Source: an uncultured Eggerthellaceae bacterium
Lineage (GTDB): Bacteria; Actinomycetota; Coriobacteriia; Coriobacteriales; Eggerthellaceae
DNA: 64,000 bases
Assembly: GCA_903789375.1 (NCBI GenBank)
Contig: CAIFEB010000001.1
Coordinates: 1-64,000 of the forward strand
Direction of reading: 5' to 3'
Shown here: positions 1 through 64,000 of the stretch, piece by piece
Layout of the letters: each line of letters starts with the position of its first letter
Position numbering within the stretch: the stretch's first letter is position 1
Translations under genes and position numbers: made by a program
Notes under the pieces: model-generated
Databases searched by the model: none
What the model saw: only the letters and a program-made list of their open reading frames with translations
What the model was told of the DNA's origin: nothing

Positions 1-1
1 G

Positions 2-109
2 CGGAATGCCGAGGGCTTCGTGCAAATCACCGAACCGAAACTAGGATGCCGAACCAACGTGCGGGCGTGGCATTGTATCGACTGCAAGGTTGTTGCATTC
101 AAACACTAG
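2..109 (+). CDS. 3' end of a small zinc-ribbon-like protein (partial)
   Basis: An open frame enters from the left edge and stops at TAG 107-109, giving 36 C-terminal residues. It includes LGCRTNVRAW followed by a C-x2-C pair (HCIDCK) and a hydrophobic end (VVAFKH). A Trp-x-Cys-x2-Cys-Lys near the C-terminus resembles small bacterial zinc-ribbon proteins of the DUF6487 kind, but only the tail is visible, so the family call is tentative. Nothing convincing is coded between it and base 349. Confidence 0.4.
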   Translation, partial: RNAEGFVQITEPKLGCRTNVRAWHCIDCKVVAFKH

Positions 110-349
110 CTCCCGACACGCTCTGCGCCGATACGCTTGCCTCCGCCCTCGATCATGCTCGACCAGCAGGCGCCCCTCTCGAGGCCTCGCGGTGCGCCTG
201 AGGTAACCGCTTGTGCTGCAATGCGGACATCAGAGATTAAAACATAGTCCCCGTCGGGTAGTCGTGGGCGTGCGGGAGTCCGCATCAGCAACCTGCCTCC
301 TTGGTTGTCCCTTCTCTGCATGGTCATCTACATAAAGGAGGAATCAACC

Positions 350-454
350 ATGCAGATCAGCGTGTCGTCCGTTCTGACCTTTTTCAGACGAATGGATGCC
401 AATAACTACTTTTTTATCCGTCTGGACGCGACAACGCAGATGCAGTTCAGGTAA
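350..454 (+). CDS. Possible 34-residue small protein
   Basis: ATG 350 is preceded by a near-perfect ribosome binding site (AAAGGAGGAA, about 335-344) and followed by 34 sense codons to TAA 452-454. The product is rich in aromatic and basic residues (for example LTFFRR, NNYFFIR) and has no signal peptide or recognisable domain. The strong ribosome binding site is the main argument for translation. It may be a genuine small protein or the truncated start of a gene lost by rearrangement in this decayed region. Confidence 0.35.
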   Translation: MQISVSSVLTFFRRMDANNYFFIRLDATTQMQFR

Positions 455-530
455 GTTGAAGCGAGGTCGAATATAGCCAATACGGATTCGCCGTAGAGAT
501 AAGCGCCCGCTGCAATCTCATTTGCTATCC

Positions 531-737
531 CTATCCGCACTGCTCACAATAAAACCCGAGATCTCTGCCGTTAAGGTAGGGATCGCCTTCAGGATGGGTC
601 AACGCTTCTGCCATCTCGCGCATCTCCGGGGTTACGATTGCTCTCCCATTATCGTCTTTCATAGGCTTCAGTATGGGACGAATTACGCGGCCATTCTCGT
701 CCTTCTCAAGCGTGTCCGCCAAGCGCTTCTTGCTCAT
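531..737 (-). CDS. Hypothetical 68-residue protein with C-terminal Cys pair
   Basis: This is a short charged protein starting MSKKRLADTLEKDENG and ending FYCEQCG, so a C-x2-C pair sits at the extreme C-terminus. A purine-rich ribosome binding site (AAAGGAAGA) lies just upstream of the ATG at 737. I do not recognise a family. It lies 39 bp beyond the end of the AEC permease gene on the same strand and could be the last gene of that transcript. Confidence 0.45.
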   Translation of the reverse strand: MSKKRLADTLEKDENGRVIRPILKPMKDDNGRAIVTPEMREMAEALTHPEGDPYLNGRDLGFYCEQCG

Positions 738-776
738 TGTGTCTTCCTTTGAGCTTTATCCTTTACACGTGCTTAC

Positions 777-1712
777 TTATAAGCCGACCAGGAACACGAC
801 GAGCGGGATGGTCACAATGCTCACCACGAGTGTGACCACGGTGATGCCAGTCGCATACTCGTACTCCTTGCCGTTATTGGCTACCACCATGGGAACAACC
901 GTCATGACGGGAAGCGCCATGATGATGGCTAGTGCAAGTACCATCTGCTCTGGGAAGAACCCCGTCATGAGGATCAGATGGCCAATCAGAACTGGAAGGA
1001 CGATCATCTTCACCGCAATGCCCACATAGAGCTCGGGGCGCTTCAAGACGAGCAGCACCTTCGAGAAGCCCGCAAGCGCGCCCAGATAGAGCATGCACAT
1101 GCCAGTAGTTGCAGAGCTTATGGTTGATAAACCCAACTGAATCGGCTCGAAGATGGGGATGTCCGCCATGACGAATATCAATACCAAGACGATTGAGACC
1201 GTGTTGGGAGAGACGAACGACCTCCAGTTCACATGGATGCGCCCATGATCATGACAGCGTGCGGTAGAGAGCCAAATACCATAGGTCCAGAACACGAGCT
1301 GGTCGATGATTGAGAACATCATCATGTACACGAGCCCCGCATCGGGAAAGACAGCCGCCAGAAGCGGGATTCCAACGAAGCCGGTGTTCCCGAAGATGAA
1401 GCAGAGCTGGAAGACCCGATCCTTGTCATGCTCGATGCGAAGCGCCTTTGCGAGGAGGAACGTCACAAGGCTTATCAGCGCGTAGAAGAACGCCGCCAGA
1501 AGCACCATCTCCCAATTGTCGATGATGGTCTGGCGTTCGCAATTGGCGTATGTGGAATAAAAGATCATGCATGGGAGCAAGACCTTGGTTATGACTTGCG
1601 CCAATGCGGGAAGCGAGTCTTCTCTGATGACTTTGAACCGCGATGACACGAACCCTGCGGCGAACACCAGGAAGAAGACGAACATGTGCGAGAGCGTTAC
1701 CTGAAAGATCAC
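777..1712 (-). CDS. AEC-family permease
   Basis: A 311-residue integral membrane protein of the auxin-efflux-carrier family, which export or import organic acids or related anions; the substrate cannot be told from sequence. It is hydrophobic throughout, with about ten predicted membrane segments. A conserved Gly/Asn-rich stretch near residue 105 (FGNTGFVGIPL) is typical of the family, and length matches the usual 300-320. The start is GTG 1712, four bases beyond the stop of the DUF262 gene upstream, with GGGG in its leader, so translation is probably coupled. It is the third gene of a leftward unit (two DUF262 genes, then the permease). That combination is odd, and the permease may simply be what lay downstream after a rearrangement. 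Confidence 0.8.
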   Translation of the reverse strand: MIFQVTLSHMFVFFLVFAAGFVSSRFKVIREDSLPALAQVITKVLLPCMIFYSTYANCERQTIIDNWEMVLLAAFFYALISLVTFLLAKALRIEHDKDRVFQLCFIFGNTGFVGIPLLAAVFPDAGLVYMMMFSIIDQLVFWTYGIWLSTARCHDHGRIHVNWRSFVSPNTVSIVLVLIFVMADIPIFEPIQLGLSTISSATTGMCMLYLGALAGFSKVLLVLKRPELYVGIAVKMIVLPVLIGHLILMTGFFPEQMVLALAIIMALPVMTVVPMVVANNGKEYEYATGITVVTLVVSIVTIPLVVFLVGL

Positions 1713-1715
1713 GGC

Positions 1716-2729
1716 CTAATCCCCGAACATCTTCCTCTGCGAAATAAGCCCTGTCGGTTTGTCGATGGCCCAATCAAGATGGCGTTTGGAATCCTCTGAC
1801 TTCGGGTCGCTTGCGAACGCGAGGCACGACTCACTTATCGATTTGATCATCCCTTCGAGATCAGCATCCCTCTTGCCCTCGATGTATCGCTTGAACACCT
1901 GGTATAGGTCGGTGCGCTTCGGGACCTGCGCAACACCTCCATGCTCGGTTATCCATTGATGCAACGCTGCATCTAAATAGATGTCCTGCTCTTTTCCGAA
2001 CTGGGCGAAGGTCTCATCGAGCGGCGTCCAGTATGTTTCGAAAAGCTTTTCTTGCCCATTTGTGCCGAACTTGACCAGAAGCGTGTTGCGGATGAGGTCT
2101 GTCGTGGACAGAGGCTTTCCCTTGGCGTTTAAACTCTCGAATACCTGCTGCGGTGAGTCGTTGCTCTCAAGATCGATCGCTATGACGACGAGTGCTTCAA
2201 GCGCGGGGAGCACGTCCAGCATGGATTCTTTCATGCTTGCGATCTTGTTCCTGTAGAGCGAGAGGTTCTCTACCAAGAAGTTCGATCTATCGACATCGGG
2301 GTCTGATTCGGTTCCCAACACAAGATGTTCAAGGATGTGAAGATCCTGCTCCGAGAGCACGAGCTTGCATTGGTGTTCCGATGTCTCCAGATAAGTGCAG
2401 TTTATCTCCTTGGCTTTAGCCAGACTTTGCTCAGAGCCTTCGGAGCGCAGTGCATCGCGCAAGGCGATGAGCATCAAGGTGAGCGTCGTGAGGCGCTGCT
2501 GTCCATCGATGATGCTTGAGCGCTCGATCCGCGCCGTGCTTTCTTCCGGCATATCGATAAGCGTCCCCATGAAGTGCATCGACTTTGCATCGCTTGCCTC
2601 GAACATATCGGTCCAAAGCTGTTCGCACTGCTGTCTCGTCCACGAATAGGTGCGCTGAAAAACTGGTATCACGTATTGGGTATCGGGTTTGCCGAGTACG
2701 TCGAGCAGCGATCTTAGATTTGCTTGCAT
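1716..2729 (-). CDS. DUF262 (GmrS/ParB-like) domain protein, no nuclease domain
   Basis: 337 residues. The N-terminal DUF262 signature is clear: IPVFQRTYSW (21-30) and IDGQQRLT (74-81), the ParB/Srx-like nucleotide-binding loop found in the GmrS half of GmrSD restriction enzymes. A later helical region contains VFESLNAKGKPL. Full-length relatives continue into a C-terminal DUF1524 His-Asn-His nuclease domain; here the protein stops after about 337 residues with no HxxP or HNH motif. It is preceded by a paralogue of similar length ending 9 bp upstream, and its ribosome binding site (AGGAGGT) overlaps that gene's stop, so the two are translationally linked. Either both were truncated or they form a genuine DUF262-only pair. 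Confidence 0.75.
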   Translation of the reverse strand: MQANLRSLLDVLGKPDTQYVIPVFQRTYSWTRQQCEQLWTDMFEASDAKSMHFMGTLIDMPEESTARIERSSIIDGQQRLTTLTLMLIALRDALRSEGSEQSLAKAKEINCTYLETSEHQCKLVLSEQDLHILEHLVLGTESDPDVDRSNFLVENLSLYRNKIASMKESMLDVLPALEALVVIAIDLESNDSPQQVFESLNAKGKPLSTTDLIRNTLLVKFGTNGQEKLFETYWTPLDETFAQFGKEQDIYLDAALHQWITEHGGVAQVPKRTDLYQVFKRYIEGKRDADLEGMIKSISESCLAFASDPKSEDSKRHLDWAIDKPTGLISQRKMFGD

Positions 2730-2738
2730 ATCTACCTC

Positions 2739-3806
2739 CTACCAGCGAGAGTCAACGTTGCGGAGCTCTCTTCGAACCCGCTCGGCGTACTCCTCGTTGT
2801 CTGCCTTCTTCAGCTTGTAACCAGATGTCAATGTCGGTGCGCCGATCTCTGCCCACGCAGATCCCGACTTGTACTTCTTGGTTCCGTGATAGCGGTAGTT
2901 CTCTGCCCACATCAGGCTGAATCCTCGCAGCTCGCGAAGCACCGGCTCTTTGTCACCACGGTACTCGTCTTCGACGTACTTCTTGAACGAGCTGTACACT
3001 TGGTCTGCGCTCAAGATTCGGGCACCTTTGAGTCGAATGGAGATCCAGCTCTTTATCGCACCGTTCAAGCGCAGCGATCCGGAATCGGGTGCGAACATCT
3101 CCTGAATCGGTTTCCAGTACTCCTCGTAGAGCCGAGTCTGTTCATCATGGTTCTCTGCCAGAAGAAGGTAGTTGCGAATCATGTCTGCCACGTTCAGCGG
3201 GACGCCTTTGGAATTGATGCTCTCGAAGATGGACTGGGAGGATGCTGAGTCATCGACCTGAACTGCTATCATCACAAGGTTGAGCAAGCCCTCCCATAGC
3301 TCTTCGATATCGAAGCTCTCATCAGCTATTCTCGCCTCGAAGTACGCAAGGTTCCGATCGATGGTGGTCTTAGCGATAGGGTCGCGACCTTCAAGGGCTG
3401 CAAGATACGAGCCCATGTCATAATGGGAGAGTGTCAGTTTGGGAGACGAGACGCTCTCTTCATCTGATACGCGAAGATATCGCCTCTCAAGATCGTCCGA
3501 TACGAAAAAACTGTTGGGGTGCTTCCGGGCATGGCGTGCGAGCGCGAGAAGAATCAAAGAGACGCTCGTCATCCTTTGCTGGCCGTCGATTATCGCCAGA
3601 AACTCGCCTCGGTTATCACGCTCTATAGAATAGAGAATCGTGCCAAGGAAGTGGGTTCTGTGGTATCTGCCCGCACGCAGGATATCGAGCCACAGCTCCT
3701 CGCATTGGCTCTCGCTCCATGTATAGAGGCGTTGATAAGCTGGGATAATAAAGCGAGAATCCGGCATTCCCAAGAAATCCAAGAAGCGCGTCTGTTTGAT
3801 CTTCAT
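2739..3806 (-). CDS. DUF262 (GmrS/ParB-like) domain protein, no nuclease domain
   Basis: 355 residues from ATG 3806, chosen because an excellent ribosome binding site (GAGGAGGAAAC) abuts it; the frame is open further upstream, but that would run into the divergent TetR gene. It contains IPAYQRLYTW (21-30) and IDGQQRMT (73-80) of DUF262, and later SIFESINSKGVPL. Like its downstream neighbour it ends before any DUF1524 His-Asn-His motif. Similarity to the neighbour runs over the whole length (for example QxxRxLxFLxxP, QCEELW, HFxGT), so the pair looks like an old tandem duplication. First gene of a leftward operon; transcription probably starts in the 100-bp divergent region shared with the TetR gene. 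Confidence 0.75.
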   Translation of the reverse strand: MKIKQTRFLDFLGMPDSRFIIPAYQRLYTWSESQCEELWLDILRAGRYHRTHFLGTILYSIERDNRGEFLAIIDGQQRMTSVSLILLALARHARKHPNSFFVSDDLERRYLRVSDEESVSSPKLTLSHYDMGSYLAALEGRDPIAKTTIDRNLAYFEARIADESFDIEELWEGLLNLVMIAVQVDDSASSQSIFESINSKGVPLNVADMIRNYLLLAENHDEQTRLYEEYWKPIQEMFAPDSGSLRLNGAIKSWISIRLKGARILSADQVYSSFKKYVEDEYRGDKEPVLRELRGFSLMWAENYRYHGTKKYKSGSAWAEIGAPTLTSGYKLKKADNEEYAERVRRELRNVDSRW

Positions 3807-3874
3807 GTTTCCTCCTCGATCATCGCTTCTGACTCGATTGTGGAGGCGACCATTGGGATATGCCAGACAATGTC

Positions 3875-3890
3875 GTACAATCTGTACAAT
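3875..3890. promoter_or_regulatory. Direct-repeat operator candidate
   Basis: GTACAAT occurs twice (3875-3881 and 3884-3890) with 2 bp between, in the 103-bp gap between the divergent DUF262 operon and the TetR-type gene. Its place and the 9-bp spacing suit a regulator binding site, probably for the adjacent TetR protein. This is inferred from position only. Confidence 0.4.
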
Positions 3891-3909
3891 AACGATTAAG
3901 AGGAGATTG

Positions 3910-4512
3910 ATGACAAAGGTTGATGACGCGCGTTTTCGAAAGTGCGAGGAGCGAATCCAGAACGCGCTCGGCGAGCTGCTCTCAACGAAGTCTCTTTCGG
4001 ATGTGAGCGTGAGCGAGCTGGCCCGCAAGGCGAGCGTGAGCCGTGCGACGTTCTATGCGCACTACGACAACGTAGGTGATGTGTTCAACCAGCTTGTGGT
4101 GAGGGCGCTCTCGGATGTGCGCACCTTCGAGGAGCGGTTCCAATGCGACGCTGAGGCATGCAGGGAGTCTAATGGCGTTCCCTACTGCGAGCGCATACGA
4201 TCTCGCGATGGAGAGCCGTGGGGCGAAATCGTACGCGATGCGCGCTTCTTCCCGTCAATGATGTCTCTGCTCTCGGACACCGAGCCGCCGGCCTTCGATG
4301 CTGCGAGCCTGAATGTCTCAAGAAGAGTCGCAGAGGCACTACGTCTGTTCCAGATGAGCGGATGCCACACTGTAGCGACATCTGAGTTCGCACAGGGGGA
4401 CTACTGGCCCATCGTGCGCGAGGTGCTAGATATATTCATCGAAGGTGGCCTTGAGGCGGTTCGCACGCGCCGCAATCCTCACCGATGGAACCAGAACGAT
4501 TCCAAGAGATAG
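3910..4512 (+). CDS. TetR/AcrR-family transcriptional regulator
   Basis: 200 residues starting at ATG 3910 behind AAGAGGAGATTG. Residues about 10-55 form the TetR helix-turn-helix: ALGELLSTKSLSDVSVSEL then ARKASVSRATFYAHYDN, the classic recognition helix ending in FYxHYxN. The C-terminal ligand/dimer domain is variable and gives no substrate clue. It is divergent from the DUF262-DUF262-permease unit, so it probably represses that unit and itself. The C-terminus is basic (RWNQNDSKR). This 'Y-H-Y' subtype is common in Coriobacteriia and Firmicutes. Confidence 0.85.
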   Translation: MTKVDDARFRKCEERIQNALGELLSTKSLSDVSVSELARKASVSRATFYAHYDNVGDVFNQLVVRALSDVRTFEERFQCDAEACRESNGVPYCERIRSRDGEPWGEIVRDARFFPSMMSLLSDTEPPAFDAASLNVSRRVAEALRLFQMSGCHTVATSEFAQGDYWPIVREVLDIFIEGGLEAVRTRRNPHRWNQNDSKR

Positions 4513-4522
4513 TGATAACAAT

Positions 4523-4714
4523 TTACTGGAGTCGCTTCTTTCGAATATGCCGAAGATGATTCTTCTTGAAAGCCGAGTAGTTGGTGCCAAACATCTTCAT
4601 GTCAGTTTCGGTGAGCTCGTTGTTCTGGGACTTGATGTCGGTGATTGTCAGCTGGTTTCCGTACTGCCTATATCCTGGTTCAGGACCATCTCCCGCCAAC
4701 CGCGCTATCCGCGT
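4523..4714 (-). pseudogene. C-terminal fragment of an unidentified gene
   Basis: On the minus strand a frame open from about 4714 to TAA 4523-4525 encodes protein-like sequence, for example GNQLTITDIKSQNNELTETD and a basic end HLRHIRKKRLQ. It has no start codon and a stop just upstream. Composition is unlike the shadow frames of GC-rich genes, so it is probably the tail of a gene destroyed next to the IS fragment. Not identified. Confidence 0.35.
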
Positions 4715-4793
4715 TCAGGGCCGCCGTTATTCAAGCTCGATATCGCTGGGTACCCTTCGAGTTGCCATGCAGGCAACACAAGAAAGGCGCGCC

Positions 4794-5051
4794 ATGGCGA
4801 GAAAACACAAGGCGAAGCGGATTCTGCAGCTTCGCGACGGCGGTTTATCGCGCGCTGCGATAGCGAGGTCGACGGGCAGGTCGAAGCAAAGCGTCTGCGA
4901 CGTCTTCGACGTCGCGGAGGAGCAGGGCATCACCTACGACGCCATCAGGGACATGCCAGACGACGGGGTCTACCGCCTGATATCCCCAGACCGCAACAAC
5001 CACGAGCCCGCCTACTGCAGCCCGGATCGGGAGCACGTCCACAGGGAGCTC
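4794..5051 (+). pseudogene. IS21-type transposase (istA) N-terminal fragment
   Basis: From ATG 4794 the frame reads MARKHKAKRILQLRDGGLSR, then AIARSTGRSKQSVCDVFDVA and DREHVHREL. This is the N-terminal helix-turn-helix region of IS21-family IstA, which normally continues to 400-500 residues with a DDE domain. Similarity stops at about 5051, exactly where a second, inverted istA fragment begins on the other strand. No istB or DDE triad is present, so the element is dead. Confidence 0.6.
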
Positions 5052-5055
5052 CCAA

Positions 5056-5207
5056 TCCGACAGGGCGTATGCGGGCTCGTGGAGGTTACACTGCGGGAAC
5101 AGGAGCTGGTAGACGGCCTCATCGCTGAGGTCGGACACGTCCGGGTACCCGATCCCCATATCATCGGCGGCATCGAGGGTGTCTGCGACCCCATGCTTGC
5201 CGAACCC
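5056..5207 (-). pseudogene. Second, inverted IS21-type istA fragment
   Basis: Read leftward this encodes GKHGVADTLDAADDMGIGYP and NLHEPAYALSDWEL, which line up with DVFDVAEEQGITYDAIRDMP and NNHEPAYCSPDRE of the plus-strand fragment at 4794-5051. The two fragments are diverged and face each other tail to tail; an 11-bp inverted repeat (5001-5011 and 5071-5081) flanks the junction. The upstream part of this copy is frameshifted. Confidence 0.5.
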
Positions 5208-5350
5208 CCCTCATCTTCGCGATCGATATCCTCGAGTCATCGTTTTAGTCGCTTTGCCGCAGAATCCCGCCGTGTGTCTTCACGTAGGCGTTTGGGATAA
5301 AACATGGGACAAATCCGCAAACTTTTCGCGGCCCGCGGACGCTCGGTTTC

Positions 5351-5373
5351 GTTTTTGTCCCCGGGACAAAAAC
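5351..5373. repeat. 23-bp perfect palindrome in a gene-free stretch
   Basis: GTTTTTGTCCC (5351-5361) and its reverse complement GGGACAAAAAC (5363-5373) are separated by one base. It lies in 5208-5662, where I see no credible gene. Another GGGACAAA occurs at about 5307. It could be an operator for a lost gene or the relic of an insertion. Confidence 0.35.
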
Positions 5374-5662
5374 GGGCTGGTTTTAATGCTCAGAACCGCC
5401 TGAAACGGATGCCAAAACGGCCGATTTTCCTCTTTGGCGCCTGTTTTGCGAAGCGAATCGTAGCCAGAGGCTTTGTCGCCTCTCATTTCCGCAGGTCAGA
5501 ATGGACGTGTGAAGGCGAAGAACGAAAGCACCGTAGCAGACGGCTTCGTTCTCGATCCTATGCACGACCTCAAAGCGTCTCAGAAGCCGAGCGGAGGGGC
5601 CCGAATCAGAGGGTATCAATCGCCGCCTTGTTTCAAGCTGCCCGCAAATCAGTTGGCAGCTG

Positions 5663-5693
5663 AAAAAAGAGGGGCTACGTTCTCGGCCCCTCT
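5663..5693 (-). terminator. Rho-independent terminator of the DUF4230 pair
   Basis: Stem GAGGGGC/GCCCCTC (5669-5675 with 5686-5692) with a 10-nt loop. Read leftward it is followed by six T (5663-5668). It lies 28 bp beyond the stop of the leftward DUF4230 gene. Confidence 0.8.
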
Positions 5694-5720
5694 CAAAATC
5701 GACTCAACTCTAAAGCCAAC

Positions 5721-6305
5721 CTATTCGGCATCCCTGAACTGGACCTCGTACTTCACTCCTTGCAAATCGCCGATCTTTGTGACGTATTGGCTCAGAAGGG
5801 TTTTCGCCCTTTCGCGGGCCCCGTTCATCAGCGTCGAATTCGCCTCGGCGCTTTCCTTCATCTCTTTTTGCGCTTCTTCCAGCGCGGCGGACTGGTCAAC
5901 CGTCGTAATGGGGGTCAGCAGCCCGGTGTCGCTGTGGATATCGGAGAAGGTGCTCTCGTCGGCCTGGGGCTGGCCGATGACCTGCGCGTTGGGAACCGTG
6001 ATGGTGACGACGTTGTTCGCATCCGGCCCGTCGATTCGAACCTTGGAGACATCGACGCCCAGCTGGACCGTTCCGTCGTACTCGAACCAAGCCTTCTTGT
6101 ATCCCACGTTTATCCCGAACAGCATGTTCGTGCCGTCGTTATAGATTTCGGCAACGTTGTGGAACGTGCACTCGACGGTGGCTAGCTCCGCAATCTCGGT
6201 ATAGCCCGAGAAATCGGGCGTTTCGCTGCTTTTGGCGCAACCGGAAAGCGCGGAGAGCGACAGCGCTGCTGCGAGGGCAAGGCAGGCAAACCATGGTTTA
6301 CGCAT
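5721..6305 (-). CDS. DUF4230-type lipoprotein
   Basis: 194 residues from ATG 6305 (MRKPWFACLALAAALSLSAL, then SGC): an n-region, a hydrophobic stretch and a lipobox ending in Cys at about residue 23, so it is an exported, lipid-anchored protein. The mature part resembles DUF4230 proteins: a beta-rich domain (VECTFHNVAEIYNDG, FEYDGTVQLGVDVSKVRIDG) followed by a helical C-terminal tail of KE/R-rich sequence. Function unknown. The start overlaps the stop of the upstream DUF4230 gene by 8 bp, showing translational coupling. Earlier in-frame starts exist but would add a hydrophilic tail before the signal peptide. Confidence 0.75.
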   Translation of the reverse strand: MRKPWFACLALAAALSLSALSGCAKSSETPDFSGYTEIAELATVECTFHNVAEIYNDGTNMLFGINVGYKKAWFEYDGTVQLGVDVSKVRIDGPDANNVVTITVPNAQVIGQPQADESTFSDIHSDTGLLTPITTVDQSAALEEAQKEMKESAEANSTLMNGARERAKTLLSQYVTKIGDLQGVKYEVQFRDAE

Positions 6306-7026
6306 TGGAGTCGGCCTCCTCGTTGTACTCGGCGATCGGCTTGAATTCGAGCTGGTATTCATCGCCGATAAGCGGCAGGGTCAGCGCTTTGACGGTGTCC
6401 TTCAGGCTCGCTTCCGCCTGCTCCTTTATCTCTTCCTTGTCGACGTCGTTCGCGGCGTCTTCGCGGCAAAGCGCGATGACGTCCTTCATGTCCGCTGTTG
6501 CGCTCTCGGGAAGGTAGCCGAACTTGCTGTTGTCGAGCTGAGGGTCGCCGATCTGCGCCTCGGGAAGATAGGCGGTGACGACTCTATCTTCTTCGTCGAT
6601 CTCAAACTGAATGTCGCTCAGCGTGTAGGATGCGCTGATGTGAGCCTCGTATTTAACGCGATAGTCCACGCGATCCTGCCAGAGAAACTTACCGTGCTTT
6701 TCGGCGATGCCGTGGTAGGTGTAGTCGATCGTGGAGAGGCTGTCGATGTCGACAGTCGATTTGAGGTCCGATGTCGCGAGATACTGCGTCTCGTGGTTAT
6801 CTGCCATCCAAGGGAGGGCGAAGCCGAAGAAGCCGAAGGCGATCACTGCGGCTACGGCAAACACGGCGAGCTTGGCTTTGAGCGAGAGTTTTCCAAAGAG
6901 ACCGAAGATGCTCTCGCCTCGCCCTTTTTTCTTCTGGGCCGTCTCTTCTTGAGATTGCCCTTGACGCTCGCCATGCTCGGAGGCGAATCTGTGTCGAACG
7001 CCCTCTTCGTGTTTGTCCTGTTCCAA
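6298..7026 (-). CDS. DUF4230-type single-pass membrane protein
   Basis: 242 residues from a TTG start (7026). A charged cytoplasmic N-terminus (about 50 residues, lysine/glutamine-rich) is followed by one membrane helix (LAVFAVAAVIAFGFFGFALP, about 54-73) and an extracellular DUF4230 domain with the same order of motifs as the next gene (YTYHGIAEKHGK, VDYRVKYEAHIS, VVTAYLPEAQI). The two are paralogues, one helix-anchored and one lipid-anchored, overlapping by 8 bp, so they probably act together at the cell surface. TTG is unusual but is the best-placed start, with GAGG upstream. Confidence 0.7.
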   Translation of the reverse strand: MEQDKHEEGVRHRFASEHGERQGQSQEETAQKKKGRGESIFGLFGKLSLKAKLAVFAVAAVIAFGFFGFALPWMADNHETQYLATSDLKSTVDIDSLSTIDYTYHGIAEKHGKFLWQDRVDYRVKYEAHISASYTLSDIQFEIDEEDRVVTAYLPEAQIGDPQLDNSKFGYLPESATADMKDVIALCREDAANDVDKEEIKEQAEASLKDTVKALTLPLIGDEYQLEFKPIAEYNEEADSNA

Positions 7027-7123
7027 AACAAGCCTCGTTCATGCTGTTGGGTAGTTTGACTGCTGATGGTATTTTATCAGCAGTTGTTTTAATCGTTTCT
7101 ATCATGTTCGACAGGAGACATAG

Positions 7124-7219
7124 ATGAAGCCGTTGCACGTAGTTTTGGCAGCCGTTGTGGCCTTGATAGCCCTTGTTCTGATCGCCAGCAGTATCGGCAT
7201 CATCCATATCAGGCTTTAG
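7124..7219 (+). CDS. Putative 31-residue membrane peptide
   Basis: ATG 7124 follows AGGAGAC at a proper distance. The product is one hydrophobic helix (VVLAAVVALIALVLIASSIG) with a short basic start (MKPLH) and end (HIRL). Such single-helix peptides include type I toxins and small membrane-protein modulators; nothing here settles which. It lies between the divergent DUF4230 pair and the left edge of the island. Confidence 0.45.
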   Translation: MKPLHVVLAAVVALIALVLIASSIGIIHIRL

Positions 7220-7243
7220 CCCGTAATCGAATCCAACGCGTCT

Positions 7244-7260
7244 ATTCCCACTCGATCGTT
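7244..7260. other. Leftmost attachment-site-like copy of the guaA 3' end
   Basis: ATTCCCACTCGATCGTT matches the last bases of guaA (27924-27940) at 15 of 17 positions. Read leftward, the frame around it ends DYTEAGHVTIEWE-stop, close to the GuaA ending TIEWE. It therefore looks like the outer attachment site of the island complex, or the tail of a gene with a convergent end. The 459-bp gap 7220-7678 holds no gene other than this site and the repeats at 7310-7578. Confidence 0.55.
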
Positions 7261-7309
7261 ACATGGCCCGCTTCTGTGTAGTCGGCAATATCGCCGACCT
7301 GCGATAACC

Positions 7310-7578
7310 GTCACTCTTCAATCGCCAACTCAGCGTAGTCACCCTGTAGTCAGCAATGGCTACATGCTCTGTAGTCACCTGGGGAGAGTATTTCCGCCCA
7401 ACCGAAGAGTGACTAGCTTAACCTGCGAAAACACCGTTCGATTGCACGCGGTTGACTACATGAATGGAAAAGGCGTCAATGGGGAGTGCCGTCCATCAAC
7501 CCAAGAGTGACGATTCCCGAACGAAGAGTGACAGCTCTGAGCAGGGGAAATGCGCCTTCTTGCAAAAGAGGTGACTAC
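7310..7578. repeat. Two interspersed short repeat families, candidate integrase arm sites
   Basis: AAGAGTGAC occurs at 7405-7413, 7503-7511 and 7524-7532, and inverted at 7310-7318. GTAGTCAC occurs at 7335-7342 and 7371-7378, with a one-base variant at 7346-7353, and inverted at 7571-7578 (variant at 7452-7459). Such mixed direct and inverted short repeats next to an attachment core are typical of tyrosine-recombinase/excisionase binding regions. Confidence 0.5.
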
Positions 7579-7678
7579 ATGCTGATTCTTCTCGCGCCCT
7601 GCTTACGCCGGAGAGCATTCGTGCCTGATGCAAGCGATAAAATTTAACCACCATCGCAACGTACTACAGGAGACAGCA

Positions 7679-7942
7679 ATGGATGATCTTTCGATTGAGG
7701 TTGGCCTCACATGCCCAACTTGCGGCTGCACGGAATTCGAATCTGAGCAGCCCGGAGAAGACGAAGATTGCACCGATGACCGGCTATTCACCTGTGCGCA
7801 CTGCGGCAGGGCCTTCTCTCGCAAGGAGCTCATAGGGGCGAATGCCGAGTCTATCGATGCTGCCATTGACGATATGCAGGGCGAAATCATCGAAGTGGCC
7901 GCGAAAGAGCTGAAGAGGGCATTCAAAGGGTGGAAGATCTGA
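7679..7942 (+). CDS. Small zinc-ribbon protein
   Basis: 87 residues from ATG 7679 behind CAGGAGACAGCA; an upstream in-frame start lacks a ribosome binding site. Two Cys pairs (CPTCG near 11-15 and CAHCG near 39-43) form a zinc ribbon separated by an acidic loop (GEDEDCTDD). The C-terminal half is a predicted amphipathic helix (IIEVAAKELKRAFKGW). The stop overlaps the next start (TGATG), so the two genes form a unit. Base composition is lower in GC than the core genes, in keeping with island DNA. I do not know a characterised homologue. Confidence 0.65.
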   Translation: MDDLSIEVGLTCPTCGCTEFESEQPGEDEDCTDDRLFTCAHCGRAFSRKELIGANAESIDAAIDDMQGEIIEVAAKELKRAFKGWKI

Positions 7943-8430
7943 TGAGCGCCGCGCTTTCACTTGTCGCCACATGGGCGCCTATCGTTATCTCTGCTACGAG
8001 CCTTATCCTTACTGGCTTTTTCTCCATCAGAAGCTACCGCCTCGATAAAAGCGATAAAGAGCAAAGTGCAGAACTTCGCCGAATTAAGAAGCAACTAAGC
8101 GAGTTGCAGCTGCAAGAAGCTCAGGAGGATGCAGCTGCAAAAACATCCTCAAAAGTCGAAGCACACCATGTATTGGTCGGGCTCAAGAAGCATCGCATTC
8201 GCATCGCAAACGTCGGAGGCACGGTTGTGACGGACGTGACTACCACGTGCGACGACGGCCCCTATTTCTATAGTCGGGACAAGGAACCATTCGAGCGTCT
8301 GGAACCCGGGGAAAGCTTCGACCAGGCCGTATTCTTCGCTGATGGATCGCCTTCTAAATTCACAATCACCACTCACTGGCGTGACGCCGACGGCAAGGAA
8401 CGTAGCCGAGACAACATCATCACATGGTAG
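7942..8430 (+). CDS. Membrane-anchored protein with coiled coil and C-terminal beta domain
   Basis: 162 residues starting in the TGATG overlap. One membrane helix at the N-terminus (WAPIVISATSLILTGFFSI, about 10-28) is followed by a charged coiled coil (about 34-70, KEQSAELRRIKKQLSELQLQ) and a beta-rich C-terminal domain (HRIRIANVGGTVVTDVTT, FERLEPGESFDQAVFF) that looks like an immunoglobulin-type fold. Translational coupling with the zinc-ribbon gene argues for a joint role. Its island setting next to AbiE suggests defence or element maintenance, but that is inference. Confidence 0.6.
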   Translation: MSAALSLVATWAPIVISATSLILTGFFSIRSYRLDKSDKEQSAELRRIKKQLSELQLQEAQEDAAAKTSSKVEAHHVLVGLKKHRIRIANVGGTVVTDVTTTCDDGPYFYSRDKEPFERLEPGESFDQAVFFADGSPSKFTITTHWRDADGKERSRDNIITW

Positions 8431-8747
8431 ATGACCGCAGCCGACAGGCAGGACGCCGGCAAGTCGTAACCTAGCGCGGCTTAGCGTTTCGCGTGGCTTA
8501 GCGCACGCGCCTCCCAACAGGCATCTCCCTGTTTGCCTCAACAACAGGACGAGATTCTTTGGACTTCGTTGCGACTCAAGCGCACAGATGCAAGGCAAGA
8601 GGATGGAAGGCCATCCCGCGAAAGACGACATCCTCCAGACGTCACGCGAATCTACGGGAATATCGGATGGCGGTTCCGAAAGCTGCGAGAATGCCGAGAT
8701 CTGGCCGGCATCTAAGCTCGCCGCTAAGATCAAAAGACGCGAAAAGA

Positions 8748-8785
8748 GCACGCGCCGGAAAACTCCGGCGCGTGCTTGTCTTTAC
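8748..8785. terminator. Bidirectional terminator
   Basis: A perfect 11-bp stem GCACGCGCCGG/CCGGCGCGTGC (8748-8758 with 8765-8775), T-rich on both sides (TTGTCTTT rightward, TCTTTT leftward). It serves the rightward pair ending at 8430 and the leftward abiE genes ending at 8910. The rest of 8431-8909 shows no gene. Confidence 0.8.
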
Positions 8786-8909
8786 CCCAATAAAAAACTA
8801 GAGCGAGGCCCGGTGGGTCCCGCCCTTACAAAACCCGAGAGTTTTCCATGCACACCGTTCTACCCGACCGCAAGCGCGCCGTCAAGCCGACCATCCGGGC
8901 ACACGGCGC

Positions 8910-9797
8910 CTACTCCCACTCGCGCGCTTCCGGATTCCAGTGCCTGCCGTCCGCCTCTCCCCTGAACGCGGGGTCGAAGAGCCTGCCGGCGAGCTCGGAT
9001 GCGGCTTCCATGCTCCTCAGGGCCTCCGGAAGGCCCGTCCTCTGGCAGAGCTTCGCGAACTGGCGCGCCTGGGGGGCGCCCCAGGCGCGCGGCAATCCGA
9101 AGGAGTCGCCCAGATAGATACGCCGCGCGGAGGCTTCGCGGCGCAGTCTGGACTGGAGCCTCGTTCCGTCCACCGCGGCCGTGGTGGCGTAGACGGCGAT
9201 GTCCACGAGGTCCTTTACCCTGGAGGACGCCCTTTCGCCGTGCTGCTCGACGATGCCGCAGAGCTTGTCTGCGAGGGCGGCCTCGACGGGGTAGACGAGG
9301 TAGTCGCAGGTCTCGAGCCCGTCTACCTCTATCCTGTCCGCAGGGGAGATGCGCTCGGCGCCTTCGAGCGGCACCTCGTCGACGACGAGGTCGACGGAGA
9401 CGGGCTGCAGGCGCTTTACGCCGAGCATGGGGACGAACCCGACAGACAGCCCGCTTCTGTACTCGTCCTCGGCTTTTATCGGGCGTGACCCCGCGAACTC
9501 GAACGTCACGAAGTCGCCCAGGTCGGTCCCGGCGAGCCGGACGAGCTCCTCGAGCGCTCCCTCCAGGCTCTCTTCCGTGGAGAGCAGGTCGATGTCGCGC
9601 GTCGCGCGGGCGTCGGCGGTGCGGGCGAGCATCGCGCGACCGCCCTTGAGCACGAACGAGTCGTTGTCGTCGGCGAACACGCGACACAGTAGCCGGTGGA
9701 AGTAGAATGCCGTCACGGCGCGCCCTGTGTCCATCGGCGACGCTGCCGCGGCGGACTTGACCGCCATCTCGAGAGCGGCCGCGCTCTTGTACCTCAT
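8910..9797 (-). CDS. abiEii: AbiEii-type nucleotidyltransferase toxin
   Basis: 295 residues. The nucleotidyltransferase signature is plain: LKGGRAML (about 49-56), then TRDIDLLS (about 66-73) carrying the metal-binding Asp pair, and a third acidic strand (VSVDLVVDE). AbiEii/MenT-type toxins of type IV systems transfer nucleotides to RNA targets and block growth during phage attack. Length and motif spacing fit the family. The start overlaps the end of the antitoxin gene by 4 bp, the standard antitoxin-first arrangement. All expected core residues appear present, so the toxin may be active. Confidence 0.85.
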   Translation of the reverse strand: MRYKSAAALEMAVKSAAAASPMDTGRAVTAFYFHRLLCRVFADDNDSFVLKGGRAMLARTADARATRDIDLLSTEESLEGALEELVRLAGTDLGDFVTFEFAGSRPIKAEDEYRSGLSVGFVPMLGVKRLQPVSVDLVVDEVPLEGAERISPADRIEVDGLETCDYLVYPVEAALADKLCGIVEQHGERASSRVKDLVDIAVYATTAAVDGTRLQSRLRREASARRIYLGDSFGLPRAWGAPQARQFAKLCQRTGLPEALRSMEAASELAGRLFDPAFRGEADGRHWNPEAREWE

Positions 9798-10450
9798 TCC
9801 CGCGTCCTCTTCCCGAGGAGCCCGGCATCATCCATCAGGCTCCAGAAAATCTCACATCCCTGCTTCTCGCCGTAACGGCCTTCGAGCAGTCCCCGAAGCT
9901 TCCCGTAGTCGAAATCCTGGTACTTCCTCGAGGCGTCTGCCAGGACATCCGCCACGAGCGAGAGGTCCTCGTCGTCCGCGACGAGGTCGAAGACGGTGCG
10001 CTCGGGGCGCGTAACGGGGAGCCCCGACTCGAACGTTACCTCGTCGCGGCCCACCGCGCGCCTGGCGAAGCTCGCCGACGGGTTCCTCGTGTTGATTCTC
10101 CTTGGGGCATAGATCCGGTAGGGCGAGAGCTGCAGGTCTCCGATCCCGAGGAGTGCGGAGGCGGTGGACCCTCCGACGGCGATGCCGTCCCAATCGGAAA
10201 CCCGCATCCTCTCGTAGGAGAACGTCGCCGAGGCGGTGAGCTTCCATATCGCCGCCAGTTCGTCCATGAAGGAAGAGCCGGACCCCACCATGCGGTAGGC
10301 ACCTCGCACGACGCGCACGAGGCGACCGGACTCGACCGCGTCGTGCAGGGCGTCGCGCGGGATGCCCATGCGGGCCGCCTGGGCGGTGGTGAAGACGCCC
10401 TCAGACTCGGAGAGCTCTGCGATCTTATCTATGTGGTTCGAATGCTTCAT
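9794..10450 (-). CDS. abiEi: AbiEi-type antitoxin and autorepressor
   Basis: 218 residues from ATG 10450. The N-terminal winged helix-turn-helix (GVFTTAQAARMGIPRDALHD, then GRLVRVVRGAYRM) binds DNA; the C-terminal domain (LPVTRPERTVFDLV) is typical of AbiEi antitoxins, which repress the operon and counteract AbiEii without direct tight binding. A longer start at 10552 exists, but its extra 34 residues would be encoded through the palindromic operator, so ATG 10450 is preferred. With that start there is no room for a ribosome binding site because the palindrome ends at 10451; the mRNA may be nearly leaderless. Confidence 0.85.
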   Translation of the reverse strand: MKHSNHIDKIAELSESEGVFTTAQAARMGIPRDALHDAVESGRLVRVVRGAYRMVGSGSSFMDELAAIWKLTASATFSYERMRVSDWDGIAVGGSTASALLGIGDLQLSPYRIYAPRRINTRNPSASFARRAVGRDEVTFESGLPVTRPERTVFDLVADDEDLSLVADVLADASRKYQDFDYGKLRGLLEGRYGEKQGCEIFWSLMDDAGLLGKRTRE

Positions 10451-10485
10451 GTTGCAATTGTAGGCTATTACCCTACAATTGCAAC
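10451..10485. promoter_or_regulatory. AbiE operator: perfect 14-bp inverted repeat
   Basis: GTTGCAATTGTAGG (10451-10464) and CCTACAATTGCAAC (10472-10485) are perfect reverse complements with 7 bp between. The site touches the abiEi start codon. AbiEi proteins are known to autoregulate by binding inverted repeats in their own promoter, so this is very probably the operator. GATAAT on the minus strand (about 10489-10494) is a possible -10 element. Confidence 0.8.
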
Positions 10486-10578
10486 ACATTATCCCAAACC
10501 CGAGTACTACTGATGCTGCGAAAGCATACGGAACGGCATTCGATGCCAGCAACTGCCAGCCAATGCCAAATGAGTTTT

Positions 10579-10690
10579 ATTCCCACTCAATAAGGAATCC
10601 GTTTACCTGGGTTTACTGGCGTTTACCTCAGTAGGTCTTGCCTTCGCACGTGTGGCTGGCTTTCAAAAATGTGGGACCAAATGGGAACCA
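10579..10690. other. Attachment-site relic: guaA-type core plus arm sites
   Basis: ATTCCCACTCAA (10579-10590) is identical to the guaA 3' end. Ninety bases after the start of its TCCCACTC core (10581) comes a pair of arm-like repeats, TGGGACCA (10672-10679) and TGGGAACCA (10682-10690). The same geometry recurs at 14290-14401. It marks an old island boundary between abiE and the nitroreductase cluster. Confidence 0.6.
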
Positions 10691-10720
10691 GCTAGCGGGA
10701 TTAATGCTCCGAACATAGAA

Positions 10721-11374
10721 TTACTCCCATTCGAAGTTTTCCCTGCCAGCGCCCAGCTCGAAGTGATACTTCACGAGCCCGGTGTCGACGCCGGTGAAGA
10801 TGCCGTTGTCGCACTCGATTGCGACCTTGCTGCCGCTGCCGCTGATGGAAAACGCCTGCTTGTTGAGGGCGGTCGGCGCGAGGAGGGCGGCCCCGACACC
10901 GTCCCTGAACCATCGCGGTGCCTCGCCATCATAGGAGGCGACTTCCTCCGGAGCCTTGGATTTGTGGGGCTTGCCCTGGGTCTCGCCGTATCCGACGGCG
11001 ATGATACCGACGGGCTTGGCGTCGCCGGACTTCTCCTGCGCGCCCTTGCGGTTGTAGGTCCCGCCGACCCACCAGGTGTTCAGCCCCAGCATCTGCGCGT
11101 AGAGCATCAGGTCCGCGCCGCAGTAGCCACACAGCTCGTCGGCGCCCTCGGGCCCCGCCATTATGAAGAAGTTTCTCACTCCCTTGGCCAAGACGAGTTT
11201 TACGACGCCCGGAACGGCGCTGGCGTCGTTCGTCATCAGCCTTATGGAGAGCCCATGACGCTCGTTGTGGGTAGCCAGCCGCTCTTCAAGCTTTTTCACC
11301 ATTTCAGCCGGAATAGGCTCATCCGTGTACTTGCGCACCATGTGGCGCTCTCTCATCGCTTGCATCATATCCAT
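10721..11374 (-). CDS. Nitroreductase-family flavoprotein
   Basis: 217 residues, an FMN-dependent oxidoreductase of the nitroreductase superfamily. It shows the N-terminal RHMVRKYTDEPIP motif and the Gly-rich segment YAQMLGLNTWWVGG before LLAPTALNKQAFSI, all typical. The substrate may be a nitroaromatic, quinone or flavin; it cannot be deduced. A strong ribosome binding site (AAGGAGG) precedes ATG 11374. It lies 42 bp after the alpha/beta hydrolase gene on the same strand, with a TetR-type regulator divergent beyond that. The C-terminus ends NFEWE, close to the guaA attachment motif, possibly by chance. Confidence 0.8.
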   Translation of the reverse strand: MDMMQAMRERHMVRKYTDEPIPAEMVKKLEERLATHNERHGLSIRLMTNDASAVPGVVKLVLAKGVRNFFIMAGPEGADELCGYCGADLMLYAQMLGLNTWWVGGTYNRKGAQEKSGDAKPVGIIAVGYGETQGKPHKSKAPEEVASYDGEAPRWFRDGVGAALLAPTALNKQAFSISGSGSKVAIECDNGIFTGVDTGLVKYHFELGAGRENFEWE

Positions 11375-11416
11375 GGCGAACCTCCTTGGTGAATCGATCG
11401 TTCCGACCGTCGAGGG

Positions 11417-12676
11417 CTACACGTGCTCGTCGAGCCAGTCAAGGATGAACGCCGACGCAGTGGCGTAGCCGCCCATTTGGGCATGGCACTGGGCGGTGCT
11501 GTCCTCATCGAACAGGTGATAGGTCTTGGGGCATTCGAGGGAATCGTAGAGCAACTGGGCCTTGCCGGGGTTCACCTCGGACGTGCCGTCGAGCACCAGC
11601 ATGTCGCACCCGATCTGCCCGACGATGTCGGTGATGTCGTATTTGGCCAATTCCGCAGACACCTCAGCCTCGGGCACGCCCTGCTTCCAAGCGTAGTCCT
11701 TGAGCATGGTATTCATGAACGGCGGGCGCTCCGTCTCCTCCATCGAGGCGATCATGGCCATGACCATCGAGAAGGGCTTGCTCCACTCCAACGTCCCGGG
11801 TGAGACCACGGCGGCCTTCACGCGCTTCTCGAAACACAGGGCGCGGGGCACGAGGAACCCGCCGAAGCTGACGCCGGCACACGCGATGCGCTCGGGGTCG
11901 ACCCCCTCGATGGCCTCCAGCGCGTAATCGATGACGGGGCCCAGGACGTTCTCCCAATCCGGGCGGAACGGGAGCCCCTGGACGCGCAGCGCGGCACCCT
12001 GTCCAGGGCCGTCGTAAGTCAGCACGTGGTAACCTCGCCTGATCGCGCCGTCGTAGATCCAGCGCGTGTCCTCGGCAAACGTGTCGCGTCCCGGCGTGCA
12101 GATGAGCAGTGGGGCGTTCCCTCGCGCAAACGGCGAGCGGTACACGTGCGCGGGCAGCGTCGTGCCCTCGTAGGGAATTTCGACGCGCTCTCCCGGGTAG
12201 TCCCCCAGCGCAAGGTACTTCTCGTAGCATTCCGAGCTCGCCGTGATGTGGGAGACCATGCGAGGGTCGTCGATGCCGTCGAAGTCCATTAGGCTCATGC
12301 GCCAGTACGTCGCGGCGCGCAGGTACGCCGAGGCTGCCGAGACGTTGTGGCCGGCGCCCTCCGCCTGCTCCGCTGTCCTCTGAACGCGCTTTGCCATCGC
12401 GCTCCAGGCGTCGATCCATCCCTCGCGGCTGCTCGGGTCCACATGGCACATCGTCTCGAAGACCTCGCCCGCGTCGGACATGCCGTAGCTGGCGAGCCCC
12501 AGTGCGTGCTTCACCAGCGCGTCGGTCATGACGGTCCCGCCGAACCTGACATGCGACCAGTGCTCGGTGTAGACGATCTTCTCGCCGTCGAAGTTCGGGC
12601 CGACTGGCCCGCCTGGCTTCATGCCGCCGGGCATGGGACGCATCGTCTGCTTGTCTTTCATGGCCGTATCGCTCAT
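11417..12676 (-). CDS. Alpha/beta hydrolase (FrsA / dihydropseudooxynicotine-hydrolase-like)
   Basis: 419 residues from ATG 12676 (GAGAGGAAGACGGAA upstream). An N-terminal helical region (about 150 residues) precedes an alpha/beta hydrolase fold with nucleophile elbow GVSFGG, acid loop LVLDGTSEVNPG and late His in TAQCHAQMGG. The long helical lid-plus-core layout resembles 2,6-dihydropseudooxynicotine hydrolase and FrsA-like esterases, which cleave C-C or ester bonds in xenobiotics. Real substrate unknown. Operon with the nitroreductase downstream and a divergent TetR gene suggests an inducible detoxification or catabolic unit carried as island cargo. Confidence 0.75.
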   Translation of the reverse strand: MSDTAMKDKQTMRPMPGGMKPGGPVGPNFDGEKIVYTEHWSHVRFGGTVMTDALVKHALGLASYGMSDAGEVFETMCHVDPSSREGWIDAWSAMAKRVQRTAEQAEGAGHNVSAASAYLRAATYWRMSLMDFDGIDDPRMVSHITASSECYEKYLALGDYPGERVEIPYEGTTLPAHVYRSPFARGNAPLLICTPGRDTFAEDTRWIYDGAIRRGYHVLTYDGPGQGAALRVQGLPFRPDWENVLGPVIDYALEAIEGVDPERIACAGVSFGGFLVPRALCFEKRVKAAVVSPGTLEWSKPFSMVMAMIASMEETERPPFMNTMLKDYAWKQGVPEAEVSAELAKYDITDIVGQIGCDMLVLDGTSEVNPGKAQLLYDSLECPKTYHLFDEDSTAQCHAQMGGYATASAFILDWLDEHV

Positions 12677-12844
12677 TTCCGTCTTCCTCTCGCCTCTGAC
12701 AGGGAAGTTGCATCGGGTTCCCTCGTCCAATCGCTGGCCTGATTATGTGCCTCATTAATTTTTGACACCATCGACGGTTATGCGTCTATCGTCTATTAAA
12801 ATACGATTAATTCGAAATCGACCAGCACGAAACAAGGTGTGCAA
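12677..12844. promoter_or_regulatory. Divergent control region of the hydrolase and TetR genes
   Basis: A 168-bp AT-richer gap. TTGACA at 12762-12767 on the plus strand is a possible -35 for the TetR gene. GTCTAT is repeated at 12783-12788 and 12791-12796, a candidate operator. No clean -10 at the best spacing is visible. Confidence 0.4.
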
Positions 12845-13387
12845 ATGAAGGAAGCCAAGAAGGACTTGCGTTGGGTCCGGAGCGAGAGGAATCTGTTCCG
12901 GGCATTCGAAGAGGCGCTTGCCAGCAAGCCGGTGGGAAAGATATCGGTAACGGCTCTTGCCCGCGAGGCGGACATGAACAAGTCGACGTTCTACCTCCAT
13001 TACCAGGACATCTTCGACCTCGCCAGGGCGTTTGCCGAGCATGTCGCGGACGATGTGGTGGCCGAGCTGGGTGATTGCACCGAACTCCTCGGCAAACCGA
13101 ACGCCTTTATAAGCAGGTTCATCGCCGTCGTCGGCAAGCCCGGCCGACGAGCGCTGGCCGGTCGCCTCGCCAGCAACCAACTCGTCATGCCGTTCATCGA
13201 CCGGCTCGTCGACCGCATATGCAACGAGCTCGCAGCAGGACAGCCCGAGGCGCTAAGACTCGATACGCGAATCAAGGTCACCTTCGTGCTCGTCGGCCTT
13301 ATGGGCACGCTTCAGCGCCATCTTGGCGAGGACGGCGAGGCGGTGTCGCTTGTCCTGGAGGACTTGGTAAGCGAACTGCGCTTCTGA
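12845..13387 (+). CDS. TetR/AcrR-family regulator
   Basis: 180 residues from ATG 12845 (AAGGTG upstream; a GTG two codons earlier is also possible). The helix-turn-helix region reads ALASKPVGKISVTALAREAD then MNKSTFYLHYQDIFDLARAF, the same FYxHYxD subtype as the regulator at 3.9 kb. The C-terminal domain is the usual variable helical bundle. It is divergent from the hydrolase-nitroreductase unit and probably represses it until its inducer is present. The 253 bp after it (13388-13640) show no gene. Confidence 0.85.
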   Translation: MKEAKKDLRWVRSERNLFRAFEEALASKPVGKISVTALAREADMNKSTFYLHYQDIFDLARAFAEHVADDVVAELGDCTELLGKPNAFISRFIAVVGKPGRRALAGRLASNQLVMPFIDRLVDRICNELAAGQPEALRLDTRIKVTFVLVGLMGTLQRHLGEDGEAVSLVLEDLVSELRF

Positions 13388-13640
13388 CATCAATGACGCA
13401 TGGATTGATGAAGTCCTGGTGAGAGGAAAACGCTTAAGGGATTCCATTGAGCGACCAGCCAAACAAAGGCGAAGATCCTGGATATCCAGGGACTTCGAAT
13501 TGCGTAGCTAGTTGATGATGTCAAAAAGCGGTGAATCTGTTTCCTGTCGCCATCATCCTGCATGGGTTCGACATTTTCGGGTTCTTGGATTGGCCTCTGC
13601 CATAGCGGCCTTCATGCGCGTGAGGGCCGCGGGCGGCATC

Positions 13641-13877
13641 TTATTGCCAGACGCCCAGCAATTCCACGCAACATGCCCCGGTGACCCTCTTATCCCGGTA
13701 TGCGCCTTCAACGATGCTCTCAGCCTCGTACTTGTTGAGGGGTTCTACTTCAGAAATGATTTCCTGACCCGCAGGGTCGCAGGTCACAGTCAGGTCGACA
13801 TCAAAATCAGGGATGACGACGCTCCATCTTGTCGGATCTTTCTGGCTGCGTGGAAGGGCCTGCGCATGGGCGGCGAA
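13641..13877 (-). pseudogene. Fragment of an unidentified island gene
   Basis: A minus-strand frame open from about 13877 to TAA 13641-13643 without a start codon. It reads like real protein: ALPRSQKDPTRWSVVIPDFD, then EVEPLNKYEAESIVEGAY and a C-terminal ELLGVWQ. It probably belonged to an element that has since decayed. Family not recognised. Confidence 0.35.
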
Positions 13878-13938
13878 TCACCGGCGTGGCCTCCGAGAGG
13901 GGCGAAGCTCGCGCCCGTTGTCCGAGCGCCAAGCGAGA

Positions 13939-13967
13939 GGCTCCCCGGCTGCGCCCGCCGGGGAGCC
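13939..13967 (-). terminator. Strong GC hairpin after the excisionase remnant
   Basis: An 11-bp perfect stem GGCTCCCCGGC/GCCGGGGAGCC (13939-13949 with 13957-13967), just past the end of the leftward excisionase-like frame. There is no clear T run, so termination is plausible but not certain. Confidence 0.5.
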
Positions 13968-13975
13968 CCGTCCGG

Positions 13976-14098
13976 CTACGCGGTTTCCGACCGGACGAAC
14001 GAGTCGACGTCGCGCCGCGTGAAGCGGACGAGCCTGCCGATCCGCACGGCGGGCAGATCGCCGCTCCCGGCGAGCTTGTAGACCATGGACGAACGGGC
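13976..14098 (-). pseudogene. Excisionase-type HTH fragment
   Basis: The minus-strand frame contains ARSSMVYKLAGSGDLPAVRI and GRLVRFTRRDVDSFV, the C-terminal two-thirds of an excisionase-family (HTH_17) DNA-binding domain of about 65 residues. The N-terminal part that should precede it is replaced by unrelated sequence around 14100-14180, so the gene is broken. It is the likely xis of the older island whose edge lies just beyond. Confidence 0.55.
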
Positions 14099-14133
14099 AA
14101 AGAATAAAAGGCGCAGGTCAACAGGTATATAAG

Positions 14134-14164
14134 AACGGCTCCGAAAGCGATATTCGGAGCCGTT
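14134..14164. terminator. 11-bp perfect hairpin beside the attachment site
   Basis: AACGGCTCCGA (14134-14144) pairs perfectly with TCGGAGCCGTT (14154-14164). It lies between the broken excisionase and the attachment core at 14290. Direction and role are uncertain; it could insulate the island edge. Confidence 0.45.
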
Positions 14165-14289
14165 CGGTGCGTGATTATTCACCTGAAGTTGCTGGTGGCT
14201 TTTGGGTGTTTACGTACCAGATTGGACTTCATGAACCCTGTGGAGCATATTGAGAGCGTGCACAAAACCGCAGGTAAATCCCAAATTTA

Positions 14290-14401
14290 CTCCCACTCAG
14301 TGCAAGCTTTGGTTGATATAGTTGCTTTCAGTTATTTGGAATTCATCCACTTTACCCAGCTGGTTGCAGCTTCACGTGATTTGGGAACCAAATGGGAACC
14401 A
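14290..14401. other. Attachment site (outer edge of the hsd island): core plus arm repeats
   Basis: The core ACTCCCACTCAG (14290-14300) matches the guaA end over TCCCACTCA. Exactly 90 bp after the start of that core (14291), TTGGGAACCA begins, giving TGGGAACCA at 14382-14390 and again at 14393-14401, an 11-bp period. The spacing is identical to that of the site at 10579. The stop of the next gene lies 20 bp away. Confidence 0.65.
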
Positions 14402-14420
14402 CTCATTACGCTAGATGTCT

Positions 14421-15518
14421 TTAACGCTCTAAGGAATATTGCTCACTTAGTAGATTCGGCACATCGGGCAGAGCCGATATTGAATAATCATCGATTGCAG
14501 CATGGATGGCATTCGCCGCATCTCCTTTGAGGCTATGAAATAACATGATGTAGCATGAATTCATACGAGCAAGTTGCTTTAAAGAAGCATCTTCAAGAAC
14601 CGACTCGCTAAGATGCTTGCTAATTAGAACATCTTCTGAATACGTGAAAATAATCTTAACGATAGCTTCTAGCGCTTCATCGTCAGCAAGCAATCTCAAC
14701 TGCCTGGCAAAAGCCCTGTATCTCTTCGCGCGGCTGCTAGCAAACAGCAAAACTACTGTATTCCCCTTGGATGGGAGAACGCAGACGTCCAATGGCTCCA
14801 TTTTATATTTTGGGTTCCGGTTGTAGACGTTATTAATCACCGAGCCCTCGAAATCCGAGATGAGACAGACTCTCTGCTGAAAGGCAAACGGAACGACGTA
14901 TGGCAACACCTTGTAGTACAGAATGCTGTACACATTGGATGGCTTGGCCGATCCTCCTACACGCAACGCAGTTTGCAGCGCTTTCTCGTCCTCCGCAACG
15001 TCTATCGAACGGACATCCATCATCGCGTCGTACATTGCCGGAGATTTATCTCCGAGTACTTTTTGCGACCCAAGCTCCTGCTTCGCCTTGGATATCTCTC
15101 GGAGCAAGTTCTTCGCAGCGATTTGCCCCATCACCTGGGACGAAGGTTCCTGCAGCAACGTTTCCGGCGTTTCATACAACTTGAAAAACTCAGTGTCGCA
15201 CTTACGGCATATTCTTTTAAAAGTTAGTGCCTGGGCGATTCCAACTTCCGTGTCAAGTAAATTCCCGCCCACTAGCGCAGCGTTGGTCAGCAGCTTTCCC
15301 TCTACGGCAATCTCTCGCAAACAGTACTGAGGGATTGTGTGGGAGTTGCAGAACTTTGGATTCTCTTTTCCACAAATGCAGCAAGTATCTGGCTTTGCAC
15401 TTTTCTTTGCGGCTTTGTCGAGATCGGACCTGAACTTCCTGTATCGGATCAGCGTCTCTTCCGGCGCATGAATCGCATTGAAATCCTGTCTGAATGAGGC
15501 TTCATCTTGATCTTCCAT
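14421..15518 (-). CDS. Low-GC Cys/His-rich protein, HNH-nuclease-like zinc site
   Basis: 365 residues, visibly richer in A+T than everything around it. Residues about 46-105 hold CCICGKENPKFCNSHTIPQY and, about 35 residues later, CRKCDTEFF. This C-x2-C...SHxIP...C-x2-C pattern is like the zinc-bound HNH fold of some restriction and homing nucleases, though a full catalytic His-Asn-His triad is not proven. The remainder is helical with no known domain. It lies 13 bp downstream of the double-HTH regulator in one leftward operon. Function unknown; an element-defence or exclusion role is plausible. Confidence 0.6.
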   Translation of the reverse strand: MEDQDEASFRQDFNAIHAPEETLIRYRKFRSDLDKAAKKSAKPDTCCICGKENPKFCNSHTIPQYCLREIAVEGKLLTNAALVGGNLLDTEVGIAQALTFKRICRKCDTEFFKLYETPETLLQEPSSQVMGQIAAKNLLREISKAKQELGSQKVLGDKSPAMYDAMMDVRSIDVAEDEKALQTALRVGGSAKPSNVYSILYYKVLPYVVPFAFQQRVCLISDFEGSVINNVYNRNPKYKMEPLDVCVLPSKGNTVVLLFASSRAKRYRAFARQLRLLADDEALEAIVKIIFTYSEDVLISKHLSESVLEDASLKQLARMNSCYIMLFHSLKGDAANAIHAAIDDYSISALPDVPNLLSEQYSLER

Positions 15519-15531
15519 ATATCCTCACTGT

Positions 15532-16527
15532 CTACTCCTCGTAATGGTCCTGCCAGTACTGGTACGCGTCCGAATCGCCGTTCTCCTGGAAGTCGACGCG
15601 GGCGTAGAACCAATCACCGAAGAGCTTGTCGAGGCTCGGGCGCTTCGGCAAGCCCCCCATGTACATGTCGTTGCGGGTGCATAGCACGATAGCGTCGCCG
15701 ATTCTTCTCGGCGCCAGGTAGTAGATATGCGCCGCCTCCATCAGGAAGTGGAACGCCTCGTTTGGATTGGAGATGCCGAAGTCCGTGAGCGTCTCGACCG
15801 GCACGCCGAGGGCCTTCGCGGTCGCCGCGCGCTGCTCCTCGTTCGGGGCGCGTTTCCCCTGTTCGTAGGCGCGGACGGTGAAAACGCTCGCGCCCGACTT
15901 CTTCGCCAGCTGTCCCTGCGTCATCCCAGCAGCCTTCCTGAGCCGCTTCACGGTCTCGCCGAGCCTCGGCGGACGGTTGGGATAGTCCCCCTCGTCGAAC
16001 GGCGCATCGTAGCCCAGCTCGAACCTCTTCAGGGCCTCCGTGGAGCGATCCGCAGCCGCCTCCCGCTTCGCGCGCTCCTCTTCGCTCAGGCCGTCCTCGC
16101 AGGCAGCGAGGATGGCGTCCCCAATCTCGTCGCTCGCGTCTGCCCACTGTGCCATGGCGTACTCGATGTAGCCGCCGTCGCCCCTGACGCCGAGCACGCC
16201 GTCCCCGAAGTACGGGACGAGGTCGTACGCGCCGGAAATCTGGAACAGGAGCTGCGCGACCACCGCGACCTCGTCGGTTCCCTCCTCGAAAAGGCGGTCC
16301 CTCAGCTGCACCGCGAGAAACGCCGCCTCAGACGCGCCGAGCGCTCTGGCCAGCTTCTCGACCGTCTCCTCTCTGGCGAGGCTCTTGGCCTGCTCGTAAT
16401 TCTGAATCAGCCCGACGTCGACGCCCGATTCCTGGGCCAGCTCGTCCTGCGTCATACCCCCGTTGAGCTCGCGCAGCGCCTTCAACATTCCGGCGAAACC
16501 CCGTCTGCTCGGTTTGGGACTTCCCAT
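15532..16527 (-). CDS. Regulator with two XRE helix-turn-helix domains
   Basis: 331 residues from ATG 16527 behind TAGGAGCGAT. Two separate XRE domains are visible: one at about 10-62 (MTQDELAQESGVDVGLIQNY) and one at about 180-240 (MTQGQLAKKSGASVFTVRAY), linked by an acidic helical region. The C-terminal about 90 residues are of unknown type. It is divergent from excisionase and integrase across a gap with repeated ATCGTATTA motifs, the layout of a lysogeny-type repressor. Two DNA-binding domains in one chain could bridge operators at both promoters. Downstream in the same transcript is the low-GC Cys/His-rich gene. Confidence 0.75.
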   Translation of the reverse strand: MGSPKPSRRGFAGMLKALRELNGGMTQDELAQESGVDVGLIQNYEQAKSLAREETVEKLARALGASEAAFLAVQLRDRLFEEGTDEVAVVAQLLFQISGAYDLVPYFGDGVLGVRGDGGYIEYAMAQWADASDEIGDAILAACEDGLSEEERAKREAAADRSTEALKRFELGYDAPFDEGDYPNRPPRLGETVKRLRKAAGMTQGQLAKKSGASVFTVRAYEQGKRAPNEEQRAATAKALGVPVETLTDFGISNPNEAFHFLMEAAHIYYLAPRRIGDAIVLCTRNDMYMGGLPKRPSLDKLFGDWFYARVDFQENGDSDAYQYWQDHYEE

Positions 16528-16602
16528 ATCGCTCCTATGCCCGTTTCCGAGCCCGCCTGTCACGTGCGGGCGCTTTCAATCACGAATTTTAACCTGGTAA
16601 AA

Positions 16603-16677
16603 ATCGTATTACAACATGTTGACTCGTAAAATACGTACTACTACACTGCAGGTCAGATAGTCGTAAACATCGTATTA
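16603..16677. promoter_or_regulatory. Operator cluster between repressor and excisionase
   Basis: ATCGTATTA is directly repeated at 16603-16611 and 16669-16677, and a small palindrome CGTA-AAA-TACG lies at 16625-16635 between them. The arrangement brackets the predicted rightward promoter at 16619-16647, which suits repression by the divergent double-HTH protein. Confidence 0.5.
16619..16647 (+). promoter_or_regulatory. Promoter of the excisionase-integrase operon
   Basis: TTGACT (16619-16624), 17 bp, TACACT (16642-16647): close to the vegetative consensus. Transcription would start about 16654, some 38 bases before the excisionase start. Confidence 0.6.
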
Positions 16678-16691
16678 GTTAGGAGATGCAC

Positions 16692-16901
16692 ATGGACGAC
16701 TACAGGCTTGTCGGCAAGGACGAGGTCCGCCAGATCCTCGGAGGGTGCTCCGACCAGATGGCCTACCGGGTAATCCGCCAGCTCAACCGGGAGCTCGAGG
16801 AGAGGGGCGTCATCACCGTGCAGGGGAAGGTGAGCCGCAAGTACCTCATCGAGCGCTTCTTCGGCGCAGCGGACGAGGAGGGGGACGGGCAGTGTCAGTG
16901 A
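16692..16901 (+). CDS. Excisionase-like small DNA-binding protein
   Basis: 69 residues. ATG 16692 is preferred to ATG 16686 because the AGGAG ribosome binding site directly abuts the earlier one. The sequence LVGKDEVRQILGGCSDQMAY then RVIRQLNRELEERGVITVQG resembles the short helix-turn-helix excisionase/regulators found immediately before integrases in Gram-positive elements. It overlaps the integrase start by 10 bp. By analogy it should control recombination direction by bending DNA at the attachment site. Confidence 0.65.
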   Translation: MDDYRLVGKDEVRQILGGCSDQMAYRVIRQLNRELEERGVITVQGKVSRKYLIERFFGAADEEGDGQCQ

Positions 16902-17959
16902 AGCAGGACGGGAACGGGACCTGGGAGGTGAGCGCCTGGTACCGCGACTGGCAGGGAAACCGCAAGCGGAAGCACAAGCGCGGGTTCGCCACCAAGCGCG
17001 AGGCCAAGGCGTGGGAGCGATTGTTCCTCGCCCGACAGGAGGGCGCCCCCGACATGACGATGGCCGACTTCTTCGAGATCTACCGCGACGACCGCATGCC
17101 CCATCTGAAGCTCAACACCTGGAGGAGCAAGGAGCAGGTGATCGTCGGCAAGATTCTGCCGTACTTCGGAGAGAAGAAGCTCGACGAGATCACCCCGGCG
17201 GACATCCTCAAGTGGCAGTCGCTGCTCCTCAACCACCGCGACAAGCACGGCAAGGGCTATTCGGACACCTATCTCCGAACAGTGAGCACCCAGCTCTCGA
17301 GCATGTTCAACCACGCCGTGCGCTACTACGGCCTCCCGGCCAACCCCGTGGCCAAGGCGGGCAAGATGGGCAGCGCCAAGGGCGGCGAGATGCGCTTCTG
17401 GACGAAGGACGAGTACGAGCGCTTCTCTCGGGAGGTCATGGACAAGCCGCTCTCCTATCTCGCGTTCGAGGTCCTCTACTGGACCGGAATCCGCGAGGGC
17501 GAGCTTTTGGCGCTGGCGCCCGACGACTTCGACCTGTCGAAGGGGACGCTCTCCATCACCAAGTCCTACCAGCGCATCGACGGCGAGGACGTCGTCACGT
17601 GCCCGAAGACGCCCAAGTCGAACCGGGTGATAGCCATGCCAGACTTCCTGACGGAGGAGGTCGCTGACTACCTCCGCCTCAACGGGACTAGCCCCGACGA
17701 GCGCATGTTCAAGGTCTCGAAGTCGTACCTCTACCACGAGATGGAGCGCGGCAGCAGGGCCGCCGGCGTGAAGCGCATCCGCGTGCACGACCTGCGCCAC
17801 AGCCACGTGTCGCTTCTGATCGAGCTGGGGTTCAACCCGCTCGCCATAGCCGACCGCATGGGGCACGAGAGCGTGGACATCACCCTACGCTACGCGCACC
17901 TGTTCCCGCACGCGCAGGGGCAGATGGCCTCAGCGCTCCAGAAGGAAAGGGGGATATGA
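16892..17959 (+). CDS. int: Tyrosine site-specific integrase
   Basis: 355 residues from GTG 16892 (GAGGAGGGGGACGGGCA upstream; a GTG at 16898 is also possible). It has an N-terminal AP2-like arm-binding domain (WEVSAWYRDWQGNRKRKHKR), a central SAM-like domain (TWRSKEQVIVGKILPYFGEK) and a C-terminal catalytic domain with Arg in TGIREGE, HDLRHSH (His-x2-Arg), the second His in MGHESVDIT and the nucleophile Tyr in RYAHL. All catalytic positions are present. The arm-binding domain would recognise the TGGGAACCA repeats and the catalytic domain the guaA core. Overlaps both neighbours. Confidence 0.9.
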   Translation: MSVKQDGNGTWEVSAWYRDWQGNRKRKHKRGFATKREAKAWERLFLARQEGAPDMTMADFFEIYRDDRMPHLKLNTWRSKEQVIVGKILPYFGEKKLDEITPADILKWQSLLLNHRDKHGKGYSDTYLRTVSTQLSSMFNHAVRYYGLPANPVAKAGKMGSAKGGEMRFWTKDEYERFSREVMDKPLSYLAFEVLYWTGIREGELLALAPDDFDLSKGTLSITKSYQRIDGEDVVTCPKTPKSNRVIAMPDFLTEEVADYLRLNGTSPDERMFKVSKSYLYHEMERGSRAAGVKRIRVHDLRHSHVSLLIELGFNPLAIADRMGHESVDITLRYAHLFPHAQGQMASALQKERGI

Positions 17960-18330
17960 GCATGTCGGAGAAGCTATTGGACCCGCAGGGCCGGCAGCGC
18001 AGCAAGACCATCTCGTTCAGGATGTCGCCCGAGGAGGCCGAGGTCCTCGACAGCCTGGTCGCCGCGAGCGGGATGACCAAGCAGGACTACATCACCAGCT
18101 GCCTCATCGACCACCGGATCACCGTGATTCCCCACACGTGCACCTACAAGGGCCTCTACGACGAGATGGGGCGCGTCTACCGGGAGCTGAGGCGCATCAA
18201 GCGCGACGGCCACGTGAGCGCCGACCTCGAGCGGATCATCGGGGCGCTCGCGGAGGAGTTCTCCGGGCTCGGGGGCGAGCTGTCCGAGGTGGAGAAGGAA
18301 GACGCCGCCGTCCGCGCGCTGAGACGCTGA
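17956..18330 (+). CDS. MobC-like ribbon-helix-helix protein
   Basis: 124 residues, overlapping the integrase stop by 4 bp (ATGA). The N-terminal half (RSKTISFRMSPEEAEVLDSL, then SGMTKQDYITSCLIDHRITV) matches the ribbon-helix-helix region of MobC-type relaxosome accessory proteins. The C-terminal half is an acidic helix (GGELSEVEKEDAAV). MobC proteins help a relaxase open DNA at oriT; since no relaxase is coded here, it would have to work with a helper element's relaxase, or it serves as a regulator. Confidence 0.6.
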   Translation: MSMSEKLLDPQGRQRSKTISFRMSPEEAEVLDSLVAASGMTKQDYITSCLIDHRITVIPHTCTYKGLYDEMGRVYRELRRIKRDGHVSADLERIIGALAEEFSGLGGELSEVEKEDAAVRALRR

Positions 18331-18425
18331 CGGCGGCGCCAGGTAAACGGGCGCCGGGAGTCCCTGGAAAAGATTGCCCGGCGCCCAGGAAGGCCAGTCT
18401 ATCACTGGTGGAAAGGAGGGCATCG

Positions 18426-18644
18426 ATGCCTTCTCGCAACAGCTACTTCAACAAGCTGGTAGACAGGAACAGGTCGATGGCGGAGCACGGCTTCGACCAT
18501 TTCCCCGACGAAGGGGAGCTGTTCGACTACCTGATAGAGACGAACGACAAGGTCGACCTCCTGGCGGAAAGCCTGGGGGTGCGGATCGAGAAGGACGCGC
18601 GCGGGCGGCTCCGCGCCGCGCCCGGAAGGGAGTACATGCGATGA
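18426..18644 (+). CDS. Hypothetical 72-residue island protein
   Basis: ATG 18426 follows GGAAAGGAGGGCATCG, a strong ribosome binding site. The product is charged and helical (NSYFNKLVDRNRSMAEHGFD, then ELFDYLIETNDKVDLLAESL). No recognised domain. It overlaps the RepA-like gene by 4 bp (ATGA), so it is likely an accessory factor made with it. Small genes in this position in mobilizable elements often modulate replication. Confidence 0.6.
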   Translation: MPSRNSYFNKLVDRNRSMAEHGFDHFPDEGELFDYLIETNDKVDLLAESLGVRIEKDARGRLRAAPGREYMR

Positions 18645-19612
18645 GGAAGCTGGAGACGGTGGATGCGCAGTGGCTTATCCAGCAGCCCTTCACGAGCCCC
18701 GCATGGGTGATCGAGGACCTGCTCACCGCCGGGCTTTCGCTCCTGGTCGGCTCGCCTAAGTCGGGAAAGAGCTGGATGGCCCTGAAGATGGCCCTCTGCG
18801 TGAGCACGGGAACCCCGTTCTGGGACCTGGAGACGCACGAGTGCGACGTCCTCTACCTCTGCCTCGAGGACACCAAGAGCCGCGTGCAGCAGAGGCTCTG
18901 GAAGCTCACCGACGAGGCGAGCCCGAGGCTCCACATCGCCACCGCTGCCGACAAGATCACGGGGGACCTCATCCCCCAGCTGCAGGACTTCGCAGAAGAG
19001 CACCCTGACACACGCATGGTCATCGTCGACACGCTGCAGATGGCGAGGAAGGCGTCGGGCGACAATGCCTACGCCGCCGACTACAGCGACATGAACGCTC
19101 TGAAGAGGTTCGCCGACGAGCGCGGCATCGCTGTGCTGTGCATCCACCACAGCCGCAAGATGGGCGATTCGGACGTCTTCAACACGGTGAGCGGGACCAA
19201 CGGCATCACGGGCGCCGCCGACTGCACCATGGTGCTCAGCAACCTCAACCGCAGCGCGCACAGGGCGACGCTCTCCGTCACCGGAAGGGACGTCGAGTTC
19301 CAGGAGTACAAAATCCGGATGAACGACTGCGTATGGGAGCTGATCGAGAAGACCAGCAGGGAGGAACTCGAGGAACGCGAGGTGCCCGACGACGTCCTGC
19401 GGGTCCTGGACTTCATGATGACGCGCCCCATCGACTGGCAGGGAACGACCACGGAGCTCTACACGCAGGTCGGCCTGGAGACCGTGAGCGTGCCGGCCTT
19501 CGGCAAGCACCTCGCCCAGAACAGGGACTTCTTGGAGGACCGGGGAATCGCGTTCGAGAGAACGCGCACCCGTGAGGGAAGCATCATCAGCCTCTGCAGG
19601 ACCGACGGATGA
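18641..19612 (+). CDS. RepA-like AAA/RecA-fold ATPase
   Basis: 323 residues. Walker A GSPKSGKS (37-44), Walker B MVIVDTLQ and sensor region CIHHSRK are typical of the RepA/DnaB-like hexameric helicase family (AAA_25), found in plasmids, integrative elements and phage satellites. The C-terminal about 80 residues look like a winged helix (YTQVGLETVSVPAFGKHLAQ). It probably unwinds the excised element for replication, using the repeat region immediately downstream as origin. No primase domain is present. Confidence 0.75.
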   Translation: MRKLETVDAQWLIQQPFTSPAWVIEDLLTAGLSLLVGSPKSGKSWMALKMALCVSTGTPFWDLETHECDVLYLCLEDTKSRVQQRLWKLTDEASPRLHIATAADKITGDLIPQLQDFAEEHPDTRMVIVDTLQMARKASGDNAYAADYSDMNALKRFADERGIAVLCIHHSRKMGDSDVFNTVSGTNGITGAADCTMVLSNLNRSAHRATLSVTGRDVEFQEYKIRMNDCVWELIEKTSREELEEREVPDDVLRVLDFMMTRPIDWQGTTTELYTQVGLETVSVPAFGKHLAQNRDFLEDRGIAFERTRTREGSIISLCRTDG

Positions 19613-19832
19613 TGTGGCACATGTGGCAGGAGTGGCAGCATCCGAGGGATACGGGGATGCGCTGCCACATCTGTCACAGCTGCAACGGCTCTCACCCTCA
19701 CTCGGCGCCCAGCGCGACGAGAGAAATGAATCAGCCAGGTTTAGCGGAAACGGCAAACGCACCACTCAGAAGCGCCGCTAGCAAGCAGCCTAACCTGTGC
19801 GCACAGCGCTCATATCAGGTGCCCGCCGTGTT

Positions 19833-20110
19833 GTAGCTTGCTGCGGGATTGCGGGGCAAACAGCACAATAGCGTGCTCTTCTGCCCCGTGACTTCCATGC
19901 AGCAAGCTACCTATTATGTGACACAAATCGCCACATAATAGGGATCGCATCGTTGATAGCAAGCTACCTATTGTGTACGCACAAAGCGCGCACACAATCC
20001 CCGCTTGCCCGAAGGCCCGGCGGCTCCCCACGCCCCCGCAACCATGGAGGGTGGCGGGGGCTCGCCGGACCTTATTCTGCTTCGGCAATGCGATGCGGGG
20101 GAGCCCCCGC
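19833..20110. repeat. Dense repeat and hairpin region: candidate origin (oriV/oriT)
   Basis: Within the 594-bp gene-free stretch 19613-20206: a perfect 12-bp inverted repeat GTAGCTTGCTGC/GCAGCAAGCTAC (19833-19844, 19899-19910); inside it CGGGGCA/TGCCCCG (19852-19858, 19882-19888); a direct repeat AGCAAGCTACCTATT (19901-19915, 19958-19972); inverted CCTATTATGTG/CACATAATAGG (19910-19920, 19932-19942); and GCGGGGGCT/AGCCCCCGC (20054-20062, 20102-20110). Iteron-like repeats right after a RepA-like helicase gene suggest a replication origin; nested hairpins and a MobC-like protein also allow oriT. Confidence 0.55.
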
Positions 20111-20206
20111 GCCCCTGGGATCGAATCTCAGCTGCGAGCTAATGCCCATACATGAAACTTTATGTAAAATGTGAGCATGTCTAAACCGCCCGAAAGGTGA
20201 TCAGCC

Positions 20207-20392
20207 ATGGCCATCATCCGACCCGTGTCCGACCTGCAGCGCAAGGTCGGCGAGCTCACCCGGCTCGCCAAGGAGACGAAAGAGCCCATATACCTCACCA
20301 AGAACGGCGCCGAGCACCTTGTGCTCATCGACTTCGGCGAGTTCGAGCGCCTGGCGAAGCTCGCCGGAAGAAGCGAGGCGAGGCAGCCATGA
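20207..20392 (+). CDS. Orphan Phd/YefM-type antitoxin
   Basis: 61 residues from ATG 20207 (GAAAGGTGATCAGCC upstream). IRPVSDLQRKVGEL and KEPIYLTKNGAEHLVLIDFG are the N-terminal DNA-binding fold of Phd/YefM antitoxins. The usual Doc, RelE or YoeB toxin gene is missing: the stop overlaps the start of hsdR by 4 bp (ATGA). The C-terminal toxin-neutralising tail is shortened to about ten residues. This suggests it works here as a repressor of the restriction operon, like a control protein, rather than as an antitoxin. Confidence 0.7.
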   Translation: MAIIRPVSDLQRKVGELTRLAKETKEPIYLTKNGAEHLVLIDFGEFERLAKLAGRSEARQP

Positions 20393-22755
20393 GCGGAACC
20401 TACGACTACTCATTCGTGAAGATGAACGAGGAGGACACGAAGCTGAAGCTCATCACGCCCGCCGTCGAGAAGGCCGGGTGGAGCAAGATGAGGCAGATGT
20501 TCTGCGAGTACTCCTACACCGACGGGGAGATCATCGTCCGGGGCAAGATGACGACGCGCGGCAAGCGCAAGAAGGTCGACTACCTCCTCATGCACCAGCG
20601 CGACGTCCCCATCGCGGTCATCGAGGCCAAGGACACGCAGCACACGGTCGGGGCGGGCATGCAGCAGGGCATTGGTTACGCCGCGGACCTGCGCGTCCCT
20701 TTCGTCTACAGCTCGAACGGCAAGGGCTTCCTCGAGCACGACATGATGACGGGGGCCGAGAGGCAGCTCCCCATGGACCGGTTCCCGAGCCCGTCCGAGC
20801 TGTGGGCGCGTTACTCGAGGCAGGACGGTCTCACCGGCGAGGGCGAGGAGATTGTCGAGGCCCCCTACTACCACGACTACGGCTCCCTGACGCCGCGCTA
20901 CTACCAGCGAAACGCCGTCAACGAGGCGATCCGGGCAATCGCGCACGGCCAGCGCCGCATCCTGCTCGTCATGGCGACGGGCACCGGAAAGACGTTCACC
21001 GCGTTCCAGCTGGTGCACCGCCTCCGCGAGAGCGGCGCGGTGCGCAAGGTGCTCTACCTCGCAGACCGCAACGTCCTCGTCGACCAGACCATCACCGGCG
21101 ACTTCAAGCCCCTGGAGAAGGTGACCACGAAGGTAAAGGGCCGCACGCTCGACAGCGCCTACGAGGTGTACTTCAGCCTCTACCAGCAGCTCGTGGGCGA
21201 GGACGGCGAGGAGATATTCCGCGCCTTCGACCCGTCGTTCTTCGACCTCGTCATCGTGGACGAGTGCCACCGGGGCTCGGCCAAGGCGGACTCTGCCTGG
21301 CGCAAGATCCTCGAGTACTTCGGCGGCGCCATACAGATCGGCATGACCGCCACCCCCAAGGAAACCGAGGAGGTCTCCACCATCGACTACTTCGGCGAGC
21401 CGGTCTACACCTACAGCCTCAAGCAGGGCATCGAGGACGGCTTCCTCGCCCCCTACAAGGTCATCCGGCCGAAGCTCGACATCGACGTCTACGGCTGGCG
21501 GCCGGCGAAGGGCCAGCTCGACGACAACGGGGAGCCAATCGAGGACCGCGTGTACTCCATCACCGACTTCGACCGCGACATCGTCGTGAGGGAGCGCACG
21601 GAGACCGTCGCCGCCAAGGTCACGGAGTTCCTGAAGGGCACCGACCGCTACGCCAAGACCATCGTGTTCTGCGTCGACATCGACCACGCGGAGCGCATGC
21701 GGCAGGCGCTGGTCAACTGCAACAAGGACATCGTCAGGGACCACCCGACCTACGTCATGCGCATCACCGGCGACAGCGCCGAGGGCAAGGCGCAGCTAGA
21801 CAACTTCATGGACCCGGACGAGAAGCACCCGACCATCGTCACCACCTCGAAGCTGCTCACCACGGGGGTCAACTGCAAGACCTGCAAGGTCATCGTCCTC
21901 GACAACCTCTTCGGCGAGCAGGGCATGACCGAGTTCAAGCAGATCATCGGTCGCGGTACCCGCATCAAGGAGGACTACGGGAAGCTGTACTTCACCATCC
22001 TCGACTTCCGCAACGCGAGCCGGCTCTTCGCCGACCCCGCCTTCGACGGCGAGCCGGTGCAGATCTACGAGCCGCCCGAGGAGGCCCCCATCGTCCCGCC
22101 TGACGAGCCGGACAATTGGCAGGAGCCCGAGGGGGCCTCGCCGGACTTCAGCCCCGAGGGAGATGGCGGCTCCGACGACGCCGGCGGCGACCGCGTCAAG
22201 TACTACGTGCACGGCGTCCCGGTCACCGTGGTCTCGGAGCGCGTCGAGTACTACTCGGACGACGGCGGACTGGTCACCGAGAGCCTCAAGGACTACACGC
22301 GCAGGAACATCCTCGGCCAGTACGACTCCCTCGACCACTTCCTCAAGGCGTGGAACGAGGGGGACCGCAAGCAGGCCATCATCGACGCCCTGCGCGACGA
22401 GGGCGTCTTCCTGGATGCGCTGCGCGAGGAATCTGGCCAGGAGCAGATGAGCGACTTCGACCTCATCTGCCACATCGCCTACGACCAGAAGCCCCTCACG
22501 CGCTCCGAGCGCGCGAACAACGTGAAAAAGAAGGGCTACCTCTACGAGTACAACGAGGTGGCGCGGCGCGTGCTCGATACGCTGCTGGACAAATACGCCA
22601 ACTCAAACCTCGTCGACCTCGCGGACACCCATATCCTCGATCTCGAGGAGTTCCAGGAGTTCGGCAGCCCCATGCGCATCGTGAAGGCGTTCGGTGGCAA
22701 GAAGAAGTACCTCGAGGCCGTGCACGAGCTCGAGCGAGAGCTCTACTCCGCCTAG
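20389..22755 (+). CDS. hsdR: Type I restriction enzyme, R (translocase/nuclease) subunit
   Basis: 788 residues. The N-terminal PD-(D/E)xK nuclease has Asp64, then IEAK (78-81) and QxxxY (93-97). Walker A ATGTGKT (196-202), DECH box (291-294), the TATP motif and QIIGRGTR near the end of the second RecA fold make up the SF2 translocase. The C-terminal about 180 residues bind the methylase. HsdR pulls DNA towards the HsdMS complex and cuts unmethylated DNA at a distance. All motifs are intact. Translation is coupled to the Phd gene, so the antitoxin level is tied to nuclease synthesis. Confidence 0.92.
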   Translation: MSGTYDYSFVKMNEEDTKLKLITPAVEKAGWSKMRQMFCEYSYTDGEIIVRGKMTTRGKRKKVDYLLMHQRDVPIAVIEAKDTQHTVGAGMQQGIGYAADLRVPFVYSSNGKGFLEHDMMTGAERQLPMDRFPSPSELWARYSRQDGLTGEGEEIVEAPYYHDYGSLTPRYYQRNAVNEAIRAIAHGQRRILLVMATGTGKTFTAFQLVHRLRESGAVRKVLYLADRNVLVDQTITGDFKPLEKVTTKVKGRTLDSAYEVYFSLYQQLVGEDGEEIFRAFDPSFFDLVIVDECHRGSAKADSAWRKILEYFGGAIQIGMTATPKETEEVSTIDYFGEPVYTYSLKQGIEDGFLAPYKVIRPKLDIDVYGWRPAKGQLDDNGEPIEDRVYSITDFDRDIVVRERTETVAAKVTEFLKGTDRYAKTIVFCVDIDHAERMRQALVNCNKDIVRDHPTYVMRITGDSAEGKAQLDNFMDPDEKHPTIVTTSKLLTTGVNCKTCKVIVLDNLFGEQGMTEFKQIIGRGTRIKEDYGKLYFTILDFRNASRLFADPAFDGEPVQIYEPPEEAPIVPPDEPDNWQEPEGASPDFSPEGDGGSDDAGGDRVKYYVHGVPVTVVSERVEYYSDDGGLVTESLKDYTRRNILGQYDSLDHFLKAWNEGDRKQAIIDALRDEGVFLDALREESGQEQMSDFDLICHIAYDQKPLTRSERANNVKKKGYLYEYNEVARRVLDTLLDKYANSNLVDLADTHILDLEEFQEFGSPMRIVKAFGGKKKYLEAVHELERELYSA

Positions 22756-22776
22756 GAATCGATAAGGAGAATTTGA

Positions 22777-24255
22777 ATGGCACTTGGCACCCTGGTCAAG
22801 ACCCTGCAGAACATCATGCGCAAGGACGCCGGCATCAACGGCGACGCGCAGCGCATCGAGCAGATGACGTGGATGTTCTTCCTCAAGGTCTACGACGCCA
22901 AGGAGGAGGAGTGGGAGTTTCACGACGACTCCTACGAATCCGTGATTCCCGAAGAGCTGCGCTGGCACAGCTGGGCGGTGGATTCCAAGGACGGAAAGGC
23001 GCCCACCGGCCCCGAGCTCCTCGACTTCGTGAACAACAGGCTGTTCCCCGGTCTGGCTAGTCTCGACCTGCCAGAGGGAGCTCCGCTGTCCCAGGTCGTC
23101 GTGAGGCAGGCGTTCACGGACGCCAACAACTACATGAAGGACGGCGTCCTGCTGCGCCAGGTGGTCAACGCGATCGACGACGCGGTCGACTTCACGGAGT
23201 ACAAGGAGCGCCACGCCTTCGGCGAGATCTACGAGACGATCCTCAAGGACCTGCAGAGCGCCGGCAACGCGGGCGAGTTCTACACGCCCCGCGCCGTCAC
23301 CGACTTCATGGCCAAGATGCTCGACCCCAAGCTGGGCGAGAGCGTCGCGGACTTCGCGTGCGGAACCGGCGGCTTTCTCACCTCGGCGCTCAAGCTCCTC
23401 GAGGCCCAGGTGGAGACGCCCGCCGACCGCGAGGTCTACTCCCAGAGCGTCTACGGCATGGAGAAGAAGCAGCTGCCCTACCTTCTGTGCGTCACCAACA
23501 TGCTGCTCCACGACATCGACCAGCCCAAGATCTTCCACGGAAACTCGCTCGACCGCGACGTACGCGAGTACCGGCACGAGCCCGACGGCCTCTTCGACGT
23601 GGTGCTCATGAACCCGCCCTACGGGGGAAGCGAGAACGACGCCATCAAGAACAACTTCCCCGTGGCGCTGCGCAGCTCCGAGACCGCGGACCTCTTCCTC
23701 GCGCTCATCCTCTACCGGCTGAAGGAGCACGGCCGCGCGGCGGTCATCATCCCCGACGGCTTCCTTTTCGGCACCGACGGGGCGAAGCTCGAGATCAAGC
23801 GGCGCCTGTTGGAAGAGGCGAACCTGCACACCGTCGTGCGCATGCCCCAGAGCGTGTTCGCACCCTACACCTCCATCACCACCAACATCCTGTTCTTCGA
23901 GAACAACGGGCCCTCCGAAGGCGTGTGGTTCTACCGCATGGACATGCCGGAAGGCTACAAGCACTTCTCCAAGACCAAGCCCATCAGGCTGGAGCACTTC
24001 GACCCCGTAATCGAGTGGTGGAACGACCGCAAGAAAATCGAGGAGGATGGCCACCCCAAGGCACATTTCTACACTCCAGAGGAGCTGAAGGAACGCGGCT
24101 ACAATTTCGACCTTTGCGGCTACCCGCATGACGAAGAGGAGATTCTGCCGCCCGACGAGCTCATCAAGAGCTACAAGGCGGAGCGCGAGCGACTCGACGC
24201 GGAAATCGACGCCAAGCTAGGCGAGATTTGCAGCATCCTCGGAATCGAGCTGTAG
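22777..24255 (+). CDS. hsdM: Type I modification methylase, M subunit
   Basis: 492 residues. N-terminal helical HsdM domain (LVKTLQNIMRKDAGINGDAQ) followed by an N6-adenine methyltransferase with AdoMet motif FACGTGGF (193-200) and catalytic NPPYGG (279-284). It forms M2S with HsdS and methylates the two half-sites of the recognition sequence, protecting host DNA. Good ribosome binding site (ATAAGGAGAATTTGA). Separated from hsdS by one base, a normal operon junction. Confidence 0.93.
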   Translation: MALGTLVKTLQNIMRKDAGINGDAQRIEQMTWMFFLKVYDAKEEEWEFHDDSYESVIPEELRWHSWAVDSKDGKAPTGPELLDFVNNRLFPGLASLDLPEGAPLSQVVVRQAFTDANNYMKDGVLLRQVVNAIDDAVDFTEYKERHAFGEIYETILKDLQSAGNAGEFYTPRAVTDFMAKMLDPKLGESVADFACGTGGFLTSALKLLEAQVETPADREVYSQSVYGMEKKQLPYLLCVTNMLLHDIDQPKIFHGNSLDRDVREYRHEPDGLFDVVLMNPPYGGSENDAIKNNFPVALRSSETADLFLALILYRLKEHGRAAVIIPDGFLFGTDGAKLEIKRRLLEEANLHTVVRMPQSVFAPYTSITTNILFFENNGPSEGVWFYRMDMPEGYKHFSKTKPIRLEHFDPVIEWWNDRKKIEEDGHPKAHFYTPEELKERGYNFDLCGYPHDEEEILPPDELIKSYKAERERLDAEIDAKLGEICSILGIEL

Positions 24256-24256
24256 C

Positions 24257-25852
24257 ATGAAGGCACAGGACTTGAAGAACTCCATCCTCCAACTGGCCGT
24301 GCAGGGCAAGCTGGTGCCGCAGGATCCCTCCGACGAGCCTGCGAACGAGCTGCTCGAGCGCATCCGCGAGGAATGCGCGGAGCTCATCGAGCAGAAGAAG
24401 ATCAAGAAGCCCAAGGGCGGAGAGTCGGTCATCTACCGGGGTTCCGATGGGTCCCGCTATGAGAAGCGCGTGGACGCGAAGGGCCACGAGAGTGAGCCGA
24501 TCTGCATCGACGACGAGATCCCGTTCGAGATTCCCGAGGGCTGGGAATGGGCCCGGCTGTCCTCTGTCTGCGTTAAGCTTACCGATGGGTCGCATAATCC
24601 TCCGCCAAAAGCGGTCAATGGTTATCCCGTGATAAGCGCGATGAGCATCGATGGCCGATCAATCAACCTGAACCGCATTAGTCGCTTTGCCGATCGGTCT
24701 GGCTTCGAAAAAGAGAATCCCCGAACGAGGATCAAACGCGGCGACATAATTCTAGGCATTATCGGCGGGTCAATCGGCAATGTTGCGATTTTCGATTACG
24801 ATGAAGCTGTAATTGCTCAACGAAGCGTCGCCATAATCGATTGCGGCGCTCTTAACGAGTATGTCTCCTTCGCGCTGGAGAGCCCCCTTTTCTTTGGATA
24901 CTACAAAAATGCTGCAGGTACAGCCCAGGGCGGAATATATCTTGGGGCATTGGGAGACATGCTTGTACCCATCCCGCCCCTTACTGAACAGCGCCGCATC
25001 GTCGCCAAGGTCGACGAGCTCATGCCGCTGGTCGAGGAGTACGGCGAGCTCGAGGACGCCCGCGAGGCCCTGGACGCCGCGCTGCCCGACCGCCTGCGCA
25101 AATCCGTGCTGCAGCTTGCTGTCGAGGGTAAGCTGGTGCCCCAGGACCCCTCCGACGAGCCCGCAAGTGAGCTGCTCGGGCGCATCCGGAAGGAGCGCGC
25201 CGAGCTCATCGAACAGAGGAAAATCAGGAGGCCCAAGGGTGGCGAGTCGGTCATCTACCGCAAAGGCGGGAGCTGGTACGAGCGCCGCGGCAAATCCGAA
25301 CCCGTCTGCATCGACGACGAGATCCCCTTCGACATCCCGGAGAGCTGGGAGTGGTGCAGGCTATGCGGCCTTGCGGCATTTTCAGGTGGGAAGACCCCAT
25401 CCACTGATGACAAATCCAATTACGAGGAAAACGGCATTCTATGGGTTACTTCCAAAGACATGAAGCGTGATTACATCGACAGCACTCTTATCACGCTATC
25501 TGAGAAGGGGGCCTCTGAACTCACTAGATACAAACCCGGTACGATTTTAATGGTCACGCGGAGCGGGATTTTGAGGCGCATGCTGCCAGTAGCGATGCTG
25601 AAGAGGAGCGCTACGGTTAACCAGGACCAGAAGGCAATCTGTCCCTTTGACTACCGTCTTAGCGAATGGCTACTGCGCTTCTTCAAAGCGAGCGATAGTT
25701 ATATAAGGTCAAACTTTTCAAAAGCGGGAACAACAGTTGAAAGTGTTGTCTTTGACAAGGTCAAGTCTATGCCAATTCCCATCCCTCCCCTCGAAGAGCA
25801 GAAACGCATCGTCGAAAGAGTCGACCAGATAATGAAACTGATAGGAGCCTAG
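24257..25852 (+). CDS. hsdS: Type I specificity subunit with two target-recognition domains
   Basis: 531 residues. Two copies of a conserved segment (LQLAVQGKLVPQDPSDEPAN near 11 and LQLAVEGKLVPQDPSDEPAS near 285, each running to SWEWxRL or GWEWxRL) frame two different recognition domains of about 150 residues (roughly 100-245 and 370-510), each closing with IPPLxEQxRIV. The recognition domains are clearly lower in GC than the repeats, as expected from domain swapping. The subunit defines a bipartite target; the target cannot be read from sequence. No frameshift. Confidence 0.9.
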   Translation: MKAQDLKNSILQLAVQGKLVPQDPSDEPANELLERIREECAELIEQKKIKKPKGGESVIYRGSDGSRYEKRVDAKGHESEPICIDDEIPFEIPEGWEWARLSSVCVKLTDGSHNPPPKAVNGYPVISAMSIDGRSINLNRISRFADRSGFEKENPRTRIKRGDIILGIIGGSIGNVAIFDYDEAVIAQRSVAIIDCGALNEYVSFALESPLFFGYYKNAAGTAQGGIYLGALGDMLVPIPPLTEQRRIVAKVDELMPLVEEYGELEDAREALDAALPDRLRKSVLQLAVEGKLVPQDPSDEPASELLGRIRKERAELIEQRKIRRPKGGESVIYRKGGSWYERRGKSEPVCIDDEIPFDIPESWEWCRLCGLAAFSGGKTPSTDDKSNYEENGILWVTSKDMKRDYIDSTLITLSEKGASELTRYKPGTILMVTRSGILRRMLPVAMLKRSATVNQDQKAICPFDYRLSEWLLRFFKASDSYIRSNFSKAGTTVESVVFDKVKSMPIPIPPLEEQKRIVERVDQIMKLIGA

Positions 25853-25855
25853 CGC

Positions 25856-27634
25856 ATGGGCAAGGAACTGTTCGACAACATCCCCAGCAAGGTCGAGGAC
25901 CTACTCCGCGCCGTGGAGCTGGGGAAAATCGGCCTCCCCGATCTGCAGAGGCCCTTTGTCTGGCCCGACAGCAAGGTGAGGAACCTCCTCGACTCGATGC
26001 TGAAGGGCTATCCCATCGGCTACATCATGCTCTGGTCGTCGCCGGACGAATACGGCAACACCAAGCAGATCGGCGGCAACGAGAAGACCTACAAGGAGCC
26101 CGACGACCTGGTCATCGACGGCCAGCAGAGACTCACGGCCCTGCTGGCCGCGCTCCATGGGACAAGGGTCCGGGACAAGAACTACCGGGAGCGTCCGATA
26201 AGAATCTCGTTCAACCCGCTCACCAGGGAGTTCGCTGTCTGGACTCAGGCGTTCGAGAGGAACACGGAGTGGATCAGCTCCGTGAGCTCGGTGTTCGAGG
26301 CGGACAGGGACCACTCCGTGTCGAAGTTCCGCAAGGCCTTCATCAGGCAGGCCAACGAGGGGCGGGAGAGGAACGGCAGGCACGCTCTGACCGACGAGGA
26401 GGAGGACCTGATCGAGGAGAACCTCAACGACCTCCTCAACCTGGGGATATACACGCTCCCAACGTTGAAGATCAACTCGAAAGCCGACGAGGAGGACGTG
26501 GCGGAGATCTTCGTGCGCGTGAACTCCGGCGGGACCAAGCTCACCGAGAAGAACTTCATCGAGACCCTGCTGGCGGTGTTCGACAACGACGTTCACGCGC
26601 GCATAGACAGGTTCTGCGCGGAGTCCCGCGTGCCGAAGGACGGGACCGCCTACAACCAGATCATCGAAGTCGACCCGTCGCACCTAATCAGGATTGCCGT
26701 CGGCGTCGGGTTCAGGCGCGCCCGTCTCAAGTACGCCTACATGCTCCTGAGGGGCAAGGATCTGAAGACCGGGGCCACCTCGGCCAAGACGCGCGAGGAG
26801 AACCTCGGAAAGTTCAAGGCCGCCCTCGACCTCGCCCTTAACCTTAACAACTGGCACTCCTTTCTCAACCTGTTCGGCAAGGCGGGATACCTAAGAGGGA
26901 GCATCGTCGCCTCGACCAACGCGGTGGTATTCAGCTACGTCCTGTACCTCATCGGCAAGTACGACTACAAAGTGCCGCCGTTCGAGCTGAACAAGATCAT
27001 CACCAAGTGGATCTTCATGGCCACCATAACCGGTTTCTACACCGGATCGACCGAGTCTGAGGTCGAGAAGCAGTTCGCCGATCTGCGGGAGGTGACAACG
27101 GCGGAAGGCTTCGTGTCCTACCTGGAATCCGCCATCGCGACCAGGTTCACGGACGACTTCTTCGCATACACCCTGCCGAGCAGCCTCGAGGGTTCGTCGG
27201 CAAACTCGCCGTCGTGGTTCGGCTACGTCGCCTCGCTCATCGTTCTGGGCACGCCTATGCTGTTCAGCACGACGCCGCTTGCCCAGTACTTCGCCATCGG
27301 CACGAGCGGGAAGAAGAACGCCATCGACAAGCACCATATCTTCCCGAAGAATTACCTGACGAAGATAGGCTACGACAACGACCGCGAAAGAAACCAGATA
27401 GCCAACTTCACATACCTCGACTACAACACCAACATCGAGATCGGCGACAAGGCCCCAGCCGAATACGTCTCCGCTTACAGGCAAAAGCTCGGCGAAGAGG
27501 GATATGCGAAATCCTGCAGGGACAATGCACTCCCCCTCGATTTCGAGAACCTCGGATACCCGGACTTCCTCGCTCAAAGAAGGACGCTCATGGCAGGCGT
27601 CGTGAAGAAGGCATACGAAAAGCTTTGTGAGTAA
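25856..27634 (+). CDS. Full-length DUF262-HNH protein (GmrSD-like)
   Basis: 592 residues. DUF262 domain: LPDLQRPFVW (27-36) and IDGQQRLT (87-94). Residues about 490-525 carry DKHHIFPKNYL and, about 20 residues on, an Asn in a YLDYNTNIEIGDKAP segment, an HNH/DUF1524-type nuclease. Such proteins are NTP-dependent type IV enzymes that cut modified DNA. It starts 3 bp after hsdS, so it is made with the type I enzyme: one module cuts unmodified DNA and the other would cut modified phage DNA. It is the full-length counterpart of the truncated DUF262 genes at 1.7-3.8 kb but only distantly similar. Confidence 0.8.
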   Translation: MGKELFDNIPSKVEDLLRAVELGKIGLPDLQRPFVWPDSKVRNLLDSMLKGYPIGYIMLWSSPDEYGNTKQIGGNEKTYKEPDDLVIDGQQRLTALLAALHGTRVRDKNYRERPIRISFNPLTREFAVWTQAFERNTEWISSVSSVFEADRDHSVSKFRKAFIRQANEGRERNGRHALTDEEEDLIEENLNDLLNLGIYTLPTLKINSKADEEDVAEIFVRVNSGGTKLTEKNFIETLLAVFDNDVHARIDRFCAESRVPKDGTAYNQIIEVDPSHLIRIAVGVGFRRARLKYAYMLLRGKDLKTGATSAKTREENLGKFKAALDLALNLNNWHSFLNLFGKAGYLRGSIVASTNAVVFSYVLYLIGKYDYKVPPFELNKIITKWIFMATITGFYTGSTESEVEKQFADLREVTTAEGFVSYLESAIATRFTDDFFAYTLPSSLEGSSANSPSWFGYVASLIVLGTPMLFSTTPLAQYFAIGTSGKKNAIDKHHIFPKNYLTKIGYDNDRERNQIANFTYLDYNTNIEIGDKAPAEYVSAYRQKLGEEGYAKSCRDNALPLDFENLGYPDFLAQRRTLMAGVVKKAYEKLCE

Positions 27635-27659
27635 TGCTTAAAGTCTGTTGCCCCGTTTC

Positions 27660-27688
27660 TGGTTCCCAGTTTCCATAGCTGGTTCCCA
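27660..27688. other. Arm-site pair at the guaA-proximal island end
   Basis: TGGTTCCCA occurs at 27660-27668 and 27680-27688, the inverted form of TGGGAACCA seen at 14382-14401 and 10682-10690. Opposite orientation at opposite ends, inside the cores, is what paired integrase arm sites look like. Confidence 0.6.
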
Positions 27689-27762
27689 AACGGTTCCGAA
27701 ATAGGCCAAAGAGCCGGGAGCACCATAAGGACGCGGGCGCACGCACGCGCACCCAAACAAGG

Positions 27763-27803
27763 AAGCGGCTAGGTAGAGACGTTCATCCACCTAGCCGCTT
27801 TCG
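27763..27803 (+). terminator. Terminator of the restriction operon
   Basis: A 12-bp perfect stem AAGCGGCTAGGT/ACCTAGCCGCTT (27763-27774, 27789-27800) followed by TTTCG. It lies 129 bp past the DUF262-HNH stop; the rest of 27635-27921 carries arm sites and no gene. Confidence 0.65.
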
Positions 27804-27921
27804 CTATCTGAACTGCAGTTATCAGCCTGCTTGCCCTTGTCCTGCAAAAGCTGATGCCATTGCAGAGCGCCTAGAAGCAGCTCGAATCAAGTAGGACAAC
27901 CGATACACTTTTTACTGCATA

Positions 27922-29514
27922 TCATTCCCACTCAATCGTCGCGGGCGGCTTGGACGTGATGTCGTACGCCACGCGGTTCACGCCGGGAACCTCGGCCACG
28001 ATGCGGCTCGAGATGCGAGCGAGCACCTCGTAGGGGAGTTTCGCCCAGTCGGCCGTCATAGCGTCGGAGCTCTCAACGGCGCGCACGATGATGGGCCGCG
28101 CGTATGTGCGCTCGTCGCCCATGACGCCCACGCTTCTGATGTCGGGCAGCACGGCGAAGTACTGCCAGCAGCTGTGGGCGCTGTTGCGCTCGCCGGTCTC
28201 CTCGAACAGCTTCGCGTTGTACGCGTCAAGCTCCTCGCGCACGATGGCGTCGGCGTTCTTCAGGATGCCAAGCTTTTCGGGCGTCACCGATCCGATGATG
28301 CGAATGGCAAGCCCCGGGCCGGGGAAGGGCTGGCGGTAGACGATGTGGTCGGGCAGGCCGAGCGCCGTGCCAAGCGCGCGCACCTCGTCCTTGAAGAAGT
28401 GGTCGAGCGGCTCGATCAAATCGAAGCTCACGCCGTCGGGGAACGGGATCAGGTTGTGATGGCTCTTGATGGTGGATGCCTTGCCGCCGGTCTTGCGCGC
28501 GCCCGACTCGATGATGTCGGGGTAGATGGTGCCCTGGGCCAGGTACTTCACGCCGTCGAGCTTCTGCGCCACGGCGAAGAACTCCTTCCAGAACTGCGTG
28601 CCGATGATCTGGCGCTTGCGCTCGGGCTCCGTCACGCCGTCGAGCAGCTTCGCGTAGCGCTCCGCGGCGTGCACGTGGATGAAGTCGACGTCGAACTGCT
28701 TGGTGAATACCTCTTCGACCTGCTCGGGCTCGTCTTTGCGCAGCATGCCGTGGTTCACGAACACGCAGGTCACCTGCTTGCCGATGGCGCGGCTCATCAA
28801 CGCCGCGACGACGCTCGAATCAACGCCGCCCGAAAGCGCCAAGATCACGCGGTCGTCTCCGACCTTCTGGCGGATGGCGGACACCATGCGCTCGACTAGG
28901 TTGTCCATCGACCAGTCAGCCTCAAGACCGCAGATCTTGAACAGGAAGTTGGACAGCATGTCGTTTCCGTTGGGGGTGTGGCGCACCTCGGGGTGGAACT
29001 GCGTGGCGTAGAGCTTGCGCTCGGGGCATTCCATCGAGGCAACGGGGCACACGTCGGTATGCGAAGTGACGACGAATCCCGCGGGAACCTCGGACACGGC
29101 GTCGCGATGGCTCATCCACACGGTCTGCTCGTCGGGCGTGCCGTCGAGCAGCTGGCTTTCGCCTTGGCGGGTGAGCGGGGCGGGGCCGTATTCGCCCTTC
29201 TCGGTGTGGCCGACGGTGCCGCCGAGAGTGACGGCCATGATCTGCTGGCCGTAACAGAACCCGAGCACCGGCACGCCCAACTCGAGCACACCCGGGTCGA
29301 TCTTCGGGGCGTCCTCTGCGTACACGCTGGCCGGGCCGCCTGAAAGGATGACGGCCGACGGCTTCAGCGCGGCGAGCTCGTCGGCCGAGATGTCGCAGGG
29401 GACGATCTCCGAATAGACGTGCAGGTCGCGCACGCGACGTGCGATGAGCTGGCCGTACTGGGCGCCGAAGTCCAAGACGACGACCTTCTGGTCGGAAGTG
29501 GCGGTGGTGTTCAC
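27922..29514 (-). CDS. guaA: GMP synthase (glutamine-hydrolysing)
   Basis: 530 residues from GTG 29514, chosen because AAAGGGA lies 7 bp upstream; ATG 29538 has no ribosome binding site. Converts XMP, ATP and glutamine to GMP. The class I glutamine amidotransferase domain has Cys87 (FCYGQQ) and His174/Glu176 (FHPEV); the ATP-pyrophosphatase loop is LSGGVDSS (about 227-234), followed by the dimerisation domain ending TIEWE. Length is normal. Its last codons are the attachment site for the islands to the left. Confidence 0.97.
   Translation of the reverse strand: MNTTATSDQKVVVLDFGAQYGQLIARRVRDLHVYSEIVPCDISADELAALKPSAVILSGGPASVYAEDAPKIDPGVLELGVPVLGFCYGQQIMAVTLGGTVGHTEKGEYGPAPLTRQGESQLLDGTPDEQTVWMSHRDAVSEVPAGFVVTSHTDVCPVASMECPERKLYATQFHPEVRHTPNGNDMLSNFLFKICGLEADWSMDNLVERMVSAIRQKVGDDRVILALSGGVDSSVVAALMSRAIGKQVTCVFVNHGMLRKDEPEQVEEVFTKQFDVDFIHVHAAERYAKLLDGVTEPERKRQIIGTQFWKEFFAVAQKLDGVKYLAQGTIYPDIIESGARKTGGKASTIKSHHNLIPFPDGVSFDLIEPLDHFFKDEVRALGTALGLPDHIVYRQPFPGPGLAIRIIGSVTPEKLGILKNADAIVREELDAYNAKLFEETGERNSAHSCWQYFAVLPDIRSVGVMGDERTYARPIIVRAVESSDAMTADWAKLPYEVLARISSRIVAEVPGVNRVAYDITSKPPATIEWE
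27924..27940. other. Attachment core in the guaA 3' end
   Basis: ATTCCCACTCAATCGTC encodes the last codons of GuaA (TIEWE) on the minus strand and is repeated, with changes, at 7244, 10579 and 14290. The gene stays intact because the island restores the terminal codons. Confidence 0.65.
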
Positions 29515-29594
29515 GCGGGTTCCCTTTCTGATCGACATGCGCCGCGGACGGACAGTGCAGCCGCGGTCGTTCGAATTGCTGAGAATATGGCCTG

Positions 29595-29600
29595 ATTATA
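29595..29600 (-). promoter_or_regulatory. -10 element of guaA
   Basis: TATAAT on the minus strand, about 80 bp upstream of the guaA start. No good -35 at 16-18 bp. Confidence 0.4.
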
Positions 29601-29766
29601 CGTGTGCGCCGCAAACAATTCCGCGCTTCCTATGACACTTTCATGGTCGCTGCATAACGCTCGCGCCGCCACGTTAGAATGCGGGCTTGGCATTCGCACG
29701 CTGCGGATGCGCTCTTTCGTTGCGAAATCACCGTGCGACCAACTCGGACCAAGGGGATTATTCTCG

Positions 29767-30732
29767 ATGTTCACGCTCATTGAAGCACTCAAAGCGCTTG
29801 CCTTCGGCATCGTCGAGGGCATCACCGAATGGCTGCCCATCTCGTCGACCGGCCACATGATGCTGCTCCAGCAGTTTCTGCCGCTCGATGTGTCCGCGTC
29901 GTTCTACGACGTGTTCCTGGTGGTCATCCAGCTCGGAGCCATCATGGCCGTCATCATCTTGTACTTCCAGAAGCTCAATCCGTTCTCGCGCAAGAAAACG
30001 CCCGCTCAGCGGCGCAGCACGTGGGGCATTTGGGCGAAGGTGGTCGTCGGCACCATCCCGGCGGGCATCGTGGGGCTGCTCCTCGACAACTGGATGGAAG
30101 AGAACGTGATGAACAACGACCAGATCTCGTACCTGGTCGTGTCGCTCGCACTCATCGTCTACGGCATCATCTTCATCGTCATGGAGCACGTCAACCGCAA
30201 GCGCATCGCCGAGGCGCAGGCCGCCCCGCGCGGCAAGCACGCGGCTCCGGCGCACGCCGCCAAGGACTTCAAGTGGGAAGCCGACCCCGAAGGCGAGGAC
30301 GCGTCCAACGCCATCGCGAAGGTGCGCAACTTCGATGAGCTGTCGTTTGGCAAGGCGTTCGCCATCGGCATCTTCCAGAGCCTGGCCATCATCCCGGGCA
30401 CGTCGCGCTCGGGATCGATCATCATCGGCTCGATGCTTCTGGGCACGTCGCGCACGGTGGCGACCGAGTTCGCGTTTTTCCTGGCCATCCCCATCATGCT
30501 CGGCTGGAGCCTGCTGAAGTTCATCAAGCACGGCTTCGCGTACACGGGCACCGAGTGGATGGTCTTCGGCATCGGCATTGTCACGGCGTTCGTCGTGTCC
30601 ATCCTGTCCATCAAGTTCTTGATCGGCTACATCAAGCGTAACGACTTCACGGCGTTCGGCGTGTACCGCATCATCGTCGGCATCGCGATGATCGGCGTTT
30701 TCGGCGTGGCTCTCGGCAAGCTGTTCATGTAG
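29767..30732 (+). CDS. uppP: Undecaprenyl-diphosphatase (BacA/UppP)
   Basis: 321 residues from ATG 29767 (AAGGGGATTATTCTCG upstream). A polytopic membrane enzyme that dephosphorylates undecaprenyl diphosphate so that the lipid carrier can be reused for peptidoglycan; loss causes bacitracin sensitivity. Signature motifs FGIVEGITEWLPISSTGHM (near 13-31) and IPGTSRSGS are intact. Family members are about 270 residues; the extra length is a hydrophilic loop in the middle (HVNRKRIAEAQAAPRGKH, then KWEADPEGED), probably cytoplasmic. Confidence 0.93.
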   Translation: MFTLIEALKALAFGIVEGITEWLPISSTGHMMLLQQFLPLDVSASFYDVFLVVIQLGAIMAVIILYFQKLNPFSRKKTPAQRRSTWGIWAKVVVGTIPAGIVGLLLDNWMEENVMNNDQISYLVVSLALIVYGIIFIVMEHVNRKRIAEAQAAPRGKHAAPAHAAKDFKWEADPEGEDASNAIAKVRNFDELSFGKAFAIGIFQSLAIIPGTSRSGSIIIGSMLLGTSRTVATEFAFFLAIPIMLGWSLLKFIKHGFAYTGTEWMVFGIGIVTAFVVSILSIKFLIGYIKRNDFTAFGVYRIIVGIAMIGVFGVALGKLFM

Positions 30733-30735
30733 CGC

Positions 30736-30762
30736 GAACGCCCGAGGCGGGCGTTCATTTGA
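30736..30762 (+). terminator. uppP terminator
   Basis: Stem GAACGCCC/GGGCGTTC (30736-30743, 30749-30756) with a 5-nt loop, followed by ATTTGA, beginning 3 bp after the uppP stop. Confidence 0.7.
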
Positions 30763-31001
30763 CGCATTTCGAAAATATACTCCGCGCGGGTGCGCCTTTG
30801 CTATGATTGGCGCACACGAGTGGCCTGAAGGTTGCGCCCTCGGCGCCGAGCTGGTCTTTCCAGCGCGGCGATCGGGGGCGCGCTGCGTTTCGGGGCCGAT
30901 TCTCGTTACCGTCTACGAAGAAGAGGCTGGCCGTTTTGAATGCGCTGCCGCGCGTCCGCCGCGCAAGCGCGTCAACCCGGCTGTCCTGGAAAGGAACCAC
31001 C

Positions 31002-31283
31002 ATGGCAGAAGATTCCGGTGCCCTCGCCCAAATCGAACAGCATCGCCAGAAGATCGATGCCATCGACGAGCAGATCGTCACTCTGCTCAACGAGCGCGCC
31101 CTGCAATCGCTGCAGATTCGCGACCTCAAACCCGAGGTGCATATGGGCCTGTACGACCCGCGTCGCGAAGAGGAGATTCTGGAGAAGGTGAGCGCCTACA
31201 ACAAGGGCCCGCTGTTCAACGACAACCTGCGCGACATCTACACCACCATCCTCAAGGTCATGAAGGAGGCGCCTTCCTTATGA
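31002..31283 (+). CDS. Chorismate mutase, AroQ class
   Basis: 93 residues from ATG 31002 (GGAAAGGAACCACC). Converts chorismate to prephenate for phenylalanine and tyrosine. The all-helical AroQ fold is recognisable from IDAIDEQIVTLLNERALQSL (about 18-37), containing the conserved Arg of the active site, and the downstream YDPRREEEIL motif. Overlaps the DAHP synthase gene by 4 bp; the two enzymes often associate, and the mutase can confer feedback control on the synthase. Confidence 0.9.
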   Translation: MAEDSGALAQIEQHRQKIDAIDEQIVTLLNERALQSLQIRDLKPEVHMGLYDPRREEEILEKVSAYNKGPLFNDNLRDIYTTILKVMKEAPSL

Positions 31284-32080
31284 GTTCCGCACCGGTTTCG
31301 AAGATTCCCGATTTGGGCGCCCGTACCGATGAGATAACGATTTTCGCCGGGCCCTGCTCGGTGGAATCCGTGGAGCAGTTCAACGAGGTGGCCGAATGCG
31401 TGGCGAGCCTCGGGCTGCACTGGATCCGCGGCGGCGCATTCAAGCCGCGCACCAACCCGCACTCGTTCCAGGGCCTGGGCGAGGAGGCGCTGCAGATTAT
31501 GCAGGCGGGCTCGGTCAAGTACGGGCTCAAGACCCTGACCGAGGTCATGGATTCCGAGCACATCGACCTGGTCAGCGCCTATTGCGACGGCATCCAGGTG
31601 GGTGCGCGCAACTTCCAGAACTTCAGCCTGCTGAAGAACATCGGCGCGAAGACCGCCGTGTCCAAGAAGATGGTGCTGTTCAAGCGCGGTTTCGCGGGCA
31701 CGATCGCCGAATGGCTGTCCGCCACCGAGTACCTGACACTTGCAGGCAACGACAACATCGTGCTGTGCGAACGCGGCCTGCGCACGTTCGAGACGGCCAC
31801 GCGGTTCACGCTCGACATCTCGGCCGTGCCGGTCATCCACAAGCAGTCGCTGTTCCCGATCTGCGTGGACGTGTCGCATCCGGCAGGCCAGCGCGACCTC
31901 GTGCCGTCGCTCGCACGCGCGGCTGTGGCCGCGGGCGCCGACTCCATCATGATCGAGGTGCATCCGAACCCGCCCGAGGCGCTGTCGGACGGACCGCAGC
32001 AGCTCACGCCCGCCCAGTTCGCGGACCTCGTGGGAGAGCTGCGCGAAATCGCCGCCGTCTTCGGGAAGAAGATCGTGTAG
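31280..32080 (+). CDS. aroF: 3-deoxy-7-phosphoheptulonate (DAHP) synthase
   Basis: 266 residues, the short type I-beta (AroF/KDO8P-like) form without an N-terminal regulatory domain. First step of the shikimate pathway, joining PEP and erythrose 4-phosphate. FAGPCSVES, RGGAFKPRTNPHSFQG and the metal-binding Cys, His, Glu and Asp region (PICVDVSHPAG, MIEVHPNPPEALSDG) are intact. Feedback control may come from the chorismate mutase encoded just before it. Confidence 0.93.
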   Translation: MSSAPVSKIPDLGARTDEITIFAGPCSVESVEQFNEVAECVASLGLHWIRGGAFKPRTNPHSFQGLGEEALQIMQAGSVKYGLKTLTEVMDSEHIDLVSAYCDGIQVGARNFQNFSLLKNIGAKTAVSKKMVLFKRGFAGTIAEWLSATEYLTLAGNDNIVLCERGLRTFETATRFTLDISAVPVIHKQSLFPICVDVSHPAGQRDLVPSLARAAVAAGADSIMIEVHPNPPEALSDGPQQLTPAQFADLVGELREIAAVFGKKIV

Positions 32081-32246
32081 GCGCGTACGGTCGTACGGCC
32101 GTACGCGGTGCGCGGCGCCGCATGAACGGCGCCAAACACCAGTGGTGCGGCGGGGAAGCCGCGGAGACTGCGCGGTCGGGACGCGGCATCAGAGCCTGCG
32201 CGGCGGCGGAGCCTGCGCAACATCAAACACTGTTGATTCAGCAGGG

Positions 32247-32282
32247 AAGGGGCATGCCCAAGAGGGCGTGCCCCTTCTTTCG
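32247..32282 (+). terminator. aroF terminator
   Basis: Stem AAGGGGCATGCCC with GGGCGTGCCCCTT (32247-32259, 32264-32276, one G-U pair), then CTTTCG. The preceding 32081-32246 holds short self-complementary GTACG repeats but no gene. Confidence 0.75.
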
Positions 32283-32348
32283 TGGCGGGTGTCCGTTATC
32301 GCCCGATTTGACGAAACTGTGTTGGTATGGAGAAACGCGGAATCGCGC

Positions 32349-32376
32349 TTGAACCCGGAAAGCCGGTGGCTATACT
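32349..32376 (+). promoter_or_regulatory. Promoter of the ilv operon
   Basis: TTGAAC (32349-32354), 16 bp, TATACT (32371-32376). Transcription would begin near 32383, giving a leader of about 318 bases before ilvD. Confidence 0.65.
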
Positions 32377-32404
32377 CAGGTCAACAAGTTAATAGTTGAG
32401 ATGC

Positions 32405-32690
32405 GTTGACGAGGATAAGTACGAACGAATCCACCTTTTCAAGAGAGCCGGCGGCTGGTGGAAGCCGGCGGGTGGACGGTCTGAATGCCCCCTCCGAGCA
32501 GTTCAGCTGGAACTTTTTGCCGTGTGTTGGACGATCTCCGATTTCGCGGTAGGAACAGTACACTGAGCCGGTGACTCCGTAATCGTTTTTCGGCATGGGT
32601 TTCCATGCGCTCTTCTCGAGGTCTCGGTGCAGTGTGCAACGGGGCTTTTTTTATTGCTTCGATTCGCCGGGGCTTAAGGCGAAGGAGAGG
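32405..32690 (+). ncRNA. T-box-like leader of the ilv operon
   Basis: Stem I hallmarks are visible: a base pair block GAGG/CCTC (32411-32414, 32491-32494), AGTA on the 5' side (32418-32421) facing GAA on the 3' side (32483-32485), an upper stem TCCACC/GGTGGA (32430-32435, 32471-32476), then AGAGAGCCGG-CGGCTGGTGG-AAGCCGGC, the AG-bulge and apical loop pattern of T boxes. The codon-reading stretch CGGTCTGAA could present GTC (Val) or CTG (Leu), either fitting the operon. I could not find a convincing TGGNACC antiterminator bulge, so the mechanism is unresolved. A poly-T at about 32646-32652 may mark a terminator. Confidence 0.5.
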
Positions 32691-32700
32691 AGAGAGCGAT

Positions 32701-34374
32701 ATGGAGCTGAGAAGCGATGCCGTGCGGTTGGGCGTCATGCGCGCGCCGCACCGCAGCCTGCTCAAGGCTGATGGCATCACCGACGAGGAGATGAAGCGGC
32801 CGATGGTCGCCATAATCAACTCGCGCAACGACATCATCCCGGGCCACAACAACCTGGACAAGATCGCCGAGGCCGTGAAGGCCGGCATCTACATGGCGGG
32901 CGGCGTTCCGTTTGAAATCTCGACCATAGGCGTGTGCGACGGCATCGCCATGAACCACGCGGGCATGCACTACTCGCTCGTTTCGCGCGAGGTCATCGCC
33001 GACTCCGTGGAATGCGCGCTGCAGGGCCACGCGTTCGACGCGGCCGTGTGCATCCCCAACTGCGACAAGGTCGTGCCCGGCATGATCATCGGCGCCCTGC
33101 GCGTCAACATCCCCACGGTGTTCTGCTCCGGCGGCCCCATGCTCGCGGGCAAGCAGCCCGGCGGTTGCGGTCCCACGACGGATCTCAATACGCTGTTCGA
33201 CGGCGCGGCATCCGTGCTCAACGGCACCATGACCGAAGACCAGCTGAAGTACTATGAGAACACCGCCTGCCCGACCTGCGGCAGCTGCTCGGGCCTGTTC
33301 ACCGCCAACTCCATGAACTGCCTGTGCGAGGCGCTCGGCATCGCGCTTCCGGGCAACGGCACCATCCCGGCCGTCTACTCTGAGCGCTTGCGCTTGGCCA
33401 AGCACGCCGGCATGAAGGTTATGGAGCTGCTCGAGAAGGGTATCAAGATCGGCGACATCGTGAGCGAGGCGGCCATCCACAACGCCATGGAGTGCGACAT
33501 GGCGTTCGGCGGCTCAACGAACACGGTGCTGCATCTGACGGCCATCTCGCGTGCGGCGGGCCATCCCATCACGATGGACGACTGGGACGCCGCGTCGGCG
33601 CGTACGCCGCACCTGGTCAAGCTGCAGCCGTCCGGCCCGCGTCCGCTTTCCGACCTGTACGAGGTCGGCGGCGTGCCGGTCGTCATGCACGAGCTTGACG
33701 AGCTCGGCCTGCTCGACCACAGCGCCCAGACGTGCATGGGCTCGTTCGACACCTATATCTTCGACTACACCAAGCCGGCTGACGGCGAGGTGTGCCGTAA
33801 ACATGACAACCCGTTCTCCCCGGTGGGAGCGCTGCGCGTGCTGCATGGCAACCTGGCGCCCAACGGCGGCATCGTCAAGAAGTCGGCGGTCGACCCCTCG
33901 ATGCTCAAGCACACGGGTCCGGCGCGCTGCTTCAACAGCGAGGAAGAGGCCTGCGAGGCCATCTACGCCAACAAGATCAAGCCGGGCGACGTCGTGGTCA
34001 TCCGCTACGAGGGCCCGAAGGGCGGTCCGGGTATGCGCGAGATGCTGACGCCGACGTCGGCCATCGTGGGCATGGGCCTGTCCAAGAGCGTGGCTCTGCT
34101 CACCGACGGCCGCTTCTCCGGCGCGACCAAGGGCCCAGCTGTGGGCCATGTGAGCCCCGAAGCAGCGGCGGGCGGCCCCATCGCCCTCATCCAAGAAGGT
34201 GATTCCGTCACCGTCGACATCGAGGGCGGCGAGCTGAACCTGAACATCTCCGACGAGGAGTTCGAGCGCCGGCGCAAGGAGTTCGTGCCGCCGGCTCCCA
34301 AGCACAACCACGGCGTGCTGGCGAAGTACGCCAAGCTGGTCAGTTCTGCGGACGAGGGGGCGTACGTGTCATGA
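32701..34374 (+). CDS. ilvD: Dihydroxy-acid dehydratase
   Basis: 557 residues from ATG 32701 (GAAGGAGAGGAGAGAGCGAT). Dehydrates dihydroxyisovalerate and dihydroxymethylvalerate to the oxo-acids for valine and isoleucine. Iron-sulfur ligands sit in the Cys motifs [24 protein letters not shown] and [17 protein letters not shown]; the C-terminal [18 protein letters not shown] is also conserved. First gene of ilvD-ilvB-ilvN-ilvC; stop and ilvB start overlap (ATGA). Confidence 0.97.
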
Positions 34375-36311
34375 GCAACGCGGTAAAGCACAGCGCTTCG
34401 ACCGATTCGAAGGCCGCCCTCACCGTCGCCAAGGCGGGCGCGCCGCGCGGCCTGGGCAGCAAGAACCCCAAGCAGGGCCAGAAGATGACCGGCGCCGAGG
34501 CGGTCATCGCGTCGCTCGAAGCCGAGGGTGTCGATACGATGTTCGGCTACCCGGGCGGCCAGGTCATCAAGATCTACGACGCGCTGTACAACTCCAAGCA
34601 GATTCACCATGTGCTTGCGCGCCACGAGCAGGGCGCCGTGCATGAAGCCGACGGCTATGCGCGTGCGACCGGCCGGGTCGGCGTGGCCCTGGTCACGAGC
34701 GGCCCGGGTGCTACGAACACGGTGACGGGCATCGCGACGGCCTACATGGACTCCGTGCCCCTGGTCGTCATCACCGGCCAGGTACCGCGCGGCGTCATCG
34801 GCACAGACTCGTTCCAGGAGTCCGATATCGTCGGCATCACCATGCCGGTGGTCAAGCACAGCTACCTACTGCAGTCGGTGGACGACCTGGCCACGACGTT
34901 CCGCGAGGCGTTCCACATCGCCAAGACCGGCCGTCCGGGACCGGTGCTCATCGACATCCCGTCCGACATCGCCGGCGAGGAAGTCGTGTTCAACTATCCC
35001 GACGACGTGAACATCCCGTCGTACCGCCCGACGTACCGCGGCAACGCCAAGCAGATTCGCGCGGCGTGCTCGCGCATCCGCCGGTCGCACCGTCCGGTGC
35101 TCTACGTGGGCGGCGGCGCCATCATCTCGGGCGCCGGCGAAGAGGTTGCCGAGCTCTCGCGGATGCTGCAGATCCCCATCGTGACGACGCTCATGGCGAA
35201 GGGCGCCGTGCCGTTCGACGACCCGCTGAACCTGGGGCTCGTCGGCATGCACGGATCCAAGTACGCGAACCTCACGCTGAACAAGTCCGACCTGATCATC
35301 GCCTGCGGCGCGCGCTTCTCCGACCGCGTGACGGGCAAGCTCGGCAGCTTCGCGCCCGACGCCGACGTCATTCACATCGATATCGACCCGGCCGAGATCG
35401 GCAAGATCCGCGAAGCGCAGATCCCCATCGTGGGCGACCTCAAGGGCGTGCTCGACTCGATGATCACGGCGTTCGCGAAGTCCAAGGTCAAGCCCGACAC
35501 CAAGGCGTGGCTCGAGCAGATCGACGGCTGGCGCAAGCGCTACCCGTTCTACGACACCGCCGTGGTGGAGGAGCCCAACCGGATTGTGCCGGAGCTCGCC
35601 CTTGCGAAGCTCGCCGACAAGCTCGACCCGGACACGTCCATCGCCGTCACCGAGGTAGGCCAGCACCAGATGTGGGCGGCCCAGTTCCTGAAGTGCCGCA
35701 AGCCGCGCACGTTCCTGTCGTCGGGCGGCCTGGGCACGATGGGATTCGGGTTCCCGGCGGCCATCGGCGCCAAGGTGGGCTGTCCGGACAAGACCGTCGT
35801 CTGCATCGCCGGCGACGGGTCGTTCCAGATGAACAGCCAGGAAATGGCCACGGCCGCCATCAACGGCATCGCCGTGAAGGTGGTCATCATGGACAACCGG
35901 GCGCTCGGCATGGTGCGCCAGTGGCAGAAGCTGTTCTACCACCAGCGCTACTCGTTCACCGAGCTGGCGCCCAACCCCGACTTCGTCAAACTGGCCGAGG
36001 CGTACGACTGGGAAGGGGAGCGCGTGAGCGACCCCAAGGAGCTCGACGCCGCGTACGACCGCATGCTCGCCAGCGACGGTCCGTACCTGCTCGACATCTC
36101 CATCCCGCGCGACCAGAGCGTGTTCCCGATGGTGCCTCCTGGAAAGGCGCTGTCCGAGGTGCTCGGTGCCATCGACCGCAACGACGGCGCGACGCGCCAG
36201 ATTCCCGAGGAGGAGGCCGCGACGGTGAAGGTCGCGCCCGAGCCTTCCGACGAGGAGCTATTCGACATCGAAGACGACGCCGAAGCCGATGAGAAGGAGG
36301 ATGCGCGATGA
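34371..36311 (+). CDS. ilvB: Acetolactate synthase, large subunit
   Basis: 646 residues, longer than usual (about 570) because of a hydrophilic N-terminus of about 40 residues and an acidic C-terminal tail ([15 protein letters not shown]). Thiamine-diphosphate enzyme: catalytic Glu in [13 protein letters not shown], the GYPGGQ loop, and the GDG...N cofactor motif ([15 protein letters not shown]). Condenses pyruvate with pyruvate or 2-oxobutyrate. Overlaps ilvN by 4 bp, so the subunits are made together. Confidence 0.96.
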
Positions 36312-36802
36312 GCAGGGACAAACATGTGCTCTCCGTTCTGGTTGAGAACAAGCCCGGCGTGCTGTCGCGCGTGACCGGCCTCATCTCGCGGCGCGGCTTC
36401 AACATCGAGTCGCTGTCCGTGGGTCCGACCGAGGATCCCACGAAGTCGCGCGTGACGGCCATCGTCAACGCCGACGACGTGGCTTACGAGCAGATCACCA
36501 AGCAGCTGCACAAGCTGGTGAGCGTGCACAAGATCACCGACCTAACGTACGACAACGCGATCGAGCGCGAGCTCGTGCTGTTCAAGGTGAACGCGCCGGC
36601 CGAGCGCCGCAGCGAGATCATCGAGATCGCCAACGTGTTCCGCGCCAACATCGTCGACGTGGGCAAGAGCTCGCTCACGGTCGAGGCCACCGGTGACGAG
36701 GGCAAGCTCAAGGGCATGGAGGACCTCTTCCGCGGCTACGGCCTGAAGGAGATCACGCGCACCGGCAAGATTGCCATGGCGCGCAACTCCAAAGAGGTGT
36801 AA
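36308..36802 (+). CDS. ilvN: Acetolactate synthase, regulatory subunit
   Basis: 164 residues. N-terminal ACT domain (LSVLVENKPGVLSRVTGLIS then RRGFNIESLSVGPTEDP) binds valine for feedback inhibition; the C-terminal domain (FRANIVDVGKSSLTVEATGD) is the second half typical of the long form. Activates and regulates IlvB. Confidence 0.96.
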   Translation: MSRDKHVLSVLVENKPGVLSRVTGLISRRGFNIESLSVGPTEDPTKSRVTAIVNADDVAYEQITKQLHKLVSVHKITDLTYDNAIERELVLFKVNAPAERRSEIIEIANVFRANIVDVGKSSLTVEATGDEGKLKGMEDLFRGYGLKEITRTGKIAMARNSKEV

Positions 36803-36818
36803 GGCCACCGCGCCGACT

Positions 36819-36866
36819 CCCGGCTGCTCACACGGCAGCGAGCCGGCTGCCGCGGGAGCAGCCGGG
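36819..36866 (+). other. Nested hairpin between ilvN and ilvC
   Basis: Outer stem CCCGGCTGCTC/GAGCAGCCGGG (36819-36829, 36856-36866) enclosing CGGCAGC/GCTGCCG (36833-36839, 36846-36852). No T run follows, so it more likely stabilises or processes mRNA than terminates it. Confidence 0.5.
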
Positions 36867-36973
36867 AAGGCGCGAGACATACGCGGCGTAAGCGCGTCGC
36901 ATGCGTTATCAAACGCTTCGGCGTTCGATATAGAGAATGGGTATATCAGCCAAACAAATGAAAGGACTAGATC

Positions 36974-37981
36974 ATGGCTGTCACCGTTTTGTACGAGAAG
37001 GATGTGGACCCCAAGGTCATCCAGGGTCTGAAGGTTGCCATCATCGGCTATGGCTCGCAGGGCCATGCCCATGCGCTCAACCTCATGGACTCCGGCGTGG
37101 ACGTGCGCGTCGGTCTGCGCGAGGGCTCCAAGAACTGGAAGATCGCCGAGGACCACGGCCTGAAGGTCACCACGATGGACCAGGCAGCCGAGGAAGCCGA
37201 CGTCATCATGATCCTCATCCCCGATGAGATCCAGAAGGACGTCTATAAGGAGCACATCGAGAAGCACCTCAAGCCCGGCAACACGCTCGCGTTCGCCCAT
37301 GGCTTCAACATCCACTACGGCTACATCAAGGCGCCGGAAGGCGTGAACGTCATCATGGCCGCCCCGAAGGGCCCGGGCCACATCGTCCGCCGTCAGTTCA
37401 CCGAGGGCTCCGGCGTGCCGGATCTGGCCTGCGTGCAGCAGGACGCTACGGGCAACGCGTGGGACATCGTCCTGTCCTACTGCTGGGCGCTCGGTGGAGC
37501 GCGCGCCGGCATCATCAAGGCGACGTTCGCCGAGGAGACCGAAGAGGACCTCTTCGGTGAGCAGGCTGTCCTCTGCGGCGGTCTCGTCTCCTTGGTCACC
37601 ACCGGCTTCCAGACCCTCGTCGACGCCGGTTATCCGCCCGAGCTCGCGTACTTCGAGTGCTATCACGAGATGAAGATGATCGTCGACCTGATGTACGAGT
37701 CCGGAATCCACTTCATGAACTACTCGATCTCCAACACCGCCGAGTACGGCGAGTACTACGCCGGCCCGATGGTCATCAACGAGGAGTCCAAGAAGGCCAT
37801 GGACGTTATCCTCAAGCGCATCCAGAACGGCGAGTTCGCCAAGGAGTTCATGGATGACTGCGCCAACGGCCACAAGAAGCTGCTGGAGCAGCGCGAGGCC
37901 ATGAACGGCAGCCTCATCGAGACCACGGGCGCGAAGATCCGCGGCATGTTCTCCTGGCTGAACTCCGACAAGGAGGACTAG
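36974..37981 (+). CDS. ilvC: Ketol-acid reductoisomerase, class I
   Basis: 335 residues, normal for class I. The NAD(P)H loop [13 protein letters not shown] (near 24-36) and the metal-site helices with [13 protein letters not shown] and [14 protein letters not shown] are intact. Isomerises and reduces acetolactate. Ribosome binding site GAAAGGACTAGATC. It lies 171 bp after ilvN, so part of its mRNA may come from an internal start. Confidence 0.97.
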
Positions 37982-38040
37982 TTTCCGCGCTCAACGCGGA
38001 GACGCGACACCCCCATTTCGGGAATATTGCCCGCTTGCGA

Positions 38041-38078
38041 GAGCCGGGGCGACCGTCGGTCGGCCGTCCCGGCTCTTA
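38041..38078 (+). terminator. Terminator of the ilv operon
   Basis: Stem GAGCCGGG/CCCGGCTC (38041-38048, 38068-38075) with additional internal pairing (CGACC/GGTCG), followed by TTA; the T run is weak. Confidence 0.5.
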
Positions 38079-38104
38079 CGGAAGGGCCGAACGCTGTCCG
38101 GCGG

Positions 38105-38132
38105 CTGACGTGGCCGCCGGATTTGCTACGAT
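38105..38132 (+). promoter_or_regulatory. Promoter of serA-leuA
   Basis: CTGACG (38105-38110), 16 bp, TACGAT (38127-38132), 41 bp before serA. It suggests that serA-leuA is an independent transcript. Confidence 0.45.
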
Positions 38133-38173
38133 GAAGCCATAATCCGCAAACCATGGGAAAGGTGGTTGGCCGT

Positions 38174-39754
38174 ATGGCGAAACGCGTGCTCGTGACCGAG
38201 GCGGTTGACAAGGCGTGCACCAGCATACTGAGGAGCCGCGGAATCGCGGTCGATATGAAGCTGGGACTTAATACCGATCAGCTCAAGGACATCATCGGCC
38301 AGTACGACGGCATGATCGTGCGCTCGCACACGCAGGTCACGCGCGAGCTCATCGAAGCGGCGGGAAAGCTCAAGGTCATCGGACGCGCGGGCGTGAGCGT
38401 CGACAACATCGACGTGGAGGCGGCCACCGACCACAACGTCATCGTGTGCAACGCCCCCAACTCCAACATCGTCTCGGCGGCGGAGCTGGCGATGGGGCTC
38501 ATCATCGCGGCGAGCCGCAGCATCCCGCAGGCGAACGAGGCCATGCACCACGGCGTGTGGGATCGCGCCGCCTGCAAGGGCACCGAGCTGTACGAGAAGA
38601 CGCTTGCGATCTTCGGACTGGGCCGCGTCGGCGGGCTGGTCGCCCAGCGCGCAGCGGCTTTCGGCATGAAGCTCATCGGCTACGACCCGTACTGCAGCCG
38701 CGACCGTGCGACGGCGCTCGGCGTCGAGCTGTACGATTCGATCGACGAAGTGCTTCCGCAGGCCGACTACATCACCGTCCACATGCCCAAGACCGAAGAG
38801 ACGACGGGTATGTTCGGTCCGCTCGAGTTCGCCAAGATGAAAGACGGGGTCATCGTCATCAACGTGGCACGCGGCGGCATCTACGACGAGAAGGCGCTGT
38901 CGGACTTCATCGCGGCGGGCAAGGTGCGCGCGGTCGGTGTCGACGTGTTCGAAGGCGAGCCGGTCATCACCTCGCCGCTGCACGAGTTCGACCAGGCCAT
39001 CCTCACACCGCACATCGGCGCGGACACGAGCGAGGCGCAGCGGCGCGCGGGCGCGCAGATCGCCAACTATGTGGCGCTTGGGCTTGCCGGCTCGGTCGTG
39101 CCCACGGCGGTGAACCTGACCACGGTCCCGCCCGAGGTGGTGGACGTCGCGGCGCCGTACGTGCCGGCCTGCCAGCTCATGGGGTCGATGGCGGCGCAGC
39201 TCAACCGCGATACGCCGCAGTACCTGGGCGTGACGGCGGCGGGCCGTATCGCCACGTCGGACATCCAGGTGTTCGTGGCCAGCACGCTCAAGGGCATCCT
39301 CGACTACAAGGAGAAGGGCGTCGTCACGCCCAAGAACGCCGAGGAGGTGGCGCACCGTCACGGCATCGCCATCGAGGCCAGCACGACGGCGGCGTCCGAC
39401 GGCTACTCGTCGTCGCTCACCATCACAGCCGACGATGTGGAGCTGGCCATCACGGTGGCCGACCCGCAGCGCCCGGCGCGCTTGGTGTCGCTGTTCGGGT
39501 ACCGGTTCGACCTGGTTCCTGGAAAGCGCCAGCTGATTTTCCGCTATTCTGACGCGCCCGGCCGCATCGGCGTCATCGGGACTATTCTGGGGGAGCACGG
39601 CATCAACATCACCACCATGCAGATCGGCAAGCGCTCCGACATCGACAGCGCGCTGGTCTTCATGAACGTCGAGGGCGACCTCGACGACGCGGTCCTCGAC
39701 GAGCTGCGCGAGAGCATCGACGGCCTCGAGGACCTGTGGTACATCGTTCTGTAG
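38174..39754 (+). CDS. serA: D-3-phosphoglycerate dehydrogenase
   Basis: 526 residues from ATG 38174 (GGGAAAGGTGG upstream; ATG 38153 is possible but lacks a site). First step of serine synthesis. NAD loop [11 protein letters not shown], catalytic Arg, Glu and His regions ([22 protein letters not shown]), then the allosteric substrate-binding domain and a C-terminal ACT domain ([20 protein letters not shown]) for serine feedback. This is the long form with both regulatory domains, common in Actinobacteria and Firmicutes. Confidence 0.95.
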
Positions 39755-39768
39755 AAAGGAACATTCGC

Positions 39769-41301
39769 ATGACGCGTAAGATCAAAATCTTCGACACGAC
39801 TTTGCGCGATGGCGAGCAATCGCCGGGCGCGTCGATGAACACCGAAGAGAAACTCGTGGTCACGCGTGAGCTGCTGCGCATGAACGTGGACGTCATCGAA
39901 GCCGGCTTCCCGATTTCGAGCCCGGGCGACTTCGAGAGCGTGCGCCGCATCGCCGAGCTTGCGGGCGACAACGCGATCGTCTGCGGCCTCACGCGCGCCG
40001 TCGACAAGGACATTGACTGCGCAGCCGACGCCCTGAAGTACGCCAAGCATCCGCGCATCCACACCGGCCTGGGCGTGTCGCCGTCGCACATCCACGACAA
40101 GCTGCACATGACCGAGGACGAGGTCGTCGAGCGCGCCGCTCACTGCGTCGCTTACGCCAAGAAGTACGTCGACGACGTCGAGTTCTATGCCGAGGACGCG
40201 GGCCGTTCCGACTACGACTTCCTCGTACGCGTGATCCAGGCTGCCGTCGATGCGGGCGCCACGGTCGTCAACATCCCCGACACCACCGGCTATTCGCTGC
40301 CGATCGAGTTCGGCCGCCGCATCAAGTACCTGCGCGACAACGTCAAGGGCATCGAGAACGTCGACATCTCCGTGCACTGCCATAACGACCTGGGCATGGC
40401 CACGGCGCTCGCTCTCGAAGGCGTGCGCAACGGCGCGACGCAGATTGAGTGCACCATCAACGGCCTCGGCGAGCGCGCGGGCAACACCGCCGTCGAGGAA
40501 GTCGTCATGGCCATCAAGATGCACGGCAAGGAGCTCGACGCGCACACCGACATCAACACGCGCGAGTTCGTGAAGGCGAGCCACCTCATCACCACCATCA
40601 CGGGCATGGGCGTGCAGGCCAACAAGGCCATCGTCGGTGCCAACGCGTTCGCGCATTCGTCGGGCATCCACCAGGACGGCGTGCTGAAGAAGCGCGACAC
40701 GTACGAGATCATCGACCCGGCCGACGTCGGGGCGGGGGAGAGCAAGATCATCCTCACCGCGCGCTCGGGCCATGCGGCGCTCAAGCACCGTCTCGAGGAG
40801 CTCGGCTACGAGTTCTCGCCCGAGAAGCTCGACAAGCTGTACGAGGCATTCCTCAACATCGCGGACAAGAAGAAGGAAGTCTACGACGAGGACCTGGAGA
40901 GCCTGGTCAACGAGCACGACCGCAACGAGACCGCCATCTACGCGCTCGAGGCGGTCCAGGTGAGCTGCGGCTACCCGCTGACGCCGACGGCCACCGTCAC
41001 GATGAAGCACAAGGACGACGAGCCGGTGACCACCTGCGCGTTCGGCACCGGACCGGTCGATGCGGCGTACAAGGCCGTTGACAACATCGTCAAGGTGCAG
41101 AACGACCTGTCCGAGTTCTCGGTGCAGGCCGTCACGCGCGGCATCGACGCCCTCGGCGAGGTGACGGTGCGCGTCAAGGCAGAGAACGGCGAGGTGTACA
41201 TCGGCCGCGGCGCCGACAACGACATCATCGTGTCGTCGACGAAGGCCTACATCAACGCGCTGAACCGCCTGATCGCCGACCAGGGGATTGACGCGAAGTA
41301 G
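39769..41301 (+). CDS. leuA: 2-isopropylmalate synthase
   Basis: 510 residues from ATG 39769 (GAAAGGAACATTCGC). Joins acetyl-CoA and 2-oxoisovalerate, the first step towards leucine. [13 protein letters not shown] and metal-binding [12 protein letters not shown] mark the TIM barrel; residues after about 390 form the leucine-binding regulatory domain. Length and the C-terminal domain favour LeuA over citramalate synthase, which is close in sequence. leuB and leuCD are not in the window. Confidence 0.92.
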
Positions 41302-41468
41302 GCGCTCGGACGGGATGGCGCCCGGTTGGAGCGTGCCAGCTTGGGCGGCTCTTCACACGGGGAGGAAGCTCTGGGTGCGACGGCTCGGGAGCAGCCGTGG
41401 GGCGGTAAAGCGGCTGAGACGACCGTCGAGCAGCCAAGCCGCAAGCCTTATATCGAGCTACGTGCGAT

Positions 41469-41506
41469 AAAAGCGGCAGCTGTCTGCGGGCGGCTGCCGC
41501 TTTTTC
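41469..41506 (+). terminator. leuA terminator
   Basis: A 12-bp perfect stem AAAAGCGGCAGC/GCTGCCGCTTTT (41469-41480, 41493-41504) running into TTTTT. The preceding 41302-41468 shows no gene. Confidence 0.9.
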
Positions 41507-41640
41507 GCTTTCCGTTCACTCGGCCGCTGATTATGCAGAAGTTGTAACCGGCGACGGCGCGAAGTGGCGTCTGGCGTGGCGATATGGTAGAGTGCAACGA
41601 GTGAAACAGGTTCAACCGTACAATTACTTTCGTTCTCAAG

Positions 41641-41669
41641 GAAAGTGGGCTTAGTCCCGCTTTCTTTTT
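41641..41669 (+). promoter_or_regulatory. Leader hairpin/attenuator before rimP-nusA
   Basis: GAAAGTGGG/CCCGCTTTC (41641-41649, 41656-41664; one G-U pair), then TTTTT (41665-41669), 56 bp before rimP. A terminator-like hairpin at this place is common ahead of rimP-nusA and is thought to let NusA or RNA-polymerase read-through control the operon. Confidence 0.6.
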
Positions 41670-41724
41670 CTATGTAAGCGATTTTGCGGTTTGCAGACAC
41701 AAGAGGTTGCGAAAGGAGGCGTGG

Positions 41725-42204
41725 ATGCTCACCAGGAAGGAAGCCGAGCTGCTTGCGGCGCTCGAACCCCGTGCCGCCAAAGAGCAGGTCGAAATCGTCA
41801 CCATCGAGATCGTCGGCTCGCGCAAGGCCCCGACGATTCGCGTGTACATAGACACGCCCGGAGGCGTGAGCTTCGATGAGCTATCGTCGGCGCAGGCCTG
41901 GATCAACGACATCATGGACGAGCTCGACCCGTTCCCCGGCGCCTACACGCTGGAGGTGTCGTCGCCCGGCATCGATCGACCCCTGCGCACAGCCGAGCAT
42001 TTCGCGCGGTTCATCGGCGAGACGGCCGTCGTCAAGACGTCGCAGCGCATCAACGACCGCAGCTCGTTCACCGGCCAGATTGAATCCGTTGACGGCGACG
42101 TCGTCGTGCTCTCGTGCGACGGCAGCCCGGTGAGCATTCCCGTCGGCGACATGAAGCGCGCGCACCTCAAAGGCACCATCGATTTTTCCGAAAGGAATGA
42201 GTAG
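41725..42204 (+). CDS. rimP: Ribosome maturation factor RimP
   Basis: 159 residues from ATG 41725 (GAAAGGAGGC upstream). Helps assemble the 30S subunit. Conserved APTIRVYIDTPGGVSFDE and YTLEVSSPGIDRPL are present, followed by the small Sm-like C-terminal barrel. First gene of the rimP-nusA-rnpM-infB cluster. Confidence 0.92.
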   Translation: MLTRKEAELLAALEPRAAKEQVEIVTIEIVGSRKAPTIRVYIDTPGGVSFDELSSAQAWINDIMDELDPFPGAYTLEVSSPGIDRPLRTAEHFARFIGETAVVKTSQRINDRSSFTGQIESVDGDVVVLSCDGSPVSIPVGDMKRAHLKGTIDFSERNE

Positions 42205-42206
42205 CC

Positions 42207-43418
42207 GTGGCAACATCCGAACTCATCGAAGCATTGCAGGCGTTGGCGCACGAGCGCAAGATTGACGAATTCTACCTGATCGAGCGCTTGGAGGATTCGC
42301 TGGCGAAAAGCTACCAGCACATCCTCGACCTCGAATGGGACGCGCGCGTCACGATCGACCGCGAGACCGGCAAGATCTACGTGTACGAGCTCGTACCGAT
42401 CGGCGACCCCGATCCGGAGACCGGCGAGTACACGCAGTTCGAAGAGCGCGACGTCACGCCTGACGACGTGAGCCGCATCGCCGCCCAGAACGCCAAGAGC
42501 GTCATTCGCTCCATCGTTCGCGACGCGGGCCGCCAGTCCATCTACGAGGAGTTTTCCAACCGCGTGGGCGACCTGGTCACCGGCACGGTCCTGCAGGGCA
42601 CGCCCGACTTCACCATCATCAAGATTCGCGACGGCGTCGAGGCGGAGCTTCCGCACTACGACAAGAAGCGCTACCCGGACGAGCTCAACGAGCGCCCGGC
42701 CGGCGAGCGCTACCGCCATGGCCAGCGCCTGAAGGTGCTCATCATCGATGTGCGCGATCCCGCCAAAGAGGAGCCGCGCGCTAAGGGTGACCAGCAGCGT
42801 CCGCCCATCGTCGTGTCGCGCACGCACCCCGACCTGATCCGTCGTCTGTTTGAAGTCGAGGTCCCCGAAATCTACGATGGCCTCGTCGAGGTCAAGTCCA
42901 TCGCGCGCGAGCCGGGCGTCCGCTCCAAGGTTGCCGTCGCGTCGCGCGAGCGCAATCTCGATGCGGTCGGCGCGTGCGTCGGCCCCAAGGGCAGCCGCGT
43001 GCGCATGGTTGTCGAGGAGCTGCGCAACGAGCGCGTCGACGTCATCCAGTGGGCCGAGGACCCGGCGCGCTACGTCGCCAACGCCCTGTCGCCCGCGAAG
43101 GTCAGCTCGGTTGAGGTCGACGAGCCCAACCACTACGCCACCGTCGTGGTGCCCGACGATCAGCTGTCGCTCGCCATCGGCAAGGAGGGGCAGAACGCCC
43201 GCCTCGCCGCGCGTCTGACCGGCTGGCACATCGACATCAAGAGCGCGTCGATGGCGGGTCGCTCGCTGCTCGAAGAGGACGACGACCTTCTCATCGACGA
43301 CAAGGACGAGGAAGAAAGCGACGAGTTCTGCGCGTTCGTGGGCGAGGACGGAACGCGGTGCCGCAATCATGCGCGTCCGGGTAGCCGCTATTGCGGTATC
43401 CACGCGGATATGGAATAG
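42207..43418 (+). CDS. nusA: Transcription factor NusA with C-terminal Cys/His knuckle
   Basis: 403 residues from GTG 42207. N-terminal polymerase-binding domain, S1 domain (VGDLVTGTVLQGTPDFTIIK), and two KH domains (VGACVGPKGSRVRMVVEEL; LSLAIGKEGQNARLAARLTG). After an acidic linker (EEDDDLLIDDKDEEESDE), the last about 27 residues contain C-x9-C...C-x3-H (FCAFVGEDGTRCRNHARPGS, then YCGIHADME), a probable zinc knuckle that standard NusA lacks. It controls pausing, termination and antitermination. Confidence 0.95.
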   Translation: MATSELIEALQALAHERKIDEFYLIERLEDSLAKSYQHILDLEWDARVTIDRETGKIYVYELVPIGDPDPETGEYTQFEERDVTPDDVSRIAAQNAKSVIRSIVRDAGRQSIYEEFSNRVGDLVTGTVLQGTPDFTIIKIRDGVEAELPHYDKKRYPDELNERPAGERYRHGQRLKVLIIDVRDPAKEEPRAKGDQQRPPIVVSRTHPDLIRRLFEVEVPEIYDGLVEVKSIAREPGVRSKVAVASRERNLDAVGACVGPKGSRVRMVVEELRNERVDVIQWAEDPARYVANALSPAKVSSVEVDEPNHYATVVVPDDQLSLAIGKEGQNARLAARLTGWHIDIKSASMAGRSLLEEDDDLLIDDKDEEESDEFCAFVGEDGTRCRNHARPGSRYCGIHADME

Positions 43419-43456
43419 TTGCAAATCAGCAAGTACGAGGTTCTCAGGGGAGAAAC

Positions 43457-43750
43457 GTGGCGAACGGCACGGAACAGATCAAACGGCAGCGCAGCTGCAT
43501 CGGATGCGGGCAGAAGTTCTCGAAGGACCATCTGCTGCGCATCGTGCGCTGCAGGGACGGCAGCGTCCAGTTCGATCGGACGGGACGTGTTCCGGGCCGC
43601 GGCGCCTACGTGTGCTCGCGGAAATGTTTCGACGACGCATGGAAAGCCCGGAAACTGCAGCGTGCGCTGAAGATGAATGTGGAAACCGACGATGCGGAGC
43701 GTATCGCAGCCGATTTGGATTCGGCGCTGCGTGAGGCTGAAGTGCGATAG
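43457..43750 (+). CDS. rnpM: RNase P modulator RnpM (YlxR/DUF448)
   Basis: 97 residues from GTG 43457 (AGGGGAGAAAC). SCIGCGQKFSKDHLLRIVR and RVPGRGAYVCSRKCF with the Cys residues are the DUF448 signature; YlxR proteins bind RNase P RNA and affect tRNA processing. It sits in its usual place between nusA and infB. Confidence 0.9.
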   Translation: MANGTEQIKRQRSCIGCGQKFSKDHLLRIVRCRDGSVQFDRTGRVPGRGAYVCSRKCFDDAWKARKLQRALKMNVETDDAERIAADLDSALREAEVR

Positions 43751-43759
43751 GAGTGATTT

Positions 43760-46531
43760 ATGGCGGGCATGCGGGTACAGGAGCTGGCGAAGGAATTCGG
43801 TATATCGAGCAAGGATATGCTCGATCAGCTGCACAAGATGAAGATAAAGTCCGCGAAGAGCCATGCGAGCATGCTGTCTGACGCCGACGTCAAGAAGGTT
43901 CGCAAGGAGCTTGCCGGCGAGGTGAAGGTCGAAAAGGACGCCAAGGGCCACAAAGAGACCAAGATCGTGACGAAGGAGCAGGTCGAGGCCGAAAAGCGCC
44001 ACGAGGAGGAAGAGCGCGAGCGTCGGCGCGCCGTCGAGAAGGAGCGCGCCACGCGCGAGGCCGAGCGCGCGAAGCGCAAGGCGCCGCACGAGGCCGCAGC
44101 GAAGGATGGTGCGGACAAGCAGGCGCACGGCAAGACGGTGCGCAAGGCCGCTCCGGCGTCGCCGTTCGAGAGTCTGGCGCACCAAATCGAGGACGAGCGC
44201 GAGCGCGTGAAGCGCGAGGCCGCCGCTGCGAAGAAGCGCGCCCGCGTCGAGGCGAACGCGCGCGAGGTGGCCAAGAAGCAGGCCGTCGAGGCCGCCATCC
44301 GCGAGCGCATGAACGGCGGGCACCACAGCTCTCAGCACACCTTGCAGAAACACAAGCCGGTTCCCACGCCCGGTCGCAGCACCAAGGCGTTCAGCTCGCT
44401 TCTGTCGCAGATCGAGTCCGAGCAGAAGCGCATGGCCGAGCAGAGCAAGGCTAAGGCCGAGGCGCGCGGTCAGCGTCGCGGCGACACGCGCAACAACCAG
44501 CACCGGGGTGGCAAGAAGAAGCACCAGCATACCGAGCAGATCGTGCCCGAGCTCGAGCAGAACGCTCCCGAGGGCAAGGACCGCTACGCCAAGATGGCCG
44601 TCCAGGTGGAGAAGCTGCAGCGCGACAAGGTCCTCGCCGAGGCGCGTGCTGCCGTCGCCGCCGCCACCACGCACGAGGGCGAAGGCCGCCGCAAGAAGCG
44701 CAAGGAGAAGCGCGAGGCCGAGGCGCGCGAGAAAGCCGAGCAGGCAGCGATCAAGAAGGGCCTCGATCCGAAGCTAGTTTTGGACGACTCGGTCGTCGAG
44801 GTGCCGCAGAACGCAACCGTCGCCGAGTTCGCCGAAGCGCTCGGCGTGCAGCCCAACGACGTCATCAAGCGCCTGTTCATGCTGGGCCAGGCGCTCACGC
44901 TCACGCAGTCGATGAGCGACGACCTGATCGAGCTCGTGGCCGACGACCTGGGCCGCAAGGTGCGCATCGTGTCTCCCGAGGAGGAGTTCGCGGTCGTCTA
45001 CCACGACACCGAGGACCAGCTCGAGCCGCGTCCGCCGGTCGTCACCGTCATGGGCCACGTCGACCACGGCAAGACGTCGCTGCTCGACGCCATCCGCCAC
45101 ACCGGCGTGGCGAGCAGCGAGGCCGGCGGGATCACGCAGCGCATCGGCGCGTCGGTGGTGCACATCAACGGCCGTCAGATCACGTTCATCGACACCCCGG
45201 GCCACGAGGCGTTCACGGCCATGCGCGCGCGCGGCGCCCAGGTGACCGACGTTATCGTGCTTGTCGTCGCCGCCGACGACGGCGTCATGCCTCAGACCAT
45301 CGAGGCAATCAACCACGCGAAGGCCGCAAACGTGCCGATCGTCGTGGCCGTCAACAAGATCGACAAGCCGGGTGCCAACCCTGACCGCGTGCGCCAGGAG
45401 CTCGTCGAGTACGGCGTCGTGCCCGAGGAGTGGGGCGGCAAGAACATGTTCGTCAACGTGTCGGCCAAGAAGAAGCTGCACATCGACGACCTGCTCGAGA
45501 CCATCCTGCTGCAGGCCGACGTGCTCGAGCTGAAGGCCAACCCCAACGCCGAGGCATCCGGCTTCGTCATCGAGTCCAAGCTGGACAAGGGCCGTGGCCC
45601 TGTGGCGACGGTGCTCGTACAGCGCGGCACGCTCCATCCGGGCGACTACGTCGTTGCCGGCACGTCGTACGGCCGCGTGCGCGCCCTCATCGATCCGCAT
45701 GGCAAGCGCTTCAAGGAAGCTAAGCCGTCGGATCCGGCCGAGGTGCTCGGCCTGAACAGCGTACCGGTCGCCGGCGACGAGTTCCGCGTGTTCGAGAACG
45801 AGCGCGACGCGAAGAAGCTCGCCGAGGAGCGCGCGCTGCGCGAACGTCGCGCGGCTCAGGACAAGCGCTCGCACATGAGCCTGGACGAGCTGTTCAACCG
45901 CATCGAAGAGGGCAAGCAGACCGACCTGAACCTCATCGTGAAGGCCGATGTCCAGGGCTCGATCGAGGCGCTGCGCGATGCGTTCGACAAGATGGACCAG
46001 TCCGAGGTGCGCATCAACATCGTGCACTCCGCCGTCGGCGGCATCACCGAGACGGACGTCACGCTGGCTGCGGCGTCGGACGCCATCATCATCGGTTTCA
46101 ACGTACGCCCGACCGGCAAGTCCAAGCAGCTCGCCGAGAAGGAGAAGGTGGACATCCGCCTGTACCGCGTCATCTACCAGGCTATCGAGGACATCAACGC
46201 CGCACGCGTCGGCCTGCTCAAGCCCGACATCGTCGAGGAGGACACAGGCGTCGCGGAGATTCGCGAGCTGTTCCACGTGCCCAAGGTGGGCACCGTCGCC
46301 GGCTGCTATGTCAACGAGGGCGAGCTGCACCGCGACGACAAGGTTCGCGTCGTGCGCGACGGCACCGTCGTGTTCGAGGGCGAGCTGGCCAGCATGCGCC
46401 GCTTCAAGGACGACGTGAAGTCCGTGAAGCAGGGCTACGAGTGCGGCTTGGGCGTCAAGGGATTCCAGGACCTCAAGGTGGGCGACACCATCGAGGGTTA
46501 CGTCGTGAAGGAAGTCGAGCGTACCGAGTAG
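43760..46531 (+). CDS. infB: Translation initiation factor IF-2
   Basis: 923 residues. The N-terminal IF2_N helix bundle ([20 protein letters not shown]) is followed by about 330 residues of Lys/Arg/Glu/Ala-rich low-complexity sequence. The GTPase has G1 GHVDHGKT (near 431), [12 protein letters not shown]. Domains II-IV end in [18 protein letters not shown]. Delivers formyl-Met-tRNA to the 30S subunit. Length is typical of high-GC Gram-positives. Confidence 0.97.
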
Positions 46532-46558
46532 CGCGTACTCGCATCGCTCAAGTTCGAA

Positions 46559-46596
46559 CAGGCGTCGGGCGGATGCGACCGTCCGGCGCCTGTTTT
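46559..46596 (+). terminator. Hairpin between infB and rbfA
   Basis: CAGGCGTCGGGCGG pairs with CCGTCCGGCGCCTG (46559-46572, 46579-46592) with two non-Watson-Crick positions, followed by TTTT. It directly precedes the rbfA ribosome binding site, so partial termination or an mRNA-processing role is possible. Confidence 0.55.
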
Positions 46597-46615
46597 CGCA
46601 AGGAGGCGAACAGCC

Positions 46616-47161
46616 GTGAAGCAAGGAGCATCGAGCCGCCGCGTCAACGAACAGGCGCGGCAGGTCATCGCCGAAATCGTCATGTTCGAGATCAACGACC
46701 CGCGCTTGGATCTGGTGACCATCACCGGGTGCGAGGTGAGCTTCGACCGCAGCGTGTGCAACGTCTACTTCACCGCCGAGAAGGGCTCGTACGAAAGCGT
46801 GCAGAAGGCTCTTGAAGCGGCGTCGGGGCGCATCCGTTCGCTCATGGGGCGGAAGCTGCCGTGGCGCATGGCGCCCGAGCTGCGCTTCTTCCTGGACAAG
46901 TCGGTTGACCAGGCGGAGCGCATCGCCATCGCCATCCAGCACGAGCGCAAGCGCAACGCGGAGCTCGAGGCCGAGCGCGAAGCGCGCAAGGCGGGTATCG
47001 CGGGTGCGGACGCCGGCCAGAAGGCCGCTGAAGAGGAGGAAGACGGCAGCGCTGCCGAATCGGACGCCAACACGGAGGGCGCGACGACCGCAGCCGACGG
47101 CGCCGCCGCGTCGGACGGCGCAGCTGATGGCGCGGGCGATGACGAAGGAGATCGCCGATGA
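46616..47161 (+). CDS. rbfA: Ribosome-binding factor A with acidic/Ala-rich tail
   Basis: 181 residues from GTG 46616 (AAGGAGGCGAACAGCC). The first about 120 residues are the KH-type RbfA domain (RRVNEQARQVIAEIVMFEIN, RIRSLMGRKLPWRMAPELRF) that matures 16S rRNA. The last about 55 residues are Ala/Asp/Glu-rich (AAEEEEDGSAAESDANTEGA) and absent from shorter homologues. Overlaps the next gene by 4 bp. Confidence 0.92.
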   Translation: MKQGASSRRVNEQARQVIAEIVMFEINDPRLDLVTITGCEVSFDRSVCNVYFTAEKGSYESVQKALEAASGRIRSLMGRKLPWRMAPELRFFLDKSVDQAERIAIAIQHERKRNAELEAEREARKAGIAGADAGQKAAEEEEDGSAAESDANTEGATTAADGAAASDGAADGAGDDEGDRR

Positions 47162-48213
47162 CGTGCACGCCGCAGACGAACGCCACGCTGTCCGAAATCG
47201 CCGACAAGCTTGCGGCCTGCGACGATTTCGTCATCTGCGGGCATATGAGCCCCGACGGCGACTGCGTGGGCTCGCAGCTCGCGCTTGCACACGCCCTGCG
47301 CCGCCTTGGCAAGACGGTCACGTGCGTGCTCGTATCCAACGAGAAGCTCGATCCCACGCTCACGTTTCTGCCGGGCGCCGACGAGCTCATCTACGCGGGC
47401 GCGTTCCGGGGCGTGTGCCGCACGTTCGTGGGCGTCGACGTGCCCAATCGCGAGCGCATCGGCCAAGCGGCCGAGAAGCTCTTCGACAAGGCGACGACGA
47501 CCATCACCATCGACCATCACGCGTACGACACGCGGATGTCTCAGCTGGCCTACGTCGAACCCGACTCCGCCTCGACGACGATGCTCGTCTGGGAGGTAGC
47601 GAAGCTGCTCGGGGAGCGCAAGCCCGACGGCGCGCTGCCGTTTCCGGGCATCACGACCGACATCGCCCAATGCGCTTTGTGCGGCCTCATGACCGACACG
47701 GGCGGGTTCCGCTACCAGAACGCCGACGTGCGGTCGTTCAAAGCGGCATCGGAGATGGTGTCGTGCGGCGCGATGCCGTCTGACATCGCACGCGAAGCGT
47801 TCCAGAACCGCTCGATTCCCTCGCTCAAGCTCGAGGCGCTCGCTATCGATCGTATGGAGGTTTTCGCCGATGGCGCCTGCGTGATCAGCTGGGTGTCATT
47901 CGACGACATGTGCGCGGTCGGGGCGACGAAGTCCGATTCGGAACCGCTCATCAACACGCTTCGAACGGTGCGTGGCGCCGAGGTCGCATGCATGCTGCGC
48001 GACCAGCGCTCGTCGGTCAAGGGCAGCCTGCGCGCGAAAGGCGACGTGGACGTCAACAAAATCGCCGCGCTGTTCGGCGGCGGCGGTCACAAGGCGGCTG
48101 CCGGCTTCACGGTCGACCTGCCGTTCCACAAGGCGTACAAGAAGGTCGTCGAGGCGCTCGAGCACGCCGTGCGCGAGCAGGTCGGAGAATGCGGGCAGGT
48201 GGACGCGCAGTGA
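47158..48213 (+). CDS. DHH/DHHA1 phosphoesterase (NrnA-like)
   Basis: 351 residues. DHH motifs HMSPDGDCVGSQLAL and TIDHHAYD plus the C-terminal DHHA1 motif GGGGHKAAAGF identify a manganese-dependent NrnA/Orn-like enzyme that degrades very short RNAs (nanoRNA) and/or 3'-phosphoadenosine 5'-phosphate. This is its standard place between rbfA and truB. Overlaps truB by 4 bp. Confidence 0.9.
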   Translation: MTCTPQTNATLSEIADKLAACDDFVICGHMSPDGDCVGSQLALAHALRRLGKTVTCVLVSNEKLDPTLTFLPGADELIYAGAFRGVCRTFVGVDVPNRERIGQAAEKLFDKATTTITIDHHAYDTRMSQLAYVEPDSASTTMLVWEVAKLLGERKPDGALPFPGITTDIAQCALCGLMTDTGGFRYQNADVRSFKAASEMVSCGAMPSDIAREAFQNRSIPSLKLEALAIDRMEVFADGACVISWVSFDDMCAVGATKSDSEPLINTLRTVRGAEVACMLRDQRSSVKGSLRAKGDVDVNKIAALFGGGGHKAAAGFTVDLPFHKAYKKVVEALEHAVREQVGECGQVDAQ

Positions 48214-49208
48214 AGCGCGGGCAAACCGACCTGTCGCTCGTCGTCGCGGTGAACAAACCCGAGGGCATGACCTCGCACGATGTGGTCAACCGCTGCCGCA
48301 CCATCTTCGGCGAGAAGCGCGTGGGGCACACGGGCACGCTCGACCCGCTCGCGTCGGGCGTGCTGCCCATCTGCATCGGCCCGGCGACCCGGCTGAGCAC
48401 CTACCTGACGGCGAACGAGAAGCGCTATCGCGTGCGCGTCGGGTTCGGCTTCGAAACGGACACCGACGACCGCGAGGGTGCGCCCACGGAACGGGGAACC
48501 GTTCCCAGCAGGCTGTTCGAGGATGATTTCGCGCGGGCGTACCTCGCGGGGCTCATCGGCGAGCACGACCAGGTGCCGCCCGCGTACTCGGCCATCAAGG
48601 TCAACGGCCGCAAGGCGTACGAGCGCGTGCGGCGTGGCGAGGACGTCCAGCTGGAGCCGCGGCGCATCACCATCATGGCAGCAGAGCTCGTACGCGTCGG
48701 CGAGGACGACATGGCGCGGGCTTTCTGGGACGTCGACTTCGCGGTGTCGAAGGGGACCTACATCCGCGCCATCGCACGCGACATGGGCCGCGAGCTGGGA
48801 TGCCCGGCGCATGTCGAAGAGCTCGAGCGGACGCGGTCGGGGCGCATCGCGCTCGACGACTGCGTGTCGCTCGAATCGCTCGCATCGCTCAAGGAGCAGG
48901 CGGCGATCGACCCCGTGCGCATCCTCGGATGCCGGTTCGCATTCGCGGACGACATCGAGAAGCGCGTGGCGAACGGCGCGCCGGTGGACGCCGCCGCGCT
49001 GCGTCTGTACAAGCCGCTCCCGATGGTGGGCGACGAGCGCATCTGCGCGTGCTCGACGACGCTCGAGCCGTCTGATGCCGCGCCCTCGCAGGGCGAGGTG
49101 GTTGCGCTCGTGGCGGAGAACCGGCTCATCGCGTTGTACGCCTACGACGAGCGCGACGGGTTGTTCCGTTCGAAGTGCGGTTTCGCAGAGGGGGTCTATC
49201 GTGGCTGA
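48210..49208 (+). CDS. truB: tRNA pseudouridine-55 synthase
   Basis: 332 residues from GTG 48210. The catalytic Asp lies in GHTGTLDPLASGVLP; KPEGMTSHDVVNRCR and GTYIRAIARDMGRELG are conserved. Makes pseudouridine 55 in the T loop of tRNA. The C-terminal extension after about 240 resembles a PUA-like region. Overlaps ribF by 8 bp. Confidence 0.94.
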   Translation: MKRGQTDLSLVVAVNKPEGMTSHDVVNRCRTIFGEKRVGHTGTLDPLASGVLPICIGPATRLSTYLTANEKRYRVRVGFGFETDTDDREGAPTERGTVPSRLFEDDFARAYLAGLIGEHDQVPPAYSAIKVNGRKAYERVRRGEDVQLEPRRITIMAAELVRVGEDDMARAFWDVDFAVSKGTYIRAIARDMGRELGCPAHVEELERTRSGRIALDDCVSLESLASLKEQAAIDPVRILGCRFAFADDIEKRVANGAPVDAAALRLYKPLPMVGDERICACSTTLEPSDAAPSQGEVVALVAENRLIALYAYDERDGLFRSKCGFAEGVYRG

Positions 49209-50139
49209 AAGTCCAGCTCAGATAGTTGTTCTTGACGGATCGCCGCAGGCGATGGACGTGCTGCGGCACAGCTCGTGCGCGTTCGGCGTGTTCGACGGCG
49301 TTCACAAGGGCCATTGCTACATCATCGGCCGGGCTATCGCCGCGGCGAAGGAGCGCGGGGGACGGTCGGTCGTGCTCACGTTCGACCGCGATCCCGACGA
49401 GCTGTTTCGTCCCGACAAACTGAAAAAGCTGCTCTCGAACGAGGACCGATTGAAGGCGCTTGCGACGACCGGCGTCGACGCCGTGGCGGTCCTGCGGTTC
49501 ACGCGCGATTTCGCGGCGCTCGAACCCGAGGTGTTCCTCGACTCGACGTTCGACCGTGCGCTGCCGGCGAGCATCCATGTGGGCTGCGACTTCGCCTACG
49601 GGGCGCGTGCGGCGGGAAGCCTTTCTGACCTCAAACGGTGGGGAGGCGCCCACGGCGTGGACGTTGACGGCTACGACCTCGTCAGCGAAGACGGCGCGCC
49701 CATCACGGCGACGCGCATCCGCGGGCTGCTCGCCACGGGCGATGTCGCCGAGGCGAATGAGCTCCTGGGTCGGCCGTACCGCGTGCACGGCACTGTGCGC
49801 GAGGGCCGTGGCGAGGGCCGCGACCTGGGATTTCGCACGGCGAACCTCGTCGTCAGCCCGCAGATGCGCGCGCTCGGCGACGGCGTGTACGCCGCCTGGG
49901 CCGAAGTCGAGGGCGCCCGGTACAAGGCGGCTGTATCGGTGGGCATCGCGCCGACGTTCGCCGACGAGGCGACGGCGACGATGGAGATTCACCTGCTCGA
50001 CTTCGACCGCAACATCTACGGGCAGGACATCGCCGTCGACTTCATGGCATGGCTGCGGCCGATGATGAAGTTCTCCTCGACCGAGGAGCTGGTGAGCACG
50101 GTCATGGGCAATATCGCGTGGGTGCGCGAAAACCTGTAG
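49201..50139 (+). CDS. ribF: Bifunctional riboflavin kinase / FAD synthetase
   Basis: 312 residues from GTG 49201. The N-terminal FMN adenylyltransferase has FGVFDGVHKGH (HxGH-like nucleotide site) and the C-terminal kinase has GRPYRVHGTVREGRGEGRDL and FRTANL. Produces FMN and FAD. Last gene of the translation operon. Confidence 0.94.
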   Translation: MAESPAQIVVLDGSPQAMDVLRHSSCAFGVFDGVHKGHCYIIGRAIAAAKERGGRSVVLTFDRDPDELFRPDKLKKLLSNEDRLKALATTGVDAVAVLRFTRDFAALEPEVFLDSTFDRALPASIHVGCDFAYGARAAGSLSDLKRWGGAHGVDVDGYDLVSEDGAPITATRIRGLLATGDVAEANELLGRPYRVHGTVREGRGEGRDLGFRTANLVVSPQMRALGDGVYAAWAEVEGARYKAAVSVGIAPTFADEATATMEIHLLDFDRNIYGQDIAVDFMAWLRPMMKFSSTEELVSTVMGNIAWVRENL

Positions 50140-50163
50140 GCGCATACGCTGGTGTATGCTCAC

Positions 50164-50204
50164 AAGGCCGGATTTCGAAAAAACGAAGCCCGGCTTTGTC
50201 GATT
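50164..50204. terminator. Terminator between convergent ribF and yfcE
   Basis: AAGGCCGGATTTCG pairs imperfectly with CGAAGCCCGGCTT across AAAAA (50164-50196), followed by TTGTCGATTTT. The A-rich loop and T-rich flank suit termination of the rightward operon. Confidence 0.55.
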
Positions 50205-50331
50205 TTGGCCATCTCGACGGGGTGCTCGCGTCAGGGCGGCATCGCACGGTGCTGAGCTGGCCCCAGGCAGCGAGCCACGCTGGCTTGCGTGAAGGGCGGG
50301 ACCGTCTCGGGTGAAGAGCCGTATCGGATTC

Positions 50332-50880
50332 CTACAGGGCAAGCTCCTGCAGCGTCGTACCGTCTTCGAGCCGGCACAGGCGTGCGCAATCGTCGTCGAC
50401 GACGGCATAGCTCGCCGTGCCGTCCTTGGGGATGGATGTGCTTCCTGGATCCAGAAACACCAGGCTGTCCCGCTGCTCGAGCACCTTCACATGCGTGTGG
50501 CCGCTTGCGAACACCGTTCCTGCGGGAAGCTTCGGCGGGTCTTCCGGCGCAAGGTGCAAACGATGGCCGTGCGTGAGGAAGAGCGTGCGCGCAGGCGTTG
50601 CGATCTGCGCGTAGGGCGCCATGCACGGGAAATCGAGCACCCACTGGTCCACCTCGGCTTCGCAGTTGCCCTTGACAGCGACGATGCGGTCAGCGTAGCG
50701 GTTGAGGATGTCGGCCGTGCGCTGGGGATCGTACCCTTCGGGCAGGGCGTTGCGCGGGCCGTGGTAGAGCAGGTCGCCGAGCAGGGCGATGCGGTCGGGA
50801 TCGACCTCGTCGATGCGCGCAGCGAGTTTTTCCGCTGCTGCAGCGGAGCCGTGGATGTCGGATGCGATGAGGATGATCAC
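50332..50880 (-). CDS. yfcE: YfcE-type metallophosphoesterase
   Basis: 182 residues from GTG 50880 (GAAAGGACTCCC upstream); the ATG at 50988 is not needed for the fold. Metal-binding motifs in order: SDIHGS, LLGDLLYHGPRN, VKGNCE, LTHGHR and SGHTH. YfcE enzymes hydrolyse phosphodiesters in vitro; the natural substrate is uncertain. Convergent with the ribF operon and upstream, on the same strand, of nothing else in the window. Confidence 0.88.
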   Translation of the reverse strand: MIILIASDIHGSAAAAEKLAARIDEVDPDRIALLGDLLYHGPRNALPEGYDPQRTADILNRYADRIVAVKGNCEAEVDQWVLDFPCMAPYAQIATPARTLFLTHGHRLHLAPEDPPKLPAGTVFASGHTHVKVLEQRDSLVFLDPGSTSIPKDGTASYAVVDDDCARLCRLEDGTTLQELAL

Positions 50881-50997
50881 GGGAGTCCTTTCGGTTGGGT
50901 GGCGACGGTTGGATGACATCGGCCAGCTTCCACCGAGCTGTCTGCCGGCGGTGTCGGCCCGGCATCGAGCACGCGAGCGCTGCACCAAGCGCCCCGA

Positions 50998-52221
50998 TCA
51001 CTTCAAATCGTAGCAGTAGTCGCGGATCTGCACGCGGTGGGTGCTGTTCGGGAACAGGTGGCGGTGCAGTGCCAGGAAGTAGCTGTCGGTCATCGACGAG
51101 ATGTAGTCGACGACGATCGTGTTGGGGTCCTGCGCCAGGTAGCCTTCGGGCGTGATGCTCTTCGAGTCGTGGCAGAGGCGCTGCACGTGGTGGAGGAAGA
51201 CCGGCGACGACTCATCGCCGCGCTCGAGGTCGGTGAGCAGCCGTTCGTACATCTCGGAAAACATCTCCTGCACGACGTTGCGCGCATCGGCAGCCAGACC
51301 CTCGCGGTCGTAGATGCGCTCGTAGTTCTGCCGTTTTGCGCGGACGAGGTCGCGAAACCCTTCCTCGCTCAGGGCGATGTGGTCGGTGCGGTAGCTGTGG
51401 TTGACGATGTCGACCGTCAGGTTGTTGAGGATCTGCGCGTTCGTCGTGCCGATGTAGTCGGAATCGAACGAATCGGGCGAGTCGATGAGCCCCATGGCCA
51501 TGGCGTCCTGGCGGTCCTTGCCCACGTAGGCCACCATGTCGCAGATGCGCACGACGCAGCCCTCGAGCGTGGACGGCCGCAGCTGCTTGATGGCGGAAGC
51601 GTTGCGCGTGCATGCGTCAACCGTTTCATCGAGCTGGGAGAACGTCGTGCAGTCGCCGGTTTTCAGCACCTGCTGGGCGAACTCGCCGTTGTGGCAGAGG
51701 GCGCCGTCGAGCGTCTGCAGGCTGATGTTTCGCCGGTACAGGCGGTCCATCACGCGCACCGACTGCACGTTGTGGTGGAAGCTCCGCCCGGTGCGCTCTT
51801 CCAGACACTCGCTCAGGAAGCGTTCGCCCGCGTGGCCGAACGGCGTGTGCCCCAGGTCGTGTCCGAGCGCGATGGCCTCGATGAGCTGCGTGTTCAGCCC
51901 CAGAAGCTCGCCGACGGCGCGCGCTGCGCGGCTTACGAGCTGGACGTGCAGTCCGCGTCGGCAGATCTCGTCGTTCTCGACGAGGCTGAAGACCTGCGTC
52001 TTGTCAGCGTAGCGGTTGTAGGCTGGCAGGTTCAGGATCTTCTCGATGTCGCGCGCGAATGCGGGGCGGGTGAGCGTCGCCGCATCGTGCGGATTGTCCT
52101 CGCGGCGCGTGACGTTCTCGTCGCGAAACGCGCAGGGGTTGACCCAATGGTCTTCACGGTCTTCGCGGATGGTCCGCTCGATGGCTGGGTCGAGGGTGAG
52201 ATAGGGGACTTCCGTGCTCAT
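50998..52221 (-). CDS. dgt: Deoxyguanosinetriphosphate triphosphohydrolase-like HD enzyme
   Basis: 407 residues from ATG 52221 (AAGGAGCCTGC upstream). HD-domain residues occur in TRPAFARDIEKILNLPAYNR, GLHVQLVSRAARAV, ALGHDLGHTPFGHAGE and later ICDMVAYVGKDRQDA. Hydrolyses dNTPs to deoxynucleosides and triphosphate, adjusting dNTP pools. It stands back to back with dnaG, so a replication link by regulation is plausible. Confidence 0.9.
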   Translation of the reverse strand: MSTEVPYLTLDPAIERTIREDREDHWVNPCAFRDENVTRREDNPHDAATLTRPAFARDIEKILNLPAYNRYADKTQVFSLVENDEICRRGLHVQLVSRAARAVGELLGLNTQLIEAIALGHDLGHTPFGHAGERFLSECLEERTGRSFHHNVQSVRVMDRLYRRNISLQTLDGALCHNGEFAQQVLKTGDCTTFSQLDETVDACTRNASAIKQLRPSTLEGCVVRICDMVAYVGKDRQDAMAMGLIDSPDSFDSDYIGTTNAQILNNLTVDIVNHSYRTDHIALSEEGFRDLVRAKRQNYERIYDREGLAADARNVVQEMFSEMYERLLTDLERGDESSPVFLHHVQRLCHDSKSITPEGYLAQDPNTIVVDYISSMTDSYFLALHRHLFPNSTHRVQIRDYCYDLK

Positions 52222-52484
52222 GCAGGCTCCTTCGAACTGAGTGCGATGCATGCTCCGCAGGCGGTTGGCCGACGCCGAGCGTCCCCGCATCCGGGTGCAG
52301 GAAACGCGCCGGGCATGCCGCGTTTTTGCGAAGCACGCCTCTTCTGCGAGCCGAACGGCCGAGCGCATCACGCGAATCTTGGGCATCCGTCCTGCAGAAC
52401 TCACGAGCGTGCGTGCGGCATCCAGCCCGCTTTCATGGTTTTCGCGGCTATTGTAGCGCAGGCGCGAATGCGAGCGCCTCGGGC

Positions 52485-52490
52485 TATACT
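52485..52490 (+). promoter_or_regulatory. -10 element of dnaG
   Basis: TATACT preceded by GGGC, 90 bp before dnaG, in the 359-bp divergent gap 52222-52580. The same TATACT occurs in the ilv and def promoters. No gene is seen in the gap. Confidence 0.45.
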
Positions 52491-52580
52491 GGTAAGGCTT
52501 CGGCTGCACATGCTCGGAAGCTCCGAGCCGCGCTATCGGCAGCCGGCAAGCAACGTACGAACATGACGGGGAAGGAATTC

Positions 52581-54467
52581 ATGAGCGGCATCAGCCAAGA
52601 GGACATCGAACGCGTCCGCGAGGCGAGCGATCTGGTCGCAATCGTCGGCGAGCGCATCCCGTTGCGCCAGCGCGGGCGTGAGTTCTGGTGCTGCTGCCCT
52701 TTCCACAACGAGAAGACGCCATCGTTCAAGATCGACCCCGACCGGCAGCTGTGGCATTGCTTCGGCTGCGGCGAGGGCGGCGACGTGTTCGGGTTCGTCA
52801 TGAAGGCCGATGGACTGCCATTTCCCGATGCCGTGCGAGCGCTCGCGGAGCGCGCGCACATCGAGCTGTCGAACAGCGGAAACGCGGGCGGCATCGGTTC
52901 GAGCGAGAAGGCGCGGCTTCTCGCCGTGTGCAAGGAGACCGCGGCGTTCTACCACGAGCAGCTCATGCGGTCGAAAACGCCCGAGGCGCAGGCGGCGCGC
53001 GACTACCTTTCGAGCCGCAAGCTCGGCGGCGAGGTGCCCAACCGGTGGTGCCTGGGCTTCGCGCCGGGTCGTGGCGAGCTCGTGCGCCATTTGATGTCTC
53101 TTGGCTTCAAACCCGACGAGTTGGTGAAGGCGAACGTGGCCGTACAGCGCGACGGGAGGGCGCGCGACCGGTTCTTCAACCGGGTGATGTTTCCCATCGC
53201 GGACGCTCAGGGCGCGTACATCGCCTTCGGTGGGCGCGTGATCGGGACGGGCGAACCCAAGTACCTCAACTCGCAGGAGACGCCGCTGTTCCACAAGTCG
53301 CGCGTGCTCTACGGTCTGGACAAGGCGAAGGCGACGATGGCCGCCACCGGCACGGCGATCATCGTGGAGGGCTACACCGACGTCATCGGGCTGCACGAGG
53401 CGGGCATCACGAACGCCGTGGCGACGCTGGGAACGGCGCTCACGATGAGCCACATCCGCATCATCTCGCGGCATGCGAACAAGCGCATTGTGTACCTGTT
53501 CGACGGCGATGCCGCAGGTCAGCGCGCTGCCGACCGCGCTCTAGAGTTCATCGACGACAGCATGACGCCCGAAGCCGGCCGCATGCGCGTCGAACTGTTC
53601 GCCGTCACGCTGCCCGACAACCTCGACCCGAAGGAGTACGTTACGGCAAACGGCGGCGAGGCGCTGCGAAACATCATCGACACGCAGGCGAAGCCGCTGC
53701 TCAAGTACGGCATCGACCGCAGGCTGGCGAACGCCGACCTTTCCACCGCGGAAGGCCGCTCGAAGGCGTTCTCGGACGCGATCGCCGTGCTCGCTCCCAT
53801 CAAGGACTCGCTTCTGGCCAAAGACTACGCCAAGCAGATCGCCGGCGTCGTGCGCATGCGCGAGACCGATGCGCTCGACGCGCTCGCGCACCTGCGGCCG
53901 CCCCGGCGCATGGGCGAGGGCGCAAGCGAGAACGCACGGCCCGTGTACAATCCCGATTTCGCCCCCGGACAGGTGCAGGGCGCATCGAAACTGCCTCCGA
54001 CCGAGCTCAACCGTCGGCGTTTCGAGGCGCAGCTGCTCGCGCTGGTCGCACAGTATCCGCAGCTCGGGCTTCAGCATGCCGATGCGCTCGGTGACACGCG
54101 CTGGCACGAGCGCGTGCACGAGCAGCTCGCGGCGCGCATACTGGAAATCCTCGCGGACAACCCCGCCGCCGGCGCCGCGCAGATAGTCGCGGGCTGCGCC
54201 GAGACCGTGCCGATCGCATCGCGCATCCTCACGGCGGACACGGGCACCGACGAGGCGACCGCGGACACCATGGCCACCTATCTTGCCGACGAGCTTGCCA
54301 TCGGCGACATGGAGGACACGGTCGCGGAGATGAACGAGCAGCTCAAACGCGATACCGCGCTCGAAGACGACGAGCGGAACCTGCTGTTCCAAAGCGCGAC
54401 TGCCCTTCAGAGGACCATCAAGGACAGACGCGCCGCCCATCGCAAGACGAACTTCGGGATCCTGTAA
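52581..54467 (+). CDS. dnaG: DNA primase
   Basis: 628 residues from ATG 52581 (GGGGAAGGAATTC; ATG 52563 also possible). CHC2 zinc finger ([25 protein letters not shown]), Toprim catalytic core ([32 protein letters not shown]) and a C-terminal helicase-binding domain (about 450-628). Synthesises RNA primers for replication. In many Actinobacteria it is followed by rpoD; here def follows after 319 bp. Confidence 0.96.
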
Positions 54468-54500
54468 TCAAACGACCGGCGGCCGTCGAGCATCGCACGC

Positions 54501-54592
54501 CCGCACAGGCCTCCATGGGGGGGCGAGGGACCGAAACCGCCGCGCCGCGCTTCTCGAAATCGCGCAACGCGTCCGCACAGACCTCCATGGGG
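54501..54592. repeat. Pair of 22-bp direct repeats, 70-bp period
   Basis: CCGCACAG-R-CCTCCATGGGGGG at 54501-54522 and 54571-54592, one base different. They lie in the 319-bp gap 54468-54786, otherwise without a gene. Confidence 0.5.
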
Positions 54593-54709
54593 GGAGCTTC
54601 GGGCCGACGCGAGGACGGTGGCGCTCCAGCAGCATCGCATGACGTCGGGCGCTGTTGTGGTTTTCCGTTGCGGTGGGATGACGGTTTGGGAAGAGCGGTC
54701 CCAAGCGCG

Positions 54710-54715
54710 TATACT
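54710..54715 (+). promoter_or_regulatory. -10 element of the def operon
   Basis: TATACT, 71 bp before def, with TTTGGG about 19 bp upstream as a weak -35. Confidence 0.4.
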
Positions 54716-54786
54716 CAGCCTGAATAATCCCTGACCGAACGCACAGAAGCGTTCGCGTTGACAATCGTGAATAGGATGGACTTACC

Positions 54787-55323
54787 GTGCTGAACATCGT
54801 CAAATCACCGGATCCGTTGCTCAACCAGCAGTGCGAGCCCTGCGAGCTTCCCGACAAATCTCTCAAGCGCCTTGCCAAGCAGATGGCGCAAACCATGTAC
54901 AAGAACAACGGCGTGGGCATTGCCGCGCCCCAGGTGGGCGTTCTCAAGCAGCTCATCGTCATCGATTGCGGCCCCGAGGACGAACGCAACCCAATCGTGC
55001 TCATCAACCCCGTCGTCGTCGAAACCAAGGGCGAGCCGGTGACTGAAGGCGAGGGCTGCCTGTCCATCCCCGGCATCACGGTGCCCGTCTCGCGCCGCCC
55101 GTGGGCACGCGTCCAGTATTACGACTTCGACGGCGAGCTGTGGGAAATCGAAGGCGACGGGCTTCTCGGCCGCTGCCTGCAGCATGAAACCGACCATCTG
55201 AAGGGCGTCACCCTGTTCGAGAGCTGCACGCCGCAGGTTCGCCTGCGTGCTGTGACCGCCTATGAGCAGGCGCGTTCCGAAGGAGCGCGTCCGGGCGACA
55301 CCTCCATCGAAGTGAGGGCGTAA
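54787..55323 (+). CDS. def: Peptide deformylase
   Basis: 178 residues from GTG 54787. The three family motifs are complete: GVGIAAPQVG, EGCLSIP (metal-binding Cys) and QHETDHL (His and catalytic Glu). Removes the formyl group from new proteins. Forms an operon with fmt, its opposite number, which adds the group to Met-tRNA. Confidence 0.96.
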   Translation: MLNIVKSPDPLLNQQCEPCELPDKSLKRLAKQMAQTMYKNNGVGIAAPQVGVLKQLIVIDCGPEDERNPIVLINPVVVETKGEPVTEGEGCLSIPGITVPVSRRPWARVQYYDFDGELWEIEGDGLLGRCLQHETDHLKGVTLFESCTPQVRLRAVTAYEQARSEGARPGDTSIEVRA

Positions 55324-55327
55324 GGCC

Positions 55328-56275
55328 ATGCGCGTCGTGTTCATGGGAACGCCGCAGCTCGCGGCAACTGTTCTCGAAATCCTCGCTGCGCACCACCAGG
55401 TCATCGCGGCGTACACGCGCCCCGATGCCGTGCGTGGGCGGGGGTCGGCGCTGTCCGGGTCTCCCGTCAAGGAAACGGCGGAGCGCCTGGGCATCCCGGT
55501 GGAGACGCCGCGCACGCTGCGCGACGCCGACGCCATCGCGCACCTTGAAGCGTACAAGCCCGATGTCGTCTGCGTTGCGGCGTACGGCATGATCCTCCCC
55601 GACGAGGTCATCGATGCGGCGCCTTTCGGCTGCCTCAACGTGCACGGGTCGCTGCTACCGCGCTGGCGCGGAGCGGCACCCATCGAGCGGTCCATCCTTG
55701 CCGGCGACGCGCGCACGGGCGTGTGCATCATGCGCGTCGTGTCCGAGCTCGATGCAGGCGACTGGTGCGTGCGCCGCACGACTGCCGTCGCCGGGAAGTC
55801 GACCGACGTGCTGACCGCCGAGCTTGCGCAGCTGGGCGGAGAAGCGCTCTGCGAAGCGCTCGACCAGGCGCAGGCGGGCACGCTATCGTGGACGCCCCAG
55901 GACGCGGCGGGGTGCACGTACGCGAAGAAGATAACGAAGGGCGAGCTCGATCTCGCTCCGGAAGACAACATCGAGACGGCGCAGCGCAAAGTGCTCGCAT
56001 CGGACGAGCAGCATCCGTCCCATGCGGTCATCGCTGAGCGCGCCGTATCGGTGCTCGAGACGAAGCTGCCCGACGAGCGCGCTTGGGAGCTGGCGGGCGA
56101 CTGCCTGCCCGGCGACGTGCGCTTTAGCGCCAAGCGACTGTTCATCGGCTGCGGTGACGGCCCGCTCGAGGTCGTCCGCGTCAAACCGAACGGGAAGAAG
56201 GCCATGGACGTCGCGGCGTTCGCCGCGGGCATCCAGGGCATCAAGAAGAACACGAAGAAGTGGGGGAGCAGGTAA
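55328..56275 (+). CDS. fmt: Methionyl-tRNA formyltransferase
   Basis: 315 residues. The catalytic loop NVHGSLLPRWRGAAPI and early GRGSALSGSPVKETA are conserved, followed by the C-terminal OB-like tRNA domain. Starts 4 bp after def and overlaps rsmB by one base (TAATG). Confidence 0.96.
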   Translation: MRVVFMGTPQLAATVLEILAAHHQVIAAYTRPDAVRGRGSALSGSPVKETAERLGIPVETPRTLRDADAIAHLEAYKPDVVCVAAYGMILPDEVIDAAPFGCLNVHGSLLPRWRGAAPIERSILAGDARTGVCIMRVVSELDAGDWCVRRTTAVAGKSTDVLTAELAQLGGEALCEALDQAQAGTLSWTPQDAAGCTYAKKITKGELDLAPEDNIETAQRKVLASDEQHPSHAVIAERAVSVLETKLPDERAWELAGDCLPGDVRFSAKRLFIGCGDGPLEVVRVKPNGKKAMDVAAFAAGIQGIKKNTKKWGSR

Positions 56276-58734
56276 TGTCCGAACAGGGCGAAAACGGCAA
56301 GAGGCAGGGCTCGTACCGGGGGAAACCCTCAGGCAACGGCGGGCATCGCGCGGGTGGGCAGAACCGACGCGGCTCCTATTCCGGCGGCGGGCGCGGAAAC
56401 GGCGAGCGCTCGTACGGGCGCGGCGGCCGCGGTGGACGCGGCGACGGAAAATCGTACGGGTCGGGTTCCAACGGCCCGCGCGACGGGCGTCGTTCGTCCG
56501 ACGGACGGCGCGACGATCGCAGGGGCGGCTCGGGAAAGGGTGGCTATGGCCGGCGCGACGGCGGCCAGAAACGCTCGTGGTCGTCCAACGGCCCGCGTTC
56601 CCGCTCGAACGACCGCAGGAACTGGTCGGACAAGCGCGAAGAGGGCGCATCGTCCGACGGAAAGCGCGAGTACCGCGGTCGTGACCAACGCACCGACCGC
56701 AACGGCAACGCGCGCGGCGGATCGTATGGCAAGCGCTCGGACGGCAGGGGATCCTTCCACGGGGACCGCAGCCGTTCCGGTGACCGCTCGCGCAACGGCG
56801 GGCGGGGAGGACGCGGCGGCGCGCGGCCGAACGGCAGGGGTGGCCGCTCGTTCAACAACGATCGGCGTGACAACCGCGGCGCGGGCAAGAAGCCGTACCA
56901 GAAGCGCACGTACCGCGCCGATGCGCACGACACGCGCAGAACCGGCGCCGACGAAGCGGTAGACGCCAAGCTCACAGCCGCGCAAGCCGCCGATGAGCAG
57001 AAGTCGGACGCGACCTTCGCGCAAACAGCTGCCACCGACGCCGCTGCCGCAGGTCAAGAGCATGAAGCAACTGCGGAGGCTGCCGAGGCTGAGCGCACAC
57101 CGCTCCCCGACGGTCAGAAGCCCTGGAAGCCCAATAAGACTCGCCGGATCAAGAGCAAGCGCGAGCTGGACAACGAGGCCGTCTCGCATCTGATGAACGA
57201 GAACAAGCCCGCCTACAAGGGCCGCCTCGACCGGAAGCGCGACGAGTTCGAGCATCCGCGCGCGCACGCTGCGGCCATGGAGCTCGCCGAGGCTGCCGCA
57301 GCGGAGGAAGCGGCGGCGAACGACGACGGGCAGGCGCTCGGCCGCCCGTTCGACTTCCGCGACCGCTTCGCCAAGAACGCCGCGAGCCCGGCGCGTCTTG
57401 CCGCGCTCTACGTCACAGGCGAAATCCGCACGCGGCACGCGTTCGCTCACGAGCTCATCGCGAAGAACATCGACACCGCTGACATGTCGCAGCAGGACCG
57501 CGCGTTCGCGACGCTGCTCGTGCTGGGCGTCGTGAGCACCTCGGGCGCGCTCGACAACGTCATCAACCGCGGCATCCGCAAGCCGTCCGATCTGTCGCCC
57601 GAGGTGCGCGACGCACTGCGCATCTCCACGTACGAGATCATCTACCTGGGCAAGCAGCCGCATGCTGCCGTCGACCAGGGCGTCGAGCTCGTGCGCGCCG
57701 CCGCTCCGAGCGCATCGGGCCTTGGTAACGCCGTGCTCCATCGCATCCTGAAGATGCGCGACGAATTCCCGTTCGGCGATCCGAACCGCGACGTCGAGGC
57801 GCTCGCTTTGGCGTACGCGTTCCCCACGTGGATGGCCAAGCGGCTCATCGAGGACCTGGGTGCCCAGGCGGCGTCCAAGCTCATGCACGCCTCGAACGAG
57901 GAAGCGCCGCTCTACATCGGTGTGAACTCCATCATGGCGGCAGACGGCGAAGTGGAGTCGATCTTCGCCGAAGCGGGAAGCGCCCTCGTGCCCGCGGGAT
58001 CCGCCGGCGTCGAGCCCGCGGGATGCTACCGCGTCGAGAACGCCCGCGCCATCGCCGACGGCCGTGTGCGCCAGCTCTTCGCCGAGGGAAAAATCCTCGT
58101 GTCCGATGCATCGGCGCAGGCCATCGCAACGTTCGTCGTGGGCGACAACCCCGATGCCGAGGTGCTCGAAGTGGGCGCCGGGCGTGGTACCAAGACGATC
58201 CTCATCCAGAACGACGCGAAGCGCCGGTTCGGGCATCAGCTTGCGCTCACGTCGATGGACGTGCGCGACTTCAAAGCCGAGCTTCTTGCCGAGCGTGCGA
58301 AAACGTACGGTGTGGAACTCGCTGACATCGTGCGCGGCAACGCCGCTCGTCTGAACGAGATCATGCCGGGCAGGATGTTCGACACGATCTTCATCGACGC
58401 GCCGTGCTCGGGCCTCGGCACGCTGCGCCGCCACCCCGAAATACGGTGGCGCATGCGCGAGCAGCACATCAAGGAGCTTGCCGCCACGGGGTATTCGCTG
58501 CTCAAGTCGGCAGCGGGCCAGGTGAAGCCGGGCGGACAGATCATCTACGCCACGTGCACGGTTACCTACGAGGAGAACAACGCCATCGTCAAGCGCTTCC
58601 TCGAGTCGCCCGAAGGCGCCGACTTCACGCTGGCGCCGCTTGCCGGCAAGCCCTGCTTCGCGTCGATGCTTTCGGCGGGCACCCCGGACGCGCACTTCGC
58701 CGCGCGTTTCGTGCGCAAGGCGGAAAGCGACTAG
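56275..58734 (+). CDS. rsmB: 16S rRNA m5C967 methyltransferase RsmB with very long RG-rich N-terminus
   Basis: 819 residues, against about 430-450 for usual RsmB. Residues 1 to about 235 are Arg/Gly/Ser-rich and disordered (SYGRGGRGGRGDGKSYGSGS, NGGRGGRGGARPNGRGGRSF); about 235-360 are Ala/Glu/Lys-rich. From about 365 comes the NusB-like RNA domain (PARLAALYVTGEIRTRHAFA) and then the methyltransferase: LEVGAGRGTKT (AdoMet), DAPCSGLGTLRRHPEIRW (motif IV Cys) and YATCTV (catalytic Cys). The RG-rich part resembles RNA-binding RGG tails of helicases and may concentrate the enzyme on nascent rRNA. ATG 56275 is fixed by the fmt overlap. Confidence 0.9.
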   Translation: MSEQGENGKRQGSYRGKPSGNGGHRAGGQNRRGSYSGGGRGNGERSYGRGGRGGRGDGKSYGSGSNGPRDGRRSSDGRRDDRRGGSGKGGYGRRDGGQKRSWSSNGPRSRSNDRRNWSDKREEGASSDGKREYRGRDQRTDRNGNARGGSYGKRSDGRGSFHGDRSRSGDRSRNGGRGGRGGARPNGRGGRSFNNDRRDNRGAGKKPYQKRTYRADAHDTRRTGADEAVDAKLTAAQAADEQKSDATFAQTAATDAAAAGQEHEATAEAAEAERTPLPDGQKPWKPNKTRRIKSKRELDNEAVSHLMNENKPAYKGRLDRKRDEFEHPRAHAAAMELAEAAAAEEAAANDDGQALGRPFDFRDRFAKNAASPARLAALYVTGEIRTRHAFAHELIAKNIDTADMSQQDRAFATLLVLGVVSTSGALDNVINRGIRKPSDLSPEVRDALRISTYEIIYLGKQPHAAVDQGVELVRAAAPSASGLGNAVLHRILKMRDEFPFGDPNRDVEALALAYAFPTWMAKRLIEDLGAQAASKLMHASNEEAPLYIGVNSIMAADGEVESIFAEAGSALVPAGSAGVEPAGCYRVENARAIADGRVRQLFAEGKILVSDASAQAIATFVVGDNPDAEVLEVGAGRGTKTILIQNDAKRRFGHQLALTSMDVRDFKAELLAERAKTYGVELADIVRGNAARLNEIMPGRMFDTIFIDAPCSGLGTLRRHPEIRWRMREQHIKELAATGYSLLKSAAGQVKPGGQIIYATCTVTYEENNAIVKRFLESPEGADFTLAPLAGKPCFASMLSAGTPDAHFAARFVRKAESD

Positions 58735-58912
58735 CGCTCCGAGCGCGCGACGGAAGCGCTCCGCCATCGGGCTTCGGCGCGTATGGGCGGCGCGGCTGTG
58801 CGTCCGCATGCTGGACGGTGAAACGTCCGGGCGGGACGGCGTGCAGCCGACAGACGAACGCGCTCGCGCGGAACCGCTTGCGCGGCGCGCTCCGGTAACA
58901 AGATGGTTCGAA

Positions 58913-58942
58913 CGAAGGCGTGCCCGCACAGGCGCGCCTTCG
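58913..58942 (+). terminator. Terminator-like hairpin after rsmB
   Basis: CGAAGGCGTGC/GCGCGCCTTCG (58913-58923, 58932-58942; one G-U pair). No strong T run. TACGAT shortly after (58949-58954) may be the -10 of the next gene. Confidence 0.5.
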
Positions 58943-58980
58943 TGCATTACGATGGATGCATCGTTCGAAAGGATCAGCTT

Positions 58981-60936
58981 ATGACCATCATCTCTGCGTT
59001 CGCCGTGCCCCATCCTCCCGTCATCGTGCCGTCCGTCGGCAAGGGGGACGAACGTCCGATTGCGGCGACGACGGCCGCCTACCAGCAGGTCGCACGCGAG
59101 ATTGTCGCCGCGAAACCCGAGGTCATCGTTCTGACGAGCCCCCATGCGCCGCTGTTCCGCGACGCGTTCCACATCACCGTCGACCCGCGTCTGTCGGGCA
59201 CGATGGCGCAGTTCCGCGCATTCGACGAGGAGATGACCGCTCGCTGCGACGTAGAGCTGGCGCGCAAGATCGAGGCGTACGCCGATCGGGCGCACATCAC
59301 GACCGTCGACGACCGCCGCTACGGCCCGACCATGGACCATGCGACGTACGTGCCGCTTTCGTTCGTACGGGAGGCGTGGAAAGAGGCGAACCCCGAGGCG
59401 GACGCCGACCTGCCGTGCCGCATCGTGCGCATCGGCCTGTCCGGATTCTCGAGCGAGGTCCATCGTGAGCTCGGGCGGTGCACCGCCCGAGCAATCGACG
59501 CGCTCGACCGGCGCGCGGTCTTCATCGCGAGCGGCGATTTGTCCCACAAGCTCAAGGAGGACGGCCCCTACGGGTATGCGCCCGAAGGACCGCAGTTCGA
59601 CGAGCAGATCGGCAAGATCTTCGACACAGGCAAACTTGACGACCTGTTCAAGATGGATCCCGCGATGGTCGAGGCGGCGGCGGAGTGCGGTCTGCGGTCG
59701 TTCCAGATCATGACGGGCGCTATCGAGGACAAGCCGTTCACGTCCGAGCTTCTCAGCCTCGAAGGTCCGTTCGGCGTGGGCTACGGGGTCGCCGCGTTTC
59801 GCACGCCCGAGGCGCCCGAGGACCCGGCGAAGTCGGCGCCCCCGGTCGTCGAGGAGGAAGAGGACGAAGACGCGGGCGAATCGATCTTCACGGCCAACGC
59901 CGACCCGTGCGTCGCGCTCGCGCGGTACGCGGTTGAGACGTTCGTGCGCACGGGCGTCGTGCCCGCCATCCCCGACGATGCGCCGGCCGAGCTCATCGCC
60001 ACCAAGGCGTCGGCGTTCGTTTCGCTGCACAAGGACGGTGAGCTGCGCGGATGCATCGGAACGATCGCGCCCGTGCACCCGACGCTCGCCGACGAGGTCT
60101 TGGAGAACGCCGTGCTCGCCTGCAGCGAGGATCCGCGGTTCGAGGCGGTGACGCCCGATGAGCTCGGGCATATCTCGTACTCGGTCGACGTGCTGAGCGC
60201 GCCCGAGCGCGTCGAGTCCGAGCGCGATTTGGACCCGCGCAAGTACGGGGTCATCGTGGCGAAGGGCAGGCGCCGCGGCGTGCTGCTGCCCGATTTGGAA
60301 GGCGTCGATACGGCGGGGTTCCAGGTCGCCATTGCCAAGCGCAAGGCGGGCATCGACCCGCACGACAGCCACGTGAAGCTGTCGCGGTTCACCGTCACCC
60401 GCTATACGCGCGGAGGTGAGGCGCGGCCGGTTGCCGAGCTGCCCACGGAGCCGGAACTAGAATCGGAGAAAGCGCTTGCGGCGGGCGAAGACGAGGCGAC
60501 CGAAGCCGAGGATGCCATGGCGGAAAATCCGAGCGTTGGCCAGGATGCCGAGGATGCTTCCCGTTCGGAAGAGTCGAAATCGTCCGGCGCGCCGGTGCAG
60601 GTCGAAGACGATGCAGACGCATCTGCGGATGCGGCGAGCGAAACGGATGCGGCGGACGCCCCAGCCGACGATGGGGAAGCGGCGGACGCCTCGGCCGGCG
60701 ACGACGGGGAAGCAGCTTTCCAAGCTTCAGCGGACGCGGAAGGCTCTGCTGCAGAAGAAGATGGCACCGCTGCGACCGCCGGCGAAGCGAAATCCTCGTC
60801 TGACGGCGCGTCGTCTGGCGATGCGCCGGACGGAACGGCAGCTTCCCCTGATGCGAACGGCGCGGATCCGGATAGCGACGCCGACACTGCACGTACGTCG
60901 TCCAAGGCAGCGAAATCAGCCGATGACGGGCGATAA
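58981..60936 (+). CDS. Fused AmrB-AmrA (MEMO1-AMMECR1) protein with acidic tail
   Basis: 651 residues from ATG 58981 (CGAAAGGATCAGCTT). Residues 1 to about 275 are the AmrB/MEMO1 domain, related to class III extradiol dioxygenases (VPHPPVIVPSVG, LTSPHAPLFRDAF, IASGDLSHKL). After a short acidic linker, about 300-480 is AmrA/AMMECR1 (KASAFVSLHKDGELRGCIGT, YGVIVAKGRRRGVLLPDLEG). The last about 160 residues are Ala/Asp/Glu/Ser-rich and disordered. These two domains and a radical SAM enzyme form the conserved but unexplained AmmeMemoRadiSam set; here two are fused and the third overlaps downstream. Confidence 0.88.
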   Translation: MTIISAFAVPHPPVIVPSVGKGDERPIAATTAAYQQVAREIVAAKPEVIVLTSPHAPLFRDAFHITVDPRLSGTMAQFRAFDEEMTARCDVELARKIEAYADRAHITTVDDRRYGPTMDHATYVPLSFVREAWKEANPEADADLPCRIVRIGLSGFSSEVHRELGRCTARAIDALDRRAVFIASGDLSHKLKEDGPYGYAPEGPQFDEQIGKIFDTGKLDDLFKMDPAMVEAAAECGLRSFQIMTGAIEDKPFTSELLSLEGPFGVGYGVAAFRTPEAPEDPAKSAPPVVEEEEDEDAGESIFTANADPCVALARYAVETFVRTGVVPAIPDDAPAELIATKASAFVSLHKDGELRGCIGTIAPVHPTLADEVLENAVLACSEDPRFEAVTPDELGHISYSVDVLSAPERVESERDLDPRKYGVIVAKGRRRGVLLPDLEGVDTAGFQVAIAKRKAGIDPHDSHVKLSRFTVTRYTRGGEARPVAELPTEPELESEKALAAGEDEATEAEDAMAENPSVGQDAEDASRSEESKSSGAPVQVEDDADASADAASETDAADAPADDGEAADASAGDDGEAAFQASADAEGSAAEEDGTAATAGEAKSSSDGASSGDAPDGTAASPDANGADPDSDADTARTSSKAAKSADDGR

Positions 60937-61774
60937 CGCGATATCGCTCACATGCACGGCATGCCCCCATGCGTGCGCGCTCGCTCCGGGCGCGCACGGC
61001 ATCTGCCGGACGCGGATGAATCGCGCGGGCCGCATCGTCGACGAGAACTACGGCCGCGTCACGAGCCTTGCGCTCGACCCGGTGGAGAAAAAGCCGCTCG
61101 CGCGCTGGAATCCGGGGTCGTACGTGCTCTCGGTGGGCAGCTACGGGTGCTCGATGCACTGCCCGTTCTGCCAGAACGCCTCGATCGCCCAGGTGGGAGC
61201 AGACGGCGTCCCCTGGCATGAGATGAAACCCGGCGAGCTTGTGGAGCGCGCTTGTGAGCTGCGGCGACGCGGCTGCATCGGCATCGCGTTCACGTACAAT
61301 GAGCCGCTGTGCGGCTACGAGTTCGTGCGCGATGCTGCAAAGCTCGCCCACGAGGCGGGGATGAGAACCGTCCTCGTGTCGAACGGCATGGCGACTGATG
61401 CCGTGCTCGACGAGCTCGCGGGCCTCATCGATGCGGCGAACATCGACCTGAAGTGCTTCACGGCCGATGGCTACCGTCGCCTGGGCGGCGATTTCGCGGC
61501 GGTCACGCACACCATCGAGCGGCTTGTATCTGACCCGGTCTGCCACGTCGAGGTGACGACGCTCGTCGTTCCGCGGCTCTCAGACGACGAAGCCCAGATA
61601 GACGAGGCGAGCGCATGGCTCGCCTCGCTCGACCCGTCCATCCCGTACCATCTGACGCGGTTCTTCCCGTGCTACCGCATGGCGGAAGGGGTGCCGACGC
61701 CGCTGCGCACGCTCGCCAACCTGGCGGACGTGGCGCGCGCTCACCTCGACGACGTGCTCCTCGGCAACGTGTGA
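60923..61774 (+). CDS. amrS: AmmeMemoRadiSam radical SAM enzyme
   Basis: 283 residues, overlapping the AmrB-AmrA gene by 14 bp. The radical SAM cluster motif is GCSMHCPFCQNASI (C-x3-C-x2-C); an additional N-terminal CTACPHAC...CRTR set suggests further metal ligands. FTYNEPLCGYEF and VVPRLSDDEAQI are family features. Like pyruvate formate-lyase activases it would generate a glycyl or other radical on an unknown target. Confidence 0.9.
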   Translation: MTGDNAISLTCTACPHACALAPGAHGICRTRMNRAGRIVDENYGRVTSLALDPVEKKPLARWNPGSYVLSVGSYGCSMHCPFCQNASIAQVGADGVPWHEMKPGELVERACELRRRGCIGIAFTYNEPLCGYEFVRDAAKLAHEAGMRTVLVSNGMATDAVLDELAGLIDAANIDLKCFTADGYRRLGGDFAAVTHTIERLVSDPVCHVEVTTLVVPRLSDDEAQIDEASAWLASLDPSIPYHLTRFFPCYRMAEGVPTPLRTLANLADVARAHLDDVLLGNV

Positions 61775-61784
61775 GCGCAGCCGC

Positions 61785-62081
61785 TTACCGCCCGGCGTGC
61801 GTGATGGTGACCACGAGGTTGGGGTTCTCAAACGCGACGCGCGCGACGATCGTAATCAGGCGGTACGCCGGCCCGGTCGCTTCTCCCAGCTCATCGGCCA
61901 GCTCGAACGTGATGCGCGCGGTCTTGTTGATGGCGCGCAGGCTGTCGTTGAGCATGGCCGGCGTCTGCTTGTAGAAATCGGGGAACTCCAGCTGGCGCGC
62001 CAGCTGGTCGTGGATGTCGGACACGGTGGTCGCGCTGTCGATGCGGACTCGCGCGGAGATGTTGGGGTCGATGTGCTTCAT
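61785..62081 (-). CDS. Barstar-like small protein
   Basis: 98 residues from ATG 62081 (CGAGGAGGACCC upstream). VSDIHDQLARQLEFPDFYKQ and MLNDSLRAI match the pattern of barstar-family RNase inhibitors (helix, P-x-F/Y-Y, then Leu-x-Asp-x-Leu), and the C-terminus (FENPNLVVTI) fits its last strand. No barnase-type RNase is nearby. The key inhibitor Asp may be present in LNDSL. Convergent with amrS, 10 bp apart. The 550 bp to pyrR contain no other gene. Confidence 0.5.
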   Translation of the reverse strand: MKHIDPNISARVRIDSATTVSDIHDQLARQLEFPDFYKQTPAMLNDSLRAINKTARITFELADELGEATGPAYRLITIVARVAFENPNLVVTITHAGR

Positions 62082-62238
62082 GGGTCCTCCTCGTTTCGCT
62101 GATGCGACGTGGCGCAGCTTGTTCGTCCGCTCCATCATACGCGAACTCCTGCCGCGTGAGGAAACGCGGCACCCGACGCGAGTCCATGCGGCTGGAAGCC
62201 GTGCGCGGGAGGCTGGCGCTCTCCGCCTCGGCACGGAG

Positions 62239-63220
<982 letters not shown>

Positions 63221-63223
63221 TCC

Positions 63224-64000
63224 ATGGCGTTCAACCACAGAAACCTCATCGACATCACCGAGTACTCGGCCGATGACCTTATGCTCATGCTGCGCACGGC
63301 CGAACGGTTCCGCTCGGTCAACGAGCGTCGCGTGAAGAAGCTGCCGACGCTGCGCGGCTACACGGTCGTCAACATGTTCAACGAGCCGTCCACGCGTACG
63401 CGCTCGTCGTTCGAAATCGCCGAGAAGCGCCTGAGCTGCGACACGCTTAACTTCGGCGGCTCGTCGACGTCCACGGTCAAGGGCGAGAGCCTCACCGACA
63501 CGGTGCGCACGCTGTGCTCGTACAAAATCGACCTCATCGTCGTGCGCGACAAGCACGCCGGCGTGCCGCGCAAGGTGGCCGACGTCTCGGGCGTCCACGT
63601 CATCGACGCGGGCGACGGCAAGCACCAGCATCCCACGCAGGCGCTGCTCGACCTGTACACCATCTGGCAGAAATTCGGCCATATCGAAGGGCTCAACGTC
63701 GGCATCGTCGGCGACATCAACCACTCGCGCGTCTGCGGCTCGCTCATCCCGGCGCTGCGCACGCTCGGCGCCCATGTGACGATCGTCGCTCCGGCGACGC
63801 TGCGACCGGCGCGGCCCGAGGTCCTCGGCGTGGAGCACGCAACCGCGCGGCTCGACGAGGCGCTGCCCGACCTGGACGTCGTCTACATGCTGCGCATCCA
63901 GCGCGAACGGCTCGAGGGCGCGCCATACCCCAGCCTGCGCGAGTACAACATGCTCTACGGTCTGACGGAGGAGCGCGAGAAGCTCATGCGCCCGGACGCC
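63224..64000 (+). CDS. pyrB: Aspartate carbamoyltransferase, catalytic chain (5' part)
   Basis: 259 codons from ATG 63224 (GGGAGGCGAATAGTCC) to the window edge, of about 310 expected. Carbamoyl-phosphate motif FNEPSTRTRSSFE and aspartate-side HQHPTQALLDLYTIW are intact, with the mobile loop YMLRIQRER near the end. Second step of pyrimidine synthesis; co-transcribed with pyrR (3 bp apart). Confidence 0.95.
   Translation, partial: MAFNHRNLIDITEYSADDLMLMLRTAERFRSVNERRVKKLPTLRGYTVVNMFNEPSTRTRSSFEIAEKRLSCDTLNFGGSSTSTVKGESLTDTVRTLCSYKIDLIVVRDKHAGVPRKVADVSGVHVIDAGDGKHQHPTQALLDLYTIWQKFGHIEGLNVGIVGDINHSRVCGSLIPALRTLGAHVTIVAPATLRPARPEVLGVEHATARLDEALPDLDVVYMLRIQRERLEGAPYPSLREYNMLYGLTEEREKLMRPDA

Follow-up and report, generated by a model that had tools for sequence, protein, structure and literature searches.

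The stretch of DNA analysed here, 64 kb from a gut actinobacterium and called the window below, carries guaA, the essential gene for GMP synthase, on the minus strand at 27922..29538. This open reading frame is up to 87% identical in relatives and encodes a protein that ends in ...ATIEWE-stop; its 3' end is the integration target. Here lies the guaA-proximal attachment site, core 0 (ATTCCCACTCAAT, 27924..27936, + strand), found by exact match and by a consensus scan. Further out follow core 1 (ACTCCCACTCAGT, 14289..14301, + strand), core 2 (ATTCCCACTCAAT, 10579..10591, + strand, again found by exact match and consensus scan) and core 3 (ATTCCCACTCGAT, or ATCGAGTGGGAATAG on the guaA strand; 7244..7256, + strand, from the consensus scan).

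The innermost element, A2 (14291..27936), is an integrase-bearing island with type I restriction-modification cargo, recognised by its two ends and by a backbone that it has in common with an element in the genome G074 (G074:C56); core 1 is its outer junction. Its guaA-proximal end (27660..27933, + strand) aligns with the right end of the G074 element and consists of inverted arms, TGGTTCCCA, at 27660 and 27680, a hairpin and a conserved TACACTTTTTACTGCATATCATTCCCACTC that abuts the core. Inwards from core 1, A2 encodes a cargo protein of unassigned function, without Pfam or PADLOC match (14421..15518, - strand), a double helix-turn-helix regulator of the conserved backbone (15532..16563, - strand; 55-56% in G074 and G157), a tyrosine recombinase with an arm-binding domain (16745..17959, + strand; PF14657, PF14659 and PF00589), which probably starts at about residue 52 and whose homologues adjoin guaA, a NikA/MobC-like ribbon-helix-helix mobilisation accessory protein (17956..18330, + strand; PF21983, E=1.9e-13) and an AAA_25 (RepA-like) ATPase, also a conserved backbone gene (18374..19612, + strand; PF13481; 76% in G074). 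The remaining cargo is a type I restriction-modification operon, hsdR-hsdM-hsdS (20197..25852, + strand; PADLOC REase_I, MTase_I and Specificity_I), and a GmrSD_N/DUF262 protein (25856..27634, + strand; PF03235, HEC-05-like). Two internal repeats of hsdS, 24278-24438 and 25100-25260, are 82% identical, reflecting the two-domain architecture that is usual for this subunit, and specificity could be altered if they recombined.

Among the large open reading frames of 14291-27926 neither a relaxase nor another transfer-origin processing gene was found, the NikA/MobC-like accessory protein being the only mobilisation-related match, and no type IV secretion family was seen in the same set. Because these reading frames include no relaxase gene, A2 is not classed as a proven IME; IMEs without a relaxase are described (PMC5704250). 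A scan of viral contigs for the A2 integrase gave no match, and a phage origin finds no support there.

Between cores 1 and 2 lies a chimeric middle block. Its inner side is the guaA-proximal end of a second element type, B (14103..14299, - strand), and its outer side is an arm pair, TGGGACCA-AA-TGGGAACCA (10672..10690, + strand), the outer end of an older A-type element, A1. The cargo consists of a TM1586-type nitroreductase (10721-11374, - strand), an FrsA-like hydrolase (11417-12730, - strand) and a TetR-like regulator (12839-13387, + strand). Core 2 bounds the guaA side of an abiE module (8765..10591, - strand; PADLOC AbiEi at 9794-10552 and AbiEii at 8910-9797), whose genes (8910-10552) lie between the cores at 10581 and 7246, and core 3 sits at the outer end of a third element type, C (7241..7549, + strand), homologous to one end in G119 and one in G001. 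The stack reaches at least to 7246 and probably runs on to window base 1, where the contig ends. Past core 3, the outermost one detected, are two adjacent GmrSD_N (DUF262) genes (1716-4028) that resemble the defence-associated Orf5/HEC-06 and are probably island cargo too. Further out, at 226-328, an azaaromatic (yjdF) riboswitch matches Rfam with 55.7 bits. The segment around it, 207-386, has copies of 77-94% identity in the guaA-downstream DNA of G011 (twice), G062, G102, G152 and G150, so the gene under riboswitch control may be common guaA-island cargo.

Attachment cores and arm sites

In an exact search of the window, TCCCACTCA has exactly three matches, all on the + strand, at 10581, 14291 and 27926, where shuffled sequences have 0.25 on average and none of 100 shuffles reached three. 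This threefold recurrence of the guaA 3' core had been pointed out in an earlier note on this DNA, with 27927 for the last position. The arm sequence TGGGAACCA has five exact matches (10682+, 14382+, 14393+, 27660- and 27680-; about 0.23 expected in the window), all at core junctions, and TGGGACCA has its single match in the window at 10672. At core 1 the arms form the pair TGGGAACCA-AA-TGGGAACCA (14382..14401, + strand). From core start to first arm start, the distance is 91 bp at both 10581 and 14291, with the second arm at +101 and +102, respectively. The equal spacing reported before is therefore real, its value being 91 bp from start to start and not 90, and the DNA that separates core and arms differs, as was also said, between the two junctions; the two inverted arm copies at the guaA-proximal end were found again by exact search. 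With up to three mismatches allowed, the arm pair occurs at these two places only in the 2.43 Mb genome, and nowhere in the reversed control.

A scan with the consensus GATYGAGTGGGARTR gives two perfect matches (15/15), the guaA copy and the one at 7244-7256, followed by 10581 (14/15) and 14291 (13/15). The displaced copy that comes closest in sequence to the guaA end is a fourth core. It was overlooked at first, because the ninth base, after TCCCACTC, differs; the three junctions then proposed are real, and abiE, which falls outside the interval first given for the stack, lies between two junctions and hence inside it. All four cores (27926, 14291, 10581 and 7246) have a single orientation and still encode Glu-Trp-Glu-stop, core 1 having lost the Ile codon (ACT in place of ATT).

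Two core-like sequences were rejected as junctions. The one at 8915 is the stop-codon end of abiEii and lies within an unbroken 93% block common to G001; the one at 10728 is where the nitroreductase gene ends with its stop codon, and no breakpoint supports it.

Relatives of the innermost element

The closest relative of the A2 integrase, 76% identical, is encoded in G074:C56 (JAQXTF010000056.1, an Eggerthellales MAG), where the backbone genes are kept (regulator 55%, ATPase 76%) and the cargo is different. The outer end there has a core with arms at +92 and +103, and the inner end shares with A2 the TACACTTTTTACTG--TAT-ATTCCCACTC sequence, the hairpin and the inverted arms. This inner-end signature was found in 5 of 399 genomes of the order and not at all with a reversed-pattern control. 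The window and G157 have it beside guaA; its neighbours in G074, G083 and G011 are other sequences. G157, from another family, has a 5.35 kb element at guaA with both A ends and no integrase, in which the regulator and hsdS are retained. The expectation that the cores would accompany this integrase in other islands was borne out by G074, and they are present in integrase-less relatives such as G157 as well.

Five intact outer ends, from four genomes and two families, have distances of 91, 91, 92, 91 and 91 bp between core and first arm. Because of this constancy, the identical distance at the two window junctions is best explained as an attachment-site geometry that is conserved within one recombinase family. 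The relatives of A2 in other genera have the same ends and the 91-92 bp geometry, with differing neighbours beyond the core. In many genomes, from Coriobacteriia and from Clostridia, integrase homologues closely follow the core of guaA or of a guaA-like gene; those in Clostridia MAGs, 52-57% identical, lie just beyond such genes, with the core mostly at the gene end.

The G157 element (L190/L191, 14788-19746 of the reversed joined stretch) also encodes a large P-loop ATPase-like protein. Its hsdS, possibly cut at the N-terminus, has no hsdR or hsdM match beside it and is possibly a mobile orphan specificity subunit.

Homology breaks at cores

Alignment of the guaA-downstream regions of relatives, a check proposed in the earlier note, places the homology breakpoints at the cores. 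The abiE block (8765-10591) is 93.1% identical over 1,827 bp to G001, a genome from another genus (guaA+28595-30420), and in each of the two genomes the core is where the match begins; on its guaA side follows an A-type end in the window and a C-type end in G001. At the B end, 14103-14299 matches G001 13895-14089 with 78%, starting at the core, and 14101-14243 matches G001 11038-11178 with 73%, so that the B end resembles the ends at two stacked G001 cores. At the C end, 7241-7549 is 73% identical to G119 11618-11926, a match that stops within 3 bp of the G119 core. These homology edges indicate that modules are exchanged as core-bounded blocks. In no relative examined do the 10.6 and 14.3 kb sequences follow guaA in this order; G001 has both the abiE block and the 14.1-14.3 kb end, but in other neighbourhoods.

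The ends of the 10581-14291 block do not match, being of A type outside and of B type inside, and at least one junction must therefore have been reworked by deletion or recombination. The most plausible reading of the block is that it is left over from two elements, which would have been fused by deletion. Because it is a chimera of two element types, the circle predicted from 10579/14290 is doubtful. In G157, an integrase-less element has both attachment ends; the window block, joining an A end to a B end, is no clean CIME. The outer segments of the stack, without recognisable integrase, are probably decayed or cis-mobilisable remnants.

The whole region could also be a single large composite that was inserted once at guaA, its internal cores having travelled along after stacking in another host. 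CIME-ICE tandems are described as being transferred as whole composites (PMC5704250), and the window gives no relative dates for the insertions. However, the abiE block is 93% identical to G001, where for the neighbouring B and C ends the identity to other genomes is only 71-78%, in differing combinations, and because of this the modules do not have a single history in common. Even in a composite, the internal cores would record serial insertion, if elsewhere. I consider the composite an unlikely, if conceivable, substitute for repeated insertion at guaA itself.

Occupied and empty sites

In two genomes of one genus, the same ion-channel gene is located 1.9 kb past guaA (G098) and 36.7 kb past guaA, beyond the stack (G001). 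The site in G098 is only near-empty, as a 1.5 kb segment separates guaA from the ion-channel gene; this segment is also present in G054, where no guaA was found. The genomes compared, which included no same-species strain, gave no exact empty site for the stack of the window. The congeners of G157 gave no empty site either: additional cores are present in G156, and in G158 an integrase homologue lies near guaA. A search of the window's genome for the G098 ion-channel gene gave no homologue, so the far flank could not be joined to the stack. Window positions 1-128 match the DNA right after guaA in G098 and were considered as chromosomal flank, a candidate weakened by the fact that the gene concerned belongs to the 1.5 kb segment also found in G054. 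A tRNA as integration target has no support either, since neither window 1-32000 nor the scanned stretches of six relatives contain a tRNA gene.

Displaced guaA tails

The survey comprised 93 guaA-downstream regions (from the family of the window, and from G157) plus one G100 stack contig, 1.53 Mb altogether. With the guaA end itself excluded, GAGTGGGA is present in 65 copies on the guaA strand, and in 48 of these a purine and a stop codon come next; the opposite strand has 18 copies, none of them with such a tail (0/18). The codon that precedes the displaced GAGTGGGA is mostly Ile or Val, as in guaA. The 48 copies are displaced guaA tails, Ile/Val-Glu-Trp-Glu-stop. Displaced tails occur in 17 of the 55 regions that are 15 kb or longer; another 18 lack such a tail but have an integrase within 4 kb, and the remaining 20 show neither feature. 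In G011 a ladder of cores in the same orientation spans more than 60 kb. Stacking at guaA is common in this bacterial family, and counting displaced tails gives a simple readout of insertion history that needs the sequence only.

These numbers also bear on the possibility that the present order arose by homologous recombination or deletion between the repeated cores, without integrase action. Junctions do get reworked, as the chimeric 10581-14291 block and a second, coreless A end in G100 indicate. However, the conserved arm spacing and the strict orientation (48 vs 0) are marks of site-specific recombination, and the cores, with only 9-15 bp, are too short for efficient RecA recombination, which makes this explanation very improbable. 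That the cores are chance or coding similarities, from genes that happen to end in Glu-Trp-Glu-stop, is hardly credible and for the four main cores already refuted: even though 8915 and 10728 are best read as such coding look-alikes, the tail follows 48 of the 65 copies in guaA orientation and 0 of the 18 on the opposite strand, homology breaks at the cores, and the arm pair is found only there.

Discussion

The region downstream of guaA is very probably a stack of genomic islands that arose by repeated site-specific recombination. Serial insertion of related elements at the guaA 3' end, as suggested in the earlier note, is supported by the relatives, by the homology edges at the cores and by the orientation bias of the displaced tails. 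In the mechanism I propose, the tyrosine recombinase would bind arms about 91 bp from the core at the outer end and 245 bp at the inner end, the core would be the sequence common to the last guaA codons, and the attP of a putative circular form of the element would recombine with the core at the guaA 3' end. A new Glu-Trp-Glu-stop tail would come with the incoming element and leave guaA intact, while the old tail would be pushed outwards to become the outer junction of the element. Repeated rounds would then produce the ladder of cores at 27926, 14291, 10581 and 7246 between elements of at least three types: A2, with integrase, NikA-like protein, RepA-like ATPase and type I restriction-modification system; a chimeric remnant with nitroreductase and hydrolase, B-type inside and A-type outside; and the abiE module, followed by a type-C end. 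This polarity and order of insertion are those that the model predicts; the integrase of A2 may act on the outer cores as well, and transfer may proceed through a helper conjugative system.

As far as the accounts of Song et al. 2012 (in PMC7775301) and PMC9376610 go, guaA islands such as GIsul2 and ICERspD18B have GAGTGGGA at the guaA 3' end as their published core; target and 8-bp core are the same as for the stack in the window. In the GIsul2 strain three att sites are present behind guaA, and the integrase was shown to excise the whole island and the inner CR2-sul2 unit separately (PMC9376610). Islands at guaA are described as often having P4-type integrases and AlpA. The stack in the window likewise has a direct repeat containing GAGTGGGA at the guaA 3' end and a site-specific recombinase within the element. 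However, GIsul2 and ICERspD18B come from Proteobacteria, whereas the element here has a coriobacterial host, an Arm-DNA-bind_4 integrase and mainly defence cargo. Tn5801-like elements of Gram-positive bacteria also insert at the guaA 3' end by means of a tyrosine recombinase; their direct repeat is 11 bp long (PMC4844618). Tn5801 is a Tn916-like, putatively conjugative element with tet(M), whereas the large open reading frames of the window element include neither conjugation genes nor a relaxase.

Accretion is known from other targets. In CIMEs of the ICESt1 type, decayed elements still have their two attachment sites, and newcomers enter at the one that borders the target gene; tandem accretion with cis-mobilisable remnants has been reviewed (both PMC5704250). 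The window has adjoining elements, four direct-repeat cores in the same orientation and homology edges at the cores, but target, hosts and cargo differ from the ICESt1-type CIME/IME systems, and cis-mobilisation is only putative here. The islands at ssrA in Dehalococcoides, where many direct repeats occur up to 100 kb from one target gene and some islands have no integration module (PMC3146451), resemble the stack in accumulating at one gene with integrase-less members included. They differ from it in having a serine recombinase, a tmRNA target and reductive dehalogenase cargo, as opposed to a tyrosine recombinase, guaA and defence cargo. This locus is a well-documented example of a known process, the tandem accretion of genomic islands, in which decayed elements without integrase take part. 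A limited literature search found no paper on guaA stacks in relatives of Eggerthella, which is weak evidence of absence.

With these observations, the ends of a guaA island family from little-studied gut bacteria are precisely defined, and the guaA site is linked to the dissemination of restriction-modification, AbiE and further defence genes. A more speculative idea, which I regard as possible but doubtful, is that the guaA 3' end of Coriobacteriia serves as an open-ended dock for cassettes. These would be short modules bounded by cores, many of them with defence genes and without an integrase of their own, which guaA integrases acting in trans would reshuffle between genera, and each displaced tail would be a countable record of one insertion.

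Many Coriobacteriia have a second guaA-like gene in addition to full-length guaA, which may be a second docking site. In the loci L082, L083, L123, L124, L126 and L129, a shorter guaA-like gene with a core-like sequence at its end adjoins integrase homologues; its similarity to GuaA, with 45-52% identity, is confined to the C-terminal part (about residue 213 onwards, or 159 onwards in L083). A second core-like copy, the imperfect GAATGGGAGTAA, is found at about position 338 (guaA orientation) in L068, L070, L094, L100 and L111. It sits 246 bp within the inner end of another common guaA element, at about the distance of the inverted arms in the element of the window.

Follow-up and report, generated by a model that had tools for sequence, protein, structure and literature searches.

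The guaA island and its ends

Two genes lie one after the other on the minus strand near the left end of a genomic island. The first codes for a regulator with two XRE domains, and the second, which begins 13 nt past the regulator stop codon, for a 365-residue protein with a putative zinc site; opposite to them are the genes of an excisionase and a tyrosine integrase (Table 1). All positions refer to the window, i.e., the entire 64,000-nucleotide stretch of DNA that was analysed. Judging by the sequence, the island is a mobile element of about 13.6 kb, integrated at the 3' end of guaA in a bacterial chromosome. Its GC content is 60.3%, as compared with 65.4% in the regulator gene and 47.5% in the zinc-site gene.

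Table 1. Features of the guaA island, in window coordinates
Feature	Position	Strand	Remarks
Att core, left island end, ACTCCCACTCAGT	14289..14301	+	2 mismatches to guaA att core
Left terminal arm repeat, TGGTTCCCAnnTGGTTCC	14384..14401	-	begins 19 nt past cargo stop
365-aa zinc-site protein, slot cargo	14421..15518	-	AT-rich, 47.5% GC
Double-XRE regulator	15532..16563	-	probable true start ATG 16527
Putative regulator-cargo promoter, TTGTAA-17-TAAAAT	16586..16614	-	O1 overlaps spacer and -35 hexamer
Putative operator O1, GTAAAAATCGTATTA	16597..16611	+	
Putative xis-int promoter, TTGACT-17-TACACT	16619..16647	+	O2 inside spacer
Putative operator O2, GTAAAATACGTACTA	16626..16640	+	
Putative operator O3, GTAAACATCGTATTA	16663..16677	+	
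Excisionase, ICEBs1 Xis-like	16692..16901	+	
Tyrosine integrase (Arm-DNA-bind_4, SAM-like_3, Phage_integrase)	16895..17959	+	domain matches; 79% identity to L044 integrase
NikA/MobC-like relaxosome protein	17956..18330	+	PF21983, 1.9e-13
AAA_25 RepA/helicase-like ATPase	18644..19612	+	80% identity in L044
Type I restriction-modification hsdR-hsdM-hsdS	20386..25852	+	
GmrSD_N (DUF262-type) protein, possible type IV restriction	25856..27634	+	
Right terminal arm repeat	27680..27697	+	
Att core within 3' end of guaA	27924..27936	+	

With up to two mismatches allowed, the att core occurs four times on the plus strand of the window, against a plus-strand mean of 0.25 in 40 simulations, and once on the minus strand, at 15334. 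The 10-mer ACTCCCACTC is found exactly at the corresponding end of two sister islands (L043 and L044), and the distance between the left att core and the cargo stop codon is the same in the window as in L010, L043 and L044. The adjoining tandem segment (10579-14289) displays identical att and arm geometry and has no regulator of the double-XRE type; next to its arm are a nitroreductase-like gene and a hydrolase gene, as judged by eye.

As expected of an integrative mobilisable element, the island has its own integrase and att sites. A NikA-like relaxosome protein is the sole mobilisation-type gene recognised, and no relaxase was recognised among the island ORFs scanned, i.e., those on either side of 19612-20386. 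Neither did the scanned island proteins (hsdM and hsdS with PADLOC only) contain recognisable phage structural, packaging or capsid-hijack genes. In the initial annotation, the switch was likened to that of a prophage or phage satellite, and this assignment is rejected, since no phage gene is recognised among these proteins and the island instead combines the guaA site with genes for an integrase, a NikA-like mobilisation protein, an AAA ATPase and restriction-modification. Among the closest parallels is ATE-1 of Trueperella pyogenes, described in PMC5704250 as an IME integrating into guaA, which shares with the island a tyrosine integrase, the 3' end of guaA and a mobilisation-type gene; the island differs in having no recognised relaxase among the scanned ORFs, and in its conserved operator triad and cargo slot.

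The regulator and the putative divergent promoters

Two XRE/HTH_3 domains, proposed in the initial annotation, are confirmed in the regulator by domain matches with best stretches at residues 27-79 and 200-259. Translation probably starts at M13 (ATG 16527), a start common to its relatives, and the start of the excisionase at 16692, ATGGACGAC, is probably likewise the right one, as it is common to three elements. The excisionase scores 40.5 bits with the NCBIfam model of ICEBs1 Xis, below the model cutoff of 100. The ICEBs1 excisionase/integrase module is thus a related system; unlike ICEBs1, the island has no recognised conjugation genes.

The regulator does face the excisionase and integrase genes across a set of repeats, as had been noted, and three operator-like copies, not two, precede xis-int. 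The word ATCGTATTA has exactly two occurrences, at 16603 and 16669, and is by itself not rare: four matches with at most one mismatch were found against 2.8 expected, and 30 of 100 shuffles reached that count. The longer repeat GTAAAnnnCGTAnTA is present in three copies (16597, 16626 and 16663), with a score reached in none of 200 order-1 Markov simulations, and the triad is kept, with its 29/37-nt spacing, in three islands, the window included. The same three islands share the two putative promoters; 9 of the 12 hexamer columns are invariant in the one upstream of the regulator and cargo, and 11 of 12 in the one that would serve xis-int. Divergent sigma70-like promoters with O1 and O2 lying in, or overlapping, their 17-nt spacers support a repressor-type switch, in which these promoters would be used and the regulator would bind DNA. 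Its attribution to a prophage or satellite is not supported, given that no phage genes are recognised among the proteins scanned.

Occupants of the slot behind the regulator

By comparison of sister islands, the zinc-site gene is the occupant of a slot that opens at the regulator stop codon and closes at an arm repeat, located 1-19 nt past the cargo stop, and in which the occupant is replaceable. An arm repeat is found 1 to 19 nt past the cargo stop in the window and in loci L010, L011, L043 and L044 (1-6 nt in the latter four), and the best att match, with 2-4 mismatches in 14 bases, 100 to 118 nt past it in all five. Because L010 and L011 share one block, this geometry amounts to four independent cases. 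The cargo lies directly downstream of the regulator and is co-directional with it, at a distance of 13 nt in both the window and L043, and of 2 nt in L044.

Three unrelated cargo genes occupy the slots of these five loci. The zinc-site gene is present in the window and in two other genera. The slot of L043 (genome G352) holds a KAP NTPase of the candidate defence family PDC-S49 (PADLOC, 3.3e-28), and that of L044 (G038) an ApeA-like HEPN protein, which is seen with Pfam (5.7e-5; 24.0 bits against a cutoff of 24.4) and has no PADLOC match. L044 is 65-80% identical to the window in xis, int, mobC and repA, and its slot gene is different. As in a swappable hotspot, the borders that enclose the zinc-site gene in the window thus enclose a candidate defence gene in L043 and the sub-cutoff ApeA-like gene in L044, a small sample. 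At L046 (genome G044), an OLD-TOPRIM gene (Pfam, 6.3e-10) and AbiD (PADLOC, 1e-40) follow a truncated, apparently frameshifted regulator; there, the arm matches only with 6 mismatches and gives no clear border.

The C-terminal part of the regulator was matched in 13 of 395 genomes, its own included. Slot cargo could be read in six of them and is the zinc-site gene in three. There was no readable slot cargo with a 143-aa single-HTH relative (G111), the full regulator (G390), a copy at a contig end (G400), remnants (G337 and G143) and short ORFs (G028 and G062). A 1389-bp block common to G363, which is a Collinsella, and G097, a MAG of Eggerthella, contains a C-terminal remnant of the regulator with one stop, an intact zinc-site gene, an arm and an att-like end; on this evidence from the sequences, the link between regulator and zinc-site gene is older than the window.

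The suggestion that a protective cargo has been placed with the repressor gains support here, inasmuch as the same place in sister islands holds known or candidate defence genes. In a control with 10 ORFs taken from outside the slots, 2 had PADLOC matches, so that genes for defence are not uncommon in the surroundings of these loci.

Similar arrangements are known in phages. In Gordonia phage CarolAnn, genes 43/44 are cotranscribed with the repressor and are likened to lambda cI-rexA-rexB (PMC6426606); in both, exclusion or defence genes share the repressor transcript and are expressed in the integrated state, as we propose for the slot cargo. The present case differs in being a guaA island without recognised phage genes, with a two-XRE regulator, an unrelated and uncatalogued zinc-site cargo, and putative co-transcription, surmised from the 13-nt gap. 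PMC9122126 describes antiviral hotspots in prophages, among them P2-like phages and P4-like satellites, one hotspot being located between the cI repressor and the integrase. Like them, the slot is a small locus with swappable anti-phage genes among conserved element genes; it differs in its borders, the arm/att repeats facing the regulator stop codon across one or two cargo genes. In a literature search devoted to guaA islands in Eggerthella and defence elements of Coriobacteriia, rather than to the protein family, the slot appeared in no title or abstract.

The zinc-site family and its proposed role

Homologues of the zinc-site gene are solitary, sporadic and horizontally scattered over Coriobacteriia, Firmicutes plasmids (Niallia, Paraclostridium and Lactococcus), phage contigs and a Lentisphaerae contig. 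A phylum-wide sample yielded just the window's own copy (1 of 396). Searches with the single protein against viral contigs and genome contigs, with a 6-row family profile and a regulator profile against viral contigs, and with the zinc-site gene against a phage record collection had no matches, and a wider family profile recovered three already known loci among viral contigs. Homologues have as neighbours PDC-M36A, two pairs of AbiE genes and an array of 33 copies resembling CRISPR (G144), a type II MTase with two REases (G370), and PDC-S06 (G097); the single neighbour scanned in G363 had no PADLOC match. By eye, the remaining neighbours in G363 and those in G392 do not look like defence genes.

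Seven residues, C46, C49, C57, H60, C104, C107 and D108, the last directly after the second CxxC, are invariant in 11/11 and 10/10 rows of two alignments, as are K42, S59, P63, F112, Y115 and E116 in the family. H60 is the only invariant His column, and N58 is nearly invariant (10 full-length rows; 11 rows). The protein has no significant match in Pfam, PADLOC, NCBIfam or PHROG; defence models gave none for the family, the best PADLOC value, E 0.019, coming from a single one of 10 members, and PDB sequence-profile searches were equally negative. Among the weak signals are CxC5, a zinc-cluster family matched by 4 of 10 isolated domains (best 0.0006), phrog_26326 of unknown function in 3 of 11 family members (best 2.9e-4), and, as the best BFVD match of the full model, an uncharacterised 266-aa phage protein (E 1.5e-3, prob 1.00, TM 0.31). 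None of its relatives has a name, and no fold in PDB matches the family convincingly; VIA-align covers only Foldseek's own best 1000 chains, and absence there is not evidence.

The partner was initially described as AT-rich with an HNH-like zinc site. The low GC content and the invariant Cys/His cluster hold, and the likeness to HNH comes down to a resemblance of motifs. That the protein is a DNA nuclease of the HNH type and serves as an effector similar to restriction, which would be compatible with a role in defence, is rather unlikely. The order CxxC ... SHxxP ... CxxCD resembles a treble-clef HNH layout, 2 of 10 isolated domains weakly match HNH_5 (E=0.037), and HNH families of PHROG, two in number, appear at 0.28-0.3 in 1 of 11 members each; against this, single proteins, all members and isolated domains gave no HNH profile match above cutoff, and H60, as the one invariant histidine, leaves no conserved set of H-N-H catalytic residues. 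As regards a beta-beta-alpha-metal fold, the best full-length model (pLDDT 80, the other four 36-53) had no HNH match in fold searches beyond a BFVD row at E 2.1 and prob 0.06, and the model of the isolated Cys/His domain, at pLDDT 54, was too poor for a fold search.

It is unlikely that the gene is a neutral passenger, i.e., an ordinary accessory gene that landed in the slot by chance, as the nitroreductase-like and hydrolase-like genes behind the same type of end in the neighbouring segment might suggest. The family recurs in mobile elements and near defence genes, and dN/dS is 0.11 and 0.26 in two pairs, the second with few changes. Quite unlikely is a toxin-antitoxin pair that keeps the island in the cell, with the zinc protein as toxin and the XRE regulator as antitoxin. 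The two-gene operon with the XRE protein first and a short spacer fits such a pair, and so does the copy in G327, which is divided between two contig ends; a 26-nt inverted match there looks like the trace of an insertion sequence in the gene. However, both G097 and G363 have an intact zinc-site gene beside a regulator remnant, the homologues read on plasmids and in phages have no annotated or evident co-directional XRE gene directly upstream (among named neighbours), and the regulator family is also paired with unrelated genes. A part in excision, integration or transfer of the island, which could be surmised from the location of the gene next to the att end and the switch, is very unlikely, as L044 has closely similar xis, int, mobC and repA with another slot gene, and the machinery that accompanies homologues on plasmids and phage contigs is unrelated.

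We favour, with a probability of roughly 0.63, a stand-alone anti-phage gene in a replaceable, repressor-coupled slot of the guaA island, expressed together with the repressor. Since related islands fill the slot with likely anti-virus genes, the gene of the zinc-site protein probably acts against viruses as well and would represent a new family of such genes. The double-XRE regulator would bind O1-O3, shutting the xis-int promoter and setting its own level, and the zinc-site gene, presumably transcribed together with it, would be expressed at all times when the island lies integrated and quiet. The slot is bounded by the regulator stop and the terminal arm/att repeats, its recognisable occupants being known or candidate anti-phage genes. 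As to the anti-phage action and its biochemistry, we infer that the protein most likely acts alone to stop phages or rival elements that enter the cell, abortive infection being one conceivable mechanism. More tentatively, and at somewhat less than even odds, the whole family may represent a new anti-phage system of a single gene, spread as outlined above and having a dedicated slot in Coriobacteriia guaA islands. Its architecture, as yet unmatched in PDB, would combine a Cys/His metal site at the N-terminus with a long helical hairpin and, at the C-terminus, a beta sheet.

If this is true, the repressor-coupled slot could be a source of more defence genes that are as yet unknown. It suggests a testable rule, drawn from the few islands read, that a gene between the regulator stop and the arm/att repeats either is unnamed or counts among the known or candidate genes against phages. 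As gut bacteria belong to this bacterial class, the slot would offer a small, precisely bounded place to search them and their relatives for new defence genes, and the zinc-site gene would be a specific first candidate, with invariant residues available for mutation.

The guaA island and its probable switch

The regulator gene (15532-16563, minus strand) encodes two XRE domains and has a GC content of 65.4%, against 47.5% for the adjoining zinc gene, which codes for a protein with a Cys/His cluster. As the initial annotation had noted, it faces an excisionase-integrase pair across repeats: an Xis-like gene and a tyrosine integrase lie on its other side in the opposite orientation, preceded by three copies of GTAAAnnnCGTAnTA (16597, 16626 and 16663), and the repeat score of this triad was reached by none of 200 Markov simulations. 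Two further islands have the triad ahead of the regulator with identical 29- and 37-nt spacing, and their regulators are 56% identical. For xis-int there is a promoter-like pair, TTGACT/TACACT, whose 17-nt spacer contains the middle site; for the regulator there is TTGTAA/TAAAAT, with the first site overlapping its spacer and -35 element. Such promoter-like matches are weak by themselves (3 found, 1.4 expected); in the three-island alignment, 11 of 12 hexamer columns are invariant for the xis-int pair and 9 of 12 for the regulator pair. To judge by this arrangement of sites, the layout fits a self-regulating repressor that would hold excision off.

The guaA gene ends at 27922 in the ORF lists, and its 3' end includes ATTCCCACTCAAT; the 12-base TTCCCACTCAAT has two copies in the 2.43-Mb assembly, both inside the window. 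With at most 2 mismatches, the 13-base att core occurs on the plus strand at 7244, 10579, 14289 and 27924 (four copies versus 0.25 expected), and once on the minus strand, at 15334, within the zinc gene; arm repeats are found at 10673, 14384 and 27680. We read this as three segments standing in tandem at guaA (see table). The second has an island-type left end (att at 10579, arm at 10673) and no match to the island's integrase or XRE regulator. No phage structural genes were recognised among the island proteins scanned, so that the prophage or phage satellite initially proposed gives way to an island at guaA, which is described as an integration site of integrative mobilisable elements in the portion of PMC5704250 consulted.

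Features of the guaA region, with the proposed tandem segments
Feature	Position	Strand	Remarks
Tandem segment 1	7244-10579		carries AbiE
AbiEi/AbiEii type IV toxin-antitoxin pair	8910-10552		between att copies 7244 and 10579; PADLOC 3.9e-67 and 7e-85
Tandem segment 2	10579-14289		nitroreductase-, alpha/beta-hydrolase- and TetR-like genes (by eye)
Tandem segment 3	14289-27936		zinc gene, regulator, xis, integrase, NikA-like protein, AAA ATPase, type I R-M, GmrSD-like gene
Zinc gene, 365 aa	14421-15518	-	starts 13 nt past regulator stop codon

Three 19-nt direct repeats AGCAAGCTACCTATTATGT (74-100%) at 19780-19976, between the AAA ATPase and hsdR, are possibly iterons or oriT. Outside the island, the start of an ORF at 1716-2729 resembles a DUF262/GmrSD_N protein (QYVIPVFQRTYSW; by eye) and is perhaps a second gene of this type in the window.

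The cargo slot in sister islands

The slot runs from the regulator stop codon to the terminal arm repeat and att core, and its geometry was measured from the gene that follows the regulator or a regulator remnant. In the window and in loci L010 (Collinsella, G363), L011 (an Eggerthella MAG, G097), L043 (G352) and L044 (G038), the arm repeat begins 1-19 nt past the cargo stop, with 0-3 mismatches in 18, and att matches best 100-118 nt past that stop, with 2-4 mismatches in 14; L010 and L011 are counted as one case because they have a common 1389-bp block (95%). The exact 10-mer ACTCCCACTC stands at the att position in the window, L043 and L044, and in these three the cargo has a higher AT content than the regulator. 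The cargo itself varies: the window, L010 and L011 have the zinc gene, L043 has a KAP NTPase that matches the candidate family PDC-S49 (3.3e-28), and L044 has an ApeA-like HEPN protein (Pfam 5.7e-5, slightly under the cutoff; no PADLOC match). L043 has lost the integrase and kept regulator, operators and cargo; no int match is seen in this island, and at 7480-7720 the xis start codon region enters an HsdS-like reading frame (by eye). At L046 (G044), adjoining guaA, an OLD-TOPRIM ATPase and AbiD come after a regulator that is truncated and seems to be frameshifted, and the best arm repeat match found has 6 mismatches.

The regulator C-terminal profile matches in 13 of 395 genomes of the order. 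Cargo is readable in six of these (zinc gene in three, others in three) and not in the other seven (G337, G143, G390, G400, G111, G028 and G062). Among 10 control ORFs outside slots, PADLOC gave 2 matches. Ends of this kind are not in themselves a sign of defence, since the second tandem segment has the same left-end geometry next to a nitroreductase-like gene.

The zinc protein and its family

The 11-row alignment, in which L025 contributes the N-terminal part only, has 20 invariant columns, including C46, C49, C57, H60, C104, C107 and D108. AlphaFold gave five models, of which one is good (pLDDT 80.3) and four score 36-53; the good model predicts a metal-site region at the N-terminus, a long helical hairpin at residues 127-188, and a beta sheet accompanied by helices. 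The HNH-like site of the initial annotation finds no support in searches with this model: PDB Foldseek gave no convincing match (best E 0.17), VIA-align a single Z above 5, confined to the hairpin, and BFVD one match, to an uncharacterised phage protein. The case for the zinc gene's function therefore draws on its position and distribution.

The gene is present in 3 of 199 relatives, in 8 of 396 genomes of the class (own included; the G327 copy is split and the G344 copy a fragment), and in 1 of 396 genomes of a phylum sample, its own. Further members come from Atopobiaceae MAGs, an interrupted Lentisphaerae copy, 12 plasmid records (Niallia, Paraclostridium, Lactococcus; 5 cover at least 80%) and three phage contigs (L048, L049, L050). 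In L048 the gene has the lysis end on one side and a portal-type gene on the other, and in L050 it stands at an end of the stretch and is transcribed against most of the phage genes (both by eye). Purifying selection is indicated by dN/dS values of 0.106 (22 synonymous, 9 non-synonymous changes) and 0.262 (7 and 6). The G327 gene is split over two contig ends (L024, end ~10455; L016, start ~99) that show a 26-nt inverted match, which looks like interruption by an insertion sequence. Blocks at 5516-7253 of the window are 90-96% identical to DNA adjoining the zinc gene in Collinsella phocaeensis (L010 12735-17430), where they are set apart by transposase-like ORFs (by eye); they probably reflect recent between-family transfer.

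No constant partner gene was found in the loci read, which among the phage contigs were L048 and L050. The scan for defence neighbours, which left out G392 and L025, gave results in three genomes: G144 has two AbiE pairs as well as PDC-M36A and a 33-copy CRISPR-like array, G370 has a type II methyltransferase with two restriction enzymes, and G097 has PDC-S06. In G363 the single neighbour scanned had no match; the nearest genes have no defensive look, and a DNA-methylase-like ORF lies ~9.5 kb off (both by eye). At L012 12572-15010 (a Coriobacteriia MAG), the 36-nt repeat GTTTTCGTCCCC... recurs 33 times in the CRISPR-like array, ~3 kb from the zinc gene.

AbiE is given as the sole core defence system of Eggerthella lenta in the sections of PMC13060105 consulted. 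Swappable defence hotspots, one of them between cI and integrase, are described in the part of PMC9122126 consulted; the window fits this principle, in an element of another kind and with a cargo gene that is uncatalogued. We infer, with a probability of roughly 0.6, that the zinc gene acts against phage.

Follow-up and report, generated by a model that had tools for sequence, protein, structure and literature searches.

Little is known about how defence operons are regulated, and the small regulators encoded by their first genes are easily dismissed as 'orphan antitoxins'. The C (controller) proteins of type II restriction systems adopt an HTH fold and control enzyme and methylase separately. 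In Gammaproteobacteria, type I restriction islands are repressed by RptR, an all-alpha protein without kinship to Phd/YefM that is encoded by the small first gene of the restriction operon, binds TAGCTA repeats, has palindromes over the -10 box and also occurs ahead of other modules (PMC12255303). BrxR/CapW repressors combine an HTH with a WYL domain and act as autorepressors upstream of BREX and other defence systems (PMC9122601). Phd and YefM, the antitoxins of Phd-Doc and YefM-YoeB, carry an N-terminal DNA-binding domain and are autorepressors with palindromic operators at their promoters, one YefM operator overlapping the -10 region (PMC4803016).

We analysed a 64,000-nucleotide stretch of DNA from an uncultured Eggerthellaceae bacterium (the window), in which a short, toxinless Phd/YefM protein is encoded directly ahead of a type I restriction operon (Table 1). 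With RptR, this Phd shares (i) the position as small first gene, (ii) a palindrome over the -10 box and (iii) the occurrence ahead of other modules; unlike RptR, its clade heads BREX and Hma operons too, and as a Phd/YefM protein it falls outside the RptR family, which is characterized by the all-alpha fold and TAGCTA sites. Its proposed role is that of BrxR/CapW, which are larger and of another fold, the Phd measuring only ~61 aa. Like the C proteins, it would be a short co-operonic regulator of restriction, and it differs from YefM-YoeB and Phd-Doc in heading a defence operon without a toxin gene and without the C-terminal toxin-binding part. We consider it probable, at roughly three chances in four, that a Phd/YefM antitoxin was pared to the domain for DNA binding and dimerisation and put to new use as a local, dedicated autorepressor. 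Searches of openly accessible papers, among which most subscription papers are missing, yielded no account of Phd regulating type I restriction, BREX or Hma, and neither YefM nor ribbon-helix-helix regulators were matched in the text of a recent survey of BREX diversity (PMC12839542).

Table 1 Features of the phd-hsdR locus (positions in the window)
Feature	Position	Strand	Basis and remarks
Predicted operator palindrome, TACAT-N8-ATGTA	20149..20166	.	Sequence; 41-58 bp before phd
-10-like box, TAAAAT	20165..20170	+	Sequence; overlaps the right arm of the palindrome
Shine-Dalgarno-like GAAAGG before phd	20192..20197	+	Sequence; GAAAGG similar in L065, L122 and L064
phd, short toxinless Phd/YefM protein, 61 aa	20207..20392	+	Open reading frame, profile matches
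hsdR, EcoAI/FtnUII family	20389..22755 (alternative start 20422)	+	NF046051, 1128.6 bits
hsdM	22777..24255	+	Profile matches
hsdS	24257..25852	+	Profile matches
GmrSD_N (DUF262) type IV restriction-like gene, fifth in the run	25856..27634	+	Profile match

The five genes phd, hsdR, hsdM, hsdS and the GmrSD_N gene form a run on the same strand, and the three hsd genes together constitute a type I restriction operon of the EcoAI family. The initial annotation had described phd as overlapping hsdR by 4 bp. This ATGA overlap (20389-20392) exists if HsdR starts at its first ATG. The NF046051 family model aligns from HsdR residue 12, and the N-terminus of HsdR relatives reads 'MNESDTRLKL', so that a start at Met12 (20422), 29 bases past the phd stop codon, is possible, in which case the overlap is lost. 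Overlapping stop and start codons of phd and the next gene are also found at the BREX and Hma loci of class-mates (L065, L066, L067 and L122). Behind hsdS, the GmrSD_N gene is retained in the related operon of Pseudoclavibacter caeni (L031); its presence as fifth gene hints that type I and type IV defence are combined in one cassette.

The phd open reading frame encodes MAIIRPVSDLQRKVGELTRLAKETKEPIYLTKNGAEHLVLIDFGEFERLAKLAGRSEARQP, which scores above the family cut-offs of both PF02604 (34.4 bits versus 29.8) and TIGR01552 (30 bits versus 20.8). It is the single PF02604 match in the whole 2.43-Mb genome. Its 61 residues compare with 89-136 aa in 67 full-length Phd proteins, almost all of which come from the same bacterial class, and the alignment to the solved homologue 3g5o covers the first ~50 positions only. 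The structure predicted from single-sequence input has low confidence (pLDDT 65), with a helix-strand-strand-helix order that is compatible with the Phd N-domain; our conclusions do not draw on it. Both components that would define a type II toxin-antitoxin pair are absent from the locus: the protein has no C-terminal toxin-neutralising region, and the adjoining gene is hsdR instead of a toxin gene. Our toxin scan, which covered the ParE/RelE families, returned no match within the 64-kb window, and the matches elsewhere in the genome are confined to another contig (C3). The short Phd/YefM protein and the reduced tail of the initial annotation are borne out, and its absent toxin gene is supported by the adjoining genes and, for ParE/RelE, by the genome-wide scan.

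We searched whole genomes of the class (400 genomes), of three families of one order and of the phylum (397 genomes) for related proteins. The short Phd proteins, 60-64 aa in length, form a single clade (tree support 100/90, recovered in 100% of bootstraps) in a tree of 71 N-terminal domains and 53 columns, branching within the short group being weak. A profile built from six of the short sequences separates clade members (117-125 bits) from all other Phd proteins (at most ~71 bits), and the clade alignment contains 22 invariant columns, with conserved columns ending at residue 42. None of the 397 phylum genomes added a member from outside the class, P. caeni, reached via HsdR, being the exception; none was found on plasmids or viral contigs. 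At all nine loci phd lies directly ahead of a defence operon, and these operons are of four kinds: (i) EcoAI type I restriction with hsdR first (the window and L031 of P. caeni); (ii) a type I operon with the methyltransferase gene (MTase_I/hsdM) first, split by a transposase gene (L063 and L064); (iii) Hma (L065, with HmaA at 1550 bits and HmaB and HmaC by profile, and L068 and L122, assigned by the same gene order and sequence as L065); and (iv) BREX type 1 (L066 and L067, with BrxA, BrxB and BrxC by profile and further downstream genes read from sequence).

Short phd genes are an optional part of these operons. Among the genomes of the class, 2 of the 15 with brxA have one and 13 lack it; for hmaA, 2 of 18 have one and 16 lack it. 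Adjacency of phd and hsdR, which was to be surveyed as a conserved pair, is not conserved: among the eight HsdR loci most similar to that of the window it is seen once, in what is the same cassette (95% identity). Phd was likewise absent from seven annotated EcoAI loci on plasmids. The window and P. caeni, which belongs to a different class of Actinomycetota, share blocks of 85-94% identity (window 20138-28131, L031 5750-13748), and this stretch runs from the phd promoter through the restriction operon into the 3' end of guaA, hsdS being a poorer match than the rest. Since the shared stretch begins at the phd promoter and spans the operon, Phd and its promoter travel together with the restriction operon. 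The GC content of P. caeni is 60% within the shared stretch versus 71% in its flank. At L063 and L064, which lie in different bacterial families, the phd-hsdM module is identical and the same IS256-like transposase is inserted in hsdM, suggesting that the operon was already broken when it was transferred, very recently.

Upstream of phd lies a palindrome at the promoter, as in autoregulated Phd/YefM operons. The exact TACAT-N8-ATGTA pattern has one copy in the 2.43-Mb genome (pattern search). Both arms are exact in the window, L031, L063/L064 and L066, where the palindrome begins 57-62 bp upstream of the start codon, and by chance the 10-base pattern is expected 0.00005-0.00015 times per shuffled promoter. 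The promoters of the window and L064 are related by descent and therefore do not count as independent evidence for the operator. The same pattern precedes 8 of the 67 full-length phd genes; the three downstream partners of full-length phd genes that we sampled show weak likeness to ParE/RelE toxins. Ahead of the Hma members and L067 the full palindrome is missing, and the ATGTA half-site or altered spacing found there indicates that recognition may have diverged. A consensus-based promoter scan, for which a -35 element is required, detected no promoter at the predicted operator, where the -35 is poor.

For the short Phd, we infer dimer binding, repression and a physiological role from sequence. 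A predicted dimer would bind TACAT-N8-ATGTA over the -10 box and thereby lower transcription of phd and the downstream restriction operon. In a newly entered cell, the operon would at first be unrepressed for a short while, allowing a burst of expression, after which accumulating repressor would set a low steady level; promoter and phd would together act as a portable control module ahead of type I restriction, BREX and Hma operons. The initial annotation had assumed that the enzyme is restrained on entry. This does not follow for a repressor encoded first in its own operon, which leaves the operon open initially and lowers its expression later. It had further offered Phd either as a control protein or as the partner of HsdR acting as 'toxin'. 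The control half is favoured by the four operon kinds and by the operator over the promoter in several of them. As for the other half, neutralisation of HsdR, or of whichever protein is encoded first downstream, through direct contact would accord with the harm that type I restriction enzymes can do to their host and with co-expression by translational overlap. The same clade, however, precedes HsdM, BrxA and HmaA, none of which is a relative of HsdR; these proteins differ in kind to an extent that makes neutralisation unlikely as a common function. The conserved columns moreover stop at residue 42 without a toxin-binding tail, and seven close HsdR relatives do without Phd, and we regard a toxin role of HsdR as very improbable. 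Because the partners are non-homologous, the function that the loci have in common must reside in Phd and its promoter.

A short tail would also befit an antitoxin without function that outlived its decayed toxin-antitoxin pair, lost its toxin-binding part and came to lie before hsdR by chance, and the truncation of the L068 copy to 32 aa and the nearest hsdR loci without phd point the same way. Against such a remnant, which we consider quite unlikely, stand the near-constant 60-64 aa across nine loci and four operon types, the 22 invariant columns, the start/stop overlap and the operator; random decay, furthermore, would not put the gene at the head of a defence operon each time. An activator or timing protein that, like C proteins, delays the restriction enzyme behind the methyltransferase is unlikely: all four partner systems contain a methyltransferase, so timing would matter, and C proteins are small co-operonic genes as well, but Phd stands ahead of all genes of the operon, the methyltransferase among them, so that this promoter alone cannot separate methyltransferase from enzyme, and the predicted site overlaps the -10 box, as is typical of repressors. 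Extremely improbable, finally, is an antitoxin directed at a toxin elsewhere in the cell, or a decoy for a phage factor, with repression as a secondary activity. ParE/RelE genes do occur on contig C3, and antitoxins can be promiscuous (PMC10440598), but the half of the protein that would bind a toxin is missing.

The proposed local autorepressor derived from Phd/YefM would tie toxin-antitoxin evolution to how restriction, BREX and Hma systems are controlled, and it comes with a testable operator and a defined protein clade. Where Phd 'antitoxins' are counted near defence systems, toxin-antitoxin content may be overstated. Whether the toxinless clade serves modification-dependent defence operons at large as an interchangeable control module is evenly balanced in our view; if it does, antitoxin DNA-binding domains would be routinely recruited as defence regulators. 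We see equal odds for and against the clade filling a slot that is held elsewhere by ribbon-helix-helix or HTH mini-proteins. Toxin-less ribbon-helix-helix-like proteins of ~66-72 aa, called from weak matches below the Pfam cut-offs, precede brxA at L124, L125, L128, L129 and L130, and another such protein precedes hsdR at L036, all of these being operons of the class. On plasmids of Enterococcus lactis and Vibrio campbellii, the EcoAI hsdR gene is preceded by an annotated HTH protein. Ribbon-helix-helix-like and HTH proteins in the same place suggest that the regulator slot at the operon head is filled by differing folds. At L032, L034, L036 and L038, a tyrosine recombinase gene in opposing orientation lies behind hsdS, in some cases with a reversed hsdS fragment beyond, an arrangement that looks like a phase-variable specificity locus.
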